A stretch of DNA of 64,000 bases from Taxawa tesnikishii (nom. ined.) (taxonomy: Eukaryota; Ascomycota; Dothideomycetes; Dothideales): the NCBI GenBank assembly GCA_030247885.1, contig JAPDRO010000022.1, forward strand, positions 248,001-312,000, given 5' to 3'. The notes below the pieces were generated by a model, which saw nothing but the letters and a program-made list of their open reading frames with translations, was not told the DNA's origin and ran no database searches. A program made the position numbers and the translations under genes. Shown here piece after piece: positions 1 to 64,000 of this stretch. The first letter of the stretch is position 1. Each line of letters starts with the position of its first letter.

Positions 1-537
1 AAACCGCAGCCTCATGGATGCGTCGTCGGTCACACACCTACATGTTACTAGAGTGCTGTATCGTCACCGTCTGGCTTTTTGTTCAGTCGTGGCAGTACCT
101 CATCTGCAGAGCAACACGGGCTTGCCGGTCAAACACTATTTGGTCTTGACGCAGAAGCTTGGTGGAAGCACGAGTAAGCATACTTCATGCCTCTGTTCCG
201 TTGCCTCCCTTTCTGATTTTCAGCTTCACATCCGGTCCCATACGCCGAGCTTTGACAGACTGGACAGAGAAGGTGTCTTCAGGCGGGTTGGGAGTCGCAC
301 GATGGAGAAGGCGGGAACCAAGAGGGCAGTTGGGGTAAGGGGAGAGGTGTCTGATCCAAGCCGAGACTTCTGGAGGAAAAAGAGAAGAAAAACGCCAGCG
401 GAAAGCCAGCTTTGTGCATGTAATGTCCTTTGGTGGGGCTGGTGGCAAGAGGTCTTCGCCTCGTTCGAGTGGAGAGCAGCGGACTGTATACGTGACTATT
501 GAAGGCGTTGAACGATAGCGCATTTAAACCCCCTTTA
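1..537. other. Intergenic, no gene seen
   Basis: No open frame here has a recognisable domain or convincing fungal codon use. The stretch lies downstream of the amidase stop codon, so it is probably that gene's 3' flank or the flank of a gene outside the window. Confidence 0.5.
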
Positions 538-2876
538 TCACATGATACCCTCTTGCCTCTTAAAGAGGATCTCTCCGCCGTTGACATCGCTGTAACCCGC
601 CACGCTCGGCTTCACAATGCCCGCCTTGGTCAGATCCTCGACGAGACCGAAGATCATGCCATCGCAGCCGCGAGCCGCCATAATGTCAACGGTGACGGGG
701 AGGTACTCTGTATGGTTGGTGATGTCGGAGTAATATTTGGCTTGACCCACTGCACACGGCCACAGTCAGCAAAACCCATCTATAACAGAACCCTCCCGAG
801 GAAATCAAAGAGAATCGAGGAGAAAGAGCCACTTACGCGGCACCACGAAATCCGGTCCGCCCCAGAACGGAGACACCCTGCTGGTGCCGAAGCCATACGG
901 TACGCCTGGCGGCCCGCTGTATTGGTTCCTGTAGTTCACGTCCGCGTCGCTGCCGACGTAGATCAGCAAGCTGTCACTGCAGGTGCGCTCGTCCGCCACG
1001 AGCACGTTGTCCGCCCACCAGTCGGCGAACAGGGTCCGGTTTGCGTTAGCCTGGTCGAGGGTGGAGTCCGGGAACGAGTCGGCGAAGCCCCAGCGGATGA
1101 GCGGGGCGGGGTCGACAAAGGGCAGACGGCCGTCGTGTGCGGCCGCGTAGTCGGCGTAGAAGGGATCACGGACAAGCTTGGTCTGCTCCTGGCCGATGAT
1201 GATGGGGTATGTGATGTTGAGGAGGGTGGTGAGGGAGACGTTTGAAGGACCGGAGCTCAGCCAGGCGGCAGTCGTGTTGAAGGGTGCGGCTTGCGCGGAC
1301 AGGAAGGAGGTGATGTTGGCGAGGAAGTCGAGTAGGATGGTGTCGCCATCGGAGTCGGCGGTCGTTGGGAAGCCGATGGTCTTGATCTGAGAGGGGAAAG
1401 AGTGGCTAACGGTGATGTTGGTTTGGTACAGGGCTTGCGCGGCAGCGGTCCAGAGGAAGGGATCACGCGTCAGGAAACCGGCCGTGTCGAGCTCAGGAGC
1501 CAGTGGCATGACGCCTGTCAAAGGAACAAGGTCGTGTGATGGCCGATTGCCGAATAGACCTTGGACCTCCGATGGACCACGGATACTACCACCAGTATCA
1601 CTGCCGATGGTCAGGTCGAGCCAAGCGTAGGAGCCTGCGCCCGCGCCCGGACCAGAGGAGGAAGAGGAGGGGTCCTGGTAACCGTCACCGCGAGGGTTAA
1701 ATGGTGAGTGGTAGTCGACCCAGTCTGCGGTAGCCTCTTCTCCGTTGGCGAACTGTGACGTCTTCATTTTTCCCACCACGATAGCTCCAGCATCGATTAG
1801 GCGCTGGATCGCAACAGCTGTAGTGCTCGCTGGAGGGTAAAAGTGATACCACGCCCTGTTGCCGTTGGAAGTCCGCAAGCCAGCGATATCGTAGATATCC
1901 TTAACACCCAGGCGAACACCAGCCAAGGGCTTCTCTGCAGTCTTGGTGTAGTAGAGCCGAGAAGGTACCGCAATGGCAAGAGATTGGCCGGGGATATTCG
2001 CAGGAAGAACAGAAAAGGTGCCGTCAGTGCTTGGTGCGGTCGTCTCAAGGAAGGCTCCCTGGAAGTCGCTGTACAGTCTCCACGCCTCGTACACTGCAAG
2101 GTTCGCGTCGACAAAGTATGGTCCGTTAGGAATAGCGGTGGTGTTTGAGGCAAAGGAGGAACCGACGGTCAATGTGCCGTTGGTAGGGCTGGACAGCTTC
2201 GGAGAGAAGCCATGTCTGGATCCTACTGCACCGACGTATTGGATGTACACAGCTAGCGAAAGTCAGTATGCTAAGAACACAGCAAACATAGAATGGCAAT
2301 GCGATCAGTGCTCTCAACAATTGATCCAGCCGACCGGCCAACTGCTATCGCGAGGGAACAGGACTACTGCTCGATCCGCATACAGACAACATATGCGCAC
2401 ACGGACTGTGCCTCACTTGACCTCAATGCTTAGCGGCAGCTGTAGAGGCAAAGAAGGTCCAGCACTTGAGCCTCGATGATGCCTCCGTAGTTGCGGCGTC
2501 GCATCGCGATAGCAGTTACGCAGTCATCTGGACTTACTGACGAGAACAGTAGATGCGGCGTACCTTCCAGGAAGCCCTCCGACCACACATCGTCCGAGGC
2601 CGTGAAACCGGAGAGGGTGGCTGCAAAGTCACTGCTGCTGTAGCCCAACGAGGTGGTTGAGATAACAGTTAAAGGAACAAGACCACCAGCTGCCTCAGCG
2701 GCCTTGTGGAGAGATCTTTGAGAGGTCGGAAGGGTAGCCACTGGAGCTGGCGGCACATAGTACGGGACACCATCGAGCTCGACCGTCTGACCTGTAGGAG
2801 CGAATGTGAATGCAGAGGCAGTCTGCAGGAGCTGAGCGAGAGAAAAGAAAACGAAAGATCTGGTAAGGGAATCCAT
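538..2876 (-). CDS. Secreted amidase-signature family protein
   Basis: Predicted amide hydrolase of the amidase-signature family; the substrate cannot be told from sequence. I model three exons: 2876-2564, 2252-837 and 749-538. All join in phase and give 646 residues. The first 22 residues look like a signal peptide (hydrophobic [15 protein letters not shown]). The catalytic core shows the family lysine in GVKDIYD (about residue 222) and the nucleophile segment [11 protein letters not shown] (about residues 321-331). A serine/glycine-rich stretch precedes it. Residues 30-200 form the extra N-terminal region seen in long fungal members. The C-terminal exon carries the conserved end ([15 protein letters not shown]). 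The first intron is long for this window (311 nt), so a small missed exon is possible. It is divergent from the phosphatase that follows. Confidence 0.88.
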
Positions 2877-3579
2877 GACCGCTATCGAGGACGCGGTGCC
2901 TGTCCTGGCCTACTGCTCGACGGGAGCACACATCGATTTATACGCAACAGTTTTTCACGCCGGGCCTTTCTCTTCCACAGGATACTCATGGCTTACCACG
3001 CTTTCGTCAGCGGGGACAGCTGTGAATTATCCGGAGCTCGACAAACAGCTCCGCAAGTACCTGGAGCTAGCTGCAAGTCGCCGGTGCCGAAAGTCTTGGT
3101 GAAGGCTCCAAGGATTCTACAGATCCCGTATTTCTTGACGGCTGCCTAGATAGGAAAGCAATCAACGGAGTCGACAGGTACAAAGGCGGCATTTGATAAG
3201 GTTGCAGTAGTTCGGTAGCCGTACCTGACATAGACGCGGCGCAGCGTTGCGCCTATCTCTGTATCCACTCACCAAACCCCACTGTTGACCGCCGGCCTAC
3301 GGCAATCCTGCTGCGATCGGAGCACTCATTGTGCATGGATGTGCGGTCGAGCAGAGTTCGACCGGTAGAACGAGTCAAGACTGGAAAGAAGAAGATGAGT
3401 TTGCTAAGATTGACGATGAGCTGAGGTGCGCTTGGCAGCCGAGGCGAGCTGCGAGTCATGCCGAACCATGGGACTTCAATCCTTCCGGAACATCTTATCG
3501 TTGTTGTACACTAGACGAGCCTGTCATCTCTGCATGAACATAGAGGTCGAGATAAGGTAGCGAAAACAGTGTGACTAAG
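2877..3579. promoter_or_regulatory. Shared upstream region of amidase and phosphatase
   Basis: This stretch lies between two divergent start codons and holds no convincing ORF, so it most likely carries both promoters. I see no distinctive binding-site array. Confidence 0.4.
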
Positions 3580-4531
3580 ATGCCTGTACAGTATACTACC
3601 GTATCCGGCTATTTCGCGCAGGACGATCCAACCACCGCTCCCAAAACCTTCGATTACGTGAGTACGCCTCCTTTCATCCACTAAAGCTCTCTCCCCTTCC
3701 TCACTTAGTCCAAGCAATTGACTCAACTATTCGAAGACGGTTGGAGACTTCGGTCTCATCCAGCAACGATACGAGACGGACTTTGAATTCGATCCCTCCA
3801 ATTCCCGGACGCAATGGGAGCGGTTCTCGCATTTCCTCGCCTCGCTCAACAAGCATGCACCTCAGGGCGTGCAGTACAAACTCCTCTATCTGGGCCGCCA
3901 CGGTGAAGGCTATCACAACGTCGCTGAAGCGCGCTATGGCACACTAGCATGGGACGCGTACTGGTCGAAGTTAGACGGGGATGGGCAGACGACCTGGGAC
4001 GACGCGCAACTAACCGCGACCGGGGTCGCGCAAGCGCATACCGCGCACGAGTTCTGGAAGCGTGGGCTTCGGGCCGCGAAAATGCCGGCGCCGCAGACCT
4101 ACTACGTGAGTCCGCACCGGAGATGTATCGCGACCGCGCTCGGGACGTTTTCCGGGCTCGAACTGCCTCAAGGCCAGCCCTTCGCTCCGGTAGTGAAAGA
4201 GCTTCTCCGCGAGTGCATCGGCGAGCACACGTGTGACCGTCGAAGCGCCAAATCCGTCATTGAGGCCGAATTTCCAACCTGCACTTTCGAGCCCGGCTTC
4301 GCTGAAACGGATCCCTTCTGGCGAGCCGATTACAGGGAAACCGATGCCGAGATGATCGCACGCGTGCGTAGCTTGTTGGACGACATCTTCACCAGCGACT
4401 CGAGTACATACATTTCGTTTTCGAGCCATTCCGGAGCGATCAGAGCGATTCTGGCCGCGGTCGGACATATTGTGTTTCCTTTGGCAACGGGCGCGGTTAT
4501 CCCTGTCATGGTGAAGGCGACCATGGTCTGA
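3580..4531 (+). CDS. Histidine phosphatase (phosphoglycerate-mutase-like)
   Basis: Member of the histidine phosphatase superfamily, probably a small-molecule phosphatase. Two exons, 3580-3657 and 3737-4531, split by a 79-nt intron with donor GTGAGT and acceptor ending CGAAG, give 290 residues. The catalytic signature LGRHGEGYHN is at about residue 75. The second conserved segment is YYVSPHRRCIATA, and the late histidine lies in ISFSSHSGAIRAIL. This layout matches the fungal PMU1-like branch, whose substrates vary, so no substrate is assigned. The ATG at 3580 was chosen because its short first exon joins in frame to the conserved DFGLIQQRYETDFEF segment. Confidence 0.87.
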
Positions 4532-4805
4532 TGCTGCCCCGACCTACCATGGCATGCCAGTAGTTGCCAACGATCAGCCAGACTAACTGGTCAAGCGCTT
4601 TTGCGAGCTGACGGTATAGCCGAAAAAGCACCAGGTGATCTGAGTGCTGGATCATTGATGCCGGGGCTGAGGACCAGAGTTGAGAACAACATACCCTACC
4701 CATATATGTCGTATATACGTAGATATAGAAGTGTTGCCGCTGCCATGCGGTAGCCGTTCGTCAGCCTGTTCAGCTTCCAGTTCCAACATGCCCAGTATTC
4801 ATGTC

Positions 4806-6222
4806 TCAGGCATTGAGCCCCTCAAGAAGCAGGCTAAAATGATCGACATCAACGGGTCCTTCGATCTTTTGCCTCTCGGGTATCTTCCGCCACATCTTCC
4901 CCTCAATCTGCCACGTGCTCTCCAGATCATCCGGATCCAGGACGCCAAACGCACTCTGCAGCTCCGGACGATATGCCTCAATTTCGTAATCCTCACACTC
5001 GAACGTTTCCACTGCCGGTGGGGCACCCGTCAGATTGGTCATGATGTTTGTCAACAGACGAGTGGCGATGTTCGAGTACGCGCGGTGGACGGCGGCCCAG
5101 CAGTCTGACAAGACTGCTTTGCCGACGCGCTGGGGATCGTCGAGGATCCATTGGTCTTGTTTTGACGGCGCGACTTGCAGGCTGACGTGCTTGACGAGGT
5201 GCAGACGGTGCAGGGAGCGTGTGAAATCGTTCGTGCCGCGGACGTGGTTCGGGAAGGGAAAATGGCCGTGTAGGAGAAGTTTTTGATGCGGAAGAGACCG
5301 TGTGACGTGTACTTGTCCCCCGGGCGGAGCTTCATCGCGCCGGGGGTCGCTGGGAAGAGAACGTTCAACAACGATTGTATACTAGTCGGAGCGCCGTGCT
5401 CGAAGAAGTCGTAGGTCCCGTAGGCGCTCAGGAACGAACCCTCGTTGTAGCCGACTGTGGCCCAGTGTCGCACCCTGAAGAGGCTTGAAGGCGCGATACG
5501 CGAGTCTCTCGCGATGTTCCAGGTTCCGTGGGAAGAATCATAACCCGGCACTTTCCCTCCGTACAACTCAGTGTCCTGTTGCAATTCCAGGAACTGATAC
5601 CTACTGTCCGGAAACCCCTCTATATAGCGGCCTCCGACATGACAGTTTGACAGTGTCGAAAGACGACCCAGTGTCGCCAGAATCGCGATACGCTGCGGTT
5701 CGATGACCTCGAATAAAGGCCCCCACAGGCTTGCGCTAAATTGCTTCCCTCCATAGACCGGTGAGAGGGGTCAGTATTCTGGCCGGGCTCTACGTCCTCA
5801 TCAACAAAGATAAGGAAGCTCTCGATGCGCTTCTCCAGCGAACTCGCCTTGACGAATTCGAGAAAGGAGCGCTCGACCTCATCGCCGAGTATGGTAGGGC
5901 CATCGGGAGCTTTTCCACCGTGGCTACCGATACCCTGCCAGGTAAGCACACGTTGCTTGGCGAGCACCCATTCTTTCACCAGATCGAACCGAGCGCATCT
6001 GAACAACGCGGGCAAGGCGATCCGCCTGAGCTTCCTGCAGGTTGAAGACAGATTCCTCAGCGGCGTCCCTGTTTCTGTGTCGGCGTCGACCAGGTGTTTG
6101 GAGGGCTCATGTCTCGCCCTCCTCACACTGGGAGGGTCTGTGTCCAGAGCGCCGACGATGCGCAAGAGTATCTCTTCAGGCAGCGATGTGAGATGGACTG
6201 GAGCCATCCTTGATGCAGACAT
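4806..6222 (-). CDS. F-box domain protein, frameshifted
   Basis: Probable substrate adaptor of an SCF ubiquitin ligase. Residues about 12-50 hold an F-box-like segment (LTSLPEEILLRIVGALD), followed by a long fungal-type C-terminal region. Exon 1 is 6222-5794. A 50-nt intron (5793-5744) with donor GTAGAG and a perfect TACTGAC branch site leads into exon 2, 5743-4806. Exon 2 needs one extra base near 5251-5262. Upstream the coherent frame reads NFSYTAIFP and downstream it reads FPNHVRGTNDFTRSLHRL, and the two overlap exactly at a short C/T run. With that base restored the product is about 416 residues. Either the base is missing from the assembly or the gene is a young pseudogene; the first fits the rest of the window better. 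Confidence 0.68.
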
Positions 6223-6823
6223 ACGGTACGCTCTGATGTAGAAGTGGACGTTTCCGCTCCGTTGGGACTTGCGAACGTATTTGGTTCGTCAAGCAAGGAA
6301 GCTTTGCCAAGACCCACCTGCCCGCAGGGAAGCGGGGAGACATATAACCTCTGGCGAGCTCTCCGGAACCCTCTCCGGGCACATACGATATCGCACGTGA
6401 GCCCACCAGCTGTTTACTCCTTTGCTCCTTTACTCCTTTACTCCTCACCGTGTGCAGATCGACACGGCTCCACGCGTACTGTTTCTCATGGAAGGAGCTT
6501 TCGTTGCTCTCACCGCTTTCACTAGCGTGGTTTGCCCGAGCATATCATATCATACAATACATGCTCCTTCTTCCAGAGATGCGAGATGCGGAATGCGCAA
6601 TGCGCAATGCAGAATGCGGGGAGCGCCGATCTTCCATCGTAAACCTTTTACCCGGCGAGGCGTGCCGTGTATCATGTATAGCGAGCAGCAAGGCATCGTC
6701 GATTCTTCCCTTCATTGTCGTGTCTACCATCTCTTCGTCCTTAACCCCCAAGATCAACATCCTCCAGAGGTCCGCAGAACAAGAAGCCAGCCAGTGATCT
6801 GCTGCACTCATCTCCAAGTCGAC
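6223..6823. promoter_or_regulatory. Shared upstream region of F-box and TIM-barrel genes
   Basis: Divergent intergenic region of about 600 nt. It contains a short direct repeat, CTCCTTTGCTCC-like, near 6416-6445, and a degenerate run of GATGCG/AATGCG units at about 6577-6622. No ORF in it looks real; an in-frame upstream extension of the next gene has poor codon use and is not used. Confidence 0.4.
6577..6622 (+). repeat. Degenerate (A/G)ATGCG-type tandem hexamer/heptamer
   Basis: Consecutive units gatgcga, gatgcgg, aatgcgc, aatgcgc, aatgcag and aatgcgg can be read directly. This is a small imperfect minisatellite about 200 nt before the TIM-barrel start codon. Confidence 0.7.
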
Positions 6824-7882
6824 ATGAAAACCATCAAGGGCCCCGGCATCTTCGTCGCCCAATACGTCAGCGACACCGCACCCTTCAACACGCTCGACTC
6901 AATAGCAGAATGGGCCTCCAAGCTCGGCTACAAAGGCCTCCAGATCCCAGTCGACTCGCGCTTGATCGACATCCACCGCGCCGCCACCTCGCAACCGTAC
7001 TGCAACTCGCTCCTCTCCACCCTCCGCAAGCACAACATCGAGCTCACCGAGCTCTCCACGCACCTGCAGGGCCAACTCATCGCCGTCCACCCCGCCTACG
7101 ACGCCCTCTTCGACGGCTTCTGCCCGCCCGAGCACCGCGGCAACCCCAGAGCGCGGCAGGAATGGGCGCGCGGCGTGCTGCTCGCATCCGCGCGCGCGTC
7201 CCAGAACCTGGGCCTGCAGGCGCACGCGACCTTCAGCGGCGCGCTCGCCTGGCCCTACTTCTACGCCTGGCCGCAGCGGCCCGAGGTCCTGATCGAGACG
7301 GCGTTCAAGGAGCTCGCCGCGCGCTGGACGCCCATCCTCGACGCCTTTGACGAGTGCGCCGTCGACGTGTGTTTCGAGATCCACCCGGGCGAGGACCTGC
7401 ACGATGGCGTCTCCTTCGAGCGGTTTCTGGCCGAGGTGGACGGGCATAGGAGGGCGTGTCTGATTTACGATCCCAGTCATTTTGTCCTGCAGCAGCTTGA
7501 TTATCTCGCCTTCTTAGACCGTTATCACGAGCGCATCAAAATCGTCCACGTCAAGGATGCAGAGTTTAGGCCGGACGGAAGACAGGGTGTTTACGGCGGG
7601 TATAGCGATTGGAAGGACCGTGCTGGCCGCTTTAGGGCGCTGGGGGATGGGCAAGTGGATTTCAAGGGCATTTTCACGAGGCTGGCCAAGTATGGATATG
7701 AGGGTTGGGCTACGCTGGAGAATGAATGTGCGTTCAAAGACAAGGAAGTGTGCGCTGAAGAGGGCGCAAAGTTCATCAAGGAACATATTATTCCGGTGAC
7801 AGAGACGGCGTTCGACGACTTCGCAGGGACTAGTGTAGATGCAGCGCAAGCGAAGGAGATACTGGGAATTGACAGAAGATAG
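6824..7882 (+). CDS. Xylose-isomerase-like TIM-barrel protein (sugar isomerase/epimerase)
   Basis: Intronless gene for 352 residues of the AP-endonuclease 2/xylose-isomerase-like TIM-barrel superfamily (YcjR/IolE-like sugar isomerases or epimerases). Metal-binding residues appear in the usual order: E in CFEIHPGEDLHDG (about residue 187), D and H in LIYDPSHF, H and D in IVHVKDAEF, and E in WATLENEC near residue 295. The ATG at 6824 was chosen because the conserved barrel start (KTIKGPGIFVAQ) follows at once; the open frame upstream has no homology-like content. The substrate is unknown. The coding part is GC-rich and strongly codon-biased in its first 600 nt. Confidence 0.85.
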   Translation: MKTIKGPGIFVAQYVSDTAPFNTLDSIAEWASKLGYKGLQIPVDSRLIDIHRAATSQPYCNSLLSTLRKHNIELTELSTHLQGQLIAVHPAYDALFDGFCPPEHRGNPRARQEWARGVLLASARASQNLGLQAHATFSGALAWPYFYAWPQRPEVLIETAFKELAARWTPILDAFDECAVDVCFEIHPGEDLHDGVSFERFLAEVDGHRRACLIYDPSHFVLQQLDYLAFLDRYHERIKIVHVKDAEFRPDGRQGVYGGYSDWKDRAGRFRALGDGQVDFKGIFTRLAKYGYEGWATLENECAFKDKEVCAEEGAKFIKEHIIPVTETAFDDFAGTSVDAAQAKEILGIDRR

Positions 7883-8059
7883 TGCTTCTTTGATCTTCGT
7901 ACGAAGGGTACTAAATGGTGAATATCTATCAAAAGCTCACCTGGCCTCTCCCACTTAACCCGCATCCCTTCCTTTTCCGACTTGTGTCCCACTTTCCCAA
8001 CTACCAGATGCGCCTTGATCATGCGTAGACGTCCATGGAGACAGCGGACTCATCTCCCT

Positions 8060-10364
8060 TTACATCCTGTAAGTCAAGTCAGCACAACCCCATCACGCGC
8101 GAAGACAGCGCCACAGCTCTCAGTGCAGCACATACCTCTCAACAGGGTTAAGACCCAACAGCCTCATACCATTACTCAACACCTGCCTCGCACACTCGTA
8201 CAGCGCCGCCCTCGCCTTCTTAACCTCCGGTTCCGCCTTCATGACATTAAGCTGCTCGTAGCTACTGCTCAACAGATGCGTCATCTTAAACAAATACGTC
8301 AGAATGGTGACCGGCTCTTGAGTCCTGAGCGTATTGACAAAAGTATCGGGCCACTGGGCCAGCGATCTCACGACCTCGATGGCGTGCTTCTCGGTCAGCA
8401 GCGAGAGGTCCGCGGCCGCGAGGTCGGCGGTTGAGAGCTCGGCCTTGCGGGCGATGGAGCAGAGACGGGCGTGCGCGTACTGCAGGTAGGGCCCGGTGTC
8501 ACCCTCGAAGCTGGTCATGCGGTTGATGTCGAATTCGTAGTTGTTGATGCGCTTGCCGCTCATATCCTGCACCATGACGGCGCTGATGCCGAGGGTGTCG
8601 GCCGTCTTCTCGGGGTCCTCGACTTGCACGTATTTGCCCTCGTTGCTGCGCATGACCTCGTGCATCTTCTCGCCCACGTCGCGCAGGATGTCATCGAGAA
8701 ATTTGGCCGTGCCTTTGCGCGTGCTCATGCCCAGCACCATGCCGAAGTTGATGTGTTGGCACCGCGACGCGATCTCTTTGTAGTCTCCGCCCATGATTTC
8801 CAGGATCTTGAAAAGCTGCGCCAGGTGCAGGTCCTGCTGCGATGCGACGACGTAGATCATCTTGTCAAAGTTGTAGTGCTGGTAGCGCTCGTAGGCGGCC
8901 CCGATGTCGCGCGTCAGGTATAGTGTAGTGCCGTCTTTCTTGCGCACGAGCGCCTTGCCCAGCTTCTTCGAGTACTTGGTCAGGTCCACCACGATGGCTC
9001 CCTCGCTCTCCTCGCTGACGCCCTTGTCCGCCATCACCCGGGCCGCGTCTTCCATGCTCTCGTTCTTGACCGTCGACTCGCCCGAATAGTCCTCGAAGTT
9101 GATGTTCAGGCGCGCGTATGTCTGCTTGTACTTGACGATGCTCAGGTCGCGAAATTTCCTCCACACCTGGAGCGCCTCTTCGTCGCCGTCCGACATGCGC
9201 TTGAAGTACTTGCGGGCCTGCTCGTCCACACCCTCGGTTTGTATCCTTTGAATCTCCGCCTCTTGCTCCGTTACCGGTTCGTTCTTCGCCTGCAGCTCCT
9301 GAGCCTGCTTCTGGAGCTCCTTGACCTTCTCGCCTTCGTCGTGAGAGATCTTGCTGATTTGCACGTAGACGTCGTACAGGTGTCCAATCGGGTTCTCCTT
9401 CAGCTTCTTCTCGCTTCCGAACTTGTCAAATCCGATAGCCAGCACACCGTACTGCTTTCCCCAATCTCCCAGGTAGTTCATCCGTGTGACGTCCCATCCG
9501 GCCTCTTTGTAGAGGTTGCTCAGGAAGCCTCCGATGATGGTAGAGCGCAAGTGACCGGCGTGGAATGGCTTTGCAATGTTCGGCGACGAGAACTCCACAA
9601 TCATTTTCTTGCTTCCGGACTTGGGGTCTGCAGGGTCCCTCAGACCAAGATTGGGGTTGTATCCGTACTTGTCGCTGTTCTTGAGGATGTTAGGTAGGAC
9701 GAGCTGGGCAACGACCGCAGGCTTGAAGAAGAAGCGGAGGAAGGTCTTGTCGACGCTGGGTTTTTGGATAAGAGAGGACTCTGGGAACTGCAGGACACAC
9801 CGTCAGTTCCCAACGCTTGTGCCTCAGAAAGTTCGGTAGCTGGGCTGTAACTCGTAATCCTCCTAACACCTCTGGACATACCTTCTCTGCAATCTCCTTC
9901 GCCAATTCATCCGGCTTCTTGCCCTTTATGCGCAGCGCCGGCACAGCGAGCATGAGATCGCCGTTGTCGAGCGTCTGCGTCCATTGTATAGCATTGTAAA
10001 TGATCTTTCCATCCACGCCTGTTATAGGCGCAAGTTGGTCTGCGATGTGAGAGCGGAAGATGTCGACTTGGTTATATGTGGGGTAGGAGATGATTCCGTG
10101 GACGGAGGGGACCTCAGAGACGCCTAGCGACTTGAGGGAAGAGGTCAGTTCCTCCATGATTGCGGAATGCGTTGCGCGCGCTTGCAACGGAGAGGGAGAG
10201 GTCGTGGTGGAAGTAGATGCTGGACGACGTTCGGCGAAGCGGTTTGCTGCGACGGTAGAGGAGATGCGGGCTCCGAACAAGCAAGAATGACTCAAGGCCG
10301 GTACAAACGGGTATGAGGAGGAAGAAGAGAAATTGTTGGAGAGTCTCGTGAAGATGCGGGACAT
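8060..10364 (-). CDS. Arginyl-tRNA synthetase
   Basis: Class I aminoacyl-tRNA synthetase that charges tRNA-Arg. Three exons: 10364-9882, 9787-8136 and a 7-nt terminal exon 8066-8060, giving 713 residues. The Add1-type N-terminal domain covers about residues 70-190. The HIGH motif reads HAGH at about 237-240. MSTRKG at about 515 is the KMSKS-equivalent loop, and the DALR anticodon domain ends in LNPVERM. The last intron (donor GTATGT, acceptor TTACAG) splits the Arg codon, and the terminal exon encodes only Met-stop, the usual end of fungal ArgRS. The first 60 residues are rich in S, R and T with few acids, resembling a mitochondrial presequence; Met70 (MEELTSSL) is the likely cytosolic start. 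Confidence 0.94.
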
Positions 10365-10892
10365 GGACTAGCTAGGTAGTGGGGCATCTGTAGAAACTAC
10401 GAAAGCCCGAGGGAAATTTTTATGATGCGCTTTCTGTCACGCGTGAGTCAACAAGATGCGCAAACGAGATCAACCAAGCTGTGATTGATTGCATTTCGAA
10501 TGTTCGGTCTGCAATATCCCATGTGCTGGGACAAATGAACACCACGTGGCACCAAGATACAAATCATGAACAAGAAGACGAATGCATTTATTCAATAAAA
10601 AGCAGCCTTTACGGCTCCTGTTTGCTGTCTGTACGCCGCCCTTTAAAATCATAAGTGCGGACAACAACCAACAGCAAACGCCTGAACTGCCCCCAAGAAA
10701 TTCCCCAATCCCCAAATGCAAGTCGTTCAGGCACCAGAAGCATCTCGGTGCGCTGCTGTACATAGGGATATCCGTTGGATGCCTCCCTGTTCGACCGGAT
10801 GGACCCCAGGCTGGGCGTTAGGAGACATCTACCTCTAACGGTAATACATGTCAACAACCGTGTCAATTATCTTTTCTCCTTCTCCGTCATAT
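10365..10892. other. Intergenic between ArgRS start and TRP-like stop
   Basis: Tandem arrangement: this stretch should hold the 3' end of the TRP-like gene and the ArgRS promoter. I see no ORF with coding character and no RNA gene. Confidence 0.4.
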
Positions 10893-13239
10893 TTAGTGCT
10901 CGTATCCGGCTCCCCTTTGCCACGGACTCGCTCGCACATTGTCACGAAAACCAGGTGCCGGCGAGCTGCTTTGGCTGCGCACGTTCGCTTGTGAGTAACC
11001 CGTCTTCTCGTTCGTATACATGGGCGGTGCGTGTCTTGCGGACCCGTTGTCGGTCGGGAAGCTCATAACGCTTGGATCCGCAGGACTGCGTGGTGGGTCG
11101 TTGTACCGACCTGCCATTGAGCTGTGGTTCCCACCAACCCGTGGATCGCTGGAGCCGGACCAGGAGTCTTCGTCGTCCTCGATACGAGTACCGCCGGACT
11201 TCCATCCAGCATGCTTGCCCTCACCACGTGCGGTCGCTCCCAGGGCGTCCAGCTCGGTGGTAAGTTGTGATTGGGATTTGATGAACGAGCCTCTGTCATC
11301 GCGCATTGGTTGGTACCGGGTGTCAGGGTTCTTGGAGAAGATCGCAAAGCCCGACGCGACGAGAATCATGATTAGAAGAATCGTCGAGAAAACGGCATTG
11401 TAAACGAAGAAAATGACGCCCATAACACCGGTAACGATGCCTGGCTGGTTGAAGACCTCAGTGAAGACCAAGAGGAACCAAGCGCTGATGAAATTGATGA
11501 CGCTGATGGCAATGTTGAAGGCGTTGGTCTTCTTGTCCATGTATGGCCTGAAAACGCAGAGCGTGACCAGAAAAGCGCCCTCGATGATGACTAGTGCAAT
11601 GGCCTGCACCACGCCGTTACCTTGTGCGAGGGCGACAAACATTCCCTTGATGAGCAGGTAGACAAGGACCGGTACGATGAAGTAGTACGCCGTCGCTTTG
11701 AACTGCACGTAGAGGAAGCCCCACTTGTTAAGCGAGACGGGGTCGGAGTACAGAATATAAGCCGGGTTCTTGTGCATTGCGATCGAGCGGCGGGCGAGGC
11801 GGATCACCTTAGAGGCAGCCCACGCAAGAATGGCAATCATCGTAAAGACGGTGAAGATGGCCAGAACGACTTCGCCGGTAGAGTCACGCTGTGTGAGCTC
11901 CCAAAAGCAGAGCACGACCATTTGCGGGAAACCGATCAGAATCTGGGACGGTCAGCATATCGCATTGCGATAATAGTGGATTGTGTGAACTCACGCATCT
12001 AAAGAGGATACCCTTCAGGACAGTAGTCCAGCCATTGCGGAAATCCTGGAATTTGTCGCCCTTCATGCGGCCCATCTTAACAAGCAATTCGCAAATAAGC
12101 TTGAAGAGGATGACACCGATGATGACAAAGACGACGAAGATAAGGAAGAAGATGTAGCCGGTCAAGAAGATGTTCGTGATCTCAATGTGGGCACGGAATC
12201 CGACACGCTTGATCCCACGGATAACGACAGTGTTGGATGTGTCGGTACCAGTGCTGCCGCTCGCGTTTGTACGCTTTGTGAGATGGTGGTGCAGCTCTTG
12301 GGAAGCGCGCTTCATCAGCCTCTCGACAAAGTCCAAAGAACGCTTTTGAACCTGCACAGAGTTTGTAGCAAGGTCTGAGAGCACCTGAGATGGAGTACCG
12401 CCAGTCGAACGCTGGTACCAAGTCGCGATGTTCTGGAGGAAACCCACACGGATTATGCCCATGCTCCACTGGAAGTTCTGCGTCCATGATGCGACAATTG
12501 GTGGGAGGGTGACAGCCGTCATGCCAATCAGGGCTTGTGCCTGGAAGTAACCAAAGAGTGCCATTGCGTTGGCTGCAACGTGTGCGGCTGTGTTGGAGTG
12601 TCCCAGACCAGAGGTGATGGCCGATATGAGCAGGGCAAGACCTGAGATGACCGCAATGGTCCAAGAGACAGCTTTCTGATCGACGGTTTTGCCGTTTGAC
12701 AATTCTGCCTCGACACAAGCCACCGACTGACCGGTAGAAGTGCTGTTGATGTACACTTGAACCTTGGCGTCCAGATCAGGGACGGTGTATGTAATGCCTA
12801 CCACGAGGTTAGCAGATCACACGATGCGAAGCGGTTTCTGTTGAATCGACGTACCAGGGACGGCCGCAAGAGCGCTTTCTGGGAGGTCGATGTTGGAGTT
12901 CAGGTTGATCTGTCCTTCGTTCATCGGGCAAAGTCCTTGAAGGCCCATAGCGCATGGGTCCAGTGTGGTCCTGTACGCTTGCAGACCGTATGCATCGACA
13001 ATGAGTTCAACGCTAATGTTTCCTGCAATAGTCGAGACGCCGACGATGTCGAAAGCGAGCGACCGGTTGTTGGGCGTGAAGACGACATTGAAGAGGGTTG
13101 CCGAGAAACTCGAGTTGGACTGGCAGGGGTTCAGAGAGGAGGACTGAAGGATGCGCTGCTCGGCGGATGATATGGGTAGGAGGGCGAGGAGGGATGTTAT
13201 TAGGAGGGTTGTAGGCGACTTTCTACTTGAGAGGCGCAT
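10893..13239 (-). CDS. TRP-like/flavin carrier family membrane protein
   Basis: Fungal TRP-like family (FLC1-3 of yeast, pkd2 of fission yeast), implicated in FAD transport, calcium handling and cell-wall maintenance at ER or plasma membrane. Exons 13239-12855, 12797-11995 and 11942-10893 join in phase to 745 residues. A signal peptide (LLITSLLALLPISSA) leads into an ML-like lipid-binding N-terminal domain with paired cysteines (NPCQSN, DPCAMGLQGLCP). A multi-pass TRP domain follows, with the conserved FRCILIGFPQMVVLC at the exon 2/3 join. About 150 residues of Ser/Pro/Gly-rich cytosolic tail (about 600-745) look disordered. I cannot say which paralogue this is. Confidence 0.9.
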
Positions 13240-15431
13240 CTTGAATTATTACGATGGTGTTGCTGGTGAGGGGCAGTGGTTGCGGAGGATCGCCTCCAAG
13301 TTGGTGTTGTCCGGGACTGTCCGGCTAAGAGAGCGAAGGCGACAATGCGACAGTTGCTTGTTGACGTCTGTTGTACAGTATCCCGGCCGTGAGAGCCTCT
13401 GTGCGTCGGGATGGATGTTGAGCGAGAGACGGGAGGCAGTCGATGATGCGTGAAGCACAAGAGGCGAGGCGGTTGGAAGTGTGGTTGTCAAGGAAAGAGC
13501 GAGCGGCTGGGATGTCGTCGCAAATCCGGGAAATGGTGACTAGCGCTGAGATCCGCGAGGTTACGACACCAACAAAGAGGTGCCCTGCCAACTCGATCCG
13601 CTTAGGAAAACCGTTGCCAGCAAACGAGTGACGCTGGCGACTGTGCTGATCGGTGAATGTGAGCAGGTATCAACTCAGGTGCTGAGGCCAAGGAGAATGT
13701 CGAGGAGAGATGGTAGGAGACGGAGAACAAAGAGTTGAAGGCGGGCAGTCGTCAGCAGCAGCAGCAGCAGCAGCGTGTGATGGGGCTTGGAATGTGTTCG
13801 TATTCTCAGGGGTCTTTTCTTGGCCCTCACTCCGGTCACTCGGCTCAAGCGCCACCAATGCAACACGCGGCCACTCAGGAAAACTGGGGAAGTCCGCAAC
13901 TCAAACGGCAGTAAACAGCGCTGGCCGTTAACGAGATCTCTTGAAACTCTCTCTGCGACGCTTGCCACGAAGATTCTGCGTGCTGCTGGACCGCGAAAAT
14001 GCCTCACTGTTTACGTACTCCTGCTCCTTTGCAATCCTCCTGTCGTGCAACGCAATACATAACGGCGGCGTCTCAGACAACCGCTTCAACGGTGTTGTCC
14101 TATATTCATCTTACGACCCCGTGCTACGCCGCGAATACGGCGTACTAAGCTGTACCTGCGCAGGAGACAGCGCACCGCTCATGCCGTGCGCACATGCGAA
14201 CAACGGACGTGCATTACAACGTGAACGCTCTTGCACGGTTGTCGTAGAGGCTATTAAAATAAGGATAGTCTTGCACAGCCACGGCAGCCGCATCATCCGT
14301 GTGTACGAGTACTGAGCGGATCCGTATTTTCGCCTTTTGATTGGCTCCGAGCGTCAACGTTTGAAAAGTGATCTGCCTCAACGACTGGCGGTCTGACACT
14401 CTGTAACATCCCACACTCGCTGTTGTAAAGCACGCTGCGTCCCGGAGTTCAACAAGAGCCGATTTCACGCAGACCATTGCCTGACCCCCAAACAGCATAA
14501 TCTGCTGTTCTGCCAACCAAGCGCTAGCCGAAAAGCTGTCCGAGACTAATGGTGCTGGGCGCCTTCGTACTGCAGGACGTCACCATACAACGACAACACT
14601 ATTACGTCCTCTCCAAGATACCTGAGATATGCCCCAGATCTTCAGTGTGCTTTGATGGGTCTACCATGGACTCAGTATTGGTGAATTGCACGTCCGATAA
14701 ACTCCTGCGAATTTCTCTTCATCAGCAGGAACATCTGATCACGCCAGCCTTCACCGCTCTCCCTAGTGAAGTCTGGATAGACATACGCACAGCCTTCTTT
14801 TCTTCCTTTTATATCTAGCAGACATTCATCAAAAGCCACTGTCCTTGGCCATCACTGCCGCCTATTTCCAAAATGAGAACATGAGCAACGACACCTCGTA
14901 CCGAGCCCGGACTACCGGTTCATTGCGAGTATCAGCACTTTCGCTGGTCTGCAAAGGGGCATAAATAGGACGTGTTTCAAGTGAACTGTTCACAAATGTT
15001 TCGTAGAATGGCGCTGTCTCAACATCCCACGCCGCGAGCCTCCAGTGATGTCCGAGGCCAGAAACTACGATTCGAGCGAACGTTCGCAACCGATATAGAC
15101 ATGCCTGAACCAATTGCAGCATCCCATCGAGTCCATCGTCAAGCAGCGTACTGCAGTACAGCATCCTCACGTTGTACTAGTACTCAACAGTGTGTGGGAC
15201 AATTGAGAACCTCTTTGCTTTAGTTTCTTTATATCGGATTGGCTCAAGCTCCGCGGCAGTTAGCCAAATTAGGTTAGCGGCATCAGAGATCGGCGGCCGA
15301 GGCGCGCAAAGTTCAAAGTTGCAGCGCAGTCTTCGCAAAAAGTTGGCGAACAAGCATTCTCAAACTTGAGCATTTTCCGACACACATATTGCCGGATAAC
15401 AGTGTGAGATTTGGAGACCGAGTTGAAACCC
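13240..15431. other. 2.2-kb divergent intergenic region, no convincing gene
   Basis: Lies between the start codons of the TRP-like gene and HAS1, so it carries both upstream regions. Several ORFs of 60-124 codons are open on both strands, such as 15170-14862 on the minus strand (102 codons). None shows a domain, a signal peptide or neighbours that support it. The only clear structure is a CAG run at 13753-13773. Confidence 0.45.
13753..13773 (+). repeat. (CAG)7 trinucleotide repeat
   Basis: Seven perfect CAG units upstream of the TRP-like gene. On that gene's strand the tract reads CTG and would fall in its promoter or a long 5' leader. Confidence 0.9.
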
Positions 15432-17470
15432 ATGTCGAACACTTCCGCGGAACAACAGTCGCGCAAGCGAAAGAGAAAGCACACTTCGAAGCCTGTTGAA
15501 GATTCGCCTGTCGCAGTCACCGCAGACGACAAGAGCAAGGTCAAGGCTGTCAAGAAGGCGAAGAAGGAACACAAGAAGCACAATGGAGATGTAGACGAAA
15601 AGACTGCAGCTGCAAGGGATGAGGACGTCAGCGCGGAGGAGGATTTGAATGAAGAGCTCAGGGCGACGGCGCTCGAGACTGATGCTGCAGACGTGAACGA
15701 AGAGGCCGCTCAAGTCAGCGATGATGCAGCGGAGGATGAAGCGGTCGAGGAAGAGTTGGACGGCAAGGCTGGGAATGTTGATATCGGCGAACCGTCAGAT
15801 CTACCTTCTGCCCTCGGTGTGTCGCTGCCGGGCGAAGAGCAAGCGAAGAAGCGGTTCGATGAGCTGGGTCTGTCCGAGAAGACTTTGAAGGCCATACAGG
15901 AGATGGGTAAGAGCGAGCGACTCTACAATCATCATAGGCATAGCTGACATTGGGCTAGGCTTCGAAACCATGACCGAGATACAACAGCGAGGTATCCCAC
16001 CACTGTTAGCGGGCAAAGATGTTTTGGGCGCAGCGAAGACCGGCTCGGGCAAGACCTTGTCTTTCCTTATCCCGGCTGTGGAGATGTTGAGCTCTTTACG
16101 CTTCAAACCACGGAATGGCACTGGTGTCATTGTGGTTTCTCCTACGAGAGAGCTGGCTTTGCAGATCTTTGGTGTCGCCAGGGAGTTGATGAAGCATCAC
16201 TCTCAGACATTTGGTATTGTAATTGGAGGTAGGATCTTCTAGTTGTCCAATCTTCGCTATCCGCTAATGCGTTGGATTAGGAGCGAACAGGCGCGCGGAA
16301 GCCGAGAAGCTGAGCAAGGGTGTGAACTTGTTAATCGCGACACCCGGCCGTCTTCTCGATCACCTACAGAACACCCAAGGTTTCGTGTATAAAAACATCA
16401 AGGCGCTGGTCATCGATGAAGCCGACCGCATCCTGGAGGTAGGTTTCGAGGATGAAATGCGGCAGATCGTCAAGATACTCCCAAAGGATGAGCGACAAAC
16501 GATGCTGTTCTCCGCCACACAGACCACAAAGGTTGAGGATCTCGCCAGAATCTCTCTCCGACCTGGACCTCTCTACATCAACGTTGATCACCGGAAGGAG
16601 CACAGCACAGTCGAAGGTCTCGAACAGGGTTACGTCATCTGCGACAGTGACATGCGCTTCCGGCTGCTTTTCACTTTCCTCAAAAAGCACCCCAAGAAAA
16701 AGATCATCGTCTTCCTGTCGTCCTGCGCTTGCGTCGATTATTTTGCTACTCTGCTCAACTACATCGATCTGCCCGTGCTGTCCCTGCACGGCAAACAGAA
16801 GCAACAAAAACGCACAAATACCTTCTTCGAGTACTGTAACGCGCAATCAGGCATACTGCTCTGCACGGACGTCGCTGCTAGAGGACTCGATATCCCGGCC
16901 GTCGACTGGATCGTGCAGTTCGACCCGCCAGATGACCCGAGGGACTACATTCACCGTGTCGGTCGGACAGCCAGAGGCGCGAGCGGCAAAGGCAAAAGTT
17001 TGATGTTCCTGCAGCCGTCCGAAGTCGGGTTTCTGAAGTACCTCGAGGAGGCCCGAGTGCCGTTGGCCGAGTTCGAGATCTCGCCCAAGAAGATCCTAAA
17101 CATCCAGAGCCAGTTGGAGATGCTCATCGGCAAGAACTACTACCTCAACAAGGTGCGTTTATCTCCCTACTCTAGTTTTTGACGTTTTCGTGAAATTATG
17201 TGCTGATGCGTCGCAAAACAGTCCGCTAAAGACGGATACCGCTCCTATTTGCAAGCGTATGCATCGCACTCTTTGCGCTCCGTCTTCAACGTGCAACAGC
17301 TCGATCTCGTCAAGGTGGCTAAGAGCTTTGGTTTCCCGAATCCGCCACGCGTGGATATCACGCTTGGAGCCAGCATGAAGGGTGGCAAGGATAAGGTGGG
17401 CGGCAGGAGAGACTATGGGAGTCAGCCGCGGCAGAAAGGCGGGTTCCAGAAGAGGAGAAGGGACAGCTAG
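15432..17470 (+). CDS. HAS1: DEAD-box RNA helicase HAS1
   Basis: ATP-dependent RNA helicase of the nucleolus, needed for 40S and 60S ribosome biogenesis. Four exons (15432-15906, 15959-16228, 16281-17152, 17222-17470) join in phase to 621 residues. An acidic/lysine-rich N-terminus of about 130 residues precedes motif [10 protein letters not shown] (183-191), Ia PTRELALQ, Ib [14 protein letters not shown] (about 294), III SAT, V ARGLDIP and [11 protein letters not shown]. The HAS1-type C-terminus follows ([17 protein letters not shown], then a basic [10 protein letters not shown]-like tail). The ATG at 15432 gives the usual MSNTSAE-like start. No frameshift is present, which shows that the local assembly can be clean. 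Confidence 0.95.
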
Positions 17471-17585
17471 AGAGGATCTCCCCAATCTACTTTTCCTTTC
17501 CTTTTAGCCGCTCTGGGATTTTAGAAAGAGAGCTTGAACGCACGTTTCTTACATTCTCAGCAAGACGGCTCAAAGCATCGTACAC

Positions 17586-17604
17586 ATATATATATATATA
17601 TATA
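17586..17604. repeat. (TA)n microsatellite
   Basis: About nine TA units between the HAS1 stop and the next gene. No function can be inferred. Confidence 0.85.
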
Positions 17605-17613
17605 CGGAGCCAG

Positions 17614-18250
17614 TTGCTCGCTGAAGTTGCTGTTCCACGTCATGCTGTGAATCAGAACGGTGATCCAGGTCCCCTCCGTCCGCGTGAATTTAGCCAACAT
17701 CAACAGTGGCGAGTCGCAGTGTCGGGAAGCTGTCTATGTGGAAACGTCAAGATCGAAATGACAGGCGAGCCTAGACATAAGGTAAAGGCGCAGCATTTCT
17801 CGTCACCAAACACGACCAAACCGCCTTGCAACCCTTTATACTCCTGCCGGATATCTTCTCCTTGTCATCGGTCCGTTCACTGACGCAGCAGCCTTGCGCC
17901 AAAAGGCCGTCTGCCACTGCCTAGACGACCGTAAGATCAGCAACTCGACCTACAGCTACGCCTGCAACTTCCCTAAATCGCAGTTCACGCTCACCTCCAA
18001 CATCTCATCCTCCCTAAAAACCTACACCAAGACGTCCGACCACGGGAGTCAGATCACCAGTCACTTCTGCAGTAATTGCGGCGTCACGCTGTGGCGGAGT
18101 GGCGGGACCATGGGCGACGATGTCAATAACGTGAAGGCAGGAGTGATTGATGATCCGGAGTGGATCAACGAGCAAGGGAAGCCGGCCATTGAGGTGTATG
18201 TGGAGCGAAGGGTGAGCTGGGTTCCGAAGTTTGAGGGGTACTGCAGTTGA
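17614..18250 (+). CDS. GFA/CENP-V family zinc protein (start uncertain)
   Basis: Member of the glutathione-dependent formaldehyde-activating enzyme-like (GFA) family, small zinc-binding proteins of mostly unknown substrate. Cysteine pairs are in the family order: SGSCLCGNV, then AVCHCLDDRK, then FCSNCGVTLW. The second exon 17906-18250 is firm. It joins in phase to an exon ending at 17781 (donor GTAAAG, 124-nt intron), giving GEPRHKAVCHC across the junction. The family's usual DCRK has become DDRK, so one zinc-site cysteine is replaced. No in-frame ATG is found before SGSCLCGN. 17614 is only the 5' limit of the open frame, so a short upstream exon or a missing base is likely. Confidence 0.72.
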
Positions 18251-18811
18251 ATGGGAAGTATGAGATCGTGGAGGGGCGATTCCGGAGGGGATGGAGGACA
18301 GAAGGAAGGAATGAACACGATCGTCCTGCGTGTTGCGACGACCTTTCTGGCACAAGTTTTGCGCGCATAGCAGAGCCTGAACACATGGTTTGGGAAACCA
18401 AGGCCAGTCCCGGTGCAGATGCATTCGTCCTCTCTACCGGCGATCCTCAGCTGTACGTCTGCGTACTTCACCGAAGAGGGCCAACTCCTAGAGCTCAAAT
18501 CGCAAGTATGACGGTTGCTGCTGCAACAGAAGAGGATCGACATTATCCTGCCCCATCGCCGCTCTAAGCAAAGGGAGCGCTAGCGCTTCGTTGTGGTCAA
18601 GTGTGATGTCCCGCGAGGCGACTGCTGGCGACGATATGTGATCTGCGAAGCCAAAACCGATACACCTCCTCGGTGTTCTCCTTCCTCCTGTCGCCTAAAG
18701 CCTCCAAAAGAGACTGATTTAGGCCGCATAGATAGTTGAACCCCTTTAGAACGCTGGCGTCACGACTCGAGGCGTGGTCCGAGGAGACCGCTCCTGCAAT
18801 CTTCCTCTTCT
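18251..18811. other. Intergenic, no gene seen
   Basis: Short overlapping ORFs on the minus strand here have no recognisable content. This is probably the 3' flank of the GFA gene. Confidence 0.4.
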
Positions 18812-19126
18812 TCACTTCTTCGTGTCCGTCCCCTTTTTGCCACGTCGGGCTGTACGACGTTTCTTGCGCCCTGCATCCTGTTCGAGAGGCTTCTGACCTG
18901 GTACCGGATCGATAACGTAGCTGTCGAGCGTCTTGCGTCTTCCACGCCCGTCCGCTGCGGCGGCAGTACTGTGGTACTGAAACGTCGCGGGCCAGGGCTC
19001 GCCGTATGGCGCATATGCTGGCATCCAAGGAGAGTCACTCAGGCCTGGAGAGGTGTGCTGCCAGAGACCGAAGGGCGGCTTAGCTGCGAGTGTGGAGACC
19101 AGTGTGACGCGGACTGTGTGATCCAT
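18812..19126 (-). CDS. Doubtful small ORF, 104 residues
   Basis: An ATG-started ORF with a basic C-terminus (GRKKRRTARRGKKG) that could be a nuclear-localisation-like tail. It has a proline/tryptophan-rich middle and no domain I recognise. The frame stays open upstream to 19561, but only through low-quality sequence, so the internal ATG at 19126 is used. It may be non-coding; only expression or conservation data could settle it. Confidence 0.25.
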   Translation of the reverse strand: MDHTVRVTLVSTLAAKPPFGLWQHTSPGLSDSPWMPAYAPYGEPWPATFQYHSTAAAADGRGRRKTLDSYVIDPVPGQKPLEQDAGRKKRRTARRGKKGTDTKK

Positions 19127-19790
19127 AGAGTTAGATATGCTGGTTAAGAGATCGTCGGATGTGAATATGAGTAGAATGAACGGGTTTTGCTTGTGCTGAT
19201 GGCAGACGGCAAAACTTCTGGGTTGATGGATTGACGAACAAGGAAGGGCGAAGTTTGACTGTTCTGTTTTCCGATGCACTCTGTGGGTTTTCAAAAGCGA
19301 TAATGGAGGGCTAAGAGGGTGAGGTCGTCTTCGGCTGAAGTGTTGCAGTCGCTTTCTGTATAGGTCTGAGACACTGAGACACGTAGCAAAGACATGTTTC
19401 GAGCAGCATCCTTGAGAGGCCGGCAATAGGAAAAACAGATCCTGTGTAAAGCAGTGTCTCGGTGTTTCTCTGCGACTGATGGGTGATAGGTGTTTGTCGC
19501 TACCTCGCGTGCTTTGTTTCTCTGGATCGCTCGGATGTTCCTGATGGACGACTTCAACCAACCCCCACAGCGATGGGGCTTTCCAAGTACTCGACAGATC
19601 CTCTGACTTGCTGCGTCTGTCGTTTGCCGGTCCTTTATGCGCGATTCACTAAAGCAGTCGAGAAGCATCCGAGGTCCTTCACCGCAGTCTGTTGCAGCAT
19701 CAGCTTTTCGTCCGACAGGGACACGTTTTGCGAGCCGCAAGCAGTCTTCAATTCCTTGCAAGTCGTTGAGATTGGCATGTTATCTCAGCC
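19127..19790. other. Intergenic, no gene seen
   Basis: Holds only overlapping short ORFs on both strands without domain content. It lies 3' of the carboxylesterase. Confidence 0.4.
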
Positions 19791-21429
19791 TCACAACTTC
19801 GCCGTACTCTTCGTCCGTTCATCCCCATTAACCAAATTCCACACCTCAACACCCTCCTCCCACATAACATCATCCCACCAATCGACCTGCCCCTTCTCAT
19901 TCAGCCTCTTAACCACCGTTTTCTTCTGCCTCTCCTTCTCCCACTGCACATCGTCCCCCTTCACAAAGCTCGCAAAAGCGCATTCAACGGCTTCAACGTC
20001 ACCTTCTCGTCCTCCGTCAATCCCTCTCCCCATCCATTTCCCCAAAACCAGATACTCATATCCGTAGAATGCGTGACTTTCCACTCAGGCGGCAGAAACG
20101 CATCAACGCACTTGGCTCGCCACTCGATGCGATACCTCAGCACGTCCCTGCCGGGCCTTAACCCGCCTTCTGTTAACTTATCTACAAATCCGCGCTCTAG
20201 ACAGTGTACCTGCATGTCCGCATACAGCCTGCCGAAACAATCCGCCCAGTCCTTGCAATCCGCTGGCAATTTGCCATCCGGTGAATAATATCGCATCAGG
20301 CGTTCGCATTGCTTGCGCGGATAGTCGGCCTCCAGACGATTCAGCACAGCGTCGTAGGAATCGGTAAGAGGCGGGCGCCAGGAGCCGTACACGAAGTGCT
20401 CGTCGCGGCATTCGCCGATAAGGAGTCTTACGCCACGGCGCCGCATGCGCTGCGCGAAAGCCCCGTGTTGATGTCGTGGATCAGGCTCCCGGAAACGAAG
20501 GCGCCGTCTGAGAGGGCGCGGAATTCGGAGTACTTGAGCTTGGATTGTATATCCACGAGTTCGTCGGAAGGTAGCTTACGCAGCGCGGCGAGTTTTTCGG
20601 GACCGGACAAGTGGAGAGGGATTCGGAGGGCGTTTAAGAGCTCGTCGAACTGGGTTTGGTGCTCGGAGAGAGACTTGGGCTGCACCCCGGACCCGTTGGA
20701 GAACATGATAGCGCGCTTGATTATGGACTTTGAGTCCGGGAGGTAGAGGTCATGAGCGAGCTGTTGGAAGGTGCTATGCGCGCCAGCAGACAAGCCTCCA
20801 ACCGTGATATTCTCTGCATCGCCTCCGAAGCGATTGATGTTACTCTTCACCCACTCAAGCGCCATCCTCTGGTCCCAAAACCCCAGATTCCCAACTGTGT
20901 CTCCGTCGCCCTCCGCCTCCCACTGCAGCTCCTTGCACGCCAAGAACCCAAACGCATTCAACCTGTACGCTGGCTGTACGATAACAGCTCTAAACTGTGT
21001 CTCGCTCAGCAGCGGCGCCATAGCTTTGGGAGCCGTATTCGGGTTCCCAAACTGCAGCCAGCCGCCGTGAATGAAGAAGAACACCGGCCATCCCTCCTTT
21101 GGCGCGTCGCCAGTCGGTATATAGATATTCAACTGTAAACAGTCTTCATCCCACAAACTCTTATCAGGATTTCCCCGATACCCCGGCTGCGGACAGACGC
21201 CCGTCCCGCCCGCAAACCGACCCGGATTCGCCTTGGTGCCGTACCTAAAGAAATCCGGTAGCGGCCTTGCGCGACGAAAGCGGTACGGACCGACGGGAGG
21301 AAGGGCGTAGGGCAGGCCGCCGAAGTAATGGCAGAGTGTGCTGGATTTGTTGGAGACAGTGAGGCCTTCGATGCAGCCCAAAGGTCCGAGATCGAGAGGA
21401 CAGGGCGCGGTGGTGTGGTCTGCGGGCAT
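19791..21429 (-). CDS. Type-B carboxylesterase/lipase family, two frameshifts
   Basis: Alpha/beta-hydrolase of the type-B carboxylesterase family, with no signal peptide and so probably cytosolic. The start is the ATG at 21429 (MPADHTTAP). Conserved elements are EDCLQLNIYIP, the oxyanion segment FFIHGGWLQFG, the nucleophile elbow GGLSAGAHS (L replaces the usual E before Ser), and the later LIGECRDEHFVYG and VTHSTDMSIWFWGNG. The frame changes twice: at a C run 20461-20464 (minus-strand GGGG) and at an A run 19974-19977. Adding one base at each restores about 546 residues, ending in WDDVMWEEGVEVWNLVNG. Both changes are in the missing-base direction. Without repair the protein stops just before its catalytic acid/histidine half. 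Confidence 0.75.
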
Positions 21430-22378
21430 TGTGGCTGGGGTTTGTTGCGTGTTGTGAGATATAGAATAGCACTGCAGAGGAGGGAGGAAGAGAGCCGAAG
21501 AGGGAAGAAGAGAGGAGGGATTGTCTACGACATCGTTAGGAGGATTGAGTTTGGGGAAACTGTGGGGAAAAGTGGAGAGAAGCTGTGTGCGAACACCTTC
21601 CAGATTCGGTAATAGATCGCGTGAGCCACAACAAGAAGAAAAGAGAGCCTGCACAATCCCGAAATCAAGCACAACACATGCTGTTTTTGGCGGAGACCCA
21701 GCACGGGTCACAAATAAGTCTCTTGGATCGGCTTCCCTTGCAGTATTGGTACAACGAGGACATATGAGCATGTCAAACTAGTACTCCCAGAGCCCCAAAA
21801 ACTCCTTCATGTTCTCGCAGCATTCCGATGACAACCGAGCCATGCACCCGAAGTAAACTATACACGAATGTCCATCATGACCAATGCTCTGTCTCCTCTG
21901 CAGAGAGCCATTGCTACTTGTCTAGTCCTGCCACTGCCACGGGGTCATGGTAATCGTCTTGCGCGTTCGACGAATCATGGATGTTCGGAGCGAGAGGTCA
22001 CACCTTCGGTGTCTCAGAGACATGGCCTATAAACACGCCTCTTTCGGACCTGGTATTAGAGAACTGTAGTAGTGATGTCAGGTTCTGTCGAAGTAGGTTA
22101 AAAAGCCGATAAAGGTATCATGATCACAGAATGGTGTATGTTGTTACCTGCATAATGCTATTCATGAAGGACTGTAAGCTACGCTACTGACATACGGTTA
22201 CATGCGGTTGTTGATCGATAAACAACGAGATATATAAGGATACACTCTTAGATGTTGAGGCAGACAGTTCAAGAGGAAAGCTACACCGCAATGGCATTGC
22301 TATGTTGCAGACCCAGCCCACTCATTGATCGATGCAAGAACCAGACGTCACACAGATGCCTCCAATATCAACACAACC
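21430..22378. other. Intergenic between cupin stop and esterase start
   Basis: Nearly 950 nt, AT-richer than its surroundings toward 22100-22260. It should hold the esterase promoter (21430 upward) and the cupin 3' end. A minus-strand upstream extension of the esterase frame to 21771 is open but lacks coding character. Confidence 0.4.
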
Positions 22379-23017
22379 TCACAAATCCTTCCTGTCTGAC
22401 TCCCCAACAGGCTTGCCATAGTACTTTTTGATCAGCCTCTCCTCCTCTCCCGTCCACCTGGCCCAAGCCCTCACAGCTCCAGCCATCTGCGAAACAAGCC
22501 ACAAATCCCACTGGGCAAAAGTGACCTCCGCCATAGCCAAGGTCAAACACGCGTGCACAAAGCTCTTGGGAACGGGGTCATCTTTGTTGCACAACCCATC
22601 CCTCGCCAATCCATACATGATGTGCAGCATGATCTCAAACCCTTGATGCGCGGGCGTCACCGTACCCTCAAACTCCATATCCTCGGTCTCGGACGGGTTG
22701 AAGAAGCGGTGCCACTTGCCGGCCGCGACATGCACCTCCTCGCCCGGTCCGTAGATGTGCGTCTTGGAGGCCTTGCCGTAACCGGTCTCTATGCCCATCT
22801 TTCCCCTGAGGCACTTGAGGTTTTCTGAGTAGGACGCATGCTTGTGGAGGATGGCGCCGCCTTTAGGTTTTACAACGCATTTTATGCTGAAGAAGGCGCC
22901 GTCGGTTTCGATGCCATAGTTTGTGAATTCGACTATGTCTTTGAGGATTGGGTTGGCGATTTTGCGCGCTTCGGGAACGGTGATGCCGAAGGGGATGTGT
23001 GTCGCGTTCCAGACCAT
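22379..23017 (-). CDS. Cupin-domain protein
   Basis: Single-exon gene for 212 residues with one cupin barrel. Motif 1 is GGAILHKHASYSENLKCLRG (about residues 54-73). Motif 2 is near PGEEVHVAAGKWHRFFNP, whose histidines could bind a metal. The C-terminal 80 residues are helical and rich in W and aromatics. Small fungal cupins of this kind are often annotated as hypothetical; no reaction can be assigned. The start at 23017 (MVWNATHIPFG) is preferred over the longer open frame because the extension is low quality and crosses a TATA-like stretch. Confidence 0.78.
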   Translation of the reverse strand: MVWNATHIPFGITVPEARKIANPILKDIVEFTNYGIETDGAFFSIKCVVKPKGGAILHKHASYSENLKCLRGKMGIETGYGKASKTHIYGPGEEVHVAAGKWHRFFNPSETEDMEFEGTVTPAHQGFEIMLHIMYGLARDGLCNKDDPVPKSFVHACLTLAMAEVTFAQWDLWLVSQMAGAVRAWARWTGEEERLIKKYYGKPVGESDRKDL

Positions 23018-23645
23018 TCTTGCTGTTGAGGGTATGTACAGAAACCAAAGAATAAAAGCAGAATGAGGGCGAGCAGAAGGCGGCTTGTTATTTGGATATG
23101 ATTCGCGATTTGATAGTGAAAGGAATACAGCCCTAGAGAGCCCTGAAAAGCCAAGCTGAATACATATATATATACAGGAGAGCAAATGAACGAAAGGCGC
23201 GGATACCTAACTAGTCATAACTTCAGCTGTCCTATTTTGAGGCCTCCAATCTTACAAATGCTACTATTTGCTGACAGGAGGTATGCCACTCGATAACTTC
23301 CCAATCACAACGGAGTGGGTTTAGCTGTATACGGCTTGGCGTTAGGAATAGCCTGCGTCGCTTGCTATTATGTTGTACGAACGAAGAGTGAGACTCGCCC
23401 GTGCATCAAATCGTTCGAGTGCGAGTCTAGCACAACAATGTCCCTTGAACCTTTTCCTGGACGAAGAAGGGGAATATGAGCTGAAGAAGGTCGCATCGCG
23501 TCGTCGCGTCGAAAACGTCGGGCTTGGCCGGAGTCTCCGAGGGCGAAAGTTAAGCGAAGAATTTCCTATCTCGTGGCTGAGACTTCCCATACAGATCGAC
23601 CTTTTGACTACCATATTCAATCGCGACTTGACATATAAACCCAGT
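23018..23645. promoter_or_regulatory. Shared upstream region of cupin and Nop13-like genes
   Basis: Divergent region. It contains an alternating TA stretch at 23161-23175 (TACATATATATATAC), about 150 nt before the cupin start, which could serve as a TATA-like element for that gene. I see no other clear signal. Confidence 0.4.
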
Positions 23646-25113
23646 ATGGCGAAGAAAGAGAAGAAAGCCAAGGTCGAACCTGGGGAAGTCGCAGAAGACG
23701 ACTTTGCGCACTTTTCGTCAGACGATGGACAGGAAGTCGCTTCGCCAACCTCTGCATCTCCCGAAACCTCATCCTCCAAGAAGCGCAAACGCTCATCCGC
23801 ACCGACCGATGAGCTAGAAATCGACGTCAACCTTCCTGAGCCGCCCTCCAAAAAGCCCTCCGTAAAGCAAAAAGGCAAAGACCAAACCCACCACTGACGG
23901 CTCTACGACCGAGAATGTGACCGTCGCAGGCGCGAGCGGGAACGGCGCGGAGCTCGCCATTTCCGACAACACTCACCCAAAAGACACCGGCGCTGCAGTA
24001 ACTGAAAAGGAGAAAAACCCGGAGAAGCGTTCCGCGCACGGGATTTGGATTGGTAACCTACCGTTCAGTTGCGACAAGGCCATGCTGCGGACTTTCTTCC
24101 TCGAAAAAGCCGGCATCGTGGATTCCGAGATCACGCGCGTGCACATGCCTACTCCAGGTGGTGGTGCCGCTGACGCGAAAAGAGGGCTAAAGCCGCAGAA
24201 CAAGGGTTTCGCGTATGTCGACTTCAACGCGCAGGAGGTGGTACAGAGGGCCATTGGGTGCAGTGAGCAATTGATGACTGGGCGGAGGGTGTTGATCAAG
24301 GATGCGAAGAGCTTCGAGGGGAGACCGGAAAAGAGTGCTGCTGCTACTGCAAATGGCGAATCTGGGGAGGGAGTGGGTGCAAAGACAAGTGCTGCGGTTG
24401 GAGGAAGTACTAAACCACCCAGCAAGCGCGTATTTGTTGGAAATTTGGGCTTCGACGTCACGAAAGAGGATTTGGAGACGCATTTCAGTCAGGCGGGCGA
24501 AATCGAGGATGTGCATATGGCGACGTTTGAGGACACAGGGAAGTGCAAGGGATTCGCGTGGGTACGGTTTGTTGAGATTGAGGCTGCGGAGGCTGCCGTG
24601 AGGGGATTCATCTTCAAGCAAGACGAGGAGGAAGAGGAAGAGGACGCAGAATCTTCATCTTCAAGTGAATACGGAGAGGAAAACGAGGACGAGGACAAGA
24701 AACCCAGCAAAAATGCAAGCAAGAAGAAGAAGAAGAAGGCCAAGAAACAGAAGAAGCCCCGGAAATGGTTCATAAACCGCCTTCTTGGTCGCCCCTTACG
24801 CTGCGAATTTGCTGAAGATGCATCGACACGCTACAAAAAGCGGTTCGGCAAGAACGCGAATAGCGAAAGCAAGAATTCCTCCAGACCGGACTGGGAAATC
24901 CCCGCCGACGCCGCTGAAGCTGCCGATGTGGAGGGGGCAGAGTCAGCGAAGCGTAGACGCACCAAGGGCGACAAGGAACAGCGGGAGGAGCAGCGCAAGC
25001 GGAAGCATGTTGATGCAAGGAATATCCGGCCCGGTGCTGCGTTGGCGAATGCACCGAGGGCGTCTGGGGCGATCGTGGCGGGTGCAGGCAAGAAGATTTC
25101 GTTTGATGATTAG
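23646..25113 (+). CDS. Nop13-like nucleolar RNA-binding protein, one frameshift
   Basis: Two-RRM nucleolar protein of the yeast Nop13 type, expected in 90S/pre-60S particles. The N-terminus is lysine- and acid-rich (MAKKEKKAKVEPGE, then ELEIDVNLPEPPSKK). RRM1 starts at HGIWIGNLPFSCDKAML and its RNP1 is KGFAYVDF. RRM2 starts at KRVFVGNLGFDVTKEDL with RNP1 KGFAWVRF. RRM2 is interrupted by a long acidic/lysine-rich insert (DEEEEEEDAES, then KKKKKKAKKQKK) before RPLRCEFAED. The tail is basic. The first 75 codons and the remainder are in different frames. Removing one A from the A5 run at 23869-23873 joins them without a stop and gives 488 residues. This is one of only two extra-base events in the window. 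Confidence 0.82.
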
Positions 25114-25950
25114 GGGCTTGCGTGAGCAAGATGTAGGATAAAGGTATGGGGTTGTACTGGCAAAGGAGTGAAAGAGAGAAACCACTGGATTAAGAAGGCG
25201 GGGTCTGGCACGTCAAGGGTGGAGGTGATATTGCGACGTTTTTGTCCGAGCTTGTTGGTAGGGCGAGGCATGTAGTGACATGGTAGGTGTCGCTTCAGGA
25301 TGCATACAACCCTCATGGTGCAGTTGAACCTAATCCCAGCGGTGTTCGCGCGAGTATCATAGGACAGGTCTATTCCTCTCCATCTCCTTGTTGTTGACGT
25401 GGTTTCATATTCCATTGTGAGGTCATTGCCGGGGCTTTTGGGATGTCAAACGCGTTCACGGCGCGCTCGCTGTTCGTTCCTCATCTCCTTTATCCCCATT
25501 TTACATCACCTCAAACTCGCTCTTCACTGGCACTCCTTGACTGTTCTATTCCAATCGTTTCCGTCTCTTGAGGACATCATCTCGAGTAATTCCGTCAGTT
25601 TCGCATCGAGCAACAGTCCCCACCCCGACCGGGGTGGAAGACCTCATTACGCTTTGCCATCTTTCTTCGACCGCTCTACTCGATACCCCTTCACCAACTC
25701 AGTTCTTCATCCGTGGTCACGACTCTGAACCCGGTTTCTGTCAATACACACCCGGTCAGCATTCACCGCACTGCTCTATTCAGTTGTCGCGATTCTCGTC
25801 TTTCACGTCGCGTCGCGTCACGACCACAGGCAGACGCGTACGTATCTTAGCGAGTCATCCTCTGGCTTCACTTCACACCGGGTTGTCTTCTTTACTCGTC
25901 GCACCTTAGATCGTAGCCTGTCGATATACGAAGCACCCACATTGGCCAAC
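25114..25950. promoter_or_regulatory. Upstream region of the GHKL ATPase gene
   Basis: 837 nt between two plus-strand genes. The second half (25470-25910) is pyrimidine-rich with repeated CTTTC/TCTTC runs, a usual feature around fungal transcription starts. I see no coding signal. Confidence 0.4.
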
Positions 25951-28900
25951 ATGATGTCTGTGGAGGAATGCGAAGAGCACATTCGCTTCATTCGAGAGGA
26001 GAAATGTCTCGACAAGCCCCCAAACTCAGTCACTGAGGATCTGGAATCCTCTCTTGAAATGCAAGTTCCACTCTTGCATCAGCTGTCTGATCAACGCTAA
26101 TTGTATACTATTTTAGATTTGCTAGTCAGCTGTATACCACCTCCACTCACTTCCTCCTTGAACTCATCCAAAACGCCGACGACAACACCTACCCGGAGGA
26201 TGTCGAGCCTCACCTCACGTTTTGCTATAGCAACAATGGCTACCTCTGGATCGGATGTAACGAAGTTGGCTTCAGCAGAGCCAACGTAGAGGCTATCTGC
26301 AGAATCAGCAGAAGCACGAAGAAGTCCAACAAAGGTGCCGGCGGATACATCGGCGAGAAAGGTATCGGTTTCAAGTCAGTCTTCAAGGTCGCAAACGAGG
26401 TCTACATCAAGTCTGGCAATTACTCTTTCAAATTCGACAAGACCAAGACGCTGGGGATGATTGCTCCGATCGTCTGCCAGTTTCCGGAAAGTCCCCACGT
26501 CATGGACAACACGGTCTCCTGTCTCAAGCTTGCAGATGGTTCCAGCTCGAAGGTGATCCAGGAGCAGCTGCAACAGTTGCAGCCTTCCATGCTGATCTTC
26601 CTCCGTCGATTGACCCGAATGTCCGTCATCGAGCTTTATGGACAGAACGGCGAGGTCCGGAGTCACCGACAGTTGCAGCGAACTGGGGACCAGACTGAGA
26701 GCAACGAGATGACTATCCACACCGTGACGGCCTCCACTTTGAACTGCGTTACCAACACGCTAGTCTCATCAGCACGGTACATGGTCACAGAATACAAATC
26801 AGAAAACATGCCAATAGAGGAGAAGCGAGCCGGCATCACTGAATCTTCCATAACTCTTGCCTTTCCTGTGACGGACACACTCGAGGCTGCTCCATCAAAC
26901 CAGGACGTCTATGCTTTTCTACCAATACGCAGCTTTGGCTTCAAGGTTTGTTGCACGAAAGCCCTTGAGATCCTCTTGGGTGCATGTCGGTCCTAACGCT
27001 CATGCAGTTTCTCGTCCAAGCCGACTTCCTTTTAGTGGCCAGCAGAGAAGACATTGATACGTCATTAAGCTGGAACCAGAGCATCCGTGACCGAATTGTT
27101 GATGCTTTCGTCAAGGCTATATTTGTGCTCAATCACACGAATCTGAGGTACACTTGGCCTGGTTATCTTCCGCAAGTCGGGCAGCAGCAGGGCACCTTCT
27201 TTGGTTCGGTGGCCAAGCAATTAATGAATCGGCTCAAGTCAACACCGGTACTGGAGACTTATGCAGGTAGTTTTGATGCGCCATCAGCCATAACGTATCT
27301 ACCCGAAAGCTACACAGGTCCGAATGGCGCTCCTCTTTTGAATGTTGGGCGCGGACTTTCTGCGCACCTCCACCCAGGTTACGGCATGGAGTATGCTGCT
27401 TTGCTGGGTGTCCTAACTATGGAACCTGAACCCTTTGTTCAGCAACTCAAGGCCTACGCATCCAAATCCCCACGGATTTCCAAGCGCAGCACCCTACATG
27501 GCACTCACGACTGGCTCTGGCTATTATAACCAACATGTCCACCAACCACAGTTTGAAGGAAAAGCTGCAAAGATCGTTCTCATTCCTCTCCGTGATGGCA
27601 CCTGGTCAGCTGCCAACAAGAGGACCCTATATTTTCCTAGCTCCTCTGCCAATTCAGCGCCTGTGCCTGATGGAATCAACATGCTGACCATCCCTTCAAC
27701 GGCCGCTCAAGACGCCAACAGACGACGTCTTTTTGCGTGGCTTGGTGCCAAGGATCTTAGCCCGCAGGAGGTCCGCCTTCGAATTGTAGGGGAGCACAAC
27801 AAAGCATCGCAGCCTACTTGGTCCATGGACGTGCTTCTTTCCCATGCCAGATATGTGTTCCAGGAGACGCTACACGCAGGACTCAACGTCTCATGCGTAT
27901 TGTTCGTGGCCACGAAAGGTTCCGGAACGCCAAAGAGAAGTTCCGAAGTGTACATGGATGAGCCAGGCCCAGCCCTTCCGATCAGCAGATATTTTGTTAG
28001 CAATCCCTCCATTGCAAACTTCATTCACCCGAGCTACCTCGAGCAGTATCAAGGCGAGTCCGGACTTTATCCCAAATGGGTTGACTGGCTTAAGAAGAAT
28101 CTAGGAGTTTCGACGCAACCACGCGCCTTCCTTCCGGGCGCTAAAGCGATCACACCGGAGTTCAACCATATCCTCCTCCATTGCAGCACTCATGTTGCCC
28201 TAACCTGTATCAGGGACAACTGGGGTCGTTTCGGTCTCAAGAACGATAACCTGCAGAGCCCAGTTGTCCAAACGGTACGTGCGAGACTCTCGTCCATGCT
28301 GGTCTCCTGCAAAGGAACGCATGACAAGGTTAAGCTTTGCGATACCATTCTGCCTCACCTTCACAACGCAAGCCCTCTAGTCAAAGTAGCGGGCCTAAAG
28401 TTTCTGGACATACCCGATGAGCAGAACGAACACTGGCTTGAATTCAGGAAGCTGGGTGTCGTCACGGAAGACGATGTCGGTCTTCGTATCAGATTGTTGG
28501 CAGGTCTCCAGCGGGGAAAGTGCCTGCCAACAAAGGCAGAAATCATTCAGTTGTATCAGGAGATTCAAATCCGCTGCAAGGAGCAGTCCGCACAAGCGAA
28601 CCTCAAGTACGTAGCTTAGTACAGGGTTCATGGAGATAAGATGAGACAGACTAACGTATCTCTCTAGGTCCTACTTTCAAAGTCAGCCTGTCGTCTATCT
28701 TCCATCGCGGAAAGCATGGGTCAAGATGGAACAATGCGTTTGGGACGCACCAAAGTGTCTGCGTAAGGTCATTCCTATTTCGCGAGATTATCGAGACCTT
28801 CGTGACTTCTTTACCAAGACCCTTGATCTCAGAAACGCATCTGTGAAGGAAATCTTCACTGAACTGCTCGAGCTGCAAAAGCAGACTGAGCAGACAAGCT

Positions 28901-31083
28901 TGATCAAAGAGATGTTACTGGAGCTAAGTCAAGAAATGAGGATAAGCAGGGAACGATACGATCCAACCCCACTGAGAACAGCTTACGTCTTTCCGGTAAA
29001 GACTGAAAAGGGTAAGACTGTCAGATCATCACTGATGGACACACACGATTCGACCTGGTACATTCCGGACCGAGAGTCGCTCCGAATGGCATTTGCTCCT
29101 CATGTCCCCTTGCTGGACTTCACTCTTGCCGAGCAGAAGACCCTTGAGCCGCTCTTGAAGAGATTGAACCTGGAACACAGGAAGCTCTCCGACCCGGCTC
29201 ACTACATGGAGGAGAGGATCATCAATGGCTCGGCTTCTTTGGATCGCGAGTACACGGCCAAGTACCGCGAGAAAGCTCCATACCTTATCGCGTAAGTTAT
29301 GTCAATTGCCCCAACCCGTGTTTTTAACAGATTGTGAGCTCAGCAGGCGATTGCTTGCTGGGACGCCTGCACAAGGCAGTTCCATAGCCACTGAGCAGTT
29401 AACGGCTTCTCTGAATGCTCTCCCGGATGACCAATTTGACCGCCAGCCGGCACATTGGCCAGGCTGATTTCGATTGTCAAAGAAGAGCTCTAACTGACGT
29501 GTTCGCAGGCTTGTTGATGAGGCCTTTCAAGATCGCGAGAGACGTCTCATTGAGGGTCTAGAAGTCTATTCTGTCGCCTCCATCACTCTTCGTCGATCAC
29601 TCCGCCTGTCGAACAACAAACAGATTCACGCCAACGACGCTACCGGCGGCGTGCTTGTAGCATCCGGACTTCGTATCCATATGTCTTCGAGCAACTTACG
29701 CGGAAAGGAGGCAGAAGCCATGTATGAACTGAATGAGGAGATCTGCAAGTACTGCAACATTCCGGAGAAGTACAGGGACCTTGCCGGTACTGTCCTGCGA
29801 GAGGATTCTGTTGAAGTCATCGAAAAGATATTGGACAGCAAGGGTCTATACTTCGTTAAGCGCAAGCTTCCGCCGGTAGTCTCTGTTAACAGTGACTCAT
29901 CTGTGGCCATGCCTCCTCCGCCTCCGTCTGCCAACGTACTGCGCAAGACGGTCAGCAATCAATCGCAGGCCTCGACGGCGATGACCCCAACATCTCCTCC
30001 ACCGGTTACCGACTCTTCCGAAGCCCCTTCAGAACGCTCGTCTTCGCCAGCTACGTCGGAGAGTCCCTCGGACCCTCCTCCTACCGTCCGTAAAGTCCAG
30101 CTGCCTGCTCGGAAGCCTGTTGTTCTTGAGACACACAATGAACTATCAGAGATTCAGAAGCTTCAGAAGCACTTCGACAGGCTTGGAAGACTGGATCCGA
30201 CTACCGAAGACCGGCAAGAAGTGAGGGTAAAGTCTTCCAGATCTGGTCCGGCCCGCAGCATTGCTCTCGAGAGAAGCACGTCGGCGTCATACGATGATCC
30301 AATTCTAAAGCCATCAGTGCTCGAGGACTTAGTACTAAGAGGCCCTGTGCGTTCTTCCGCGCCGGAAGTCACGCGCCCGATTCCTGCCAAGCGGGCCAAG
30401 TCGGCTATTTCACCTGCAATCATCAAGGCGAACGTGACAGGCGCTGAACTCGCGGGTGAGGATCCAGAGGCCATTCGTATCGGCGAAGAGGGTGAATATC
30501 TGGTATGTACCAATCCGTGCTATCTCGCCCCGCACGAAACCCACTGACTGGTGACACAGGTTTATCGGAAGCTACTTGATGTCCTAGGCGATGACTTCGA
30601 CGAAGAGATATGGACCAGCGAGACGCGTAGCAAGTACACAACCGTCCCACTCGGTGGCTTCGAAGGCGACCATGCCGACTTCACTTTCACCGACACCAGT
30701 GGCAGCTTCACGAGCTTCATCGCCGGTACCAATAAGGCCAACCGAATCGCGAGCAAATGGGAAGACTGTCGGGTTACGTATCACGTCGAGGTCAAATCCA
30801 CCAACGGCGAGCTGAAGGAAGGCTTCAACATGAGTCAAAACCAGGTTGATATGGTAAGCCACCATTCTTTGTCCCCTAATCCGAGCCACACTGACACTGC
30901 TTGCAGGCTCGTCGATGGCAGATCAGAGACGAGGAGGCCCCGGAGCACGTCTACCTCATCATGCGCGTGTGCAATCTAGACGATGATCCGCAATTCTGCG
31001 TCTACCTCGACCCCTGGAGGATGCTGGTTTCGGGAAAGATGCTGTTCCTTTCGCCAGGTGGCTACAAAGTCTTCAAGATCTGA
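25951..31083 (+). CDS. NO VEIN/sacsin-like GHKL ATPase with C-terminal DUF3883
   Basis: Large protein of about 1,560 residues. The N-terminus is a Bergerat-fold (HSP90/sacsin-type) ATPase: N box FLLELIQNADDN (about residues 49-60), G1-like CNEVGFS and G2 GGYIGEKGIGFKSVF (about 112-126). The end is a DUF3883/NOV_C domain (GEEGEYLVYRKLL, HADFTFTD, YHVEVKS, MSQNQVDMARRW), whose D...ExK pattern resembles PD-(D/E)XK nucleases. Exons: 25951-26060, 26117-26945, 27008-28606, 28668-29291, 29347 to about 29397, 29509-30502, 30560-30853, 30907-31083. Intron 1 is GC-AG (donor GCAAGT). Exon 3 needs one base at 27468-27471 and one at 27569-27571. The exon 5 end is weak. Function in fungi is unknown. Confidence 0.82.
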
Positions 31084-31522
31084 GAAGTGTACTGAAGAGG
31101 AGTGAATCTACGGGCCAGTTTTGCTTTTCACCAGCAAGAAGATTGTGGTTTCACTGGTTTTGCTCAAGGCAGAAGATGTGTAAAAGGCCGCAAGGATCCA
31201 GTGGACGGTGTGTTGCAAGCATGTTGATCAGAACGAGAAGGGGTTGACTCCGTTTGCTCTGGGTGTACTGCCATAGCCGGTGGTTGACAAGGATTTTGAC
31301 GCCGCTCTCTCAGACAGCTGAGTAACCTATCACAAGGCCGAACTGCTACCACAATATTTGCGAGTGCACATCGTAGTGGACAAGAGTCGAGATGAGAACA
31401 GTTGGTGTGTGCTTTGAGGAGAATCGAATATGCACCAGAAGTAGGCAACTTGAGTTGGTAGAACAGGGTATCTGTGACTGGGAATGCGAACCTCTCCAAC
31501 GCCAAAAACCGCAAGATGTGCC
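31084..31522. other. Convergent 3' flanks, no gene seen
   Basis: About 440 nt between two converging stop codons. It should hold both polyadenylation regions; no ORF is convincing. Confidence 0.45.
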
Positions 31523-32506
31523 TCACGCAGCGCCGAATTTCCACTCGTCGAAATCGTCGTCATCCTCATCCTCCTCCTCATCATCATCATCGCCATTCTC
31601 CTCCTTGGCATCCTCTTCTATCACCTCCATCTGCTGCGCACCCGGAGCCCCACTTCTAACCCCGGCATCAAGAAGCGCAACCCCAACCTCACCGCTCTGA
31701 CTGCCCCGTCTCAGCGCCTCCCTCTTCTCGCGCAGCTTCCTAACCCTCTCCTCCAGATTCTCCATCTCCTCGAGTTCCTCGGCCAGCGCATTTGCCGCAT
31801 CCTCCCTCTCTGCCTCAATCTCGGCATCCCGCCGGCCGCGCTGGGTGCTCTGTTCCTCCCGCGCCTGCGCCGCGATCTCCTCGGCGCTCATCGGCGCGGC
31901 CGAGATTGTGGCTCCAGAACGCGCTAATTGCGTTGCTGTTGTGGGAGGTGGGGAGGGGGTGCCGGTCGCGCGATGTCGCGCTCGAAAGCGGCGAAGAGGT
32001 CGTCGTCAGCCTGTGGTGCTGGCGCGGGTGTTGGCTGCGCGGGTTGCGGTTGCGGTTGCGACGGTGTACTCGCGTCCTCCTCCTCCTCTTCTTCTTCGCC
32101 GGTGGGAGGTAGTGTAGGCCCGGCCAGATCCACATCCACAGCTACATCCACATCCGCGTGGCCATCTTCCCCGTGCACTCCCCCGCCTTCTCATCGTCGT
32201 CGAAGAATCCCTCGGGCACGAAGCCAGCGGGCCCTTTGCTTCGTTTTCTTCCCCGTCCGCGCCAGTTGCGTCGTCGTCTGCCTTTCGCTTCTTCCCTTGT
32301 GCTGGGTTCCTGGATGACTTGGAGGCGTGCAGAGCGCGTTGTGCGTGTTGCGGCGTCCGGATGTGGTTGTCCCATAGCGACTCGGTTTTTATTTGGGCGT
32401 TGCAGAAGCTGCAGAAGAGCTTCCCGGATTCGGTGTATGATGCGCCGGGAGCGGTGATGCGGCGGGATGCACGTTCGGAGCGCAGGAGGGAGCGGATGTC
32501 GGCCAT
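31523..32506 (-). CDS. ZNF830/CCDC16-like zinc-finger protein, three frameshifts
   Basis: Homologue of human ZNF830 (CCDC16), a nuclear protein linked to the spliceosome. The N-terminal U1-type C2H2 finger is clear: LFCSFCNAQIKTESLWDNHIRTPQH (C-x2-C ... H-x5-H). A lysine-rich linker, a conserved GFVPEGFFDDDE segment, a Pro/Gln stretch and DDDLFAAFERDIA follow. After these come a coiled coil (EIEAEREDAANALAEELEEM) and a very acidic end, DDDDFDEWKFGAA. The parts lie in different frames. One base is missing at each of three G/C runs: 32229-32234, 32180-32184 and 31950-31953. With those added the reading is continuous for 328 residues, and each junction makes family-like sequence. Confidence 0.78.
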
Positions 32507-34050
32507 TGTTGGTCGTAGCCGTGTGACTGTTGTGTGTTCTTTTGAGGTACGAGTTGAGTGGTTGTGGTGGAGGTGGTAGAGGTGGGATAGTGGGATGGCT
32601 GATGTAGAATGTTCAAGGGCAGCAGGTACAGCTAGCCGATGACCTCGATGCCAAGCCAGCCGGCAATGTTTATAATGATGGCTCTCAATACCTTCGCAAA
32701 CTGATAGTCGGATAGCCTCAAAATCATACTAGGGAAAGCGGTAAGATGGTTGGCATGATGGGATGTGCCTGCCGTGACAAGAACTCTGCACAACTCAGAC
32801 AGATAGGGAAGGATGTACTATTACTGGTTTCTCCAAGGGCTTGAGAACAATATCTCATTGGATTCCGGACAGTAGCTGCGCCTTCCACTTGAATGCTTCT
32901 AGGTATCTGGTTCTAGCACCTGTTATACCCGTATGCGCATCAAGCAGCTAGGTCGTTCGCAGGCCCGAGCAGCTTCGAGAGCCAGGCGTCGCTGGCCTGT
33001 TTACGTGTGAGTACGATCGGGGAGCGGCAGCCTAAGAGGAAAGTTCAACCTGTAGTAATGCACCTTACGCTCTTGTGCTCTCAAGGGTTGAGCTGCCTAT
33101 TCGCCGAGTTGGTATTGCAGGGCAGCAGCAGATTCCAACACATTTATCCTTATCGCGAGTGGGAAGACACAACCTCTTGTACTGTCCTAAATATCTGAAG
33201 CCAAGTCCAAAGTCAGAGGAGGGCACCTAACAGCCAAGCAGGCTACACTCCGCACAGGTACGAGTCCGGCTTGCAGTAGCGACTGAGCAAGGGCAGCCGG
33301 CTGCTGCACGCGAACCATCTTACTTCACCCTCTTGCACAACAACAATGGTACAGTTTCTCCAACGATGATAGGCGGTGACGGTGATGGCCATGTCCGGCT
33401 TCTGCTGCGCACTTTCCTGCAAATCATAACCCCGCAGCAGCTTGGTCGAAACGAACAACAGTGAGGGAGCAAATCCCTTGGGATCATGCTTCTTTGGCCT
33501 TTGACGGCTGACTACTGGCTTCTCAACCGAGCGGGCGTGGTTTGGCCTGGTTTGGCGTGGTTTGGCCTGTTTGCACACAGCTTTTGGAACAAAACTCATC
33601 GCCCGCCCGCCCGCCCGCCGCTGCTTCGAAGCTCCCCTCCAGCGACGACGCCAGGACACGAAACACGCTCACCGCACACTTCTTGTCTCTCGCCGCGTCG
33701 CATCAGCGCGTACATCAGCTTAGCCCTGAAGGAGACGGATCCGAACTGTTCTTGCGCTGCACTGGTCTGGGAGTCTGCTGCACAGCTGGCTGATCCTGCA
33801 AAGTTCAAAAGCTTTCGCAGGCATCGCGTCGCGTCTGCCATACCATACCATTGACGAGGTTGCGCAAGCTTCCCAGTCATCTTCAGCACCGCACGCCTTC
33901 AGCGCGCGAGTCCAGTTGTCTGTTTTCTGTATACATAGCGTGTCGTGAATTCCACGTTTGAGACGTCCAATCCAACGTCACCCTCGCCATACCCTCGCGT
34001 CGCGTGCTCCCAGTTGCACCGTACATCTCTCAATAACTCTCGCAACCACA
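32507..34050. promoter_or_regulatory. 1.5-kb divergent upstream region of ZNF830-like and BYE1-like genes
   Basis: No gene seen. Near the BYE1 side there are short direct repeats: TTTGGC(C/G)TGG units at 33541-33572 and a CCCG run at 33600-33620. Pyrimidine-rich sequence follows up to the ATG. The middle part (32640-33240) is unremarkable. Confidence 0.4.
33600..33620 (+). repeat. (GCCC)n-type short tandem repeat
   Basis: About five GCCC units (cgcccgcccgcccgcccg) lie just after three TTTGGCCTGG-like units at 33541-33572. Both are in the presumed promoter of the BYE1-like gene. Confidence 0.75.
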
Positions 34051-36559
34051 ATGGCTGGTAAGCTATCTCTGGACCCATCCGACACCTTCGCCCACGGCCA
34101 CACATGTTCAGTGGTCGAGGGTCACGATACGAAACGACATGTCGCTAACTGCGCAACCACAGGTGAAGCACGTCGCTCTGGCCGTGCCACGAAGGGCCAG
34201 CACAGAGGCCTCGACGCAAACTCGGATGCCACACCCAAGTCCACAAAGAAAGGCCAGGCGAAGACAACCTCCAAGAAAGCCGCCGAGCCCACTCCTTCTG
34301 GAGACGAAGAGACAGAAACCATACGCTGCGTCTGCGGAGACACGCGCGACGATATCGAAGGACGCGAGTTCATCGCATGCGACGCGTGCGAAGTCTGGCA
34401 ACACAACGTTTGTATGGACATTCACAAAGTCCCCGACCACTATTTCTGCGAAGTGTGCCATCCGGAAGACCACAAAGAGCTCCTAGCCGCAATTGCGCGC
34501 GGCGAGAAACCCTGGGAAGAGCGCATCAAAGCCAAAGAAGAAGCCGACCGAGCGGAGCGCAACCGCAAGAAGAGCGCGAAGAGAAAGTCCAAAGGTGGAT
34601 CCAGACAAAGCCGAGTCAGCGACGTCAAATCGAACATTGCCAGCGAGGCCGTCTCCAGCAGTCCTGCACCCGCCGCTTCGTCGCAGTCCCAGGAACCCAC
34701 CAATAAGCGCAAGTTTGAGGAGGAAGAGGAGGAGGAGGAGGAGGAGGGGGAGAATCGGCACCTGTATGTGAACACCTCTGGTCTGACGCAGTACGCAAAC
34801 TGCCGCTAACCAAACTTTCTTGACAGTCACCAATCATTCCGGATGGCGATGCGAAGCAAGCGTCCCCTCCTGCTCCAGTCCCCGCAGCCGACGGTCCTCG
34901 CGATACTCCAGAAGCCCCAGAGTCAAAGAGGAGAAAGTCGAACGCAGCCAGTACAACGGCGCCCCAAAAGCCGGATGTGGAGACCGCCATCGTGAACATT
35001 GAGGAGCTGCCCAAGGATCGCCGAAACGTGGCTCTGGCCTTTTCGCCAGTCATCGCTGACGGCATACGCGATCGCTCCAGGGAGGAAAGTATCGCATCCC
35101 TGACGGCCACACCGCCGACTCGCTCGGCAAGTACCACTCCTCTCGCATCGAGTATGCGCTCTTCATGAACCACGGCGGACCCTCTTCAGGCGGCAACTAT
35201 GGCCTTCAATTCCGTTCCATCCTCGCAAACATCAAGAAGAACCGCGCCCTTATCGACCGCCTCCTCAGCGGCACCCTCACCGCCGACGAACTCTCGACAA
35301 TGTCATCACAAGACATGGCCAGCGAGGAGCTACAGAAACAACGCGCGGCTATGAAAGAAGAGGCAGACAAGCAAGCCGTCATGATACAAGAGGACGACAA
35401 ACCTCGAGTCAGACGCACACACAAGGGCGAAGAGGTCGTGGACGATGACAACCAAAACCACGTCGAATCCGTCTTCGCCGCTCAGCCTGTCAGGCATAGG
35501 GAGTCCGCCGCCGACGTCGAGATGAGCGGCACGGCCGGCAGCCCACCGCGTCCCGAAAACGGTGTTGAGCATGCCGGTTCACCTACCACCAGATCCGGCG
35601 AAGTACTCAGACGCGAATCATCCAACTTTGATATCAACGCTGTCTGGGCGAAGACGCAAGCCTCCGAGACTCCACTACTCGCGCATCCTCCGCGCCGCCG
35701 CAGCTCCGTGGCCCAGTCACAGCCACCCCAAGCCACTCACGACGCCGACATCGACCGCATGCTGGCTGACGATCCAGACGACGAATACCAACCACCTGAT
35801 TCCAAAGGGGAATTCGGCGACCCGACGATAGCGTGGCGCGGCCCGCTCATCCAGCCGGGCGTGACGGACCTCCTCGTCAATGCTCGCTTCGTCGCTGGTA
35901 ACGACTTCAGCCGGCCGCCAGGGCAGATCCCGTGGTCCTCCTTCATCCCATCGAAACTGGAGATTGAGGGCCGACTTGCAAAGGCAAAAGCCGACGAGTA
36001 CCTATGCGGCTTGCAATGGTCGCGCAAATCCGACGTCGCCGTGCTCGCCCTATCTCCTTACGACAACGAGCTCGCGTTCAACACAATCTTCGACTATTTC
36101 CATTCACGAGGGCGCTACGCCGTAGCAAAGAAAGCCCACGGCATCAGCCCGCTCGTCAAAGATCTCTACATCACCCCGGTCGAGGCCGGCACAGAACCTC
36201 CACCGCACATGGGCCTGCTCGACCACTGCGAGCTCGCATTCCCCGTGGGTGAAAGGAGCATGCTCGCCACATTCGTCGTCAACCGTCCTTCAGAGTGGGG
36301 CAGCCCGCCCAGCGAACTGCCGCAGGACTCGCCCGCCGTGCCCTCGGTCCCGCCGTTCACGCCCACCGACGCCCTGTCAGACGTCGACCGCATCCTAGGC
36401 CCGCTGGCGACCTCGCCGTCGGTGCAGGAGCTGCTGCGAGCGGCCGGAGGCGTGCTGGGCGAGCAACAGCTCCTCAACCTGCGCCACATCTTGGAACGCG
36501 ACGAGCGCGCCCGCTACGACCTCAACATCTTGAACGGCCTGTTGCTGGCGGGCTCCTAG
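34051..36559 (+). CDS. BYE1: BYE1-like PHD finger/TFIIS-central/SPOC protein, two frameshifts
   Basis: Transcription elongation factor that in yeast binds H3K4me3 and RNA polymerase II. Exon 1 is only 7 nt (34051-34057, MAG with a split codon), then 34163-34763 and 34827-36559. The PHD finger is IRCVCGDTRDDIEGREFIAC through YFCEVCHPEDH (about residues 46-100). The TFIIS-central-like part spans IEELPKDRRNVALAFSP to NYGLQFRSILANIKKN. The SPOC domain runs from PLIQPGVTDLLVNARFV to LATFVVNRP. One base is missing in the G5 run 34746-34750 (restoring ESAPSPIIPDG across the intron) and one in the A3 run 35086-35088 (restoring KYRIPDGHTADSLGKYH). The repaired length is 780 residues. The frame continues past TAG 36557-36559 for 67 proline-rich codons. 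Confidence 0.82.
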
Positions 36560-36763
36560 GAGGGCCTGCCGCCTGTGCCGACGTTTCGAGGTCCCGTCGC
36601 CCCTGCCCCGCCGCCTGGCATCCCGGTCCCTATGCCGCCTGCTACTGCCCGCAGGCGGAGGGGTAGGGCGGATCATGTGGAGGCGTGGGTGGAGGAGAGG
36701 GGAGGGGTGGGGTGGAGGCCCGTGGGTGGGCGGAGGGCGGCGTGCAGGACGGACAACTGGTGA
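36560..36763 (+). other. In-frame open extension after the BYE1-like stop
   Basis: The 67 codons after TAG stay in frame to a TGA at 36763 and encode a proline-rich tail (EGLPPVPTFRGPVAPAPPPG, then basic). Such tails are common at the end of this family, so the TAG may be a sequence error for CAG (S-Q-E), a true stop with a fossil tail, or a readthrough site. The sequence alone cannot decide. Confidence 0.45.
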
Positions 36764-37310
36764 TCAGGGTATAGGAAAGCTTTTTCTTTTTTTTCTTCTT
36801 TTTCTTTTTTGGCATCGAGATGAGGGATTACGTGCACCCTTGATGTACATAAATAATGAGATGGGGCGTTTTGGGGTTGGGATACCCAGTCCGTCGGCGC
36901 TGGTTGGACAAGATAGGGAAATCACAATCGTTTTACTTTTTTTCTTTCCGTTTATATGACCGCCGGTGTCGCGCATGATGAAGACTATTCCGCATATGCG
37001 GAGCTTTCACCACAGTAGGACGGTATATGGGAAAACGATTTCGTGAAAGGGGAAAATTTCCGCTACGTGTTCCCCGCCCTGTCCTCGTAAACTCCCTCCC
37101 TAAAACTAATGCGTAGGCACTTCAATCGGTTGGAGGGATGGGATGATGGAGTATTGTATCAGAGCTGCAAGGCCGTTGTTGGGATATAGGCTGGTTGTAG
37201 CTACACCGGGGAGAGCAAGGTTCGCTATACTACTTGTATACTTTCTTCTGTTGTCCGAATCCTGGGGTGGTGGAAGGAAATGTGTAAGAGCTATCGGGTT
37301 CTTTTCTTTT

Positions 37311-37352
<42 letters not shown>

Positions 37353-37983
37353 CCCCCCTCTCCCCTGTCTCTCCATGTGTGTATCGCTTGCTCGAGCACC
37401 GTGAATTATCGCAAATACAGAGAGCGTGTTCACGCAACGAGATTATTGTCCATTTCCGCGGAAAGGAACCTCTGCTGCAAATTTTTGCGCGCCCGGATTT
37501 TGGATTACTGCGGCGTGTGTGATGGTAGTTCTTTTCTGCGGGTTTTTGACTGCAGGGGTGAGGATACGTCTGGTTATGTGTTTTCTTTGCACGCCCACGC
37601 CCGCCCCTCCCCTCGTTGTTCCGTGGAACTGGTTCTCAAGGATCTGACTCGCCTGCCGAGTGACGTCTATGGCCGTGTGGAGCAGGGTATTATCACTTGC
37701 ACCATCTCAACTCTGTGTCGAGAGTTTTTAGTGCCGTGACTTGCCGTCTACTAGAAAGTCCCCCGAGATGATGGGGCCGTTGACTCCTCTCGAGTGCGAA
37801 TGCTGTGATATCAGCGGAGGTAGTAGAGGTAGAACCGAATAGATGCAGTACGGCACGTATATGCACTCGTCCAAGTCTAAGCCCTGATACGAGCATGGTA
37901 CGAAGGAGGAAAGAGACCCGAGGGTTGATTAAAGCGCTAGCAACGTCTGCGACGGAGCATAGTAAAATAAGAGGGGGGGAAGA
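36764..37983. other. Gene-poor region with microsatellite
   Basis: About 1.2 kb without a credible gene. It has a poly-pyrimidine tract just after 36780 (3' flank of the BYE1-like gene) and a long CT tract at 37316-37348. ORFs that cross the CT tract are repeat artefacts. Confidence 0.5.
37316..37348 (+). repeat. (CT)n microsatellite
   Basis: About 16 perfect CT units, preceded by TTTTC units from 37300 and followed by C-rich sequence. It is likely length-variable between strains. Confidence 0.95.
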
Positions 37984-38480
37984 GGGTTTAGAACAGGTCA
38001 GGTCCTTGATTCAGACTTGAGGATAGCCCAAAGCACGGGGGTTAGGGACAGCAATGATAGCAGGTGTATAGTAAAGAAAAAGAAAGGCTCAGGACTAATC
38101 GGGTCCGTTGCAACGCTTAGGAATAGCCTAACATCACCGTTCTTAGTGTTATTAGGCAGACAGTAATCGATGTGGTTACCCTTGATCGGCGGGTACTGTT
38201 TGCGTTATAAGGCCGGACGGATTCAAGTATGGCCCCAACTACACCACGACAAAAAAACAGGGCTCAGGAATGATCGGTTCCTCATTGCAATGCTTGAGGG
38301 TACCCTAAAACAGTCGTTCTTGATGCTACAAGGCCGAGATTCGTTGTTGATGTAGTTCCTCGCGGTTCCAAAACCAGACCCGACGCTAACCTCCCGGAAT
38401 TCCACCAACGCAAAAGAGGGTTTGGAGGACTGATCAGGTCCTGTGTAATGCTAGGAATAGCCCAACGCGGGGTCGAACCC
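37984..38480 (+). repeat. Diverged tandem repeat array, four units
   Basis: Four related units start near 37984, 38086, 38261 and 38418. Each begins with a purine-rich lead and GG(C/T)TCAGGA-like sequence, then A(C/T)(C/A)GG(G/T)TCC, then GC(A)A(C/T)GCTTAGGAATAGCC(T/C)AA-like sequence. Units 2 and 3 stay alignable for nearly 100 nt (CCGTTCTTAGTG versus GTCGTTCTTGATG, later GATGTGGTTACC versus GATGTAGTTCCTC). The last unit runs straight into the 3' end of the tRNA-Lys gene, so the shared motif is that tRNA's 3' end plus flank. Spacing is irregular (about 102, 175 and 157 nt). Confidence 0.6.
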
Positions 38481-38555
38481 GCAACCTTCAGATGAATCTC
38501 TGATTCATGCGTTGATGATAAGAGTCTCACGCTCTACCGATTGAGCTAGCCCGGC
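38459..38555 (-). tRNA. tRNA-Lys (CTT) with intron
   Basis: Read on the minus strand: acceptor GCCGGGC, D arm GCTCAATCGGTAGAGC, anticodon stem TGAGA, loop with CTT, then a 25-nt intron after position 37. The 3' half has the anticodon stem TCTGA, variable loop, T arm GCGGGTTCGACCCCGC and acceptor GTTGGGC. A and B boxes are intact (TAGCTCAATCGG, GGTTCGACCCC). Two stem mismatches are visible: G4 against G69 in the acceptor and G28 against G42 in the anticodon stem. The discriminator reads T instead of the usual purine. This may therefore be a decaying copy, or the assembly may contain base errors. Confidence 0.72.
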
Positions 38556-40007
38556 GGCTCAATTGGATGCTACCATGGTGGACCAGGGTAAGACTTGGAA
38601 TGATTGTGAGATAGCAGGGTATAACTACTTTCGTGTTGTGGCAAATGTGGTTCTTGCGAGGATGGGTATTCGGGCACCCGAAAGAACGAACGCTTAAGAC
38701 AAACCTCTTGTAGGCATAAGAGCCACCCATGGGAAGGTACGGCTACGCGGTGGGGCGACGGCAATAACAGTTCAGCAAATTCTCCTTGGCTGACGGTGGC
38801 ACATTGGAAAGCATGTGTTCGGTGTTCTGTCCGTTGGCTTTCTCTCCGTGGTTCGCTTGTTTTGAGCTCTTCCAATATACCGAAGGCGGCCGTCATGCAG
38901 CCACGCAACGGTCTCCAACAGGGATGAGGACACCATGTTTCCAAGTATCCTCATGTACTGTCCGCGGAATAAGCATGTAGAGGTTGTTGTGATGCTGCTC
39001 CAAGAGTATTAGAAAAGGGGAGTGATTAACGTCTGAGCAGCCTTGACATCGGACGTCAAGATTTTCCGCCCGGGCTTTTCGTTGCATTGTTGGGAGAACA
39101 ACCTTGGACAAGTGTAGAAGGCATCTCGAAGACATGAGTACAAGATGTACATTACGTGGGCTCAGGAGATTGATCAACAACAGGGGCTTGAAGCTGGCCA
39201 GAGTCACGTTGTACAAGGCTGTCCGATAGATACTGGATCTGCCTGCCAGACCACCCTGTTCCAGGTCATGCATGACCTCTCCTGAACAACGACTATGCAT
39301 GATCCGGGCTCGGAGAGACACGGCAAGGGTAACGCGGAGCGTCCATTTGGGGAAGGAAGAACAGGTACGTACCTTTTCATAAGCCATGGAGGAGAGATCT
39401 TTCAGGTTACGCATATCACGGGGCAGCAGCTTGAGTGTCTTATCAAGAATTCGCAAGTCACTGCCTTTCGAGCAACATCGGGATATCAGCATCAAACCGT
39501 TGAATGTTCTTAACATGTCCAGAAGATGGAGAGTTCAACACTCGGAAGACTTTCCTTGTGTAGTGCCAGAAATGCTCTCCACACTCAACTTACTCGCGCT
39601 AGCCGCTTTCCGCAACCCGCCCCCACTGGCGATCCCCGCGTTTTATGGGGGTACCAATCACACTACTGCATGTCTGTCATGGAAAACGCATGGGAACACG
39701 GCCTGGCGGTTTATTTCCGCGAGTCACACTTCAGGAAGACAGTACTTTCGGGTCTTGACCGTGAGTATTGCCGTCCGTAATCATGATGGTCACACTGCTT
39801 GGCAGGCCGGTGGGACTACATAACACTGGCTGTCCGCCATTCTGACAGTCCGCTTCCCTTCTTGATTGAACTTCAGGCAGGAGTTTGCAAAGACGAGGAT
39901 CTTGAATATACCGAACGTTTCTGTCGACATTTCTTAAGCCTCTCAAGAACAGCCAAGCGAAGCTTGTACCGCTGTCGCGCAGTCTTGTCCACCGCCACGC
40001 AGCCAAG
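38556..40007. other. Intergenic upstream of MFS carrier
   Basis: About 1.45 kb with only overlapping short ORFs on both strands (for example 39516-38893 minus, 207 codons, no domain). I see no gene; the last 300 nt should hold the MFS promoter. Confidence 0.45.
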
Positions 40008-41861
40008 ATGGGCTTCTTGTCCCGCACGCACCAAGAGCCAGACTCGATCACGCCAGAGTCTGGCTCAGGGTCCCAACCCTACACCTCACCGAACGAGAAA
40101 GATGAGACTAAGCAGGAAGTCATTCACCAGGAAAACGTTGCTCCCGAAGAGCACTCGAAATGGAAGGTCTCAAAGACCGGCGACGGAGATGTCGCCATGG
40201 CTCTCTTCCACTCCCCTACAGAAATTCATGAGCCGATCGATCCGGTAGAAGAGAAACGACTGGTCCGGAAGATCGACTTCATGATTCTGCCCTATCTGGC
40301 CGTTTGTTACGCATTCTTTTACATCGACAAGACGACACTGAGCTACGCGGCCATTTTCGGTATCAGGGATGACTTGAAGCTTCATGGCACGGAGTATAAC
40401 TGGCTGAGCTCCATCTTCTATTTTGGATTCCTTGTTTGTAAGTACGGTGTGGTGCCTTACGTGCAACATCACTGATTGTTTGTAGGGGCTCTTCCGACAA
40501 ACTTCTTGCTGCAAAAGTTCCCGGTCGGCCGTTATCTAGGTGCCAACATCTTCATGTGGGGTGCTCTCCTTATGTGCCAGGCTGCAGTTAGGGTAAGAAC
40601 CAGCTTCTCATGGGGCCTGTCCGATGCTTTGTTAACCATCATTGCAGAACTTTACCGAACTCGCCGTCGTCCGCGCGCTCTCTGGAGCAGCAGAGGCATG
40701 CAGTGACCCAGCATTCATGCTCATCACATCCATGTGGTGGACCAGACGCCAGCAACCGGTCAGAATGGGCTTGTGGTATACGGCCAACGGGTTCGGTATC
40801 GCGCTCGGCGGTCTTCTCGGATACGGCATCGGAAACATCAAGGGAAGCCTTCCCAGCTGGAAATTCGAATTCATCATCATCGGCGCCGCGTGCTGTGTGT
40901 GGGGTGCCGTCATGTACATCTTCCTCCCCGACAGCCCTGTGACCGCGAAGGGCTTGAGCATGAGGAGAAGCGGATTGCCGTCGAGAGATTGAGGGAGAAC
41001 CAGACAGGAGTGGAAAACAAGCACCTGAAACCCTACCAGGTGAAGGAGGCGTTTACTGACCCCAAGACTCCCCTGTTCTTCTTGCTTGGCGTTGTTGGTA
41101 ACATTCCAAAGTAAGTCAAAGCCTGCAGTCTACAAGAAAGGCATGTTGACAACGTGCAGCGGAGGTATCTCCAACTTCGGAACCATCATCATCAAAGGCT
41201 TCGGTTTCGGCACTCTTGAGACCACGCTCATGCAAATTCCATACGGTTCGTACCAAATATCTATCCATTCTGCACTCGTCCGCACAACGCTAACGGGTTC
41301 ACCCCAGGCTTCCTAATCGCCTGCAGCATCCTCACCTGCGTCTTCCTGAACAACTACATGTCGCGCAAAGGCGCGCAAACCCGCTGCTACTTCATCCTCC
41401 TCTTTCTCTGCCCCAACATCTGCGGCGCCTTCGGCCTCGCCTTCCTCGACGCCCACAACAAAGCCGGCCGTCTGATCTGCTACTACCTCACGGGCCCGTA
41501 CAACGCAGCCTTCGTTATGATCCTCTCTCTCACAACCGCCAATACTGCCGGTCATACCAAAAAGGTCGTCACCAACGCCATCCTCTTCCTGGGTTACTGC
41601 ACGGGCAACATCGCTGGCCCGTTCTTTTACAAGACGGAACAGAGCCCGAGATATGAGTTGGGGATTTGGAGTATGATTGTCAGCCACCTGATCGAAGTGG
41701 TTGTGATTATCGCGCTGCGTGTTCTGCTTAGTCGCGAGAACAAGCGCAGGGATCGTATTCAGAGTCAATTGCCCGGTGGGCTGGAGGGCAGAGATTTGGA
41801 TGCGACGGCGTTTAGCGATATGACGGACATGGAGAACTTGAACTTTAGGTATATTTACTAG
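40008..41861 (+). CDS. MFS transporter, DAL5/allantoate permease type, one frameshift
   Basis: Plasma-membrane proton symporter of the anion:cation symporter branch, which includes yeast Dal5 (allantoate/ureidosuccinate) and vitamin carriers such as Tna1 and Vht1. Exons are 40008-40437, 40486-40592, 40648-41110, 41160-41245 and 41308-41861. A hydrophilic N-terminus of about 85 residues precedes KRLVRKIDFMILPYLAVCYA (first membrane span) and DKTTLSYAAIFGIRDDL. About twelve spans follow. The central loop is split between frames near 40958: it reads LPDSPVTAKGL, then HEEKRIAVERLRENQTG. One added C restores it, giving 546 residues. The substrate cannot be predicted. Confidence 0.85.
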
Positions 41862-42746
41862 AGGGCATGGAGGATAGATAGCTGGATAGTTCTCGGTTCG
41901 AGCTTTGAATGCAAAGGATTGTCCAAGTCGTGCTTCCAGAGATTCGAGGGGCTATAGGGTACGGGCCGGACCATGAGGCGGCCCTCCAAATCCTGCCTTT
42001 GTGAAGGCACTGAAACACTCATCAAGGTGGAGGATAGTTGTCCCTGGCAAGGCGAGAGTGCAATCTGCACGTCAACCATACAGACCTCCTGGAGACGGGA
42101 GCCGTGATTACGGGCTGAAGCACAAAGCGGCTCTTCAACTATCGTCCACAACGGATGATGTCTGGTCAAAGTCATTTCCGCGTAAGGCATTAGGTTGCCA
42201 TATTCCTACGTTTCTTCTGCATTCAGAGGGACCTCTAACACGCAGCGCAGTCAGTGTACTACGCTGCATCTCTGGAGTTGCGATATGCATGTTGGTCTTG
42301 CAGTGCGGTTGTTGCATTGCAACAACATCTCATCAACTTGGTGCAACACCCTTTGACATAGTAAACCACCGTCGTCCCGAGCTGGCCTCCAAAAAGCAGC
42401 ACTTCCTCCTTACTCCTTCTTCATCCTGTTTTGTTGGATGGATTGAGTTCCCTTGCGTACGCCCAGAACATGGAAATGTCTTGGCAGGCCCTCGACCGCC
42501 CCGCTGTCGTCACCTCAGCTGCCTTGCGTCACTGCTTCCAGCTTTCAGGATCAGCTTGCGCAAGCAGGTCAAATTCAGGTACCAGAACTGCACGTTTAAG
42601 AAACCCTTCTTCTCAGTTCGATTCAGTCAATCCTCGTTTTCATCTCATTCACAGAAAGTACGTTGTAGTTAGTTTCATATCCCCTGCCATCCGTCGACAC
42701 AGCTAACCCCGCATTGACAGACCTATACATACACACTCAATTCACA
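41862..42746. other. Intergenic upstream of glycine-rich gene
   Basis: About 885 nt. Pyrimidine-rich sequence lies before the start at 42747. The plus-strand open frame 42001-42672 has cysteine- and serine-rich sequence but no recognisable domain, and I do not call it. Confidence 0.4.
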
Positions 42747-44155
42747 ATGTCCTACAACGAAGGCTACGGCGGCGGCGAGTACGAGGGCGGTGAGCGCAGA
42801 CACCACGGCGGTCACCACGGCCGTCGCGAAGAAGAAGGTAGCTACGGAGGCGGTGGATTCGAGGGCCGTCAACAAGGTGGAGGATACGGCGGAGGCCGCG
42901 ACGACTACAACGACCGTCCATCTGGCGATTACGGAGGAGGCCGTCCGGATGAGTACGGCGGTCGCAACGATGGCGGCTATGGAGGCTCCTCTGGAGGTTA
43001 TGGTGGCCGCGATGACGGATATGGCGGTCCATCAGGCGGAGGCTACGGTGGCCGCTCTGACGAGTACGGCGGCCGCGAGTCTGGCGGCTATGGTAGCGGT
43101 GGAGCTGGTGGGTTCGGTGGTGAGTCTGGACGTCATCACCGCCGGGATGATGAGTCAGGCTACGACGAGCGCCGTGAGTCTTTGCGCTTTCCTTCACAAA
43201 ACGCTGTTGCTGATTGACTGGTGTAGGTCAGGAGCTCAGGAACCACGGTAATACTGGGTACGGGTCTGTAGAAGGACCTGGCGGCTACGGTCGTGGTTCA
43301 GAGGGCTACGGTAAGTTGAAGTGTCTCACTGTTAGTTCAACAGTAGGTATCTGATACGAATTGTACAACAGGTGGTCCCCAAGGCCGCGTGTCTAGCAAC
43401 AACCCGGAGTACGGCGGCGGAGGAAGCGGCCGCGACAACTACTACGACCAGGGCAACCGCTTCGACGACAGCGGACGGCAGAGTGGAGGCTACGGTGGCT
43501 CATCCGGCGGCTACGGTGACCGTCCCTCAGGCCGTCAAGAGGGCTACGGCCACTCGACCGGCACTAGCTACGGCGGCGGCGGCGCCTACGGCGGCAGCAG
43601 CGACGACTTCTCCGGCGCTGCGCACGCCGCTCAACAACACGCCGGCTCCTCCGGCGACAGTAGCCTCTTCAGCAACGCGCTCGGCATGCTCTCGGGCCAC
43701 AAGCAGAGCGCCGCGAGCGGCGACTTTGACGAGCAGGATGCCATGCGCCAGCACCAGCAGTTCTACGGCGGTGGAGGAGGAGGCCCGACGAACGCGAGCA
43801 GCAGCAGCATGGGTAGCGCGGCCGCCATGCAGGCGCTTAAGATGTTCTCTGGTGGTCAGGGCGGCGGTTCGGGAAAGAGCAGTCAGAATGAGTTCATTGG
43901 TATGGCAATGGGTCAGGCTGCGAAGCTGTTCGGTAAGTCGGCACTCCGTGCCTCCCAATATTGATTGAACGGATGTGTGTACTGATGTGATGTTGTGCAG
44001 ACCAGCAAAGCTCGCAGGGCAACGCTAGTGGCTCGAAGCAGGACGCTGTCTCCTCAGCCGCTCAGATGGCGCTCAAGATGTACATGAAGAGCGAGATGGG
44101 TGGCGGCGGCAGCAGCGGTGGTGGTCTGATGAGCTTGGCCAGCAAGTTCCTCTAG
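42747..44155 (+). CDS. Glycine/tyrosine-rich low-complexity protein
   Basis: Four exons (42747-43173, 43227-43310, 43372-43932, 44001-44155), all joined through phase-1 introns, give 408 residues. The first 250 residues are almost entirely GGYGG, GGRDD, YGG and RPSG repeats with alternating R and D/E. That is typical of phase-separating or RNA-binding low-complexity regions. The C-terminal third is different: Ala/Ser/Gln-rich helical segments ([66 protein letters not shown]). Fungal proteins with this layout are usually annotated only as uncharacterised. No RRM or other folded RNA-binding domain is present. Confidence 0.85.
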
Positions 44156-45479
44156 ATGTTGGAGGGTGAATATAGGAGACAAAAGTCGGTTGGACTAATG
44201 ACGATAATGATATCGGTACTGCCAACTTGAGAGCAGTCGCCTGTTTCTATGAGCATGATTGGATGTTGACATAAGATCAATCGAATCGCTTGTCATTTGC
44301 CGTCCCTTACTTCTGCAAGCGGTAGCCCTGCGGCCTTCAATTCCATCTACACTCTAACTTACTCTCACTCCCACACATCCCTTCAGCGTTGTTACCCTTA
44401 TCAGGGGCCATACTATGGCCCATTCGTCTGCTTGCTAGTCATGGTTGACTGATAACCTGCGTGAAAGCTCGGATGATGATGGTCGGTTTTGGGGGAGCTA
44501 GTTACTCCCTTGAGAGTAGGAGGGGGGGGGGGGTTGGAGGGCCAGAACAGCAGCGGACAGCCGGGGTGGGGGTTCAGAGAGTCAGCCTGCTAACCGGCGA
44601 AGGGATAATATAGCGGCAGAAGTTGGAATTGCAATAGTCAATTGTGGTGGTAGCTGCTCCTGTCTATGAGAACAGCCGGAGAAGTCAAAGCAGAGGTCCG
44701 GAGCAGCAGCGGGCAGCGAGACATCAACGAGAATGAAAGCTCAATCAGCGAAGCAGTGGTGCAGAAGTCATATCTGTTTTGGATACCCGAGCCAGTTGCA
44801 CCGTCGGTTGGCGATATGAATCTGGTGGCAGGTGAAGTCGCCAACCCGGTACCCCAACAGGCTGCGCAGCACCAACAAAACGAGATCGTTCAGCATGCAG
44901 GAGGAATTACGGATGGAACTACGTGAAACATAGCCACCTTGCCCAACACGATGTGCAACTTCCAGCAGCAGATACAGGCTATGGTCCATCACATGATGGA
45001 ACACGTTGGATCGAGTAACCCACTGACTCCGCCAACCAACAACAAAGCTTGGCTGACCACCCGCAACGTTCTCACACGTAAATGGGACATGAAGAGTTCA
45101 AGGAGATGATGGCAGCAGCATTACGGAGATGGCCGCAGGGCATTTAGTAGGAGGGACCGTCGGCGCAGAGAGCGCCATAGGGAGAGCGTGGAGGGCGCGG
45201 CAGCGTAGGGAAGATGATGGCCGAAGGACAGGGCTCGTTGAAGTCATATATTGGCAATGTTGTCAACTGGCTCCTAAGTTGGCTTGTCGTACGGATCGTT
45301 AGAAGGGAACATTTGTAGTCATGACGTATCAAATGGATTGATAATATCTACAACAAATGCGACGGAGAAAGCAGCCTGCAAGTAGGTTTTCAGCCATCAG
45401 GCGGATAATTACCTTCCTTGATGCTATAAGATATTAGCAACGTCGTGCGAGGTGGCCAAGAGCTCCATCATCCGTATAC
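44156..45479. other. Intergenic with G tract and a coding-like relic
   Basis: About 1.3 kb. It has a G12 run at 44522-44533. A plus-strand frame from 44666 continues beyond its TGA at 44924-44926 as glutamine/methionine/histidine-rich sequence (NFQQQIQAMVHHMMEH) up to about 45110. It might be the remains of a gag-like or other gene, but I cannot place it in a family. Confidence 0.35.
44522..44533 (+). repeat. G12 homopolymer
   Basis: Twelve consecutive G. It is a place where assembled length is unreliable. Confidence 0.9.
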
Positions 45480-46974
45480 TCACATGTACTCTTCATACGT
45501 GATACCCCTAAACCGTCTCTCCTCAGGCTTATCCTCCACCTCCACCTGCGCACCAGCACCTATCCATCCCTGCGTGAGCCTCTGCGCCCAGCTCTTCGGC
45601 CGCTCCGGTACAGGCTCCAATGGCAGATACGGGTCCGGCGTAAACGCGACGCTCGCATAGCCCTTGAACAACCTGCGCCAATAGCACGTCTCCGCCGCCG
45701 GAGTGAGATATCTGTCTCTGAACAATTTTGCCGCGTTGTCCGCCACTCTCTGCGCTTCCTCCTCGTGCGCCAGGTAATATTCCATCTTTTCCTGCAGGTT
45801 CGACCACTCTCTGTCCACAAGCAAGATGTTTTGCTCCTCGCCTTCGGCAATCAGGAGGTGGTAGTACCACGCCATCCACTCGAGTTGATGCACTACGGCA
45901 ACAGAGCGGCACTGGAGCAGGTATTTGAGTCGGCCCGACCACGTACGTCCTTCCGTGTGCGCGGCGAATGCGTACCGGCAGTGGTCTGACATGCTGATGC
46001 GTCTGGCTGCGACCTCGGTTTGGTTGTTCCAGTCGAAGGTGGCAACATCGCTCCACTCTTGCCCTTGGCTTTGCTGGATCAGGGCGCCGCGGATCGCTTC
46101 GTTCACCCAGAGTGCACCGCGCCATATCAATTGCGGTTTCTTTGCGGACAAGGGGACGTCGTACGCGTGTGCCTGACGTTGGAAGTCTGGGAATGAGCCG
46201 GCGACGGGATCCCAGCTCCAGAGATTGAAATCGGGGACCAGCCACAGACGGTCGTGGGAAGGATCGGTGGCTTTTCTGGTATAAGCCCAGATGCTGCTAT
46301 TGCTGTCGGATGGATTATCGGAGGAGTCCGAGATGCCGTCGCCGACTGCGAAAGAGAATTCTATGTCCGGGATTGCTTCACGGGAGGTCGTGATTGCGCG
46401 ATTGATCTGTTGTAGGGTTGCAAGCGTGCGCACTCGGTAGTCTTCGCGCGTGGTCGCGCCCTTGGCTTCGACAATGTACAGCTACGGAGTGTCAGAGCAA
46501 GACGAAGAAGGCATTTGCACGGCAACGTACCTGCTTGTCGATTATCATAACGCGAACTACACCGCCACCTTGCGCCCATCCCAGGTCGATATTATCAGGT
46601 CGAATGCGCCCGTTCTGCTCCCAAAACTGGACTGATCGATCAATCTCGTGGTACAGCGCTGGGAACTCTGCATCACATTGCTCCTCAGTGAGTGTGTGAT
46701 CGTGTATGAGTGAGCCAGACTCTTGGTGCCACTCGCTGCCTGCTTGCGTCTTTTCCGCCGCGGCTCTGTAGGGTGGAGCCAAATTGACAGATTCACGATT
46801 GTCGGGCTCTTGGTCGCTGGGTTCCGTACCGGAAGGATCATCGTAATGGTTGGAAGAGGGATCAACGAACGTCACGGGTATTCGCGAAGCCGGAAAAACG
46901 TGAGAAGTCTTGACGATAAGAACAAAAACTACACAAACAAGAAACACTTTCAGGAAACGGAGACGGGCTGCCAT
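45480..46974 (-). CDS. Glycosyltransferase family 90 (CAP10-like) protein
   Basis: Type II membrane protein of the CAP10/GT90 family (beta-1,2-xylosyltransferase or related), expected in the Golgi, acting on cell-surface glycans. Exons 46974-46531 and 46481-45480 join in phase 0 to 481 residues. A short cytosolic N-terminus precedes one membrane span (FLKVFLVCVVFVLIV, residues 8-22) and a Pro/Asp-rich stem. GT90 hallmarks are DFNLWSWDPVAGS, PQLIWRGALWVNEAIR, CRYAFAAHTEGRTWSGRLK and LLQCRSVAVVHQLEWMAWYY. The C-terminus reads YEEYM-stop, directly followed by a GTGAGT; a further small exon cannot be excluded. The donor and acceptor substrates are unknown. Confidence 0.88.
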
Positions 46975-48077
46975 GGTCGGTCTAAAAGAGTGTAGGTGCG
47001 GATCTGAGAGAGCGCGAGAGAAGGGAAAAGAGGTGCACAACGACTTTAATGCATTTGTGAGACACTCAAGAGCAGGAAAACACACGGCAACAACACGCAG
47101 ACAGGAAGGAAGGAGCGGATTGCAAGACACACAAGGGAAGTGCGTACAAGTCTCATCTTAACATGGAAAGCAGCTCCCTAGACCAAGAATAGCCGCATAC
47201 GAGGCGTAAACCTTGTCTCTCACCTTGGGTGCAGCCAGGCCGGTATGTTGACGGCCACCAGTGAACTCACCACTTCATGGTCCTTGCATGCGCGCCACAC
47301 CGTTGACACACGCGGGGTGTTGTCTGGCATTGGAAAGGTGTTCGGTGGGAGCGAGTGCGCAGCGGAGTGCGCTATTGGCAGGCTGAAAAGCAGTAATAGA
47401 AGTGCAGCTGTCAACAAACGTGCTTAGTGCGCCTCGCTGTACCCGTTCAGAAACTCTCGTCCAAGACGTGGAGTCCAGTCCGAGCACGGGCCTGGCTTAT
47501 TATCCTTCTTGTTGCCGGCCGTGAATGATGACTTCTTCTGACGAGACCAACTCTCTCATTGTTCTCTCCATATCAAACAAGGAGAGAGTCGAGGTTGACG
47601 GGACCGGTACCGGGTTCGGGGTCGGAAGCAGGAAAGACGCGAGATTGCTAATGCTGAAAGAACGGCTCTAATGCCCGGATATGGACGGATCACATCTCTG
47701 CCATGCAAGAATCCTACAGAGTGAGTCGCTGAGCTCGGCAAGCGAAATGTTCGGCCGTCAGCAGTATGCGGTGTGAAGAATTGGAGAAATGGCCGGTTGT
47801 GTGCTCGAGAAGACCAATGGCCAACATCGAAACATGTTGGGACTCCACTGCGTATCTCCGAAGTCGTCTCCGAAGTCGTCTCCGAAGCCCGAGACGGGGA
47901 AATGGCGCTTTCCTTTCCATCGACTGAAACGCCATCTCCTCCTCTTCTCGTCGCACAACACGGTGCTGCACGTACAATTACAGTCCTCGAGACATCAAGG
48001 GCTCCTGTATTGTTGCTTTCCTCAACAGCAGCAAGCGACAGACGAGAACAGCCAGCAGCTTGCAGCTCGCAGCAAAA
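46975..48077. promoter_or_regulatory. Divergent upstream region of GT90 and MFS genes
   Basis: About 1.1 kb with no gene called. A minus-strand frame 47417-47220 looks signal-peptide-like (LLLLLFSLPIAHSAAHS) but has no ATG and no acceptable upstream exon. A threefold TCTCCGAAG(T/C) repeat lies at 47857-47890, about 190 nt before the MFS start. Confidence 0.4.
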
Positions 48078-49548
48078 ATGTCCGTCGCCGTCGCGGGGGC
48101 CAAGGAAGCCAAGGAGCGTTCAAGCAGCGACAACTCTGAACCTTACTCACCGGATGGCGCACTCGACCACTCTCCACTTGATGCACCAGATAACCACGAA
48201 ACAACCGAATCTCGACCCGATGAGAAACCATCAGGTCCTGTCAATGAAGCACCTGCGAGACCATCAGCCAACGACGCCAGCACTGTACCGAACGGCGGAC
48301 TGAAAGCATGGCTCCAAGTCCTCGGTGGCTTCATGCTCTTCTTCAACACCTGGGGACTGTTGAACACCTTTGGCATTTACCAGACGTACTACGAGTCCGG
48401 CGCGCTGTTCCAGGAATCTTCGTCAACCATCGCGTGGTGAGTTGTCGCCTTGTCGGCGTGCAGATCGAATCCTTGCATGTTAACAAGCGGATAACAGGAT
48501 CGGTTCTATCCAGGCTTGGTGTGTGCTCGCTGTCGGCTGCTTCTCTGGTCCCATCTATGACCGCGGCTACCTGAGGGCTCTGCTCGTCGTCGGCTCCTTC
48601 CTAGTCGTCTTCGGCCACATGATGTTGAGTCTGTGCCACACCTTCTGGCAAGCGCTTCTTGCCCAGGGTTTCTGCGTCGGCATTGGTGCCGGATGCCTCT
48701 TCATTCCCAGTGTCGCCATCCTGCCCACCTACTTCACCACCAAGCTCGGTCTCGCCGTCGGTTGTGCCGCTGCCGGCAGCTCCATGGGCGGTATCATCTA
48801 CCCGATCGTCTTCTACCGTCTCGTGGACCGCATCGGATTTGGTTGGACGACCAGAGTACTCGGCTTCATCGTCCTCGCCACCCAACTCGTTCCCATTCTG
48901 ACCATGAAGATGCGCGTCAAGCCTCCCAAGGCGCGTGCTTTGATCGACTGGACCGCTTTCACGGACTGGCCTTATGTGATTTTCCTCCTCGGCGCCTTCA
49001 TCGGTTTTCTCGGCCTGTACGTGGTCCTCTTCTACGTGTCCTACTTTGGCCAAGCAACTGGAATCACCGATGCCTCGCTCTCTTTCTACCTCGTCCCGAT
49101 CCTCAACGCCGGCTCTGTTCTCGGCCGGACCTTGCCCAACGCCCTCTCCGACAAAGTCGGCCAGTTCAACATGATCGTCCCCGGCGCTCTCATGGTTGGT
49201 ATCCTGGTTTTCTGCCTCATTGCCGTCAAGTCGGTTGCCGGAATCATCGCCGTCACCGTCCTTTTTGGTTTCTTCTCCGGTGTCTTCATCGCCTTGCCGC
49301 CTGTCTGCCTCGTCATCCTCACAAAAGACAAGAGCAGAGTCGGCACTCGCATCGGTATGGGTTTCGCCTTCGTCGGTTTCTCCGTCCTCGCTGCCGCGCC
49401 GGGAGGAGGAAACATCCTGGGTACCGGAGATGACCTAAACTGGACCGGTCTCTGGATTTTCGGTGGTGTTTCGGGCATCGTGTCTGGCCTTATCTTCCTG
49501 GCATTGAGGATGTGGAGGGCTAACTGGAAGCTGGTCGTGAAGGTGTAA
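48078..49548 (+). CDS. MFS transporter, monocarboxylate (MCT)-like
   Basis: Twelve-span carrier of the fungal monocarboxylate-transporter-like MFS branch (yeast Mch family). Exons 48078-48436 and 48498-49548 give 469 residues. A charged, serine/proline-rich N-terminus of about 70 residues precedes the MCT signature-like start NGGLKAWLQVLGGFMLFFNTWGLLN. GIYQTYYE and WIGSIQAW follow at the exon join. Later are the loop FSGPIYDRGY and the long second half ending in RMWRANWKLVVKV. Members carry monocarboxylates, riboflavin or unknown substrates; nothing here narrows it. It has no frame problem. Confidence 0.88.
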
Positions 49549-50194
49549 TGACCTGACACGGGTTTTGGATTCCTTTCCAATCTCATTTGAAAGATTTCTT
49601 CCTCTCGATTTCTAATCACTGGCTGGATGGAGGACGTGCCACGCATAGGAGCCTGGCCATTTGAGAGACTGTGATGTCGGGGCAATGCATAGACATACCC
49701 TATTAGAGTATTGATTTTATCCCTGGGCGCGTTGTGTAAAGCGTAAGTGGCCGGCGTTCACTCCGGCTTGCAAGCTGCTTCCCGCATCTTCATGCATCAA
49801 AACTTTACTCGAACAAACCCCTACTTTACTTTTCTCCTCCAAACCTTGTGCGATTCAAACCGCCTTTGCAGATCAGCTTATTACCCGTCACAATACCGAC
49901 TTCAGAGAACAATCTCCCGTTCATATCCGGAGGCCGAACCTCTGCCTTGTAACATGCATAAGGATGCTTCCAACGAGATCTACAAGAACGCCATAATGCG
50001 TCATTCACAGCGGGCGACATGCTTTTTTTTTTGGTAGGGGGAAACTTTGCTGTGCCAGCCTATCCATTTGGGTATCAGCCTTGCTACAACGCCCCTAACG
50101 CCGTCAAGAAACAAGAACACTCAAAAAACAAAAACACCAAAGCAGGTACCAGCTCGCTCGGGCCCCGACCTTTCTGTGAACAACGCTTGGCTTT
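49549..50194. other. Convergent 3' flanks
   Basis: About 650 nt between the MFS stop and the kinase stop. It has a T/G-rich spot at 50022-50042. No gene seen. Confidence 0.4.
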
Positions 50195-51735
50195 TCATCC
50201 GAGTGGCGGACACAGATGCGTGCCCGAAGGCGACGTCGGCACAGGAGGCCGTTGCACCACCGCGCTCTCCCTCTCCCTCTGCCTCAGCCACGCATGCCTC
50301 AACATCTCGCTCGCCGTCTTCCTCCGCCTCGGGTCCGTGGCCAACATGCCCCTCAAGAAATCGCAAAACACGGTCACGTCCGCATCGGGCATGTCGTCGC
50401 TCCGCGACTGCGACTGCGACGGCGACGGCGACGGCGAGGGGGCGTGCGCACGAGCTCTTCCAGAGGGCTCCTGGTCCCGCTCTGCGGCGTGCGGCGCAGC
50501 TGGCGGTTCGAGTCGAAGAACTCGTGCGAGCGGGAGGCGTTTGCGAGGACGATTTCGGGCACGGAGCCGAAGATGTCCATCAGCGTGGCTAGCCGGTCGT
50601 CCTCGGCGGTCCAGGCGCCGTTGCGGGCGGGGCGGCCGGGGAAGGGGAGGTTGCCGGTGACGGATTCGAAGATCTGGTGGGACGGTGAGAATGGAGGAAC
50701 GGGGGAAAGGGAGGGAAGGAGGGGTTTTTTTAGATGGAGAGTTGAGTGAGTGAAGGAGGGAGGGCGGGGACGCTTACGTACCACGCAGCCCAAGTTGTAG
50801 ATGTCTACGCTGGGATCCCAGGGTGCGCCTAGGTCGATTTCGGGAGCTCGGAGGAGGGGAGGTTGGATGCAGTCTGTTAGATGGCGGTCCACCCAGCATG
50901 CTGTCGGATGTCAGTCTCAGTAGGGAGTGGTGAAACGACAACGGTATATCCTATGCTCACCCACGCCAAAATCGCTCAGCCTGATCCGCACGTCATTGTT
51001 TTCGAAAACAGAGGGACTGGAGAGCTTCACCCCTTGCGCAGAACCTTTCTTGCCCAACGCTTCCGCCACGCTGGCTTCGCTGTCTTCGAGTTCTACCAGT
51101 ATGTTCGACGGCTGTATGTCCGTGTGCAACACCCCGCATTCGGCGTGCAGGAAATCCAAGGCTTCAAGCAACTGTCTTGCGATCTGCCTCGCGATGTTGT
51201 AAGACAACCGGGATCGGCGTGCGCGCGAGGTTTGCTCGCCGATGCTCGTGCCAAGTAGTTCCATGACAATGCATGTGTGCTGTCCCGCGGCGCTTCTGTG
51301 GTCGAAGCTGTCCAGCATGCGAGCAACGTGCTGCTTTCCGGGATGGTCGGACTGAACAGAGATCTCTGCAACCCGCTTCATGATGTCGATCTCGAAGAGG
51401 TCGTATTGTCCGTTGCAGAAATCACTGTTTAGGACTTTGACGGCAACATGCTTTCCTGTCCTGCTAGCCAGTGAGCCGCGCTCGCGAACGCAACGGCGAG
51501 TGTCGTACCTGGCATCGTGCGCCAGCCAAACTGATGAATACCTGCCGGCTCCAAGCTTTCCCTTGATGGTGTACCTCCCATCGCATAGGGAATCGCCAGG
51601 CTTCAAGTGGAGCAGTCCTTTGGATGTATCGTTATTGGAACAAGCGTTGAAGTCGCGATTGTCTGGGGGCCTTTCAGGATTGACGGGCGCAGTCGACTGC
51701 TTGAGCCGGGACTTGGTCGACGACCAAAAGCCCAT
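50195..51735 (-). CDS. SRPK-like serine/threonine kinase, one probable frameshift
   Basis: Kinase of the SRPK/CMGC type, expected to phosphorylate SR-rich proteins. Exons are 51735-50961, 50900-50782 and 50673-50195. The N-lobe has the Gly loop LGAGRYSSVWLA, the lysine in HVAVKVLN and the helix C region DIMKRVAEI. The catalytic loop reads HTDIQPSNIL: HTD instead of HRD is normal for SRPK, but the loop lysine is Q here. DFG is present (LSDFGVACW), as is the APE-like LLRAPEIDLG. The C-lobe runs to FLRGMLATDPRRRKTASEML. One base seems missing in the minus-strand C5 run (50438-50442), inside low-complexity RS/PS repeats, so that repair is less certain. The product is about 457 residues. Confidence 0.8.
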
Positions 51736-52971
51736 GATTCTGGAGCGGTATGATGTGCAGGCAGGGGAGGAAGGCAGATGGAAGACAAAGACGAACGAAG
51801 AGCTAGGGAAAGAAGTTGAAGTTGGCTCAGGGAAGGCCAAGAGGTGAAGTCATCCTTGCCTTTGATGACCCTGGAGGGGAGCGCAAGTTGTTGAGTGAAC
51901 CAAAATCTACTTATGTACAGGGCAGCACCACATCCGCGGGAGGCAGTAACGTGCAAAGTCGAGCTGTGCTGATTGTTGAATCAAAGTGAGTGAGAAGCAT
52001 CGCCCAGTCGCCTTCGCTTGGGTCATTATATCGTCCACGCCTCACAAGCAGAGCGGTTGCCTGTGCGACGACCGTTGCTGGACCGAAGCCGCAAGCGCTG
52101 AGGATGGCCAGCACGAGTGGATGAGATTCCTGCCCCTGCCAGGTTCATTGTGATCAGCGACCCGGTTTGACGTCAGTTGCTTGTTCCTGCAAGATGTTCA
52201 GGGACAAGGACAAGCGTCCATGTGGCGACGGAAAGCCTAGCGGATCGGCCGCCCCCTTGACGAACAAACAGTGCAAACACATCCCGTCGAGCTCCATGTT
52301 TCATGCCTCGGCAACACCGCATCAGCGCATCATCGCATCAGTGTTCCGCTTGCGCTTACGGCCAAGCGAGCGAGCGACATCTCTCGGACAGACCGACTCC
52401 ATGGGCACATACGAGCCGGGCTGGATGAACTGCCGATATGCGACACGGAGCATCGATTGCGCCGTCTAAGTTGAATGTTGCTATAGGACACGTATGAAAG
52501 GCATCCACAATTGATTGGCTGACGGTTCAGGTCGATGCTGGAGCATGTTCGTCCATGCGTACTGTAAGGGGTCGGCCACCAAAGGTTTCGGCAGCCTCCA
52601 CATCTCAAAGAGGCAAGTCCTGCGAGCATGCCGGAGTTGCCGACGCACCCTTCACGGCCGATAGCCGACTCCTCCATTCCTCCCACCTCGGTCACGCTCC
52701 TGTCATTGTCTGCAAGGTGAGATGGATTGAGCGCTCTCGTTACAGGACATCGGCGCACCGGCCATCACGTCAGCCGTTATCTAGCCTTCGCTTGACGCTC
52801 GACATCTCTCAGACCTAAGGCCGTAAGCAACGAATGGTTAGCGGGTGGGGGCGCATGTGATATCTAGGCAGGCAGCCCCAGTTTTCCGCTTACCGTGCTC
52901 CAATCCTGAGCGAGACATATATCTCACATTACCTACCACGTTTTCCCGAGCATCGGTACAGTACACACACG
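51736..52971. promoter_or_regulatory. Divergent upstream region of SRPK-like and P450 genes
   Basis: About 1.24 kb with no convincing gene on either strand. A minus-strand ORF at 52758-52330 (142 codons) lacks domain content. Confidence 0.4.
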
Positions 52972-54573
52972 ATGCATTTCCTCGGCCTGCTCAAACAGGG
53001 CGCCCTGGGCGCCGTCGTCGTCTACGTCCTCTACTACATCTACTGGCAGCTCACCACCGGCGCCAAGCGACGTGCCATCATCAGAGAGAAAGGATGCCTA
53101 CCTGTCAAGAAGTACCCCGTCAAAGATCCACTCTTCGGGTTGGACCAGTTTCGCAAGACCCTCCAATATCACAGGGAGAGGAGGCTTCTGGAAGCGGCTC
53201 GCAACAGGTTCCTTGAAGTAAGCGCCAACACCATCACCCTGCCCCTCCTTGGCAGACAGTTCATCATTACCATCGAACCCGAGAACCTGAAGACTATCCA
53301 AGCTCTAGAGTTCAAGAAATGGTCTCTAGGAAAGCGACGCATAACCACTTTCACACCTTTCCTTGGTACCGGCATCTTCACTAGCGATGGAAAGGACTGG
53401 CAGCACTCTCGCGAGATGCTGAGACCCAACTTCGTCCGCTCCCAAGTCGGAGATCTTGACACCTTCGAGTCGCATGTGAAAGACCTCATCGAGGCTATCC
53501 CGAGAGACGGCTCAATGGTCGATCTCCAGGATCTCTTCTTCCGCCTCACTATCGACAGCGCCACCGAGTTCCTTTTCGGAGAGAGCACGAGGTGCCTTGC
53601 TCCTGGCACCAGCACCGTTTCCAATGCACGCTTTGCAGAAGCCTTCAACCGTGGCCAGGAAGCCATTGCTAACCATGGCCGTTGGGGAGCTCTCGGCCCA
53701 CTCGTTCCTCGTGGCGAGTTCTGGAAAGACACCAAATACGTGCACGGTAAGTTTCAGCAGCAACTCTGGCGCGATACGGGGCAGACAGACTCATTTTTTC
53801 CCTGTACAGACTTCGTCGACACCTTTGTCGAAAAGGGCCTGGCCAAGCGATCCACTCTCCTCTCCGAAAAGCCCAACAACTCGTCCCGCTACATCTTCAT
53901 CGACGAACTCGTACGCCAAACCACCGACCGCGTGCGCATCCGCTCCGAACTCCTGAACATCCTTCTGGCGGGTCGCGACACCACCGCCTCGCTGCTCTCT
54001 AACGTCTGGTGGATGCTCTCCAAGCGTCCCGACGTCTGGGCCCGCCTGCGTGAAGACGTCGACAGCCTCGGTGGCGAACGCCCGACCTTCGAACAGCTCA
54101 AAGACCTCAAGTACCTGCGCGCCGTCCTCAACGAATCCCTGCGCGTCCACCCCGTCGTGCCGACCAACAGCCGCGAAGCCGTCGTCGACACCACTCTCCC
54201 CGTCGGAGGCGGACCGGATGGCAACGCACCCATCTTCATTCCCAAGGGCCAGGTTGTCGTCTGGTCCGTCTATGCTATGCATCGCCGTAAGGATTACTAC
54301 GGCGACGACGCGGATGAGTTCAAGCCGGAGCGCTGGTTGGGTGAGAAGGGTCTCCGTCCTGGATGGGAGTACCTGCCCTTCAATGGCGGCCCGAGAATTT
54401 GTCTGGGCCAGCAGTTTGCGCTCACGGAGGCGAGTTACACGACAGTCAGGCTCATGCAGGAATTCAAGGACATCGAGAGCAGAGATCCGGAGCCATGGCG
54501 CGAGTGGCTGACGTTGACCTGCGTAGGCGCGGGTGGATGCAAGGTTGCACTGACGCCCGCTCGAGGAGGATAG
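52972..54573 (+). CDS. Cytochrome P450, CYP52-like
   Basis: Membrane-anchored microsomal P450 resembling the fungal CYP52 clan (alkane/fatty-acid omega-hydroxylases). Two exons (52972-53746, 53810-54573) give 512 residues. An N-terminal anchor (ALGAVVVYVLYYIYW) is followed by the I-helix AGRDTTAS, the K-helix ExxR in NESLR, FKPERW, and the heme loop FNGGPRICLGQQF with Cys at about 456. The 63-nt intron is a multiple of three and stop-free, so the genomic frame is open throughout. Its GTAAGT donor, TTTTTTCCCTGTACAG acceptor and the clean join YVHDFVDTF argue that it is spliced. It is next to no biosynthetic backbone enzyme, so primary lipid oxidation is more likely than secondary metabolism. 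Confidence 0.92.
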   Translation: MHFLGLLKQGALGAVVVYVLYYIYWQLTTGAKRRAIIREKGCLPVKKYPVKDPLFGLDQFRKTLQYHRERRLLEAARNRFLEVSANTITLPLLGRQFIITIEPENLKTIQALEFKKWSLGKRRITTFTPFLGTGIFTSDGKDWQHSREMLRPNFVRSQVGDLDTFESHVKDLIEAIPRDGSMVDLQDLFFRLTIDSATEFLFGESTRCLAPGTSTVSNARFAEAFNRGQEAIANHGRWGALGPLVPRGEFWKDTKYVHGKFQQQLWRDTGQTDSFFPCTDFVDTFVEKGLAKRSTLLSEKPNNSSRYIFIDELVRQTTDRVRIRSELLNILLAGRDTTASLLSNVWWMLSKRPDVWARLREDVDSLGGERPTFEQLKDLKYLRAVLNESLRVHPVVPTNSREAVVDTTLPVGGGPDGNAPIFIPKGQVVVWSVYAMHRRKDYYGDDADEFKPERWLGEKGLRPGWEYLPFNGGPRICLGQQFALTEASYTTVRLMQEFKDIESRDPEPWREWLTLTCVGAGGCKVALTPARGG

Positions 54574-56341
54574 CTGGTTTGGGATGATTGACGGTTCATG
54601 TTGATGATGGATCTGATTGCGTTTAGCGGCTTTTGTTGTGCGTCTGTTCTCGCGATTGTCATATACATACGATGAATTCTAACCTCTAACCATGATGCAT
54701 ACCTCCCGTTCCTGACTTGGTTCGCCGTAGTGTTTCGCCCCATGGTGTCCTTTGGTTGTGCTTTAAATCCCCCAAAGAAGACAACCTGCACCGTAACATC
54801 GTCCCGAACATCTCGTGACAGCGGCGGATAAATGCTCATGACACCGGTGAACAAATTCCTCCTCTTGCCACCAAACGCATTCTTGATGAGATGCGTAGCC
54901 GCGTTATCGTCCTCGACAACAATGTGCTCGGGCTTCACGTGCCACCTCAAGCCTTCCTTCTCGTCATAATACGTGTCCATATTGTCGTCCGGTCGGTCGA
55001 ATCTCTGCTCCAGACCGGCATCCCTCCCCTGCCGCTGAAGGAAGATGTTCTTCCTCTTACCCTCGATCCACCTCTCTACCATCTCCACCGCCACTTCGTT
55101 TCCTACCAGATCCCAAAACCCATCGCTCGCCATGATCAGAAAGTCGCCTCGGGCGCCATTCCTCACCACCGTCTCCGTGATTTCGGGCTTTGCCGAGAGG
55201 TACGGAGGCGTCTTGTTCACGCCTGCAGGCCGCGGCTTATGTCCCCAGAACCGCTTGTGCAGGTCCGAGACCTCGTCGTCGTTCCACTTCCAGCGCACGT
55301 CACCGATCGCGCGAGTCACGGCGATGCCCAGCAAGCGACCGGTTTTGGGGTCGATGACGTCCGGTTCGCCGGGATGCTCGTCACGGATCCGTGACACCTC
55401 GCCGGCGTTGAACCCCGTATGGTCGGTGGACAATGGGTGGGCGACGTACGCGCCCTTTGCGTCGTCGAAGCGGCCCAGCACGGCGCGGGAATCACCGATG
55501 TTGGCGATGCGGAGCACGGAGTGTGCAGGGTCGAAGAAGGCCGACAGCGCGCAGGAGCCGCTGAGCGCGGGCGCCATCATCCTGATCGCTCTCGCGTCGG
55601 CAGGCGGGTAGTCTCTCAATGCCAGGGCGGCAGCGAGCTTGATTGCGGCATCCAAGGCCGTGAAGCCCTCGCTGATCCGACTGTGCACTTCCTCGTCGTC
55701 AGGGAAGTAGGGTCTGGACGGCGATATGAATTCATTCAGGCCCTGCGCCATGAAAGGTGAAAACGCACGCGCAAGAAGATGGGAGGTTGCATGGCCGGCG
55801 TGGCCGTCAAAGATGGCCCAGTAGTACCACTCGCCAGGCTGCGATGTAGTCCCGAACCTGCCGATGGTATACGCGTCCTCGCAAATGTAGTTGCTGGCGT
55901 ACTGACATGCGTGGATGTGCTGACCCGTTGAGAAGGTATGGGATTCTTCCTGATCACGCAGTTTCTGAATCGCGGTGGCGAGGCTGGTGGCAGATTCGTC
56001 GACTGGAAACATTCGCCTCACGAAAGTATCGAGAGGGTGGTCCCATTGTTCGGGAGTGCCAGCATCGGGCTCGTCTGGGTCAATGATGCTGTCGCCGCCT
56101 TCCGCGGTGAAGCTGGCATCGCTGGCGGCGTGGACCACGTTCGTGTGGGCGTAATACCAGAACGATAGGGTACCTGCTCCGAAAAAGCGGACAATGGAAG
56201 TGCTAACGTCGCAGGACCTGGTCCGTTGAATTTGGAGGCGTTGCTGACGTTGCCGAAGAGGCGGCTACTAGTAGTCCGTCTAACTGAAGCTCTGATGTTC
56301 GAGGGCAACGTGGTATGCCATGAACGTAGGAATCTTCGCAT
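54435..56341 (-). CDS. Mitochondrial PP2C-type protein phosphatase, one frameshift
   Basis: Metal-dependent Ser/Thr phosphatase similar to yeast Ptc5/pyruvate dehydrogenase phosphatases. The start ATG at 56341 gives an arginine/serine-rich presequence (MRRFLRSWHTTLPSNIRASV), then a membrane-span-like FFGAGTLSFWYYAHTNVVHA. PP2C metal and core motifs follow in order: AIFDGHAGHATS, IANIGDSRAVLG, STDHTGFNAGEV, VTRAIGDVRW, IMASDGFWDLVGNEVA and RDDVTVQVVFF. One T is missing from the T5 run (plus-strand A run 56182-56186) between presequence and span. The open frame ends at 54435, overlapping the convergent P450 coding end by 139 nt. The last ~90 residues look unlike PP2C, so the true end may be nearer 54700, through a late intron or another stop. 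Confidence 0.82.
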
Positions 56342-57437
56342 AATGGAGCCTCTCTGTACGATACCACCATTCACTCAAGAGCTCGCCAATCAGTTGTATC
56401 AGAGGCCGAGTGTGGTTGCAGAGCCACCAATGACAGAGGAAGAGCACGCTGGAGATGTGAACGTTGCAGAGACGGGGAAAAGCAGTGGAGAATGAAGATG
56501 AATGTCTTCAACCCAGATCTAGGTAAAGCTCAGTAGTAACTTGTACCACGTACAAACGCGTCAACAGGGCAGACAATACCGCGATATCACATATCACATG
56601 CACAGCCTGAAGGGAGACTGTGAGCGGCGATAATAGGTGTGCATCAAGGAGAAGACGAAGAAGCGGGGTCGTTTGGGGCCGCTGCACGGACAACCAGCCT
56701 CCATCTTTCTCACTCGACGAACCTTTCAACAACATCATCGTTCATCTCTGTCAAAACCCTTTTAGCCCTGAGGGCTGGGGGATATATGTTTATGCTTTCA
56801 AGGCCCACCAGTCGTGCGGATCTATGAACCTTTACAGCATCCTACAAGAGTCTAGGGTGGGCACGTAACGCGGCTTGTTCTAAGGCAAGCCTGTCCTAGC
56901 CACCCTGGCATGCAAATCCTATCAATCGGATACAGCAGAAGGTTTCCATAGGCACTCTGAACATGCACCTCGTTCCTTCAACGCAGAGTAACGTTGCATG
57001 CAACTCTGCCGATCCCTGCAACTGGGGAGCGAGCCGTGCAATCGGATCGCCCCTGCGCGACTCACTCAGGCATTAAACCTTCGAAGATGCGGTTACAGGT
57101 CAAGTACCGCGGCAGACAGAGAGTTGCCAATCGCGCATTGGATAGCGAAACTGGACACTGAACCCATTCTTGGACGCCGGAACAACATACGCGAGGGGTT
57201 TTGTTAGACCCTGCGACTTTGTAGCATATCAAGATCCAGACTCTGCATGTTAATTAACTTATCTGCAGAAGCTCCGGCCAGAGGGGCAGAAGGTGAGGGG
57301 TTCGTGCCTACCCTATGATAACCTGTAGCTGCTCGCGCGCTTCATGTGAAGGTAAGTGTTGCAACAACTCATCCCATCTCTTCTCAAGACGAAGCTTTAT
57401 TGGAATTTTCTACTTGCCGTCGGAACCAGCGCCCATT
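56342..57437. promoter_or_regulatory. Divergent upstream region of PP2C and amino-acid transporter
   Basis: About 1.1 kb without a credible gene. TTAATTAACTTATC near 57250 holds a GATA-type core (TTATC on the plus strand, GATAA on the minus), about 180 nt before the transporter start. GATA factors control nitrogen genes in fungi, so this is suggestive only. Confidence 0.35.
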
Positions 57438-59142
57438 ATGGCAGCAAATGAGAAGTGGGTTGAAGAGCCTGGCATTGTGTTTCTCCCAGACGATGGCTTA
57501 TCCGAGAATCGCGACGTCTTTGGAGATGACAAGAACCACCAGGTAGAAAGCTCTTACCATTACATGTCCACACCCGCACTACAAACTGACACGCATGAGA
57601 TCAAATACAAAACCCTGTCATGGCCCTTCGTCGCTACGATCATGACCGCGGAGATCGTCACAGGCGGCATCGTCACACTCCCTCAAGCACTGGCAGTTGG
57701 GGGCATGGTGCCTGGACTGATCATCCTTGTCTTCTGCGGCGTGTTTGCTCTCTTCACAAGCCTTTTGCTCATCGACTTCAAGATCAATCACCCAGAGGTC
57801 CACAATATGGTATCGCATCTTTGCAGCGTGGGATGTTACCAAAGCCTTGCTGATTGCCTGCGCAGGGGACGCGGGATATATCCTCTGCAAACCTTTCGGC
57901 CTTGGACTACTCGGACGTGAAGTCTTATCCTTTGGGTAAGTGTGATATCGGCGAAAGACCATGGGCAATGGCTGAAGATCTTAGCACGCTCCTTTTGCAA
58001 TCACGGGCGTCGGAGCCATGGAGATGCTTGGACAACTAGCGCTCGCAACGTTGTCCGGAAGCAAGCTTTGCGTGATGACCTACACCGGCATAGTCGCCGT
58101 CGTGACTACACTCTGCGCAATGCCGCGTACATTCGACTCTGGACTCACATGGCTCAGTCTGGCTTCCTGCATCTCGGTGGTTGTTGCATGCATCGTCGCC
58201 ATGGCCGGTGCGGGAGCAGAACCTGCGCCTGACAGTTATAATGGCTACCGTACCGTCGAACTTCTACACAGCATTTCTGGCTATTACGAACCCCGTAAGT
58301 GTACGCTGCCGCTGTGTTAGGATCCGTGTTGATGAACATCCGTACAGGTTATTGCATACGCCGGTCACTTTATGTTCTTTCCAATCATGTCTGAAATGAA
58401 AAAGTACCTTATTCTCCCTTCCTATCTTCTCTCACGGACCAGCTGACCATCCCACAAGCCCCCGTGACGCCAAGAAATCAGCATGGTACCTGCAGAGCTT
58501 CGCGACCACCTTCTACGTCGTCTTCGCCGCCGTCTCCTACTCTTACCTGGGCAGCCAGGTCCAAAGCCCCTCTCTACTATCCCTCCCGATCAAATGGGCA
58601 AAAGCGGCATTTGCACTCTTTCTCCCGAACCTCATCATCGCTGCTTCGCTGTACAACCACACGGCGGCGAAGATCATCTTCGTCCGCATCTTCCGCAAAT
58701 CGCATCACCTGCATAGCCACACATTCACCGGCTGGGCGGTTTGGATCGGCTTGGTCGTGCTGACGAACGGCATCGGGTTCCTCCTCGCCATTGGTGTGCC
58801 GGTATGTTACACGTCTGACCCTCTCCCCCTTTTCCCTTCGCTCATCCCCACCCTCACCGCTAACGCATGCTTGCGCAGATCTTCTCCTACCTCTGTGGTC
58901 TCGCAGCAGCCCTGTTCGCATCGTGGTATACGTACGGCCTTGCGGGCGCTTTCTGGTGGCACGACACTTACCACTTGGAGGGAGGCTGGCCGGCGTTGAG
59001 GGAGAGGTGGATCATGTTCTCCGTCTGTATCGCTACGTTTGTGGTTGGTGCGTTCATTTGCGTTGCAGGAACTTACGCCATGGTGCAGGGGATTGTTGAT
59101 GCATATGCCAGTGGCGCCGTGGGCACGCCGTTTGCTTGTTAG
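57438..59142 (+). CDS. Amino acid transporter (AAAP family, mtr-like), three frameshifts
   Basis: Multi-pass amino-acid/proton symporter of the Aa_trans (AAAP) family, similar to fungal neutral amino acid permeases. Exons are 57438-57809, 57866-57935, 57985-58294, 58348-58403, 58459-58801 and 58879-59142. Landmarks are YKTLSWPFVATIMTAEIVTG, LIDFKINHPEVHNM/GDAGYILC, GQLALATLSGSKLCVMTYTG, AYAGHFMFFPIMSEMKNPRDAK and a final span ending GAVGTPFAC. To keep phase, one base must be added at 57866-57868 (G run) and one at 57993-57996 (T run), and one removed between about 58225 and 58262. The result is 471 residues. The third event is the least precise. Confidence 0.78.
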
Positions 59143-59729
59143 CGTCTTGTTGATGACACGATGCTGTGGTTGATTAGGTTTTTTTCGTTTGCCTGCTCGA
59201 TATTGAGGCATGATTGCGGGTAATGACTTTATGAGAAAACTATGGAGAAATACGAACTCCGGGGTTTTCAACTGTCTCTGTTGGCCCTGCTGTTCGCCCC
59301 TCGAGGACCAGCACTGAGAGCTGATGCAGTCGACGAGACCGATCATGGCGCGGATATCGTGTTGGTCAATCTGCCGAAGGCCGCCAGGATGATTGCGGCT
59401 GGAGATTGAAGGCTCGACGGCTGCAAATGCGGTCTCCGAAGCTACGCTAGTTGAAGCGGTAAGCAGTGTGATGAGTAAAGGTGTGAAAGAAAGCCACTTT
59501 CATCAGGGTACCCTATGTTCACTTTTCCTTTGTGTTGTCGATTTGCTCATTGCTCATAAATCACGTTGTATCACACATGGTGAAAGTGTCGAAGCTATGC
59601 GTTCACAACATTACAACGTTCCTTCCTTGTACCTTCCTGCTAGCTGCGTTTCCTTCTGTGAGTCTTCAATAGCTCTCCAGCATCAAGCTCCTGGTTCGGA
59701 GTAGCTACAACACTTCGGCAACAGACGTG
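59143..59729. other. Intergenic, no gene seen
   Basis: About 590 nt between the transporter stop and the coiled-coil ORF. Nothing recognisable. Confidence 0.4.
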
Positions 59730-60419
59730 ATGGCGCGAGCCAGAATCACGGTGAATCGTCAATCGATGCCATACGGCTGCGCACCCAACTCCGTATCGGA
59801 CAAGCCGAAAGAGCAGTATACGGCGAACAGGGAGGAGAGTGTTAAGGAGAAGGAAGAGGCAGAGGTGGAGGAAGAGAAGAAAGAGCAGGACTCGGAAGAG
59901 GACATGGAGAAGATGATGGAATCGGACTCGGACGGCTTCAGTGACGCCTCTCTCGAGAGCGTGGCAAGCTTCGAGCTCTTGGAACGCCAGGTGCGAGAGC
60001 TCTACAGCAAGAACATCCAGCAACGAAGAGCTGGTCTCGAGATCAAGCAGGGCGAACCGAACGCCGAGATGGACGAGTTGCAGAAGCGTTGCGCAGCACT
60101 GGAGGAGCAACTCAAAGTCTCGAACAAGGAAAGAGATGATGCTCACGCTGCCCTTGACGACGCGAAAGCCAACCTTGCTCGCGCTGAGCATGCCCTCAGC
60201 AACCGGCTAGGGGAAGCTGAGACCAAGACCGCAGCACTTCGAGCAGACACTTCTGTCCTTCTGTCAGCGCTGAGCGCTACGCAAGCTGAAGCCCGTATAG
60301 AAACCGGGGAGGATGCCGACTGCAAGAGCGAAGCTGAGCATCTGGGAACCACTCATCGACTCGTCGCAAATGCCGTTCGACTGCGTCATGCAGCACATGA
60401 AGCGAACGAGTATGCTTAG
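59730..60419 (+). CDS. Orphan coiled-coil protein
   Basis: Uninterrupted ORF of 229 residues with no family I recognise. An acidic/lysine-rich segment (EEKKEQDSEEDMEKMMESDS, about 45-75) precedes a continuous heptad-like region from ASFELLERQVRELYSKNIQ to the C-terminus (ELQKRCAALEEQLKVSNKER, RLGEAETKTAALRADTSVL). It is very probably an elongated coiled coil. A degraded second copy of its last 55 residues follows at about 60485-60650. It resembles lineage-specific fungal genes with truncated coiled-coil repeats, and expression is unproven. Confidence 0.6.
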   Translation: MARARITVNRQSMPYGCAPNSVSDKPKEQYTANREESVKEKEEAEVEEEKKEQDSEEDMEKMMESDSDGFSDASLESVASFELLERQVRELYSKNIQQRRAGLEIKQGEPNAEMDELQKRCAALEEQLKVSNKERDDAHAALDDAKANLARAEHALSNRLGEAETKTAALRADTSVLLSALSATQAEARIETGEDADCKSEAEHLGTTHRLVANAVRLRHAAHEANEYA

Positions 60420-60471
60420 TGTATTTCCGGAATTCCCTCTATCGGGCTATGGCGGACAGCGCTTCAGAATG

Positions 60472-60666
60472 GCTGAGGACCCTGACAATCGGCTCGAAGA
60501 TGCTGAGACCAAGATCGTAAGGCTTCAGGCGGACATTCCTCCTGTTCAGCCAGCGCTGATTGCTGCCCAAGCTGAAGAACGTGGAAAAGGCAGGAAGGAT
60601 GCTGCTCTCGAAGGAAAACCTGAGTATCTCGGGACTACTTTGATCAAGGCCTGCATCGTGCAGTAA
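60472..60666 (+). pseudogene. Diverged tandem copy of the coiled-coil ORF's 3' part
   Basis: The frame at 60472-60666 reads NRLEDAETKIVRLQADI through EYLGTTLI. The preceding ORF reads NRLGEAETKTAALRADT through EHLGTTHR. About half the positions match over 50 residues, with the same order of motifs (AETK, L-AD, AAQAE/ATQAE, GTT). It lies in a different frame from the ORF and stops after a few more codons, so it is a broken duplicate or a misread downstream exon. Confidence 0.55.
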
Positions 60667-61932
60667 GCTGCGAATGGGCTCGTCTGAAGAATCTGAAGCG
60701 CAGACAAGCACCTTCGAGGCCCTGAGAGGGTCACCGCTCAACGGAGCGCGACTCCGGATAAGTTTTTTAATAACCTTCGTTCCGGGTGCAATGGGTTTGG
60801 CATTTGAATCCTGTTCCTTTGCGCTTCGATAGGAAATTTCAGCACTTCACGACAGGACAGCGGTCTCTGGCTTGCTGAAACTGGGATGGAATCTGTAACA
60901 CAGAGTGTGCTATTCGAGTTGTGACAACGAACACTAAAACCAAACCGAATTATTCGCCCTCTGCTATCAGCCAAGGCCATTCTTTTAGGTAGTGGACCTG
61001 GAACCATCCTACTGAAAGTCCGTCTGATCGCCCAATTCCTCCATTAACTCTTCGCTCGTCTCCGTACTCGTTACGACCTGCATGGCGCCAAAACGCCTTT
61101 TGCTCCACACGCACGTTCACGTATATGGCCCAACAGACAGAGTTTAGACCCATGCAGATATAACGGCACGCGATCATGGCGACCGCGTCACCTGTGTATG
61201 CGGGTGCTTGGATGGTTGTTTTGAAGGAAACAGAGGTGTCGTGTGTTGAGCCGTTATTGGAAGCGGCGCAACAGAAGGGCGACGTTTACTCAGTGTTGTG
61301 ACTGGGCGTTCCACGTGCTCCTTGCAGTTCGCTACGCGCCACAGAATAAGGAAACGATCCAAGGTAAGAAAAGTGACATACCTTATCCGAGCGCCTTTCA
61401 CCCCAAACCCGCCTGGAGTAGACGGCTGTGATACCAGGACACAGCCATGTCTTGATCTCGCCATTGCCGACGCGTGACCCGTACCTTGGTCTCGCCGGTC
61501 TTCCATCCATTCCTTCCTGCGATATTCGCCGCGCCGGTTTCAGAGCTGTGTGCTGAGCATTTGACCATTCCAAAGTTGGCCTACCCTGATGCACTCTCGC
61601 TCAGCTCATGAGACTCCGAAGCGAGATTCTGTTCATACAAGTACAATGTCATGCATTTCGAGTGGAGAGCAGAAGATGCAAAACGAAGATGTGAAGTTGG
61701 CTTGAGCCGATCGTCAAGCGGTCTTGGCATGCTGTTCTCGCCTCTCCAACCAATCAGAGGAAGCTGCCGCTTCAGCCAGGGATATTTCCCTCTATCCTGA
61801 GCATCCATCTTTGCTTAGAAGACCATCTGTGCATCTTACAGCATCGTGCAAAAAGAATTGGGAGGGACATTGCCGTCTCCCACCGGACAACCTGAGCACC
61901 AAAAAGTATATCAGACGTCCGAACTTAACAAG
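60667..61932. other. Intergenic upstream of cyclophilin H gene
   Basis: About 1.27 kb. Minus-strand ORFs at 61177-60950 and 61506-61174 have no domain or ATG-supported coding quality. I see no RNA gene. Confidence 0.4.
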
Positions 61933-62734
61933 ATGGCCACCCCGGAGGTCTCAACCCGATATGCTTCTTCGACATCACACTGGGCGGCGAGCCACTCGGA
62001 CGCATCAAGATGGAGTTATTTCAAGACGTGGTTCCTCGCACGACAGAAAACTTCCGGCAGTACTGTACTGGGGAGACTAAGAATCACCTCGGCAGACCGC
62101 AGGGCTACAAAGGCTGCAAGTTCCACCGCATAGTACGTCTTTCGTTTCTCGTTTCTGCTTTCTGCTACAGTCTACACGAAAATGCCCTTCTCTTCGAAGC
62201 GTTTGCCCACTTTCGAACGAAACCCTTTCTCCACGGCAACATGGCAACACTCGAGGTACTGAAAAACCGGACAGATCCAAGGATTCATGCTCCAAGGCGG
62301 CGATTTCCTAAACGGCGACGGGACAGGTTCGGCCTGCATCTACGGCACCAAATCCTTCGCAGACGAGAACTTCACCCTCAAGCACGATATTCCGGGATTG
62401 CTCTCTATGGCCGTAAGTTGCTTTTCTCCTTCCCCGTCCCCGATTATCCTCCAATCGACTCGTTCCGCAACCCTCACGCACTGCTATTCTCAGCATCCGT
62501 GTGAAGAGACATTGCCTAACACCTGGCTGACTCAATCACCAGAACTCCGGCCCCAACACGAATGGTTGTCAATTCTTCATCACAACCGCCGCGACCCCCT
62601 GGCTTGATGGCAAACACGTCGTCTTCGGCAGGGTGGTCGAGGGTATGGACGTGGTGCAGAAGCTCGACAAGGTGCGCACCAAGGCCGACAAGCCCGTCCA
62701 GGACGTCACTATTGCGCAGTGTGGTGAGATGTGA
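61933..62734 (+). CDS. Cyclophilin H-like peptidyl-prolyl isomerase, one frameshift
   Basis: Peptidyl-prolyl cis-trans isomerase of the PPIH (U4/U6-U5 tri-snRNP) subfamily. Exons are 61933-62132, 62275-62412 and 62543-62734. The core is unmistakable: [82 protein letters not shown] and [16 protein letters not shown]. The insert after [10 protein letters not shown] ([14 protein letters not shown]) is typical of PPIH rather than cyclophilin A. The start MATPEV and the core are in different frames, and one base is missing at about 61943-61955. The repaired length is 176 residues, as expected. The tail CGEM is the usual PPIH end. Confidence 0.86.
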
Positions 62735-63313
62735 AGGGGTTGAGATCGAAACGAATGAAGGGGGGGATAGGCGCCACGGTTCGGGAAAAGTCCTGGTCCG
62801 CTTGCCGAGGATGCCGGTGGTGGGAGCGAGTATTGCGCTCGAGAAGGCGCATCACCTCCGCTTAGTATATCGGGACATGCCCAAAAGAGTTCACAGGATC
62901 TCGAGAGGCACCTTGAGGGATGAAGGAATAGAGGGAGGAGGAAACCGTGAAGTACCCTGAGACCGAACGGTTCGTTCATGAATTGAGCATGTACTTTTGA
63001 AAACAAACATGGACTGGTTCCCGGATGCCCGGAATTTGCTCTTTGTTTCCCTTCAACCGGGATGCTGATCTAACATGATTACATACATACAGGCCGAAGA
63101 ACGCCTTGCTTACGCACTTCTCGAGCGCAGGGTATTTTTTCAGCGGCTGGGGGTGGCATGGCCGTTGCCCCTTACCCCATTCGTGCAGCTGTTGCATCAC
63201 CGGGCATGTTCCCATGGCACCCGCATGCGGTGCAGTGACTTTGGTTGGTTGTTTGGTCCCCCAGTTTCGTTCTTCCAGCCCAGTCTCTCACTCTTCACAC
63301 GTCAACCCTCCCT
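62735..63313. other. Convergent 3' flanks
   Basis: About 580 nt between the cyclophilin stop and the SNU114 stop. No gene seen; small minus-strand ORFs overlap the cyclophilin exon only as shadows. Confidence 0.45.
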
Positions 63314-64000
63314 TCAACTCGGCGCATCCAAAATCCCGCTCTCCTTCAAATTCCTGAAAAGCTCAGGCTCTAGGAACTTACTAATCGTAACATCCTCCGC
63401 CAACCCCTTCCTCCTCCTGGTCTTCATGACGAAATCCCTCGCCGTCGCCTGCGCGCTCGCCGGCTCAAGCGGTCTCAGCTTGATGCTCTTGTCGAGCGGG
63501 TCACCAGGCACGATACTCCAGCGATCAAACACCAGACTAACAGTCGCTTGGCCCTGCGTGTGGATGCGCAGATCCGTTTCGAAACCAAAGGAATCGATGA
63601 CGGGGATGAGGCCCTTGACGCTGTACAGCGGCGTGCCCGCGATGGGGCCATCTTGCAGCACGTGGCCGCGCCGGCGGGCGAGTACAGTGTAGAGCGAGGA
63701 CACGGCGTCAGCGGGTCCGATCATGGAGCAACTGTACACGGGCTCCATGAGACGTGGCGATGCCATGAGGAAAGCGCTGTAGCAAGCGCGTCTCGCCGTC
63801 GGGATGATCTGACCACCGCCACGGAAGATGGCTTCGTTCGCCAGACTGACATCCGTGATCTTGAACTTCGTGTTCCGGATCGGCTCCTCGCAGAGCGGGC
63901 CTTCCCTCGTTCCCCACGCGAAGCCCTGACGGATGGTATCGCGCACGCCCTTGAGGAGCTTCTGATCGACGTCCGAGGGCAGGGTGTCGTTTTGCAGGAT
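63314..64000 (-). CDS. SNU114: SNU114/EFTUD2 (U5 snRNP GTPase), 3' part only
   Basis: C-terminal 228 codons of the EF-2-like GTPase of the U5 snRNP, which controls spliceosome activation. The gene runs off the window end, so the GTPase domain is not visible. Domain IV/V landmarks are [97 protein letters not shown] and [18 protein letters not shown]. The end ([20 protein letters not shown]) is the SNU114 type; true EF-2 ends differently. The stop follows SGILDAPS. The visible part has no intron and no frame problem. Confidence 0.93.

Follow-up and report, generated by a model that had tools for sequence, protein, structure and literature searches.

Frame breaks at short homopolymers in a fungal genome assembly, most likely caused by uncorrected run-length error

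Passages of a study on Oxford Nanopore assemblies of filamentous ascomycetes (PMC9453082) describe how run-length errors lead to small indels and thereby to frameshifts, with indels dropping as depth and polishing increase. The parts of the work on Kastor, a profiling of gene-fragmenting errors (PMC12007338), that deal with the kinds of error report that in one long-read assembly most indels are false deletions, and that deletions peak after runs of 4-5 identical bases, insertions being less linked to runs.

Here we analysed the frame breaks in a window of 64,000 nucleotides, bases 248001-312000 of one contig in an assembly of 29.4 Mb and 34 contigs. The nuclear GC content of about 54% (window and 18 other nuclear 10-kb loci), the short introns (39 modelled in the window, with a median of 66 nt within model limits of 45-220 nt) and the presence of ten internal TGA codons in the match to cox1 are consistent with a filamentous fungus. 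We conclude that the frame breaks in the window are almost certainly uncorrected homopolymer-length errors of a long-read, nanopore-like assembly, in genes that most likely are intact in the organism. As such, they are a known technical artefact and not a biological feature.

Frame breaks in eleven genes of the window

A first-pass annotation of the window had called at least 18 single-base frame breaks in 11 genes, and inspection of the three reading frames by eye confirmed that all 18 sites (Table 1) switch frame between coherent coding pieces. The directions also agreed, with a base missing at 16 of the 18 sites and a base in excess at 2 of the 18. The breaks had further been said to lie mostly at short runs, and indeed a run of at least 3 was found within 2 bases of 16 of the 18 sites, compared to 5.9 expected, a run of at least 4 at 13 (1.4 expected) and a run of at least 5 at five (0.2 expected); no run of at least 3 was present within 2 bases of 40958 and 58225-58262. 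This run context is biased in that the 18 positions had been placed with knowledge of the runs, and for that reason a blind gene finder was built, whose set of shifts is free of this bias.

Table 1. Genes of the window with single-base frame breaks and the homopolymer context of each break
Gene	Position	Strand	Frame break	Run context
F-box-like gene (part)	4842..5596	-	base missing at 5251-5262	adjoins run of 4
Carboxylesterase-family gene	19794..21381	-	base missing at 20461 and at 19974	each adjoins run of 4
RRM protein (first-pass name Nop13-like, putative)	23646..25110	+	extra base at 23869	in run of 5
Sacsin-like gene	26091..28616	+	base missing at 27468 and at 27569	run of 4; run of 3
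Zinc-finger gene (first-pass name ZNF830, putative)	31543..32506	-	base missing at 32229, at 32180 and at 31950	runs of 3, 5 and 4, respectively, within 2 bases
BYE1-like gene	33949..36556	+	base missing at 34746 and at 35086	run of 5; run of 3
MFS transporter	40296..41858	+	base missing at 40958	no run within 2 bases
Protein kinase	50200..51849	-	base missing at 50438	adjoins run of 5
PP2C phosphatase	54438..56341	-	base missing at 56182, near N-terminus	in run of 5
Amino-acid transporter (matched part)	57612..58786	+	base missing at 57866 and at 57993; extra base at 58225-58262	runs of 4; no run of 3
Cyclophilin H	61933..62734	+	base missing at 61943-61955, between start codon and conserved domain	

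The amino-acid transporter is the clearest case, as matches to a single Pfam family, Aa_trans, follow one another in the order of the profile within 1.2 kb, yet in three different frames: profile positions 2-58 (E 5.2e-09), 121-221 (E 0.0022, under the cut-off) and 229-338 (E 5.2e-06). In a similar way, MFS_1 is matched in two frames of the MFS transporter (E 0.0034, under the cut-off, and E 3.4e-18). Two other switches in this gene, at 41112 and 41257, which came from a first codon-usage decoder without introns, were rejected, being ordinary introns by eye. In the BYE1-like gene, PHD_5 (E 5.9e-06, just under the cut-off) lies in one frame and TFIIS_M (E 1.5e-19, from profile position 29) together with SPOC (E 1.7e-20) in another; in the PDB this gene weakly matches a BYE1 chain (E 0.11), and the PDB search returned no match for the piece before 35086. 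The carboxylesterase carries COesterase (E 3.7e-53) in its first piece, where the match stops just before the first break, and its second piece equally had no match in the PDB search, its motifs being what we take to be those of the family. Since these two PDB searches were empty, contiguity at the carboxylesterase and BYE1-like pieces rests on Pfam coordinates and on presumed motifs.

For cyclophilin H, the first exon piece has peptidyl-prolyl isomerase H (1mzw) as its best PDB match (E 2.4e-21, from chain residue 10) and Pro_isomerase covers three exon pieces; by eye, the frame of the domain has a stop upstream and no ATG between that stop and the domain. The remaining Pfam matches are RRM_1 in the second piece of the RRM protein (E 2.3e-24), SACS in an upstream piece of the sacsin-like gene (E 1.3e-08), zf-C2H2_jaz in the zinc-finger gene (E 4.9e-05), PP2C downstream of the 56182 break (E 1.1e-37), Pkinase upstream, in the first frame of the protein kinase (E 1.7e-17), and a weak F-box-like match under the cut-off (E 0.0012). 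The other frame of the kinase holds, by eye, what we presume to be a C-terminal kinase motif. Nop13 and ZNF830 are putative first-pass names; what is supported here are the domains. Arginyl-tRNA synthetase and P450 are present in the window as long unbroken frames.

Taken per site, recognised conserved protein is joined at ten (19974, 20461, 27569, 35086, 40958, 50438, 57866, 57993, 58225-58262 and 61943-61955), the recognition coming mostly from motifs that we assume to be conserved; at 19974 and 27569 such presumed motifs carry the junction itself, and the Pfam and PDB matches at the ten fall to one side of the break or in another part of the gene. For the remaining eight sites (5251-5262, 23869, 27468, 31950, 32180, 32229, 34746 and 56182), the support comes from an open frame, from codon usage or from splice phase.

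Blind frame shifts and run lengths across the assembly

The blind gene finder is a 3-periodic Markov model that allows GT-AG introns of 45-220 nt as well as direct frame shifts, and ignores both homology and run length. Its training set comprised the window together with 18 further nuclear stretches of 10 kb each (244 kb); from the 20 stretches fetched, an AT-rich one (L009) and a mitochondrial one (L023) were left out. In total 25 direct shifts were placed, 5 in the window and 20 in the other nuclear loci. The five in the window, at 5258 (F-box-like gene), 20462 and 19974 (carboxylesterase), 23879 (RRM protein) and 40962 (MFS transporter), all fall at sites of the first-pass annotation, with the same sign in 5/5. 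Among the 13 of the 18 sites that were not seen blind, seven were modelled as non-coding on at least one side, including 27468 and 27569 in the sacsin-like gene, one (50438) as coding on the opposite strand on one side, and five had an intron at most 60 bases away. Because only 5 of the 18 sites were recovered, the blind rate is a lower bound. The expectation that automatic gene calls would be cut or given false introns was borne out in part, in the form of two modelled introns: one of 175 nt spans the 57866 break and stops 9 bases short of 57993, and one of 53 nt stops 6 bases before 35086.

The blind shifts are biased in sign and in run context. A base is missing at 21 of the 25 (p 0.0009) and in excess at 4, and a run of at least 4 is present at 13 of the 25 against 2.45 expected, a number reached in none of 200,000 simulations; a further four have a run of 3, and eight have no run of at least 3. 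The 25 junctions show mixed runs of all four bases, or no run, and the codon signal persists on both sides of the shifts. Ten of the 18 other loci contain blind shifts and eight contain none. By this measure, the window is no more affected than the other parts of the assembly that were sampled, with 5 shifts in 33.3 kb of coding DNA in the window versus 20 in 68.6 kb in the 18 loci.

Breaks were also found elsewhere by homology. Examined by hand among the best candidates, the CCT pieces and the HSP70 pieces each show one frame change without room for an intron, near 528,262 of contig C1 and near 494,624 of contig C3, respectively. Breaks seem to be scarcer in these highly expressed families than in the window genes, and long runs may be avoided through the codon bias of the families. 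Matches to sugar transporters were left out of the rate, as the 9 of 323 candidates that were scored favour unbroken genes.

In the 244 kb of nuclear DNA, the run-length distribution ends in a cliff: 132 G/C runs of 5 are followed by no G/C run of exactly 6, compared to 59.7 expected from base composition, and A/T runs of 6 number 24 compared to 52.8 expected. We rejected coding constraint as the sole reason for the lack of 6-runs, since the cliff is present in non-coding DNA too, where the G/C runs number 94 (length 5), 0 (length 6), 4 (length 7) and 4 (at least 8). Counted over the whole genome for lengths 6 and 7, there are 747 G/C 6-runs, 136 G/C 7-runs and 3,839 A/T 6-runs. The control, a 50-kb stretch of E. 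coli K-12, carries little weight for a fungus; in it, the step from 5 to 6 takes A/T runs from 98 to 30 and G/C runs from 11 to 2; in its coding sequences (31 of 45 CDS rows, hand-chosen) 9 G/C 5-runs were counted against 23.4 expected and no 6-runs against 4.3 expected. A natural shortage of long G/C runs may hence account for part of the lack of 6-runs in coding DNA; it fails to explain 132 runs followed by none in 244 kb.

Mitochondrial copies as an internal replicate

Contig C25 (80 kb, of which all but the last 121 bases were examined) carries cox1 twice, on opposite strands, and contains repeated copies of mitochondrial DNA. Comparing these copies is close to rereading the same sequence and provides the best control. 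Over 9,146 bases, the copies L031 and L035 show 0 mismatches, and their 19 gaps are each a single base long and without exception in runs of 4-9 (counted in the longer copy); 18 of the 19 are in runs of at least 5, which make up 8.1% of the bases. The comparison of L029 with L031 gave 4 mismatches and 18 gaps (17 single), and that of L029 with L035 gave 6 mismatches and 27 gaps (24 single); as L029, L031 and L035 copy one stretch, their pairs are not independent. L030 and L029 showed 0 mismatches and 2 gaps over 1,790 bases, and L032 and L034 showed 14 mismatches and 8 gaps (7 single). One of the six pairs, L023 and L033, is a misfit: 66 mismatches were counted along with 31 gaps (20 single), and runs of at least 4 account for a minority of them. 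The copies may truly vary in length, but run-length differences accompanied by hardly any substitution, or by none, are the pattern that miscalled lengths produce. Contig C26, a candidate uncorrected copy, has 90% identity to mitochondrial DNA along 1.4 kb, where substitutions outnumber gaps.

The lack of 6-runs was not seen on the mitochondrial contig (246 A/T 6-runs against 214 expected), and the mitochondrial error profile therefore differs from the nuclear one. Our guess is that a higher depth on this contig explains why its 6-runs are kept.

Origin of the breaks and comparison with published assemblies

Three other explanations were weighed. That the region has decayed and the indels are true ones in real pseudogenes would suit the two or three breaks per gene in several genes, such as the amino-acid transporter and the zinc-finger gene, and decay, too, favours deletions. 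Nevertheless we consider this very improbable, as housekeeping genes are affected, the coding signal is retained before and after the blind shifts, the window holds long unbroken frames as well, and the rate in the 18 other nuclear loci together is at least as high, with breaks in 10 of them; moreover, decay would strip 6-runs neither from non-coding DNA nor make mitochondrial copies differ mainly in run length. The latter two observations would also be left unexplained by an organism-wide programmed minus-one ribosomal frameshifting at short runs, to which the predominance of one direction (21 of 25) and the 13 blind shifts at runs of at least 4 could point. With all four bases in the runs at the sites and 8 of 25 shifts at no run of at least 3, such a mechanism has hardly any probability left in our judgement.

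Spliced introns could have been mistaken for frame breaks in the first-pass annotation, as happened for two of the three apparent switches that the first decoder placed in the MFS gene, and the sites 34746 and 57866 hinge on splice phase. Against this, at each of the five blind sites the decoder chose a direct shift even though GT-AG introns of 45-220 nt were open to it, and for most of the remaining sites inspection by eye showed coding pieces that directly adjoin, leaving no room for an intron; as a general explanation, introns are thus extremely unlikely. Homopolymer-length error, which the first-pass annotation had proposed, is supported by the blind shifts elsewhere, by the run-length cliff and by the mitochondrial copies. 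The points that count against it are the junctions without a run of at least 3 (2 of 18 and 8 of 25), the extra-base direction in 2 of 18 and 4 of 25, the 8 of 18 other loci without a blind shift, the lack of G/C 6-runs in E. coli coding DNA as well, the 6-runs kept on the mitochondrial contig and the misfit of L023 and L033. There is a small chance that some of the frame changes, though the lesser part, are true features of the organism, be it as genuine alleles, as transporter genes in decay or as frameshifts in translation; the run-less 40958 and 58225-58262 are the foremost candidates. The remaining uncertainty rests on these two run-less sites and the ill-fitting controls.

Under homopolymer-length error, the length of single-base runs would have been undercalled by a long-read assembly, most likely nanopore, of low depth or insufficient polishing, such that true runs of about 4-7 bases would often lose one base in the recorded sequence and in a few cases gain one; genes would then switch frame at the miscalled runs, and those of the organism would most likely be whole. 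Gene counts, intron counts, pseudogene calls and claims of gene loss made from this assembly would be wrong in the many affected genes, and the blind rate of 25 shifts in 244 kb, scaled to 29.4 Mb, would correspond to about three thousand breaks. The run-length distribution and internal repeated copies together make it possible to test an assembly for homopolymer error free of reads.

The present assembly resembles the assemblies of filamentous ascomycetes, as far as these are described in the passages of PMC9453082 considered here, in its small indels at runs that shift reading frames. It differs in that polishing had brought those to a BUSCO completeness of about 98%, whereas we infer the platform and depth of the present one. 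In the Pseudomonas syringae 508 assembly, according to the same parts of PMC12007338 as above, A/T runs were affected about twice as often, whereas here nuclear G/C 6-runs are missing more completely than A/T 6-runs. With the Kastor profile, in the parts of that work that describe it (PMC12007338), the breaks reported here share the excess of deletions over insertions, the position of deletions at runs of 4-5 and the weaker link of insertions to runs.

Runs of seven in the window

Across the whole genome, 136 single-base runs of G or C were exactly 7 nucleotides long, and three of these 136 were located inside the window, where approximately 0.3 would be expected.

Positions of the 7-nucleotide G/C runs within the window
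Feature	Approximate position
G/C run of exactly 7	37351
G/C run of exactly 7	37972
G/C run of exactly 7	62759

AT-rich stretch on contig C1

A 10-kb stretch of contig C1 (L009, C1:100001-110000) has a GC content of 23%, compared to approximately 54% for the genome, and possibly represents a centromere or a repeat-mutated region.

Mitochondrial contig C25 and the cox1 on C26

Within the mitochondrial contig C25 (80 kb; stretches L023 and L029-L035), the same sequence is repeated several times, in both inverted and direct orientation, and two cox1 genes are present on opposite strands. This arrangement could be a concatemer created during assembly, or the molecule could be a genuine multimer. 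cox1 is also present on the 25-kb contig C26 (L037, 21601-23000), with approximately 90% identity to the C25 cox1; this copy is fragmented and contains stops, and differs from that of C25 by more substitutions than gaps. It could be a nuclear copy, derive from a second organism or reflect a very noisy read.
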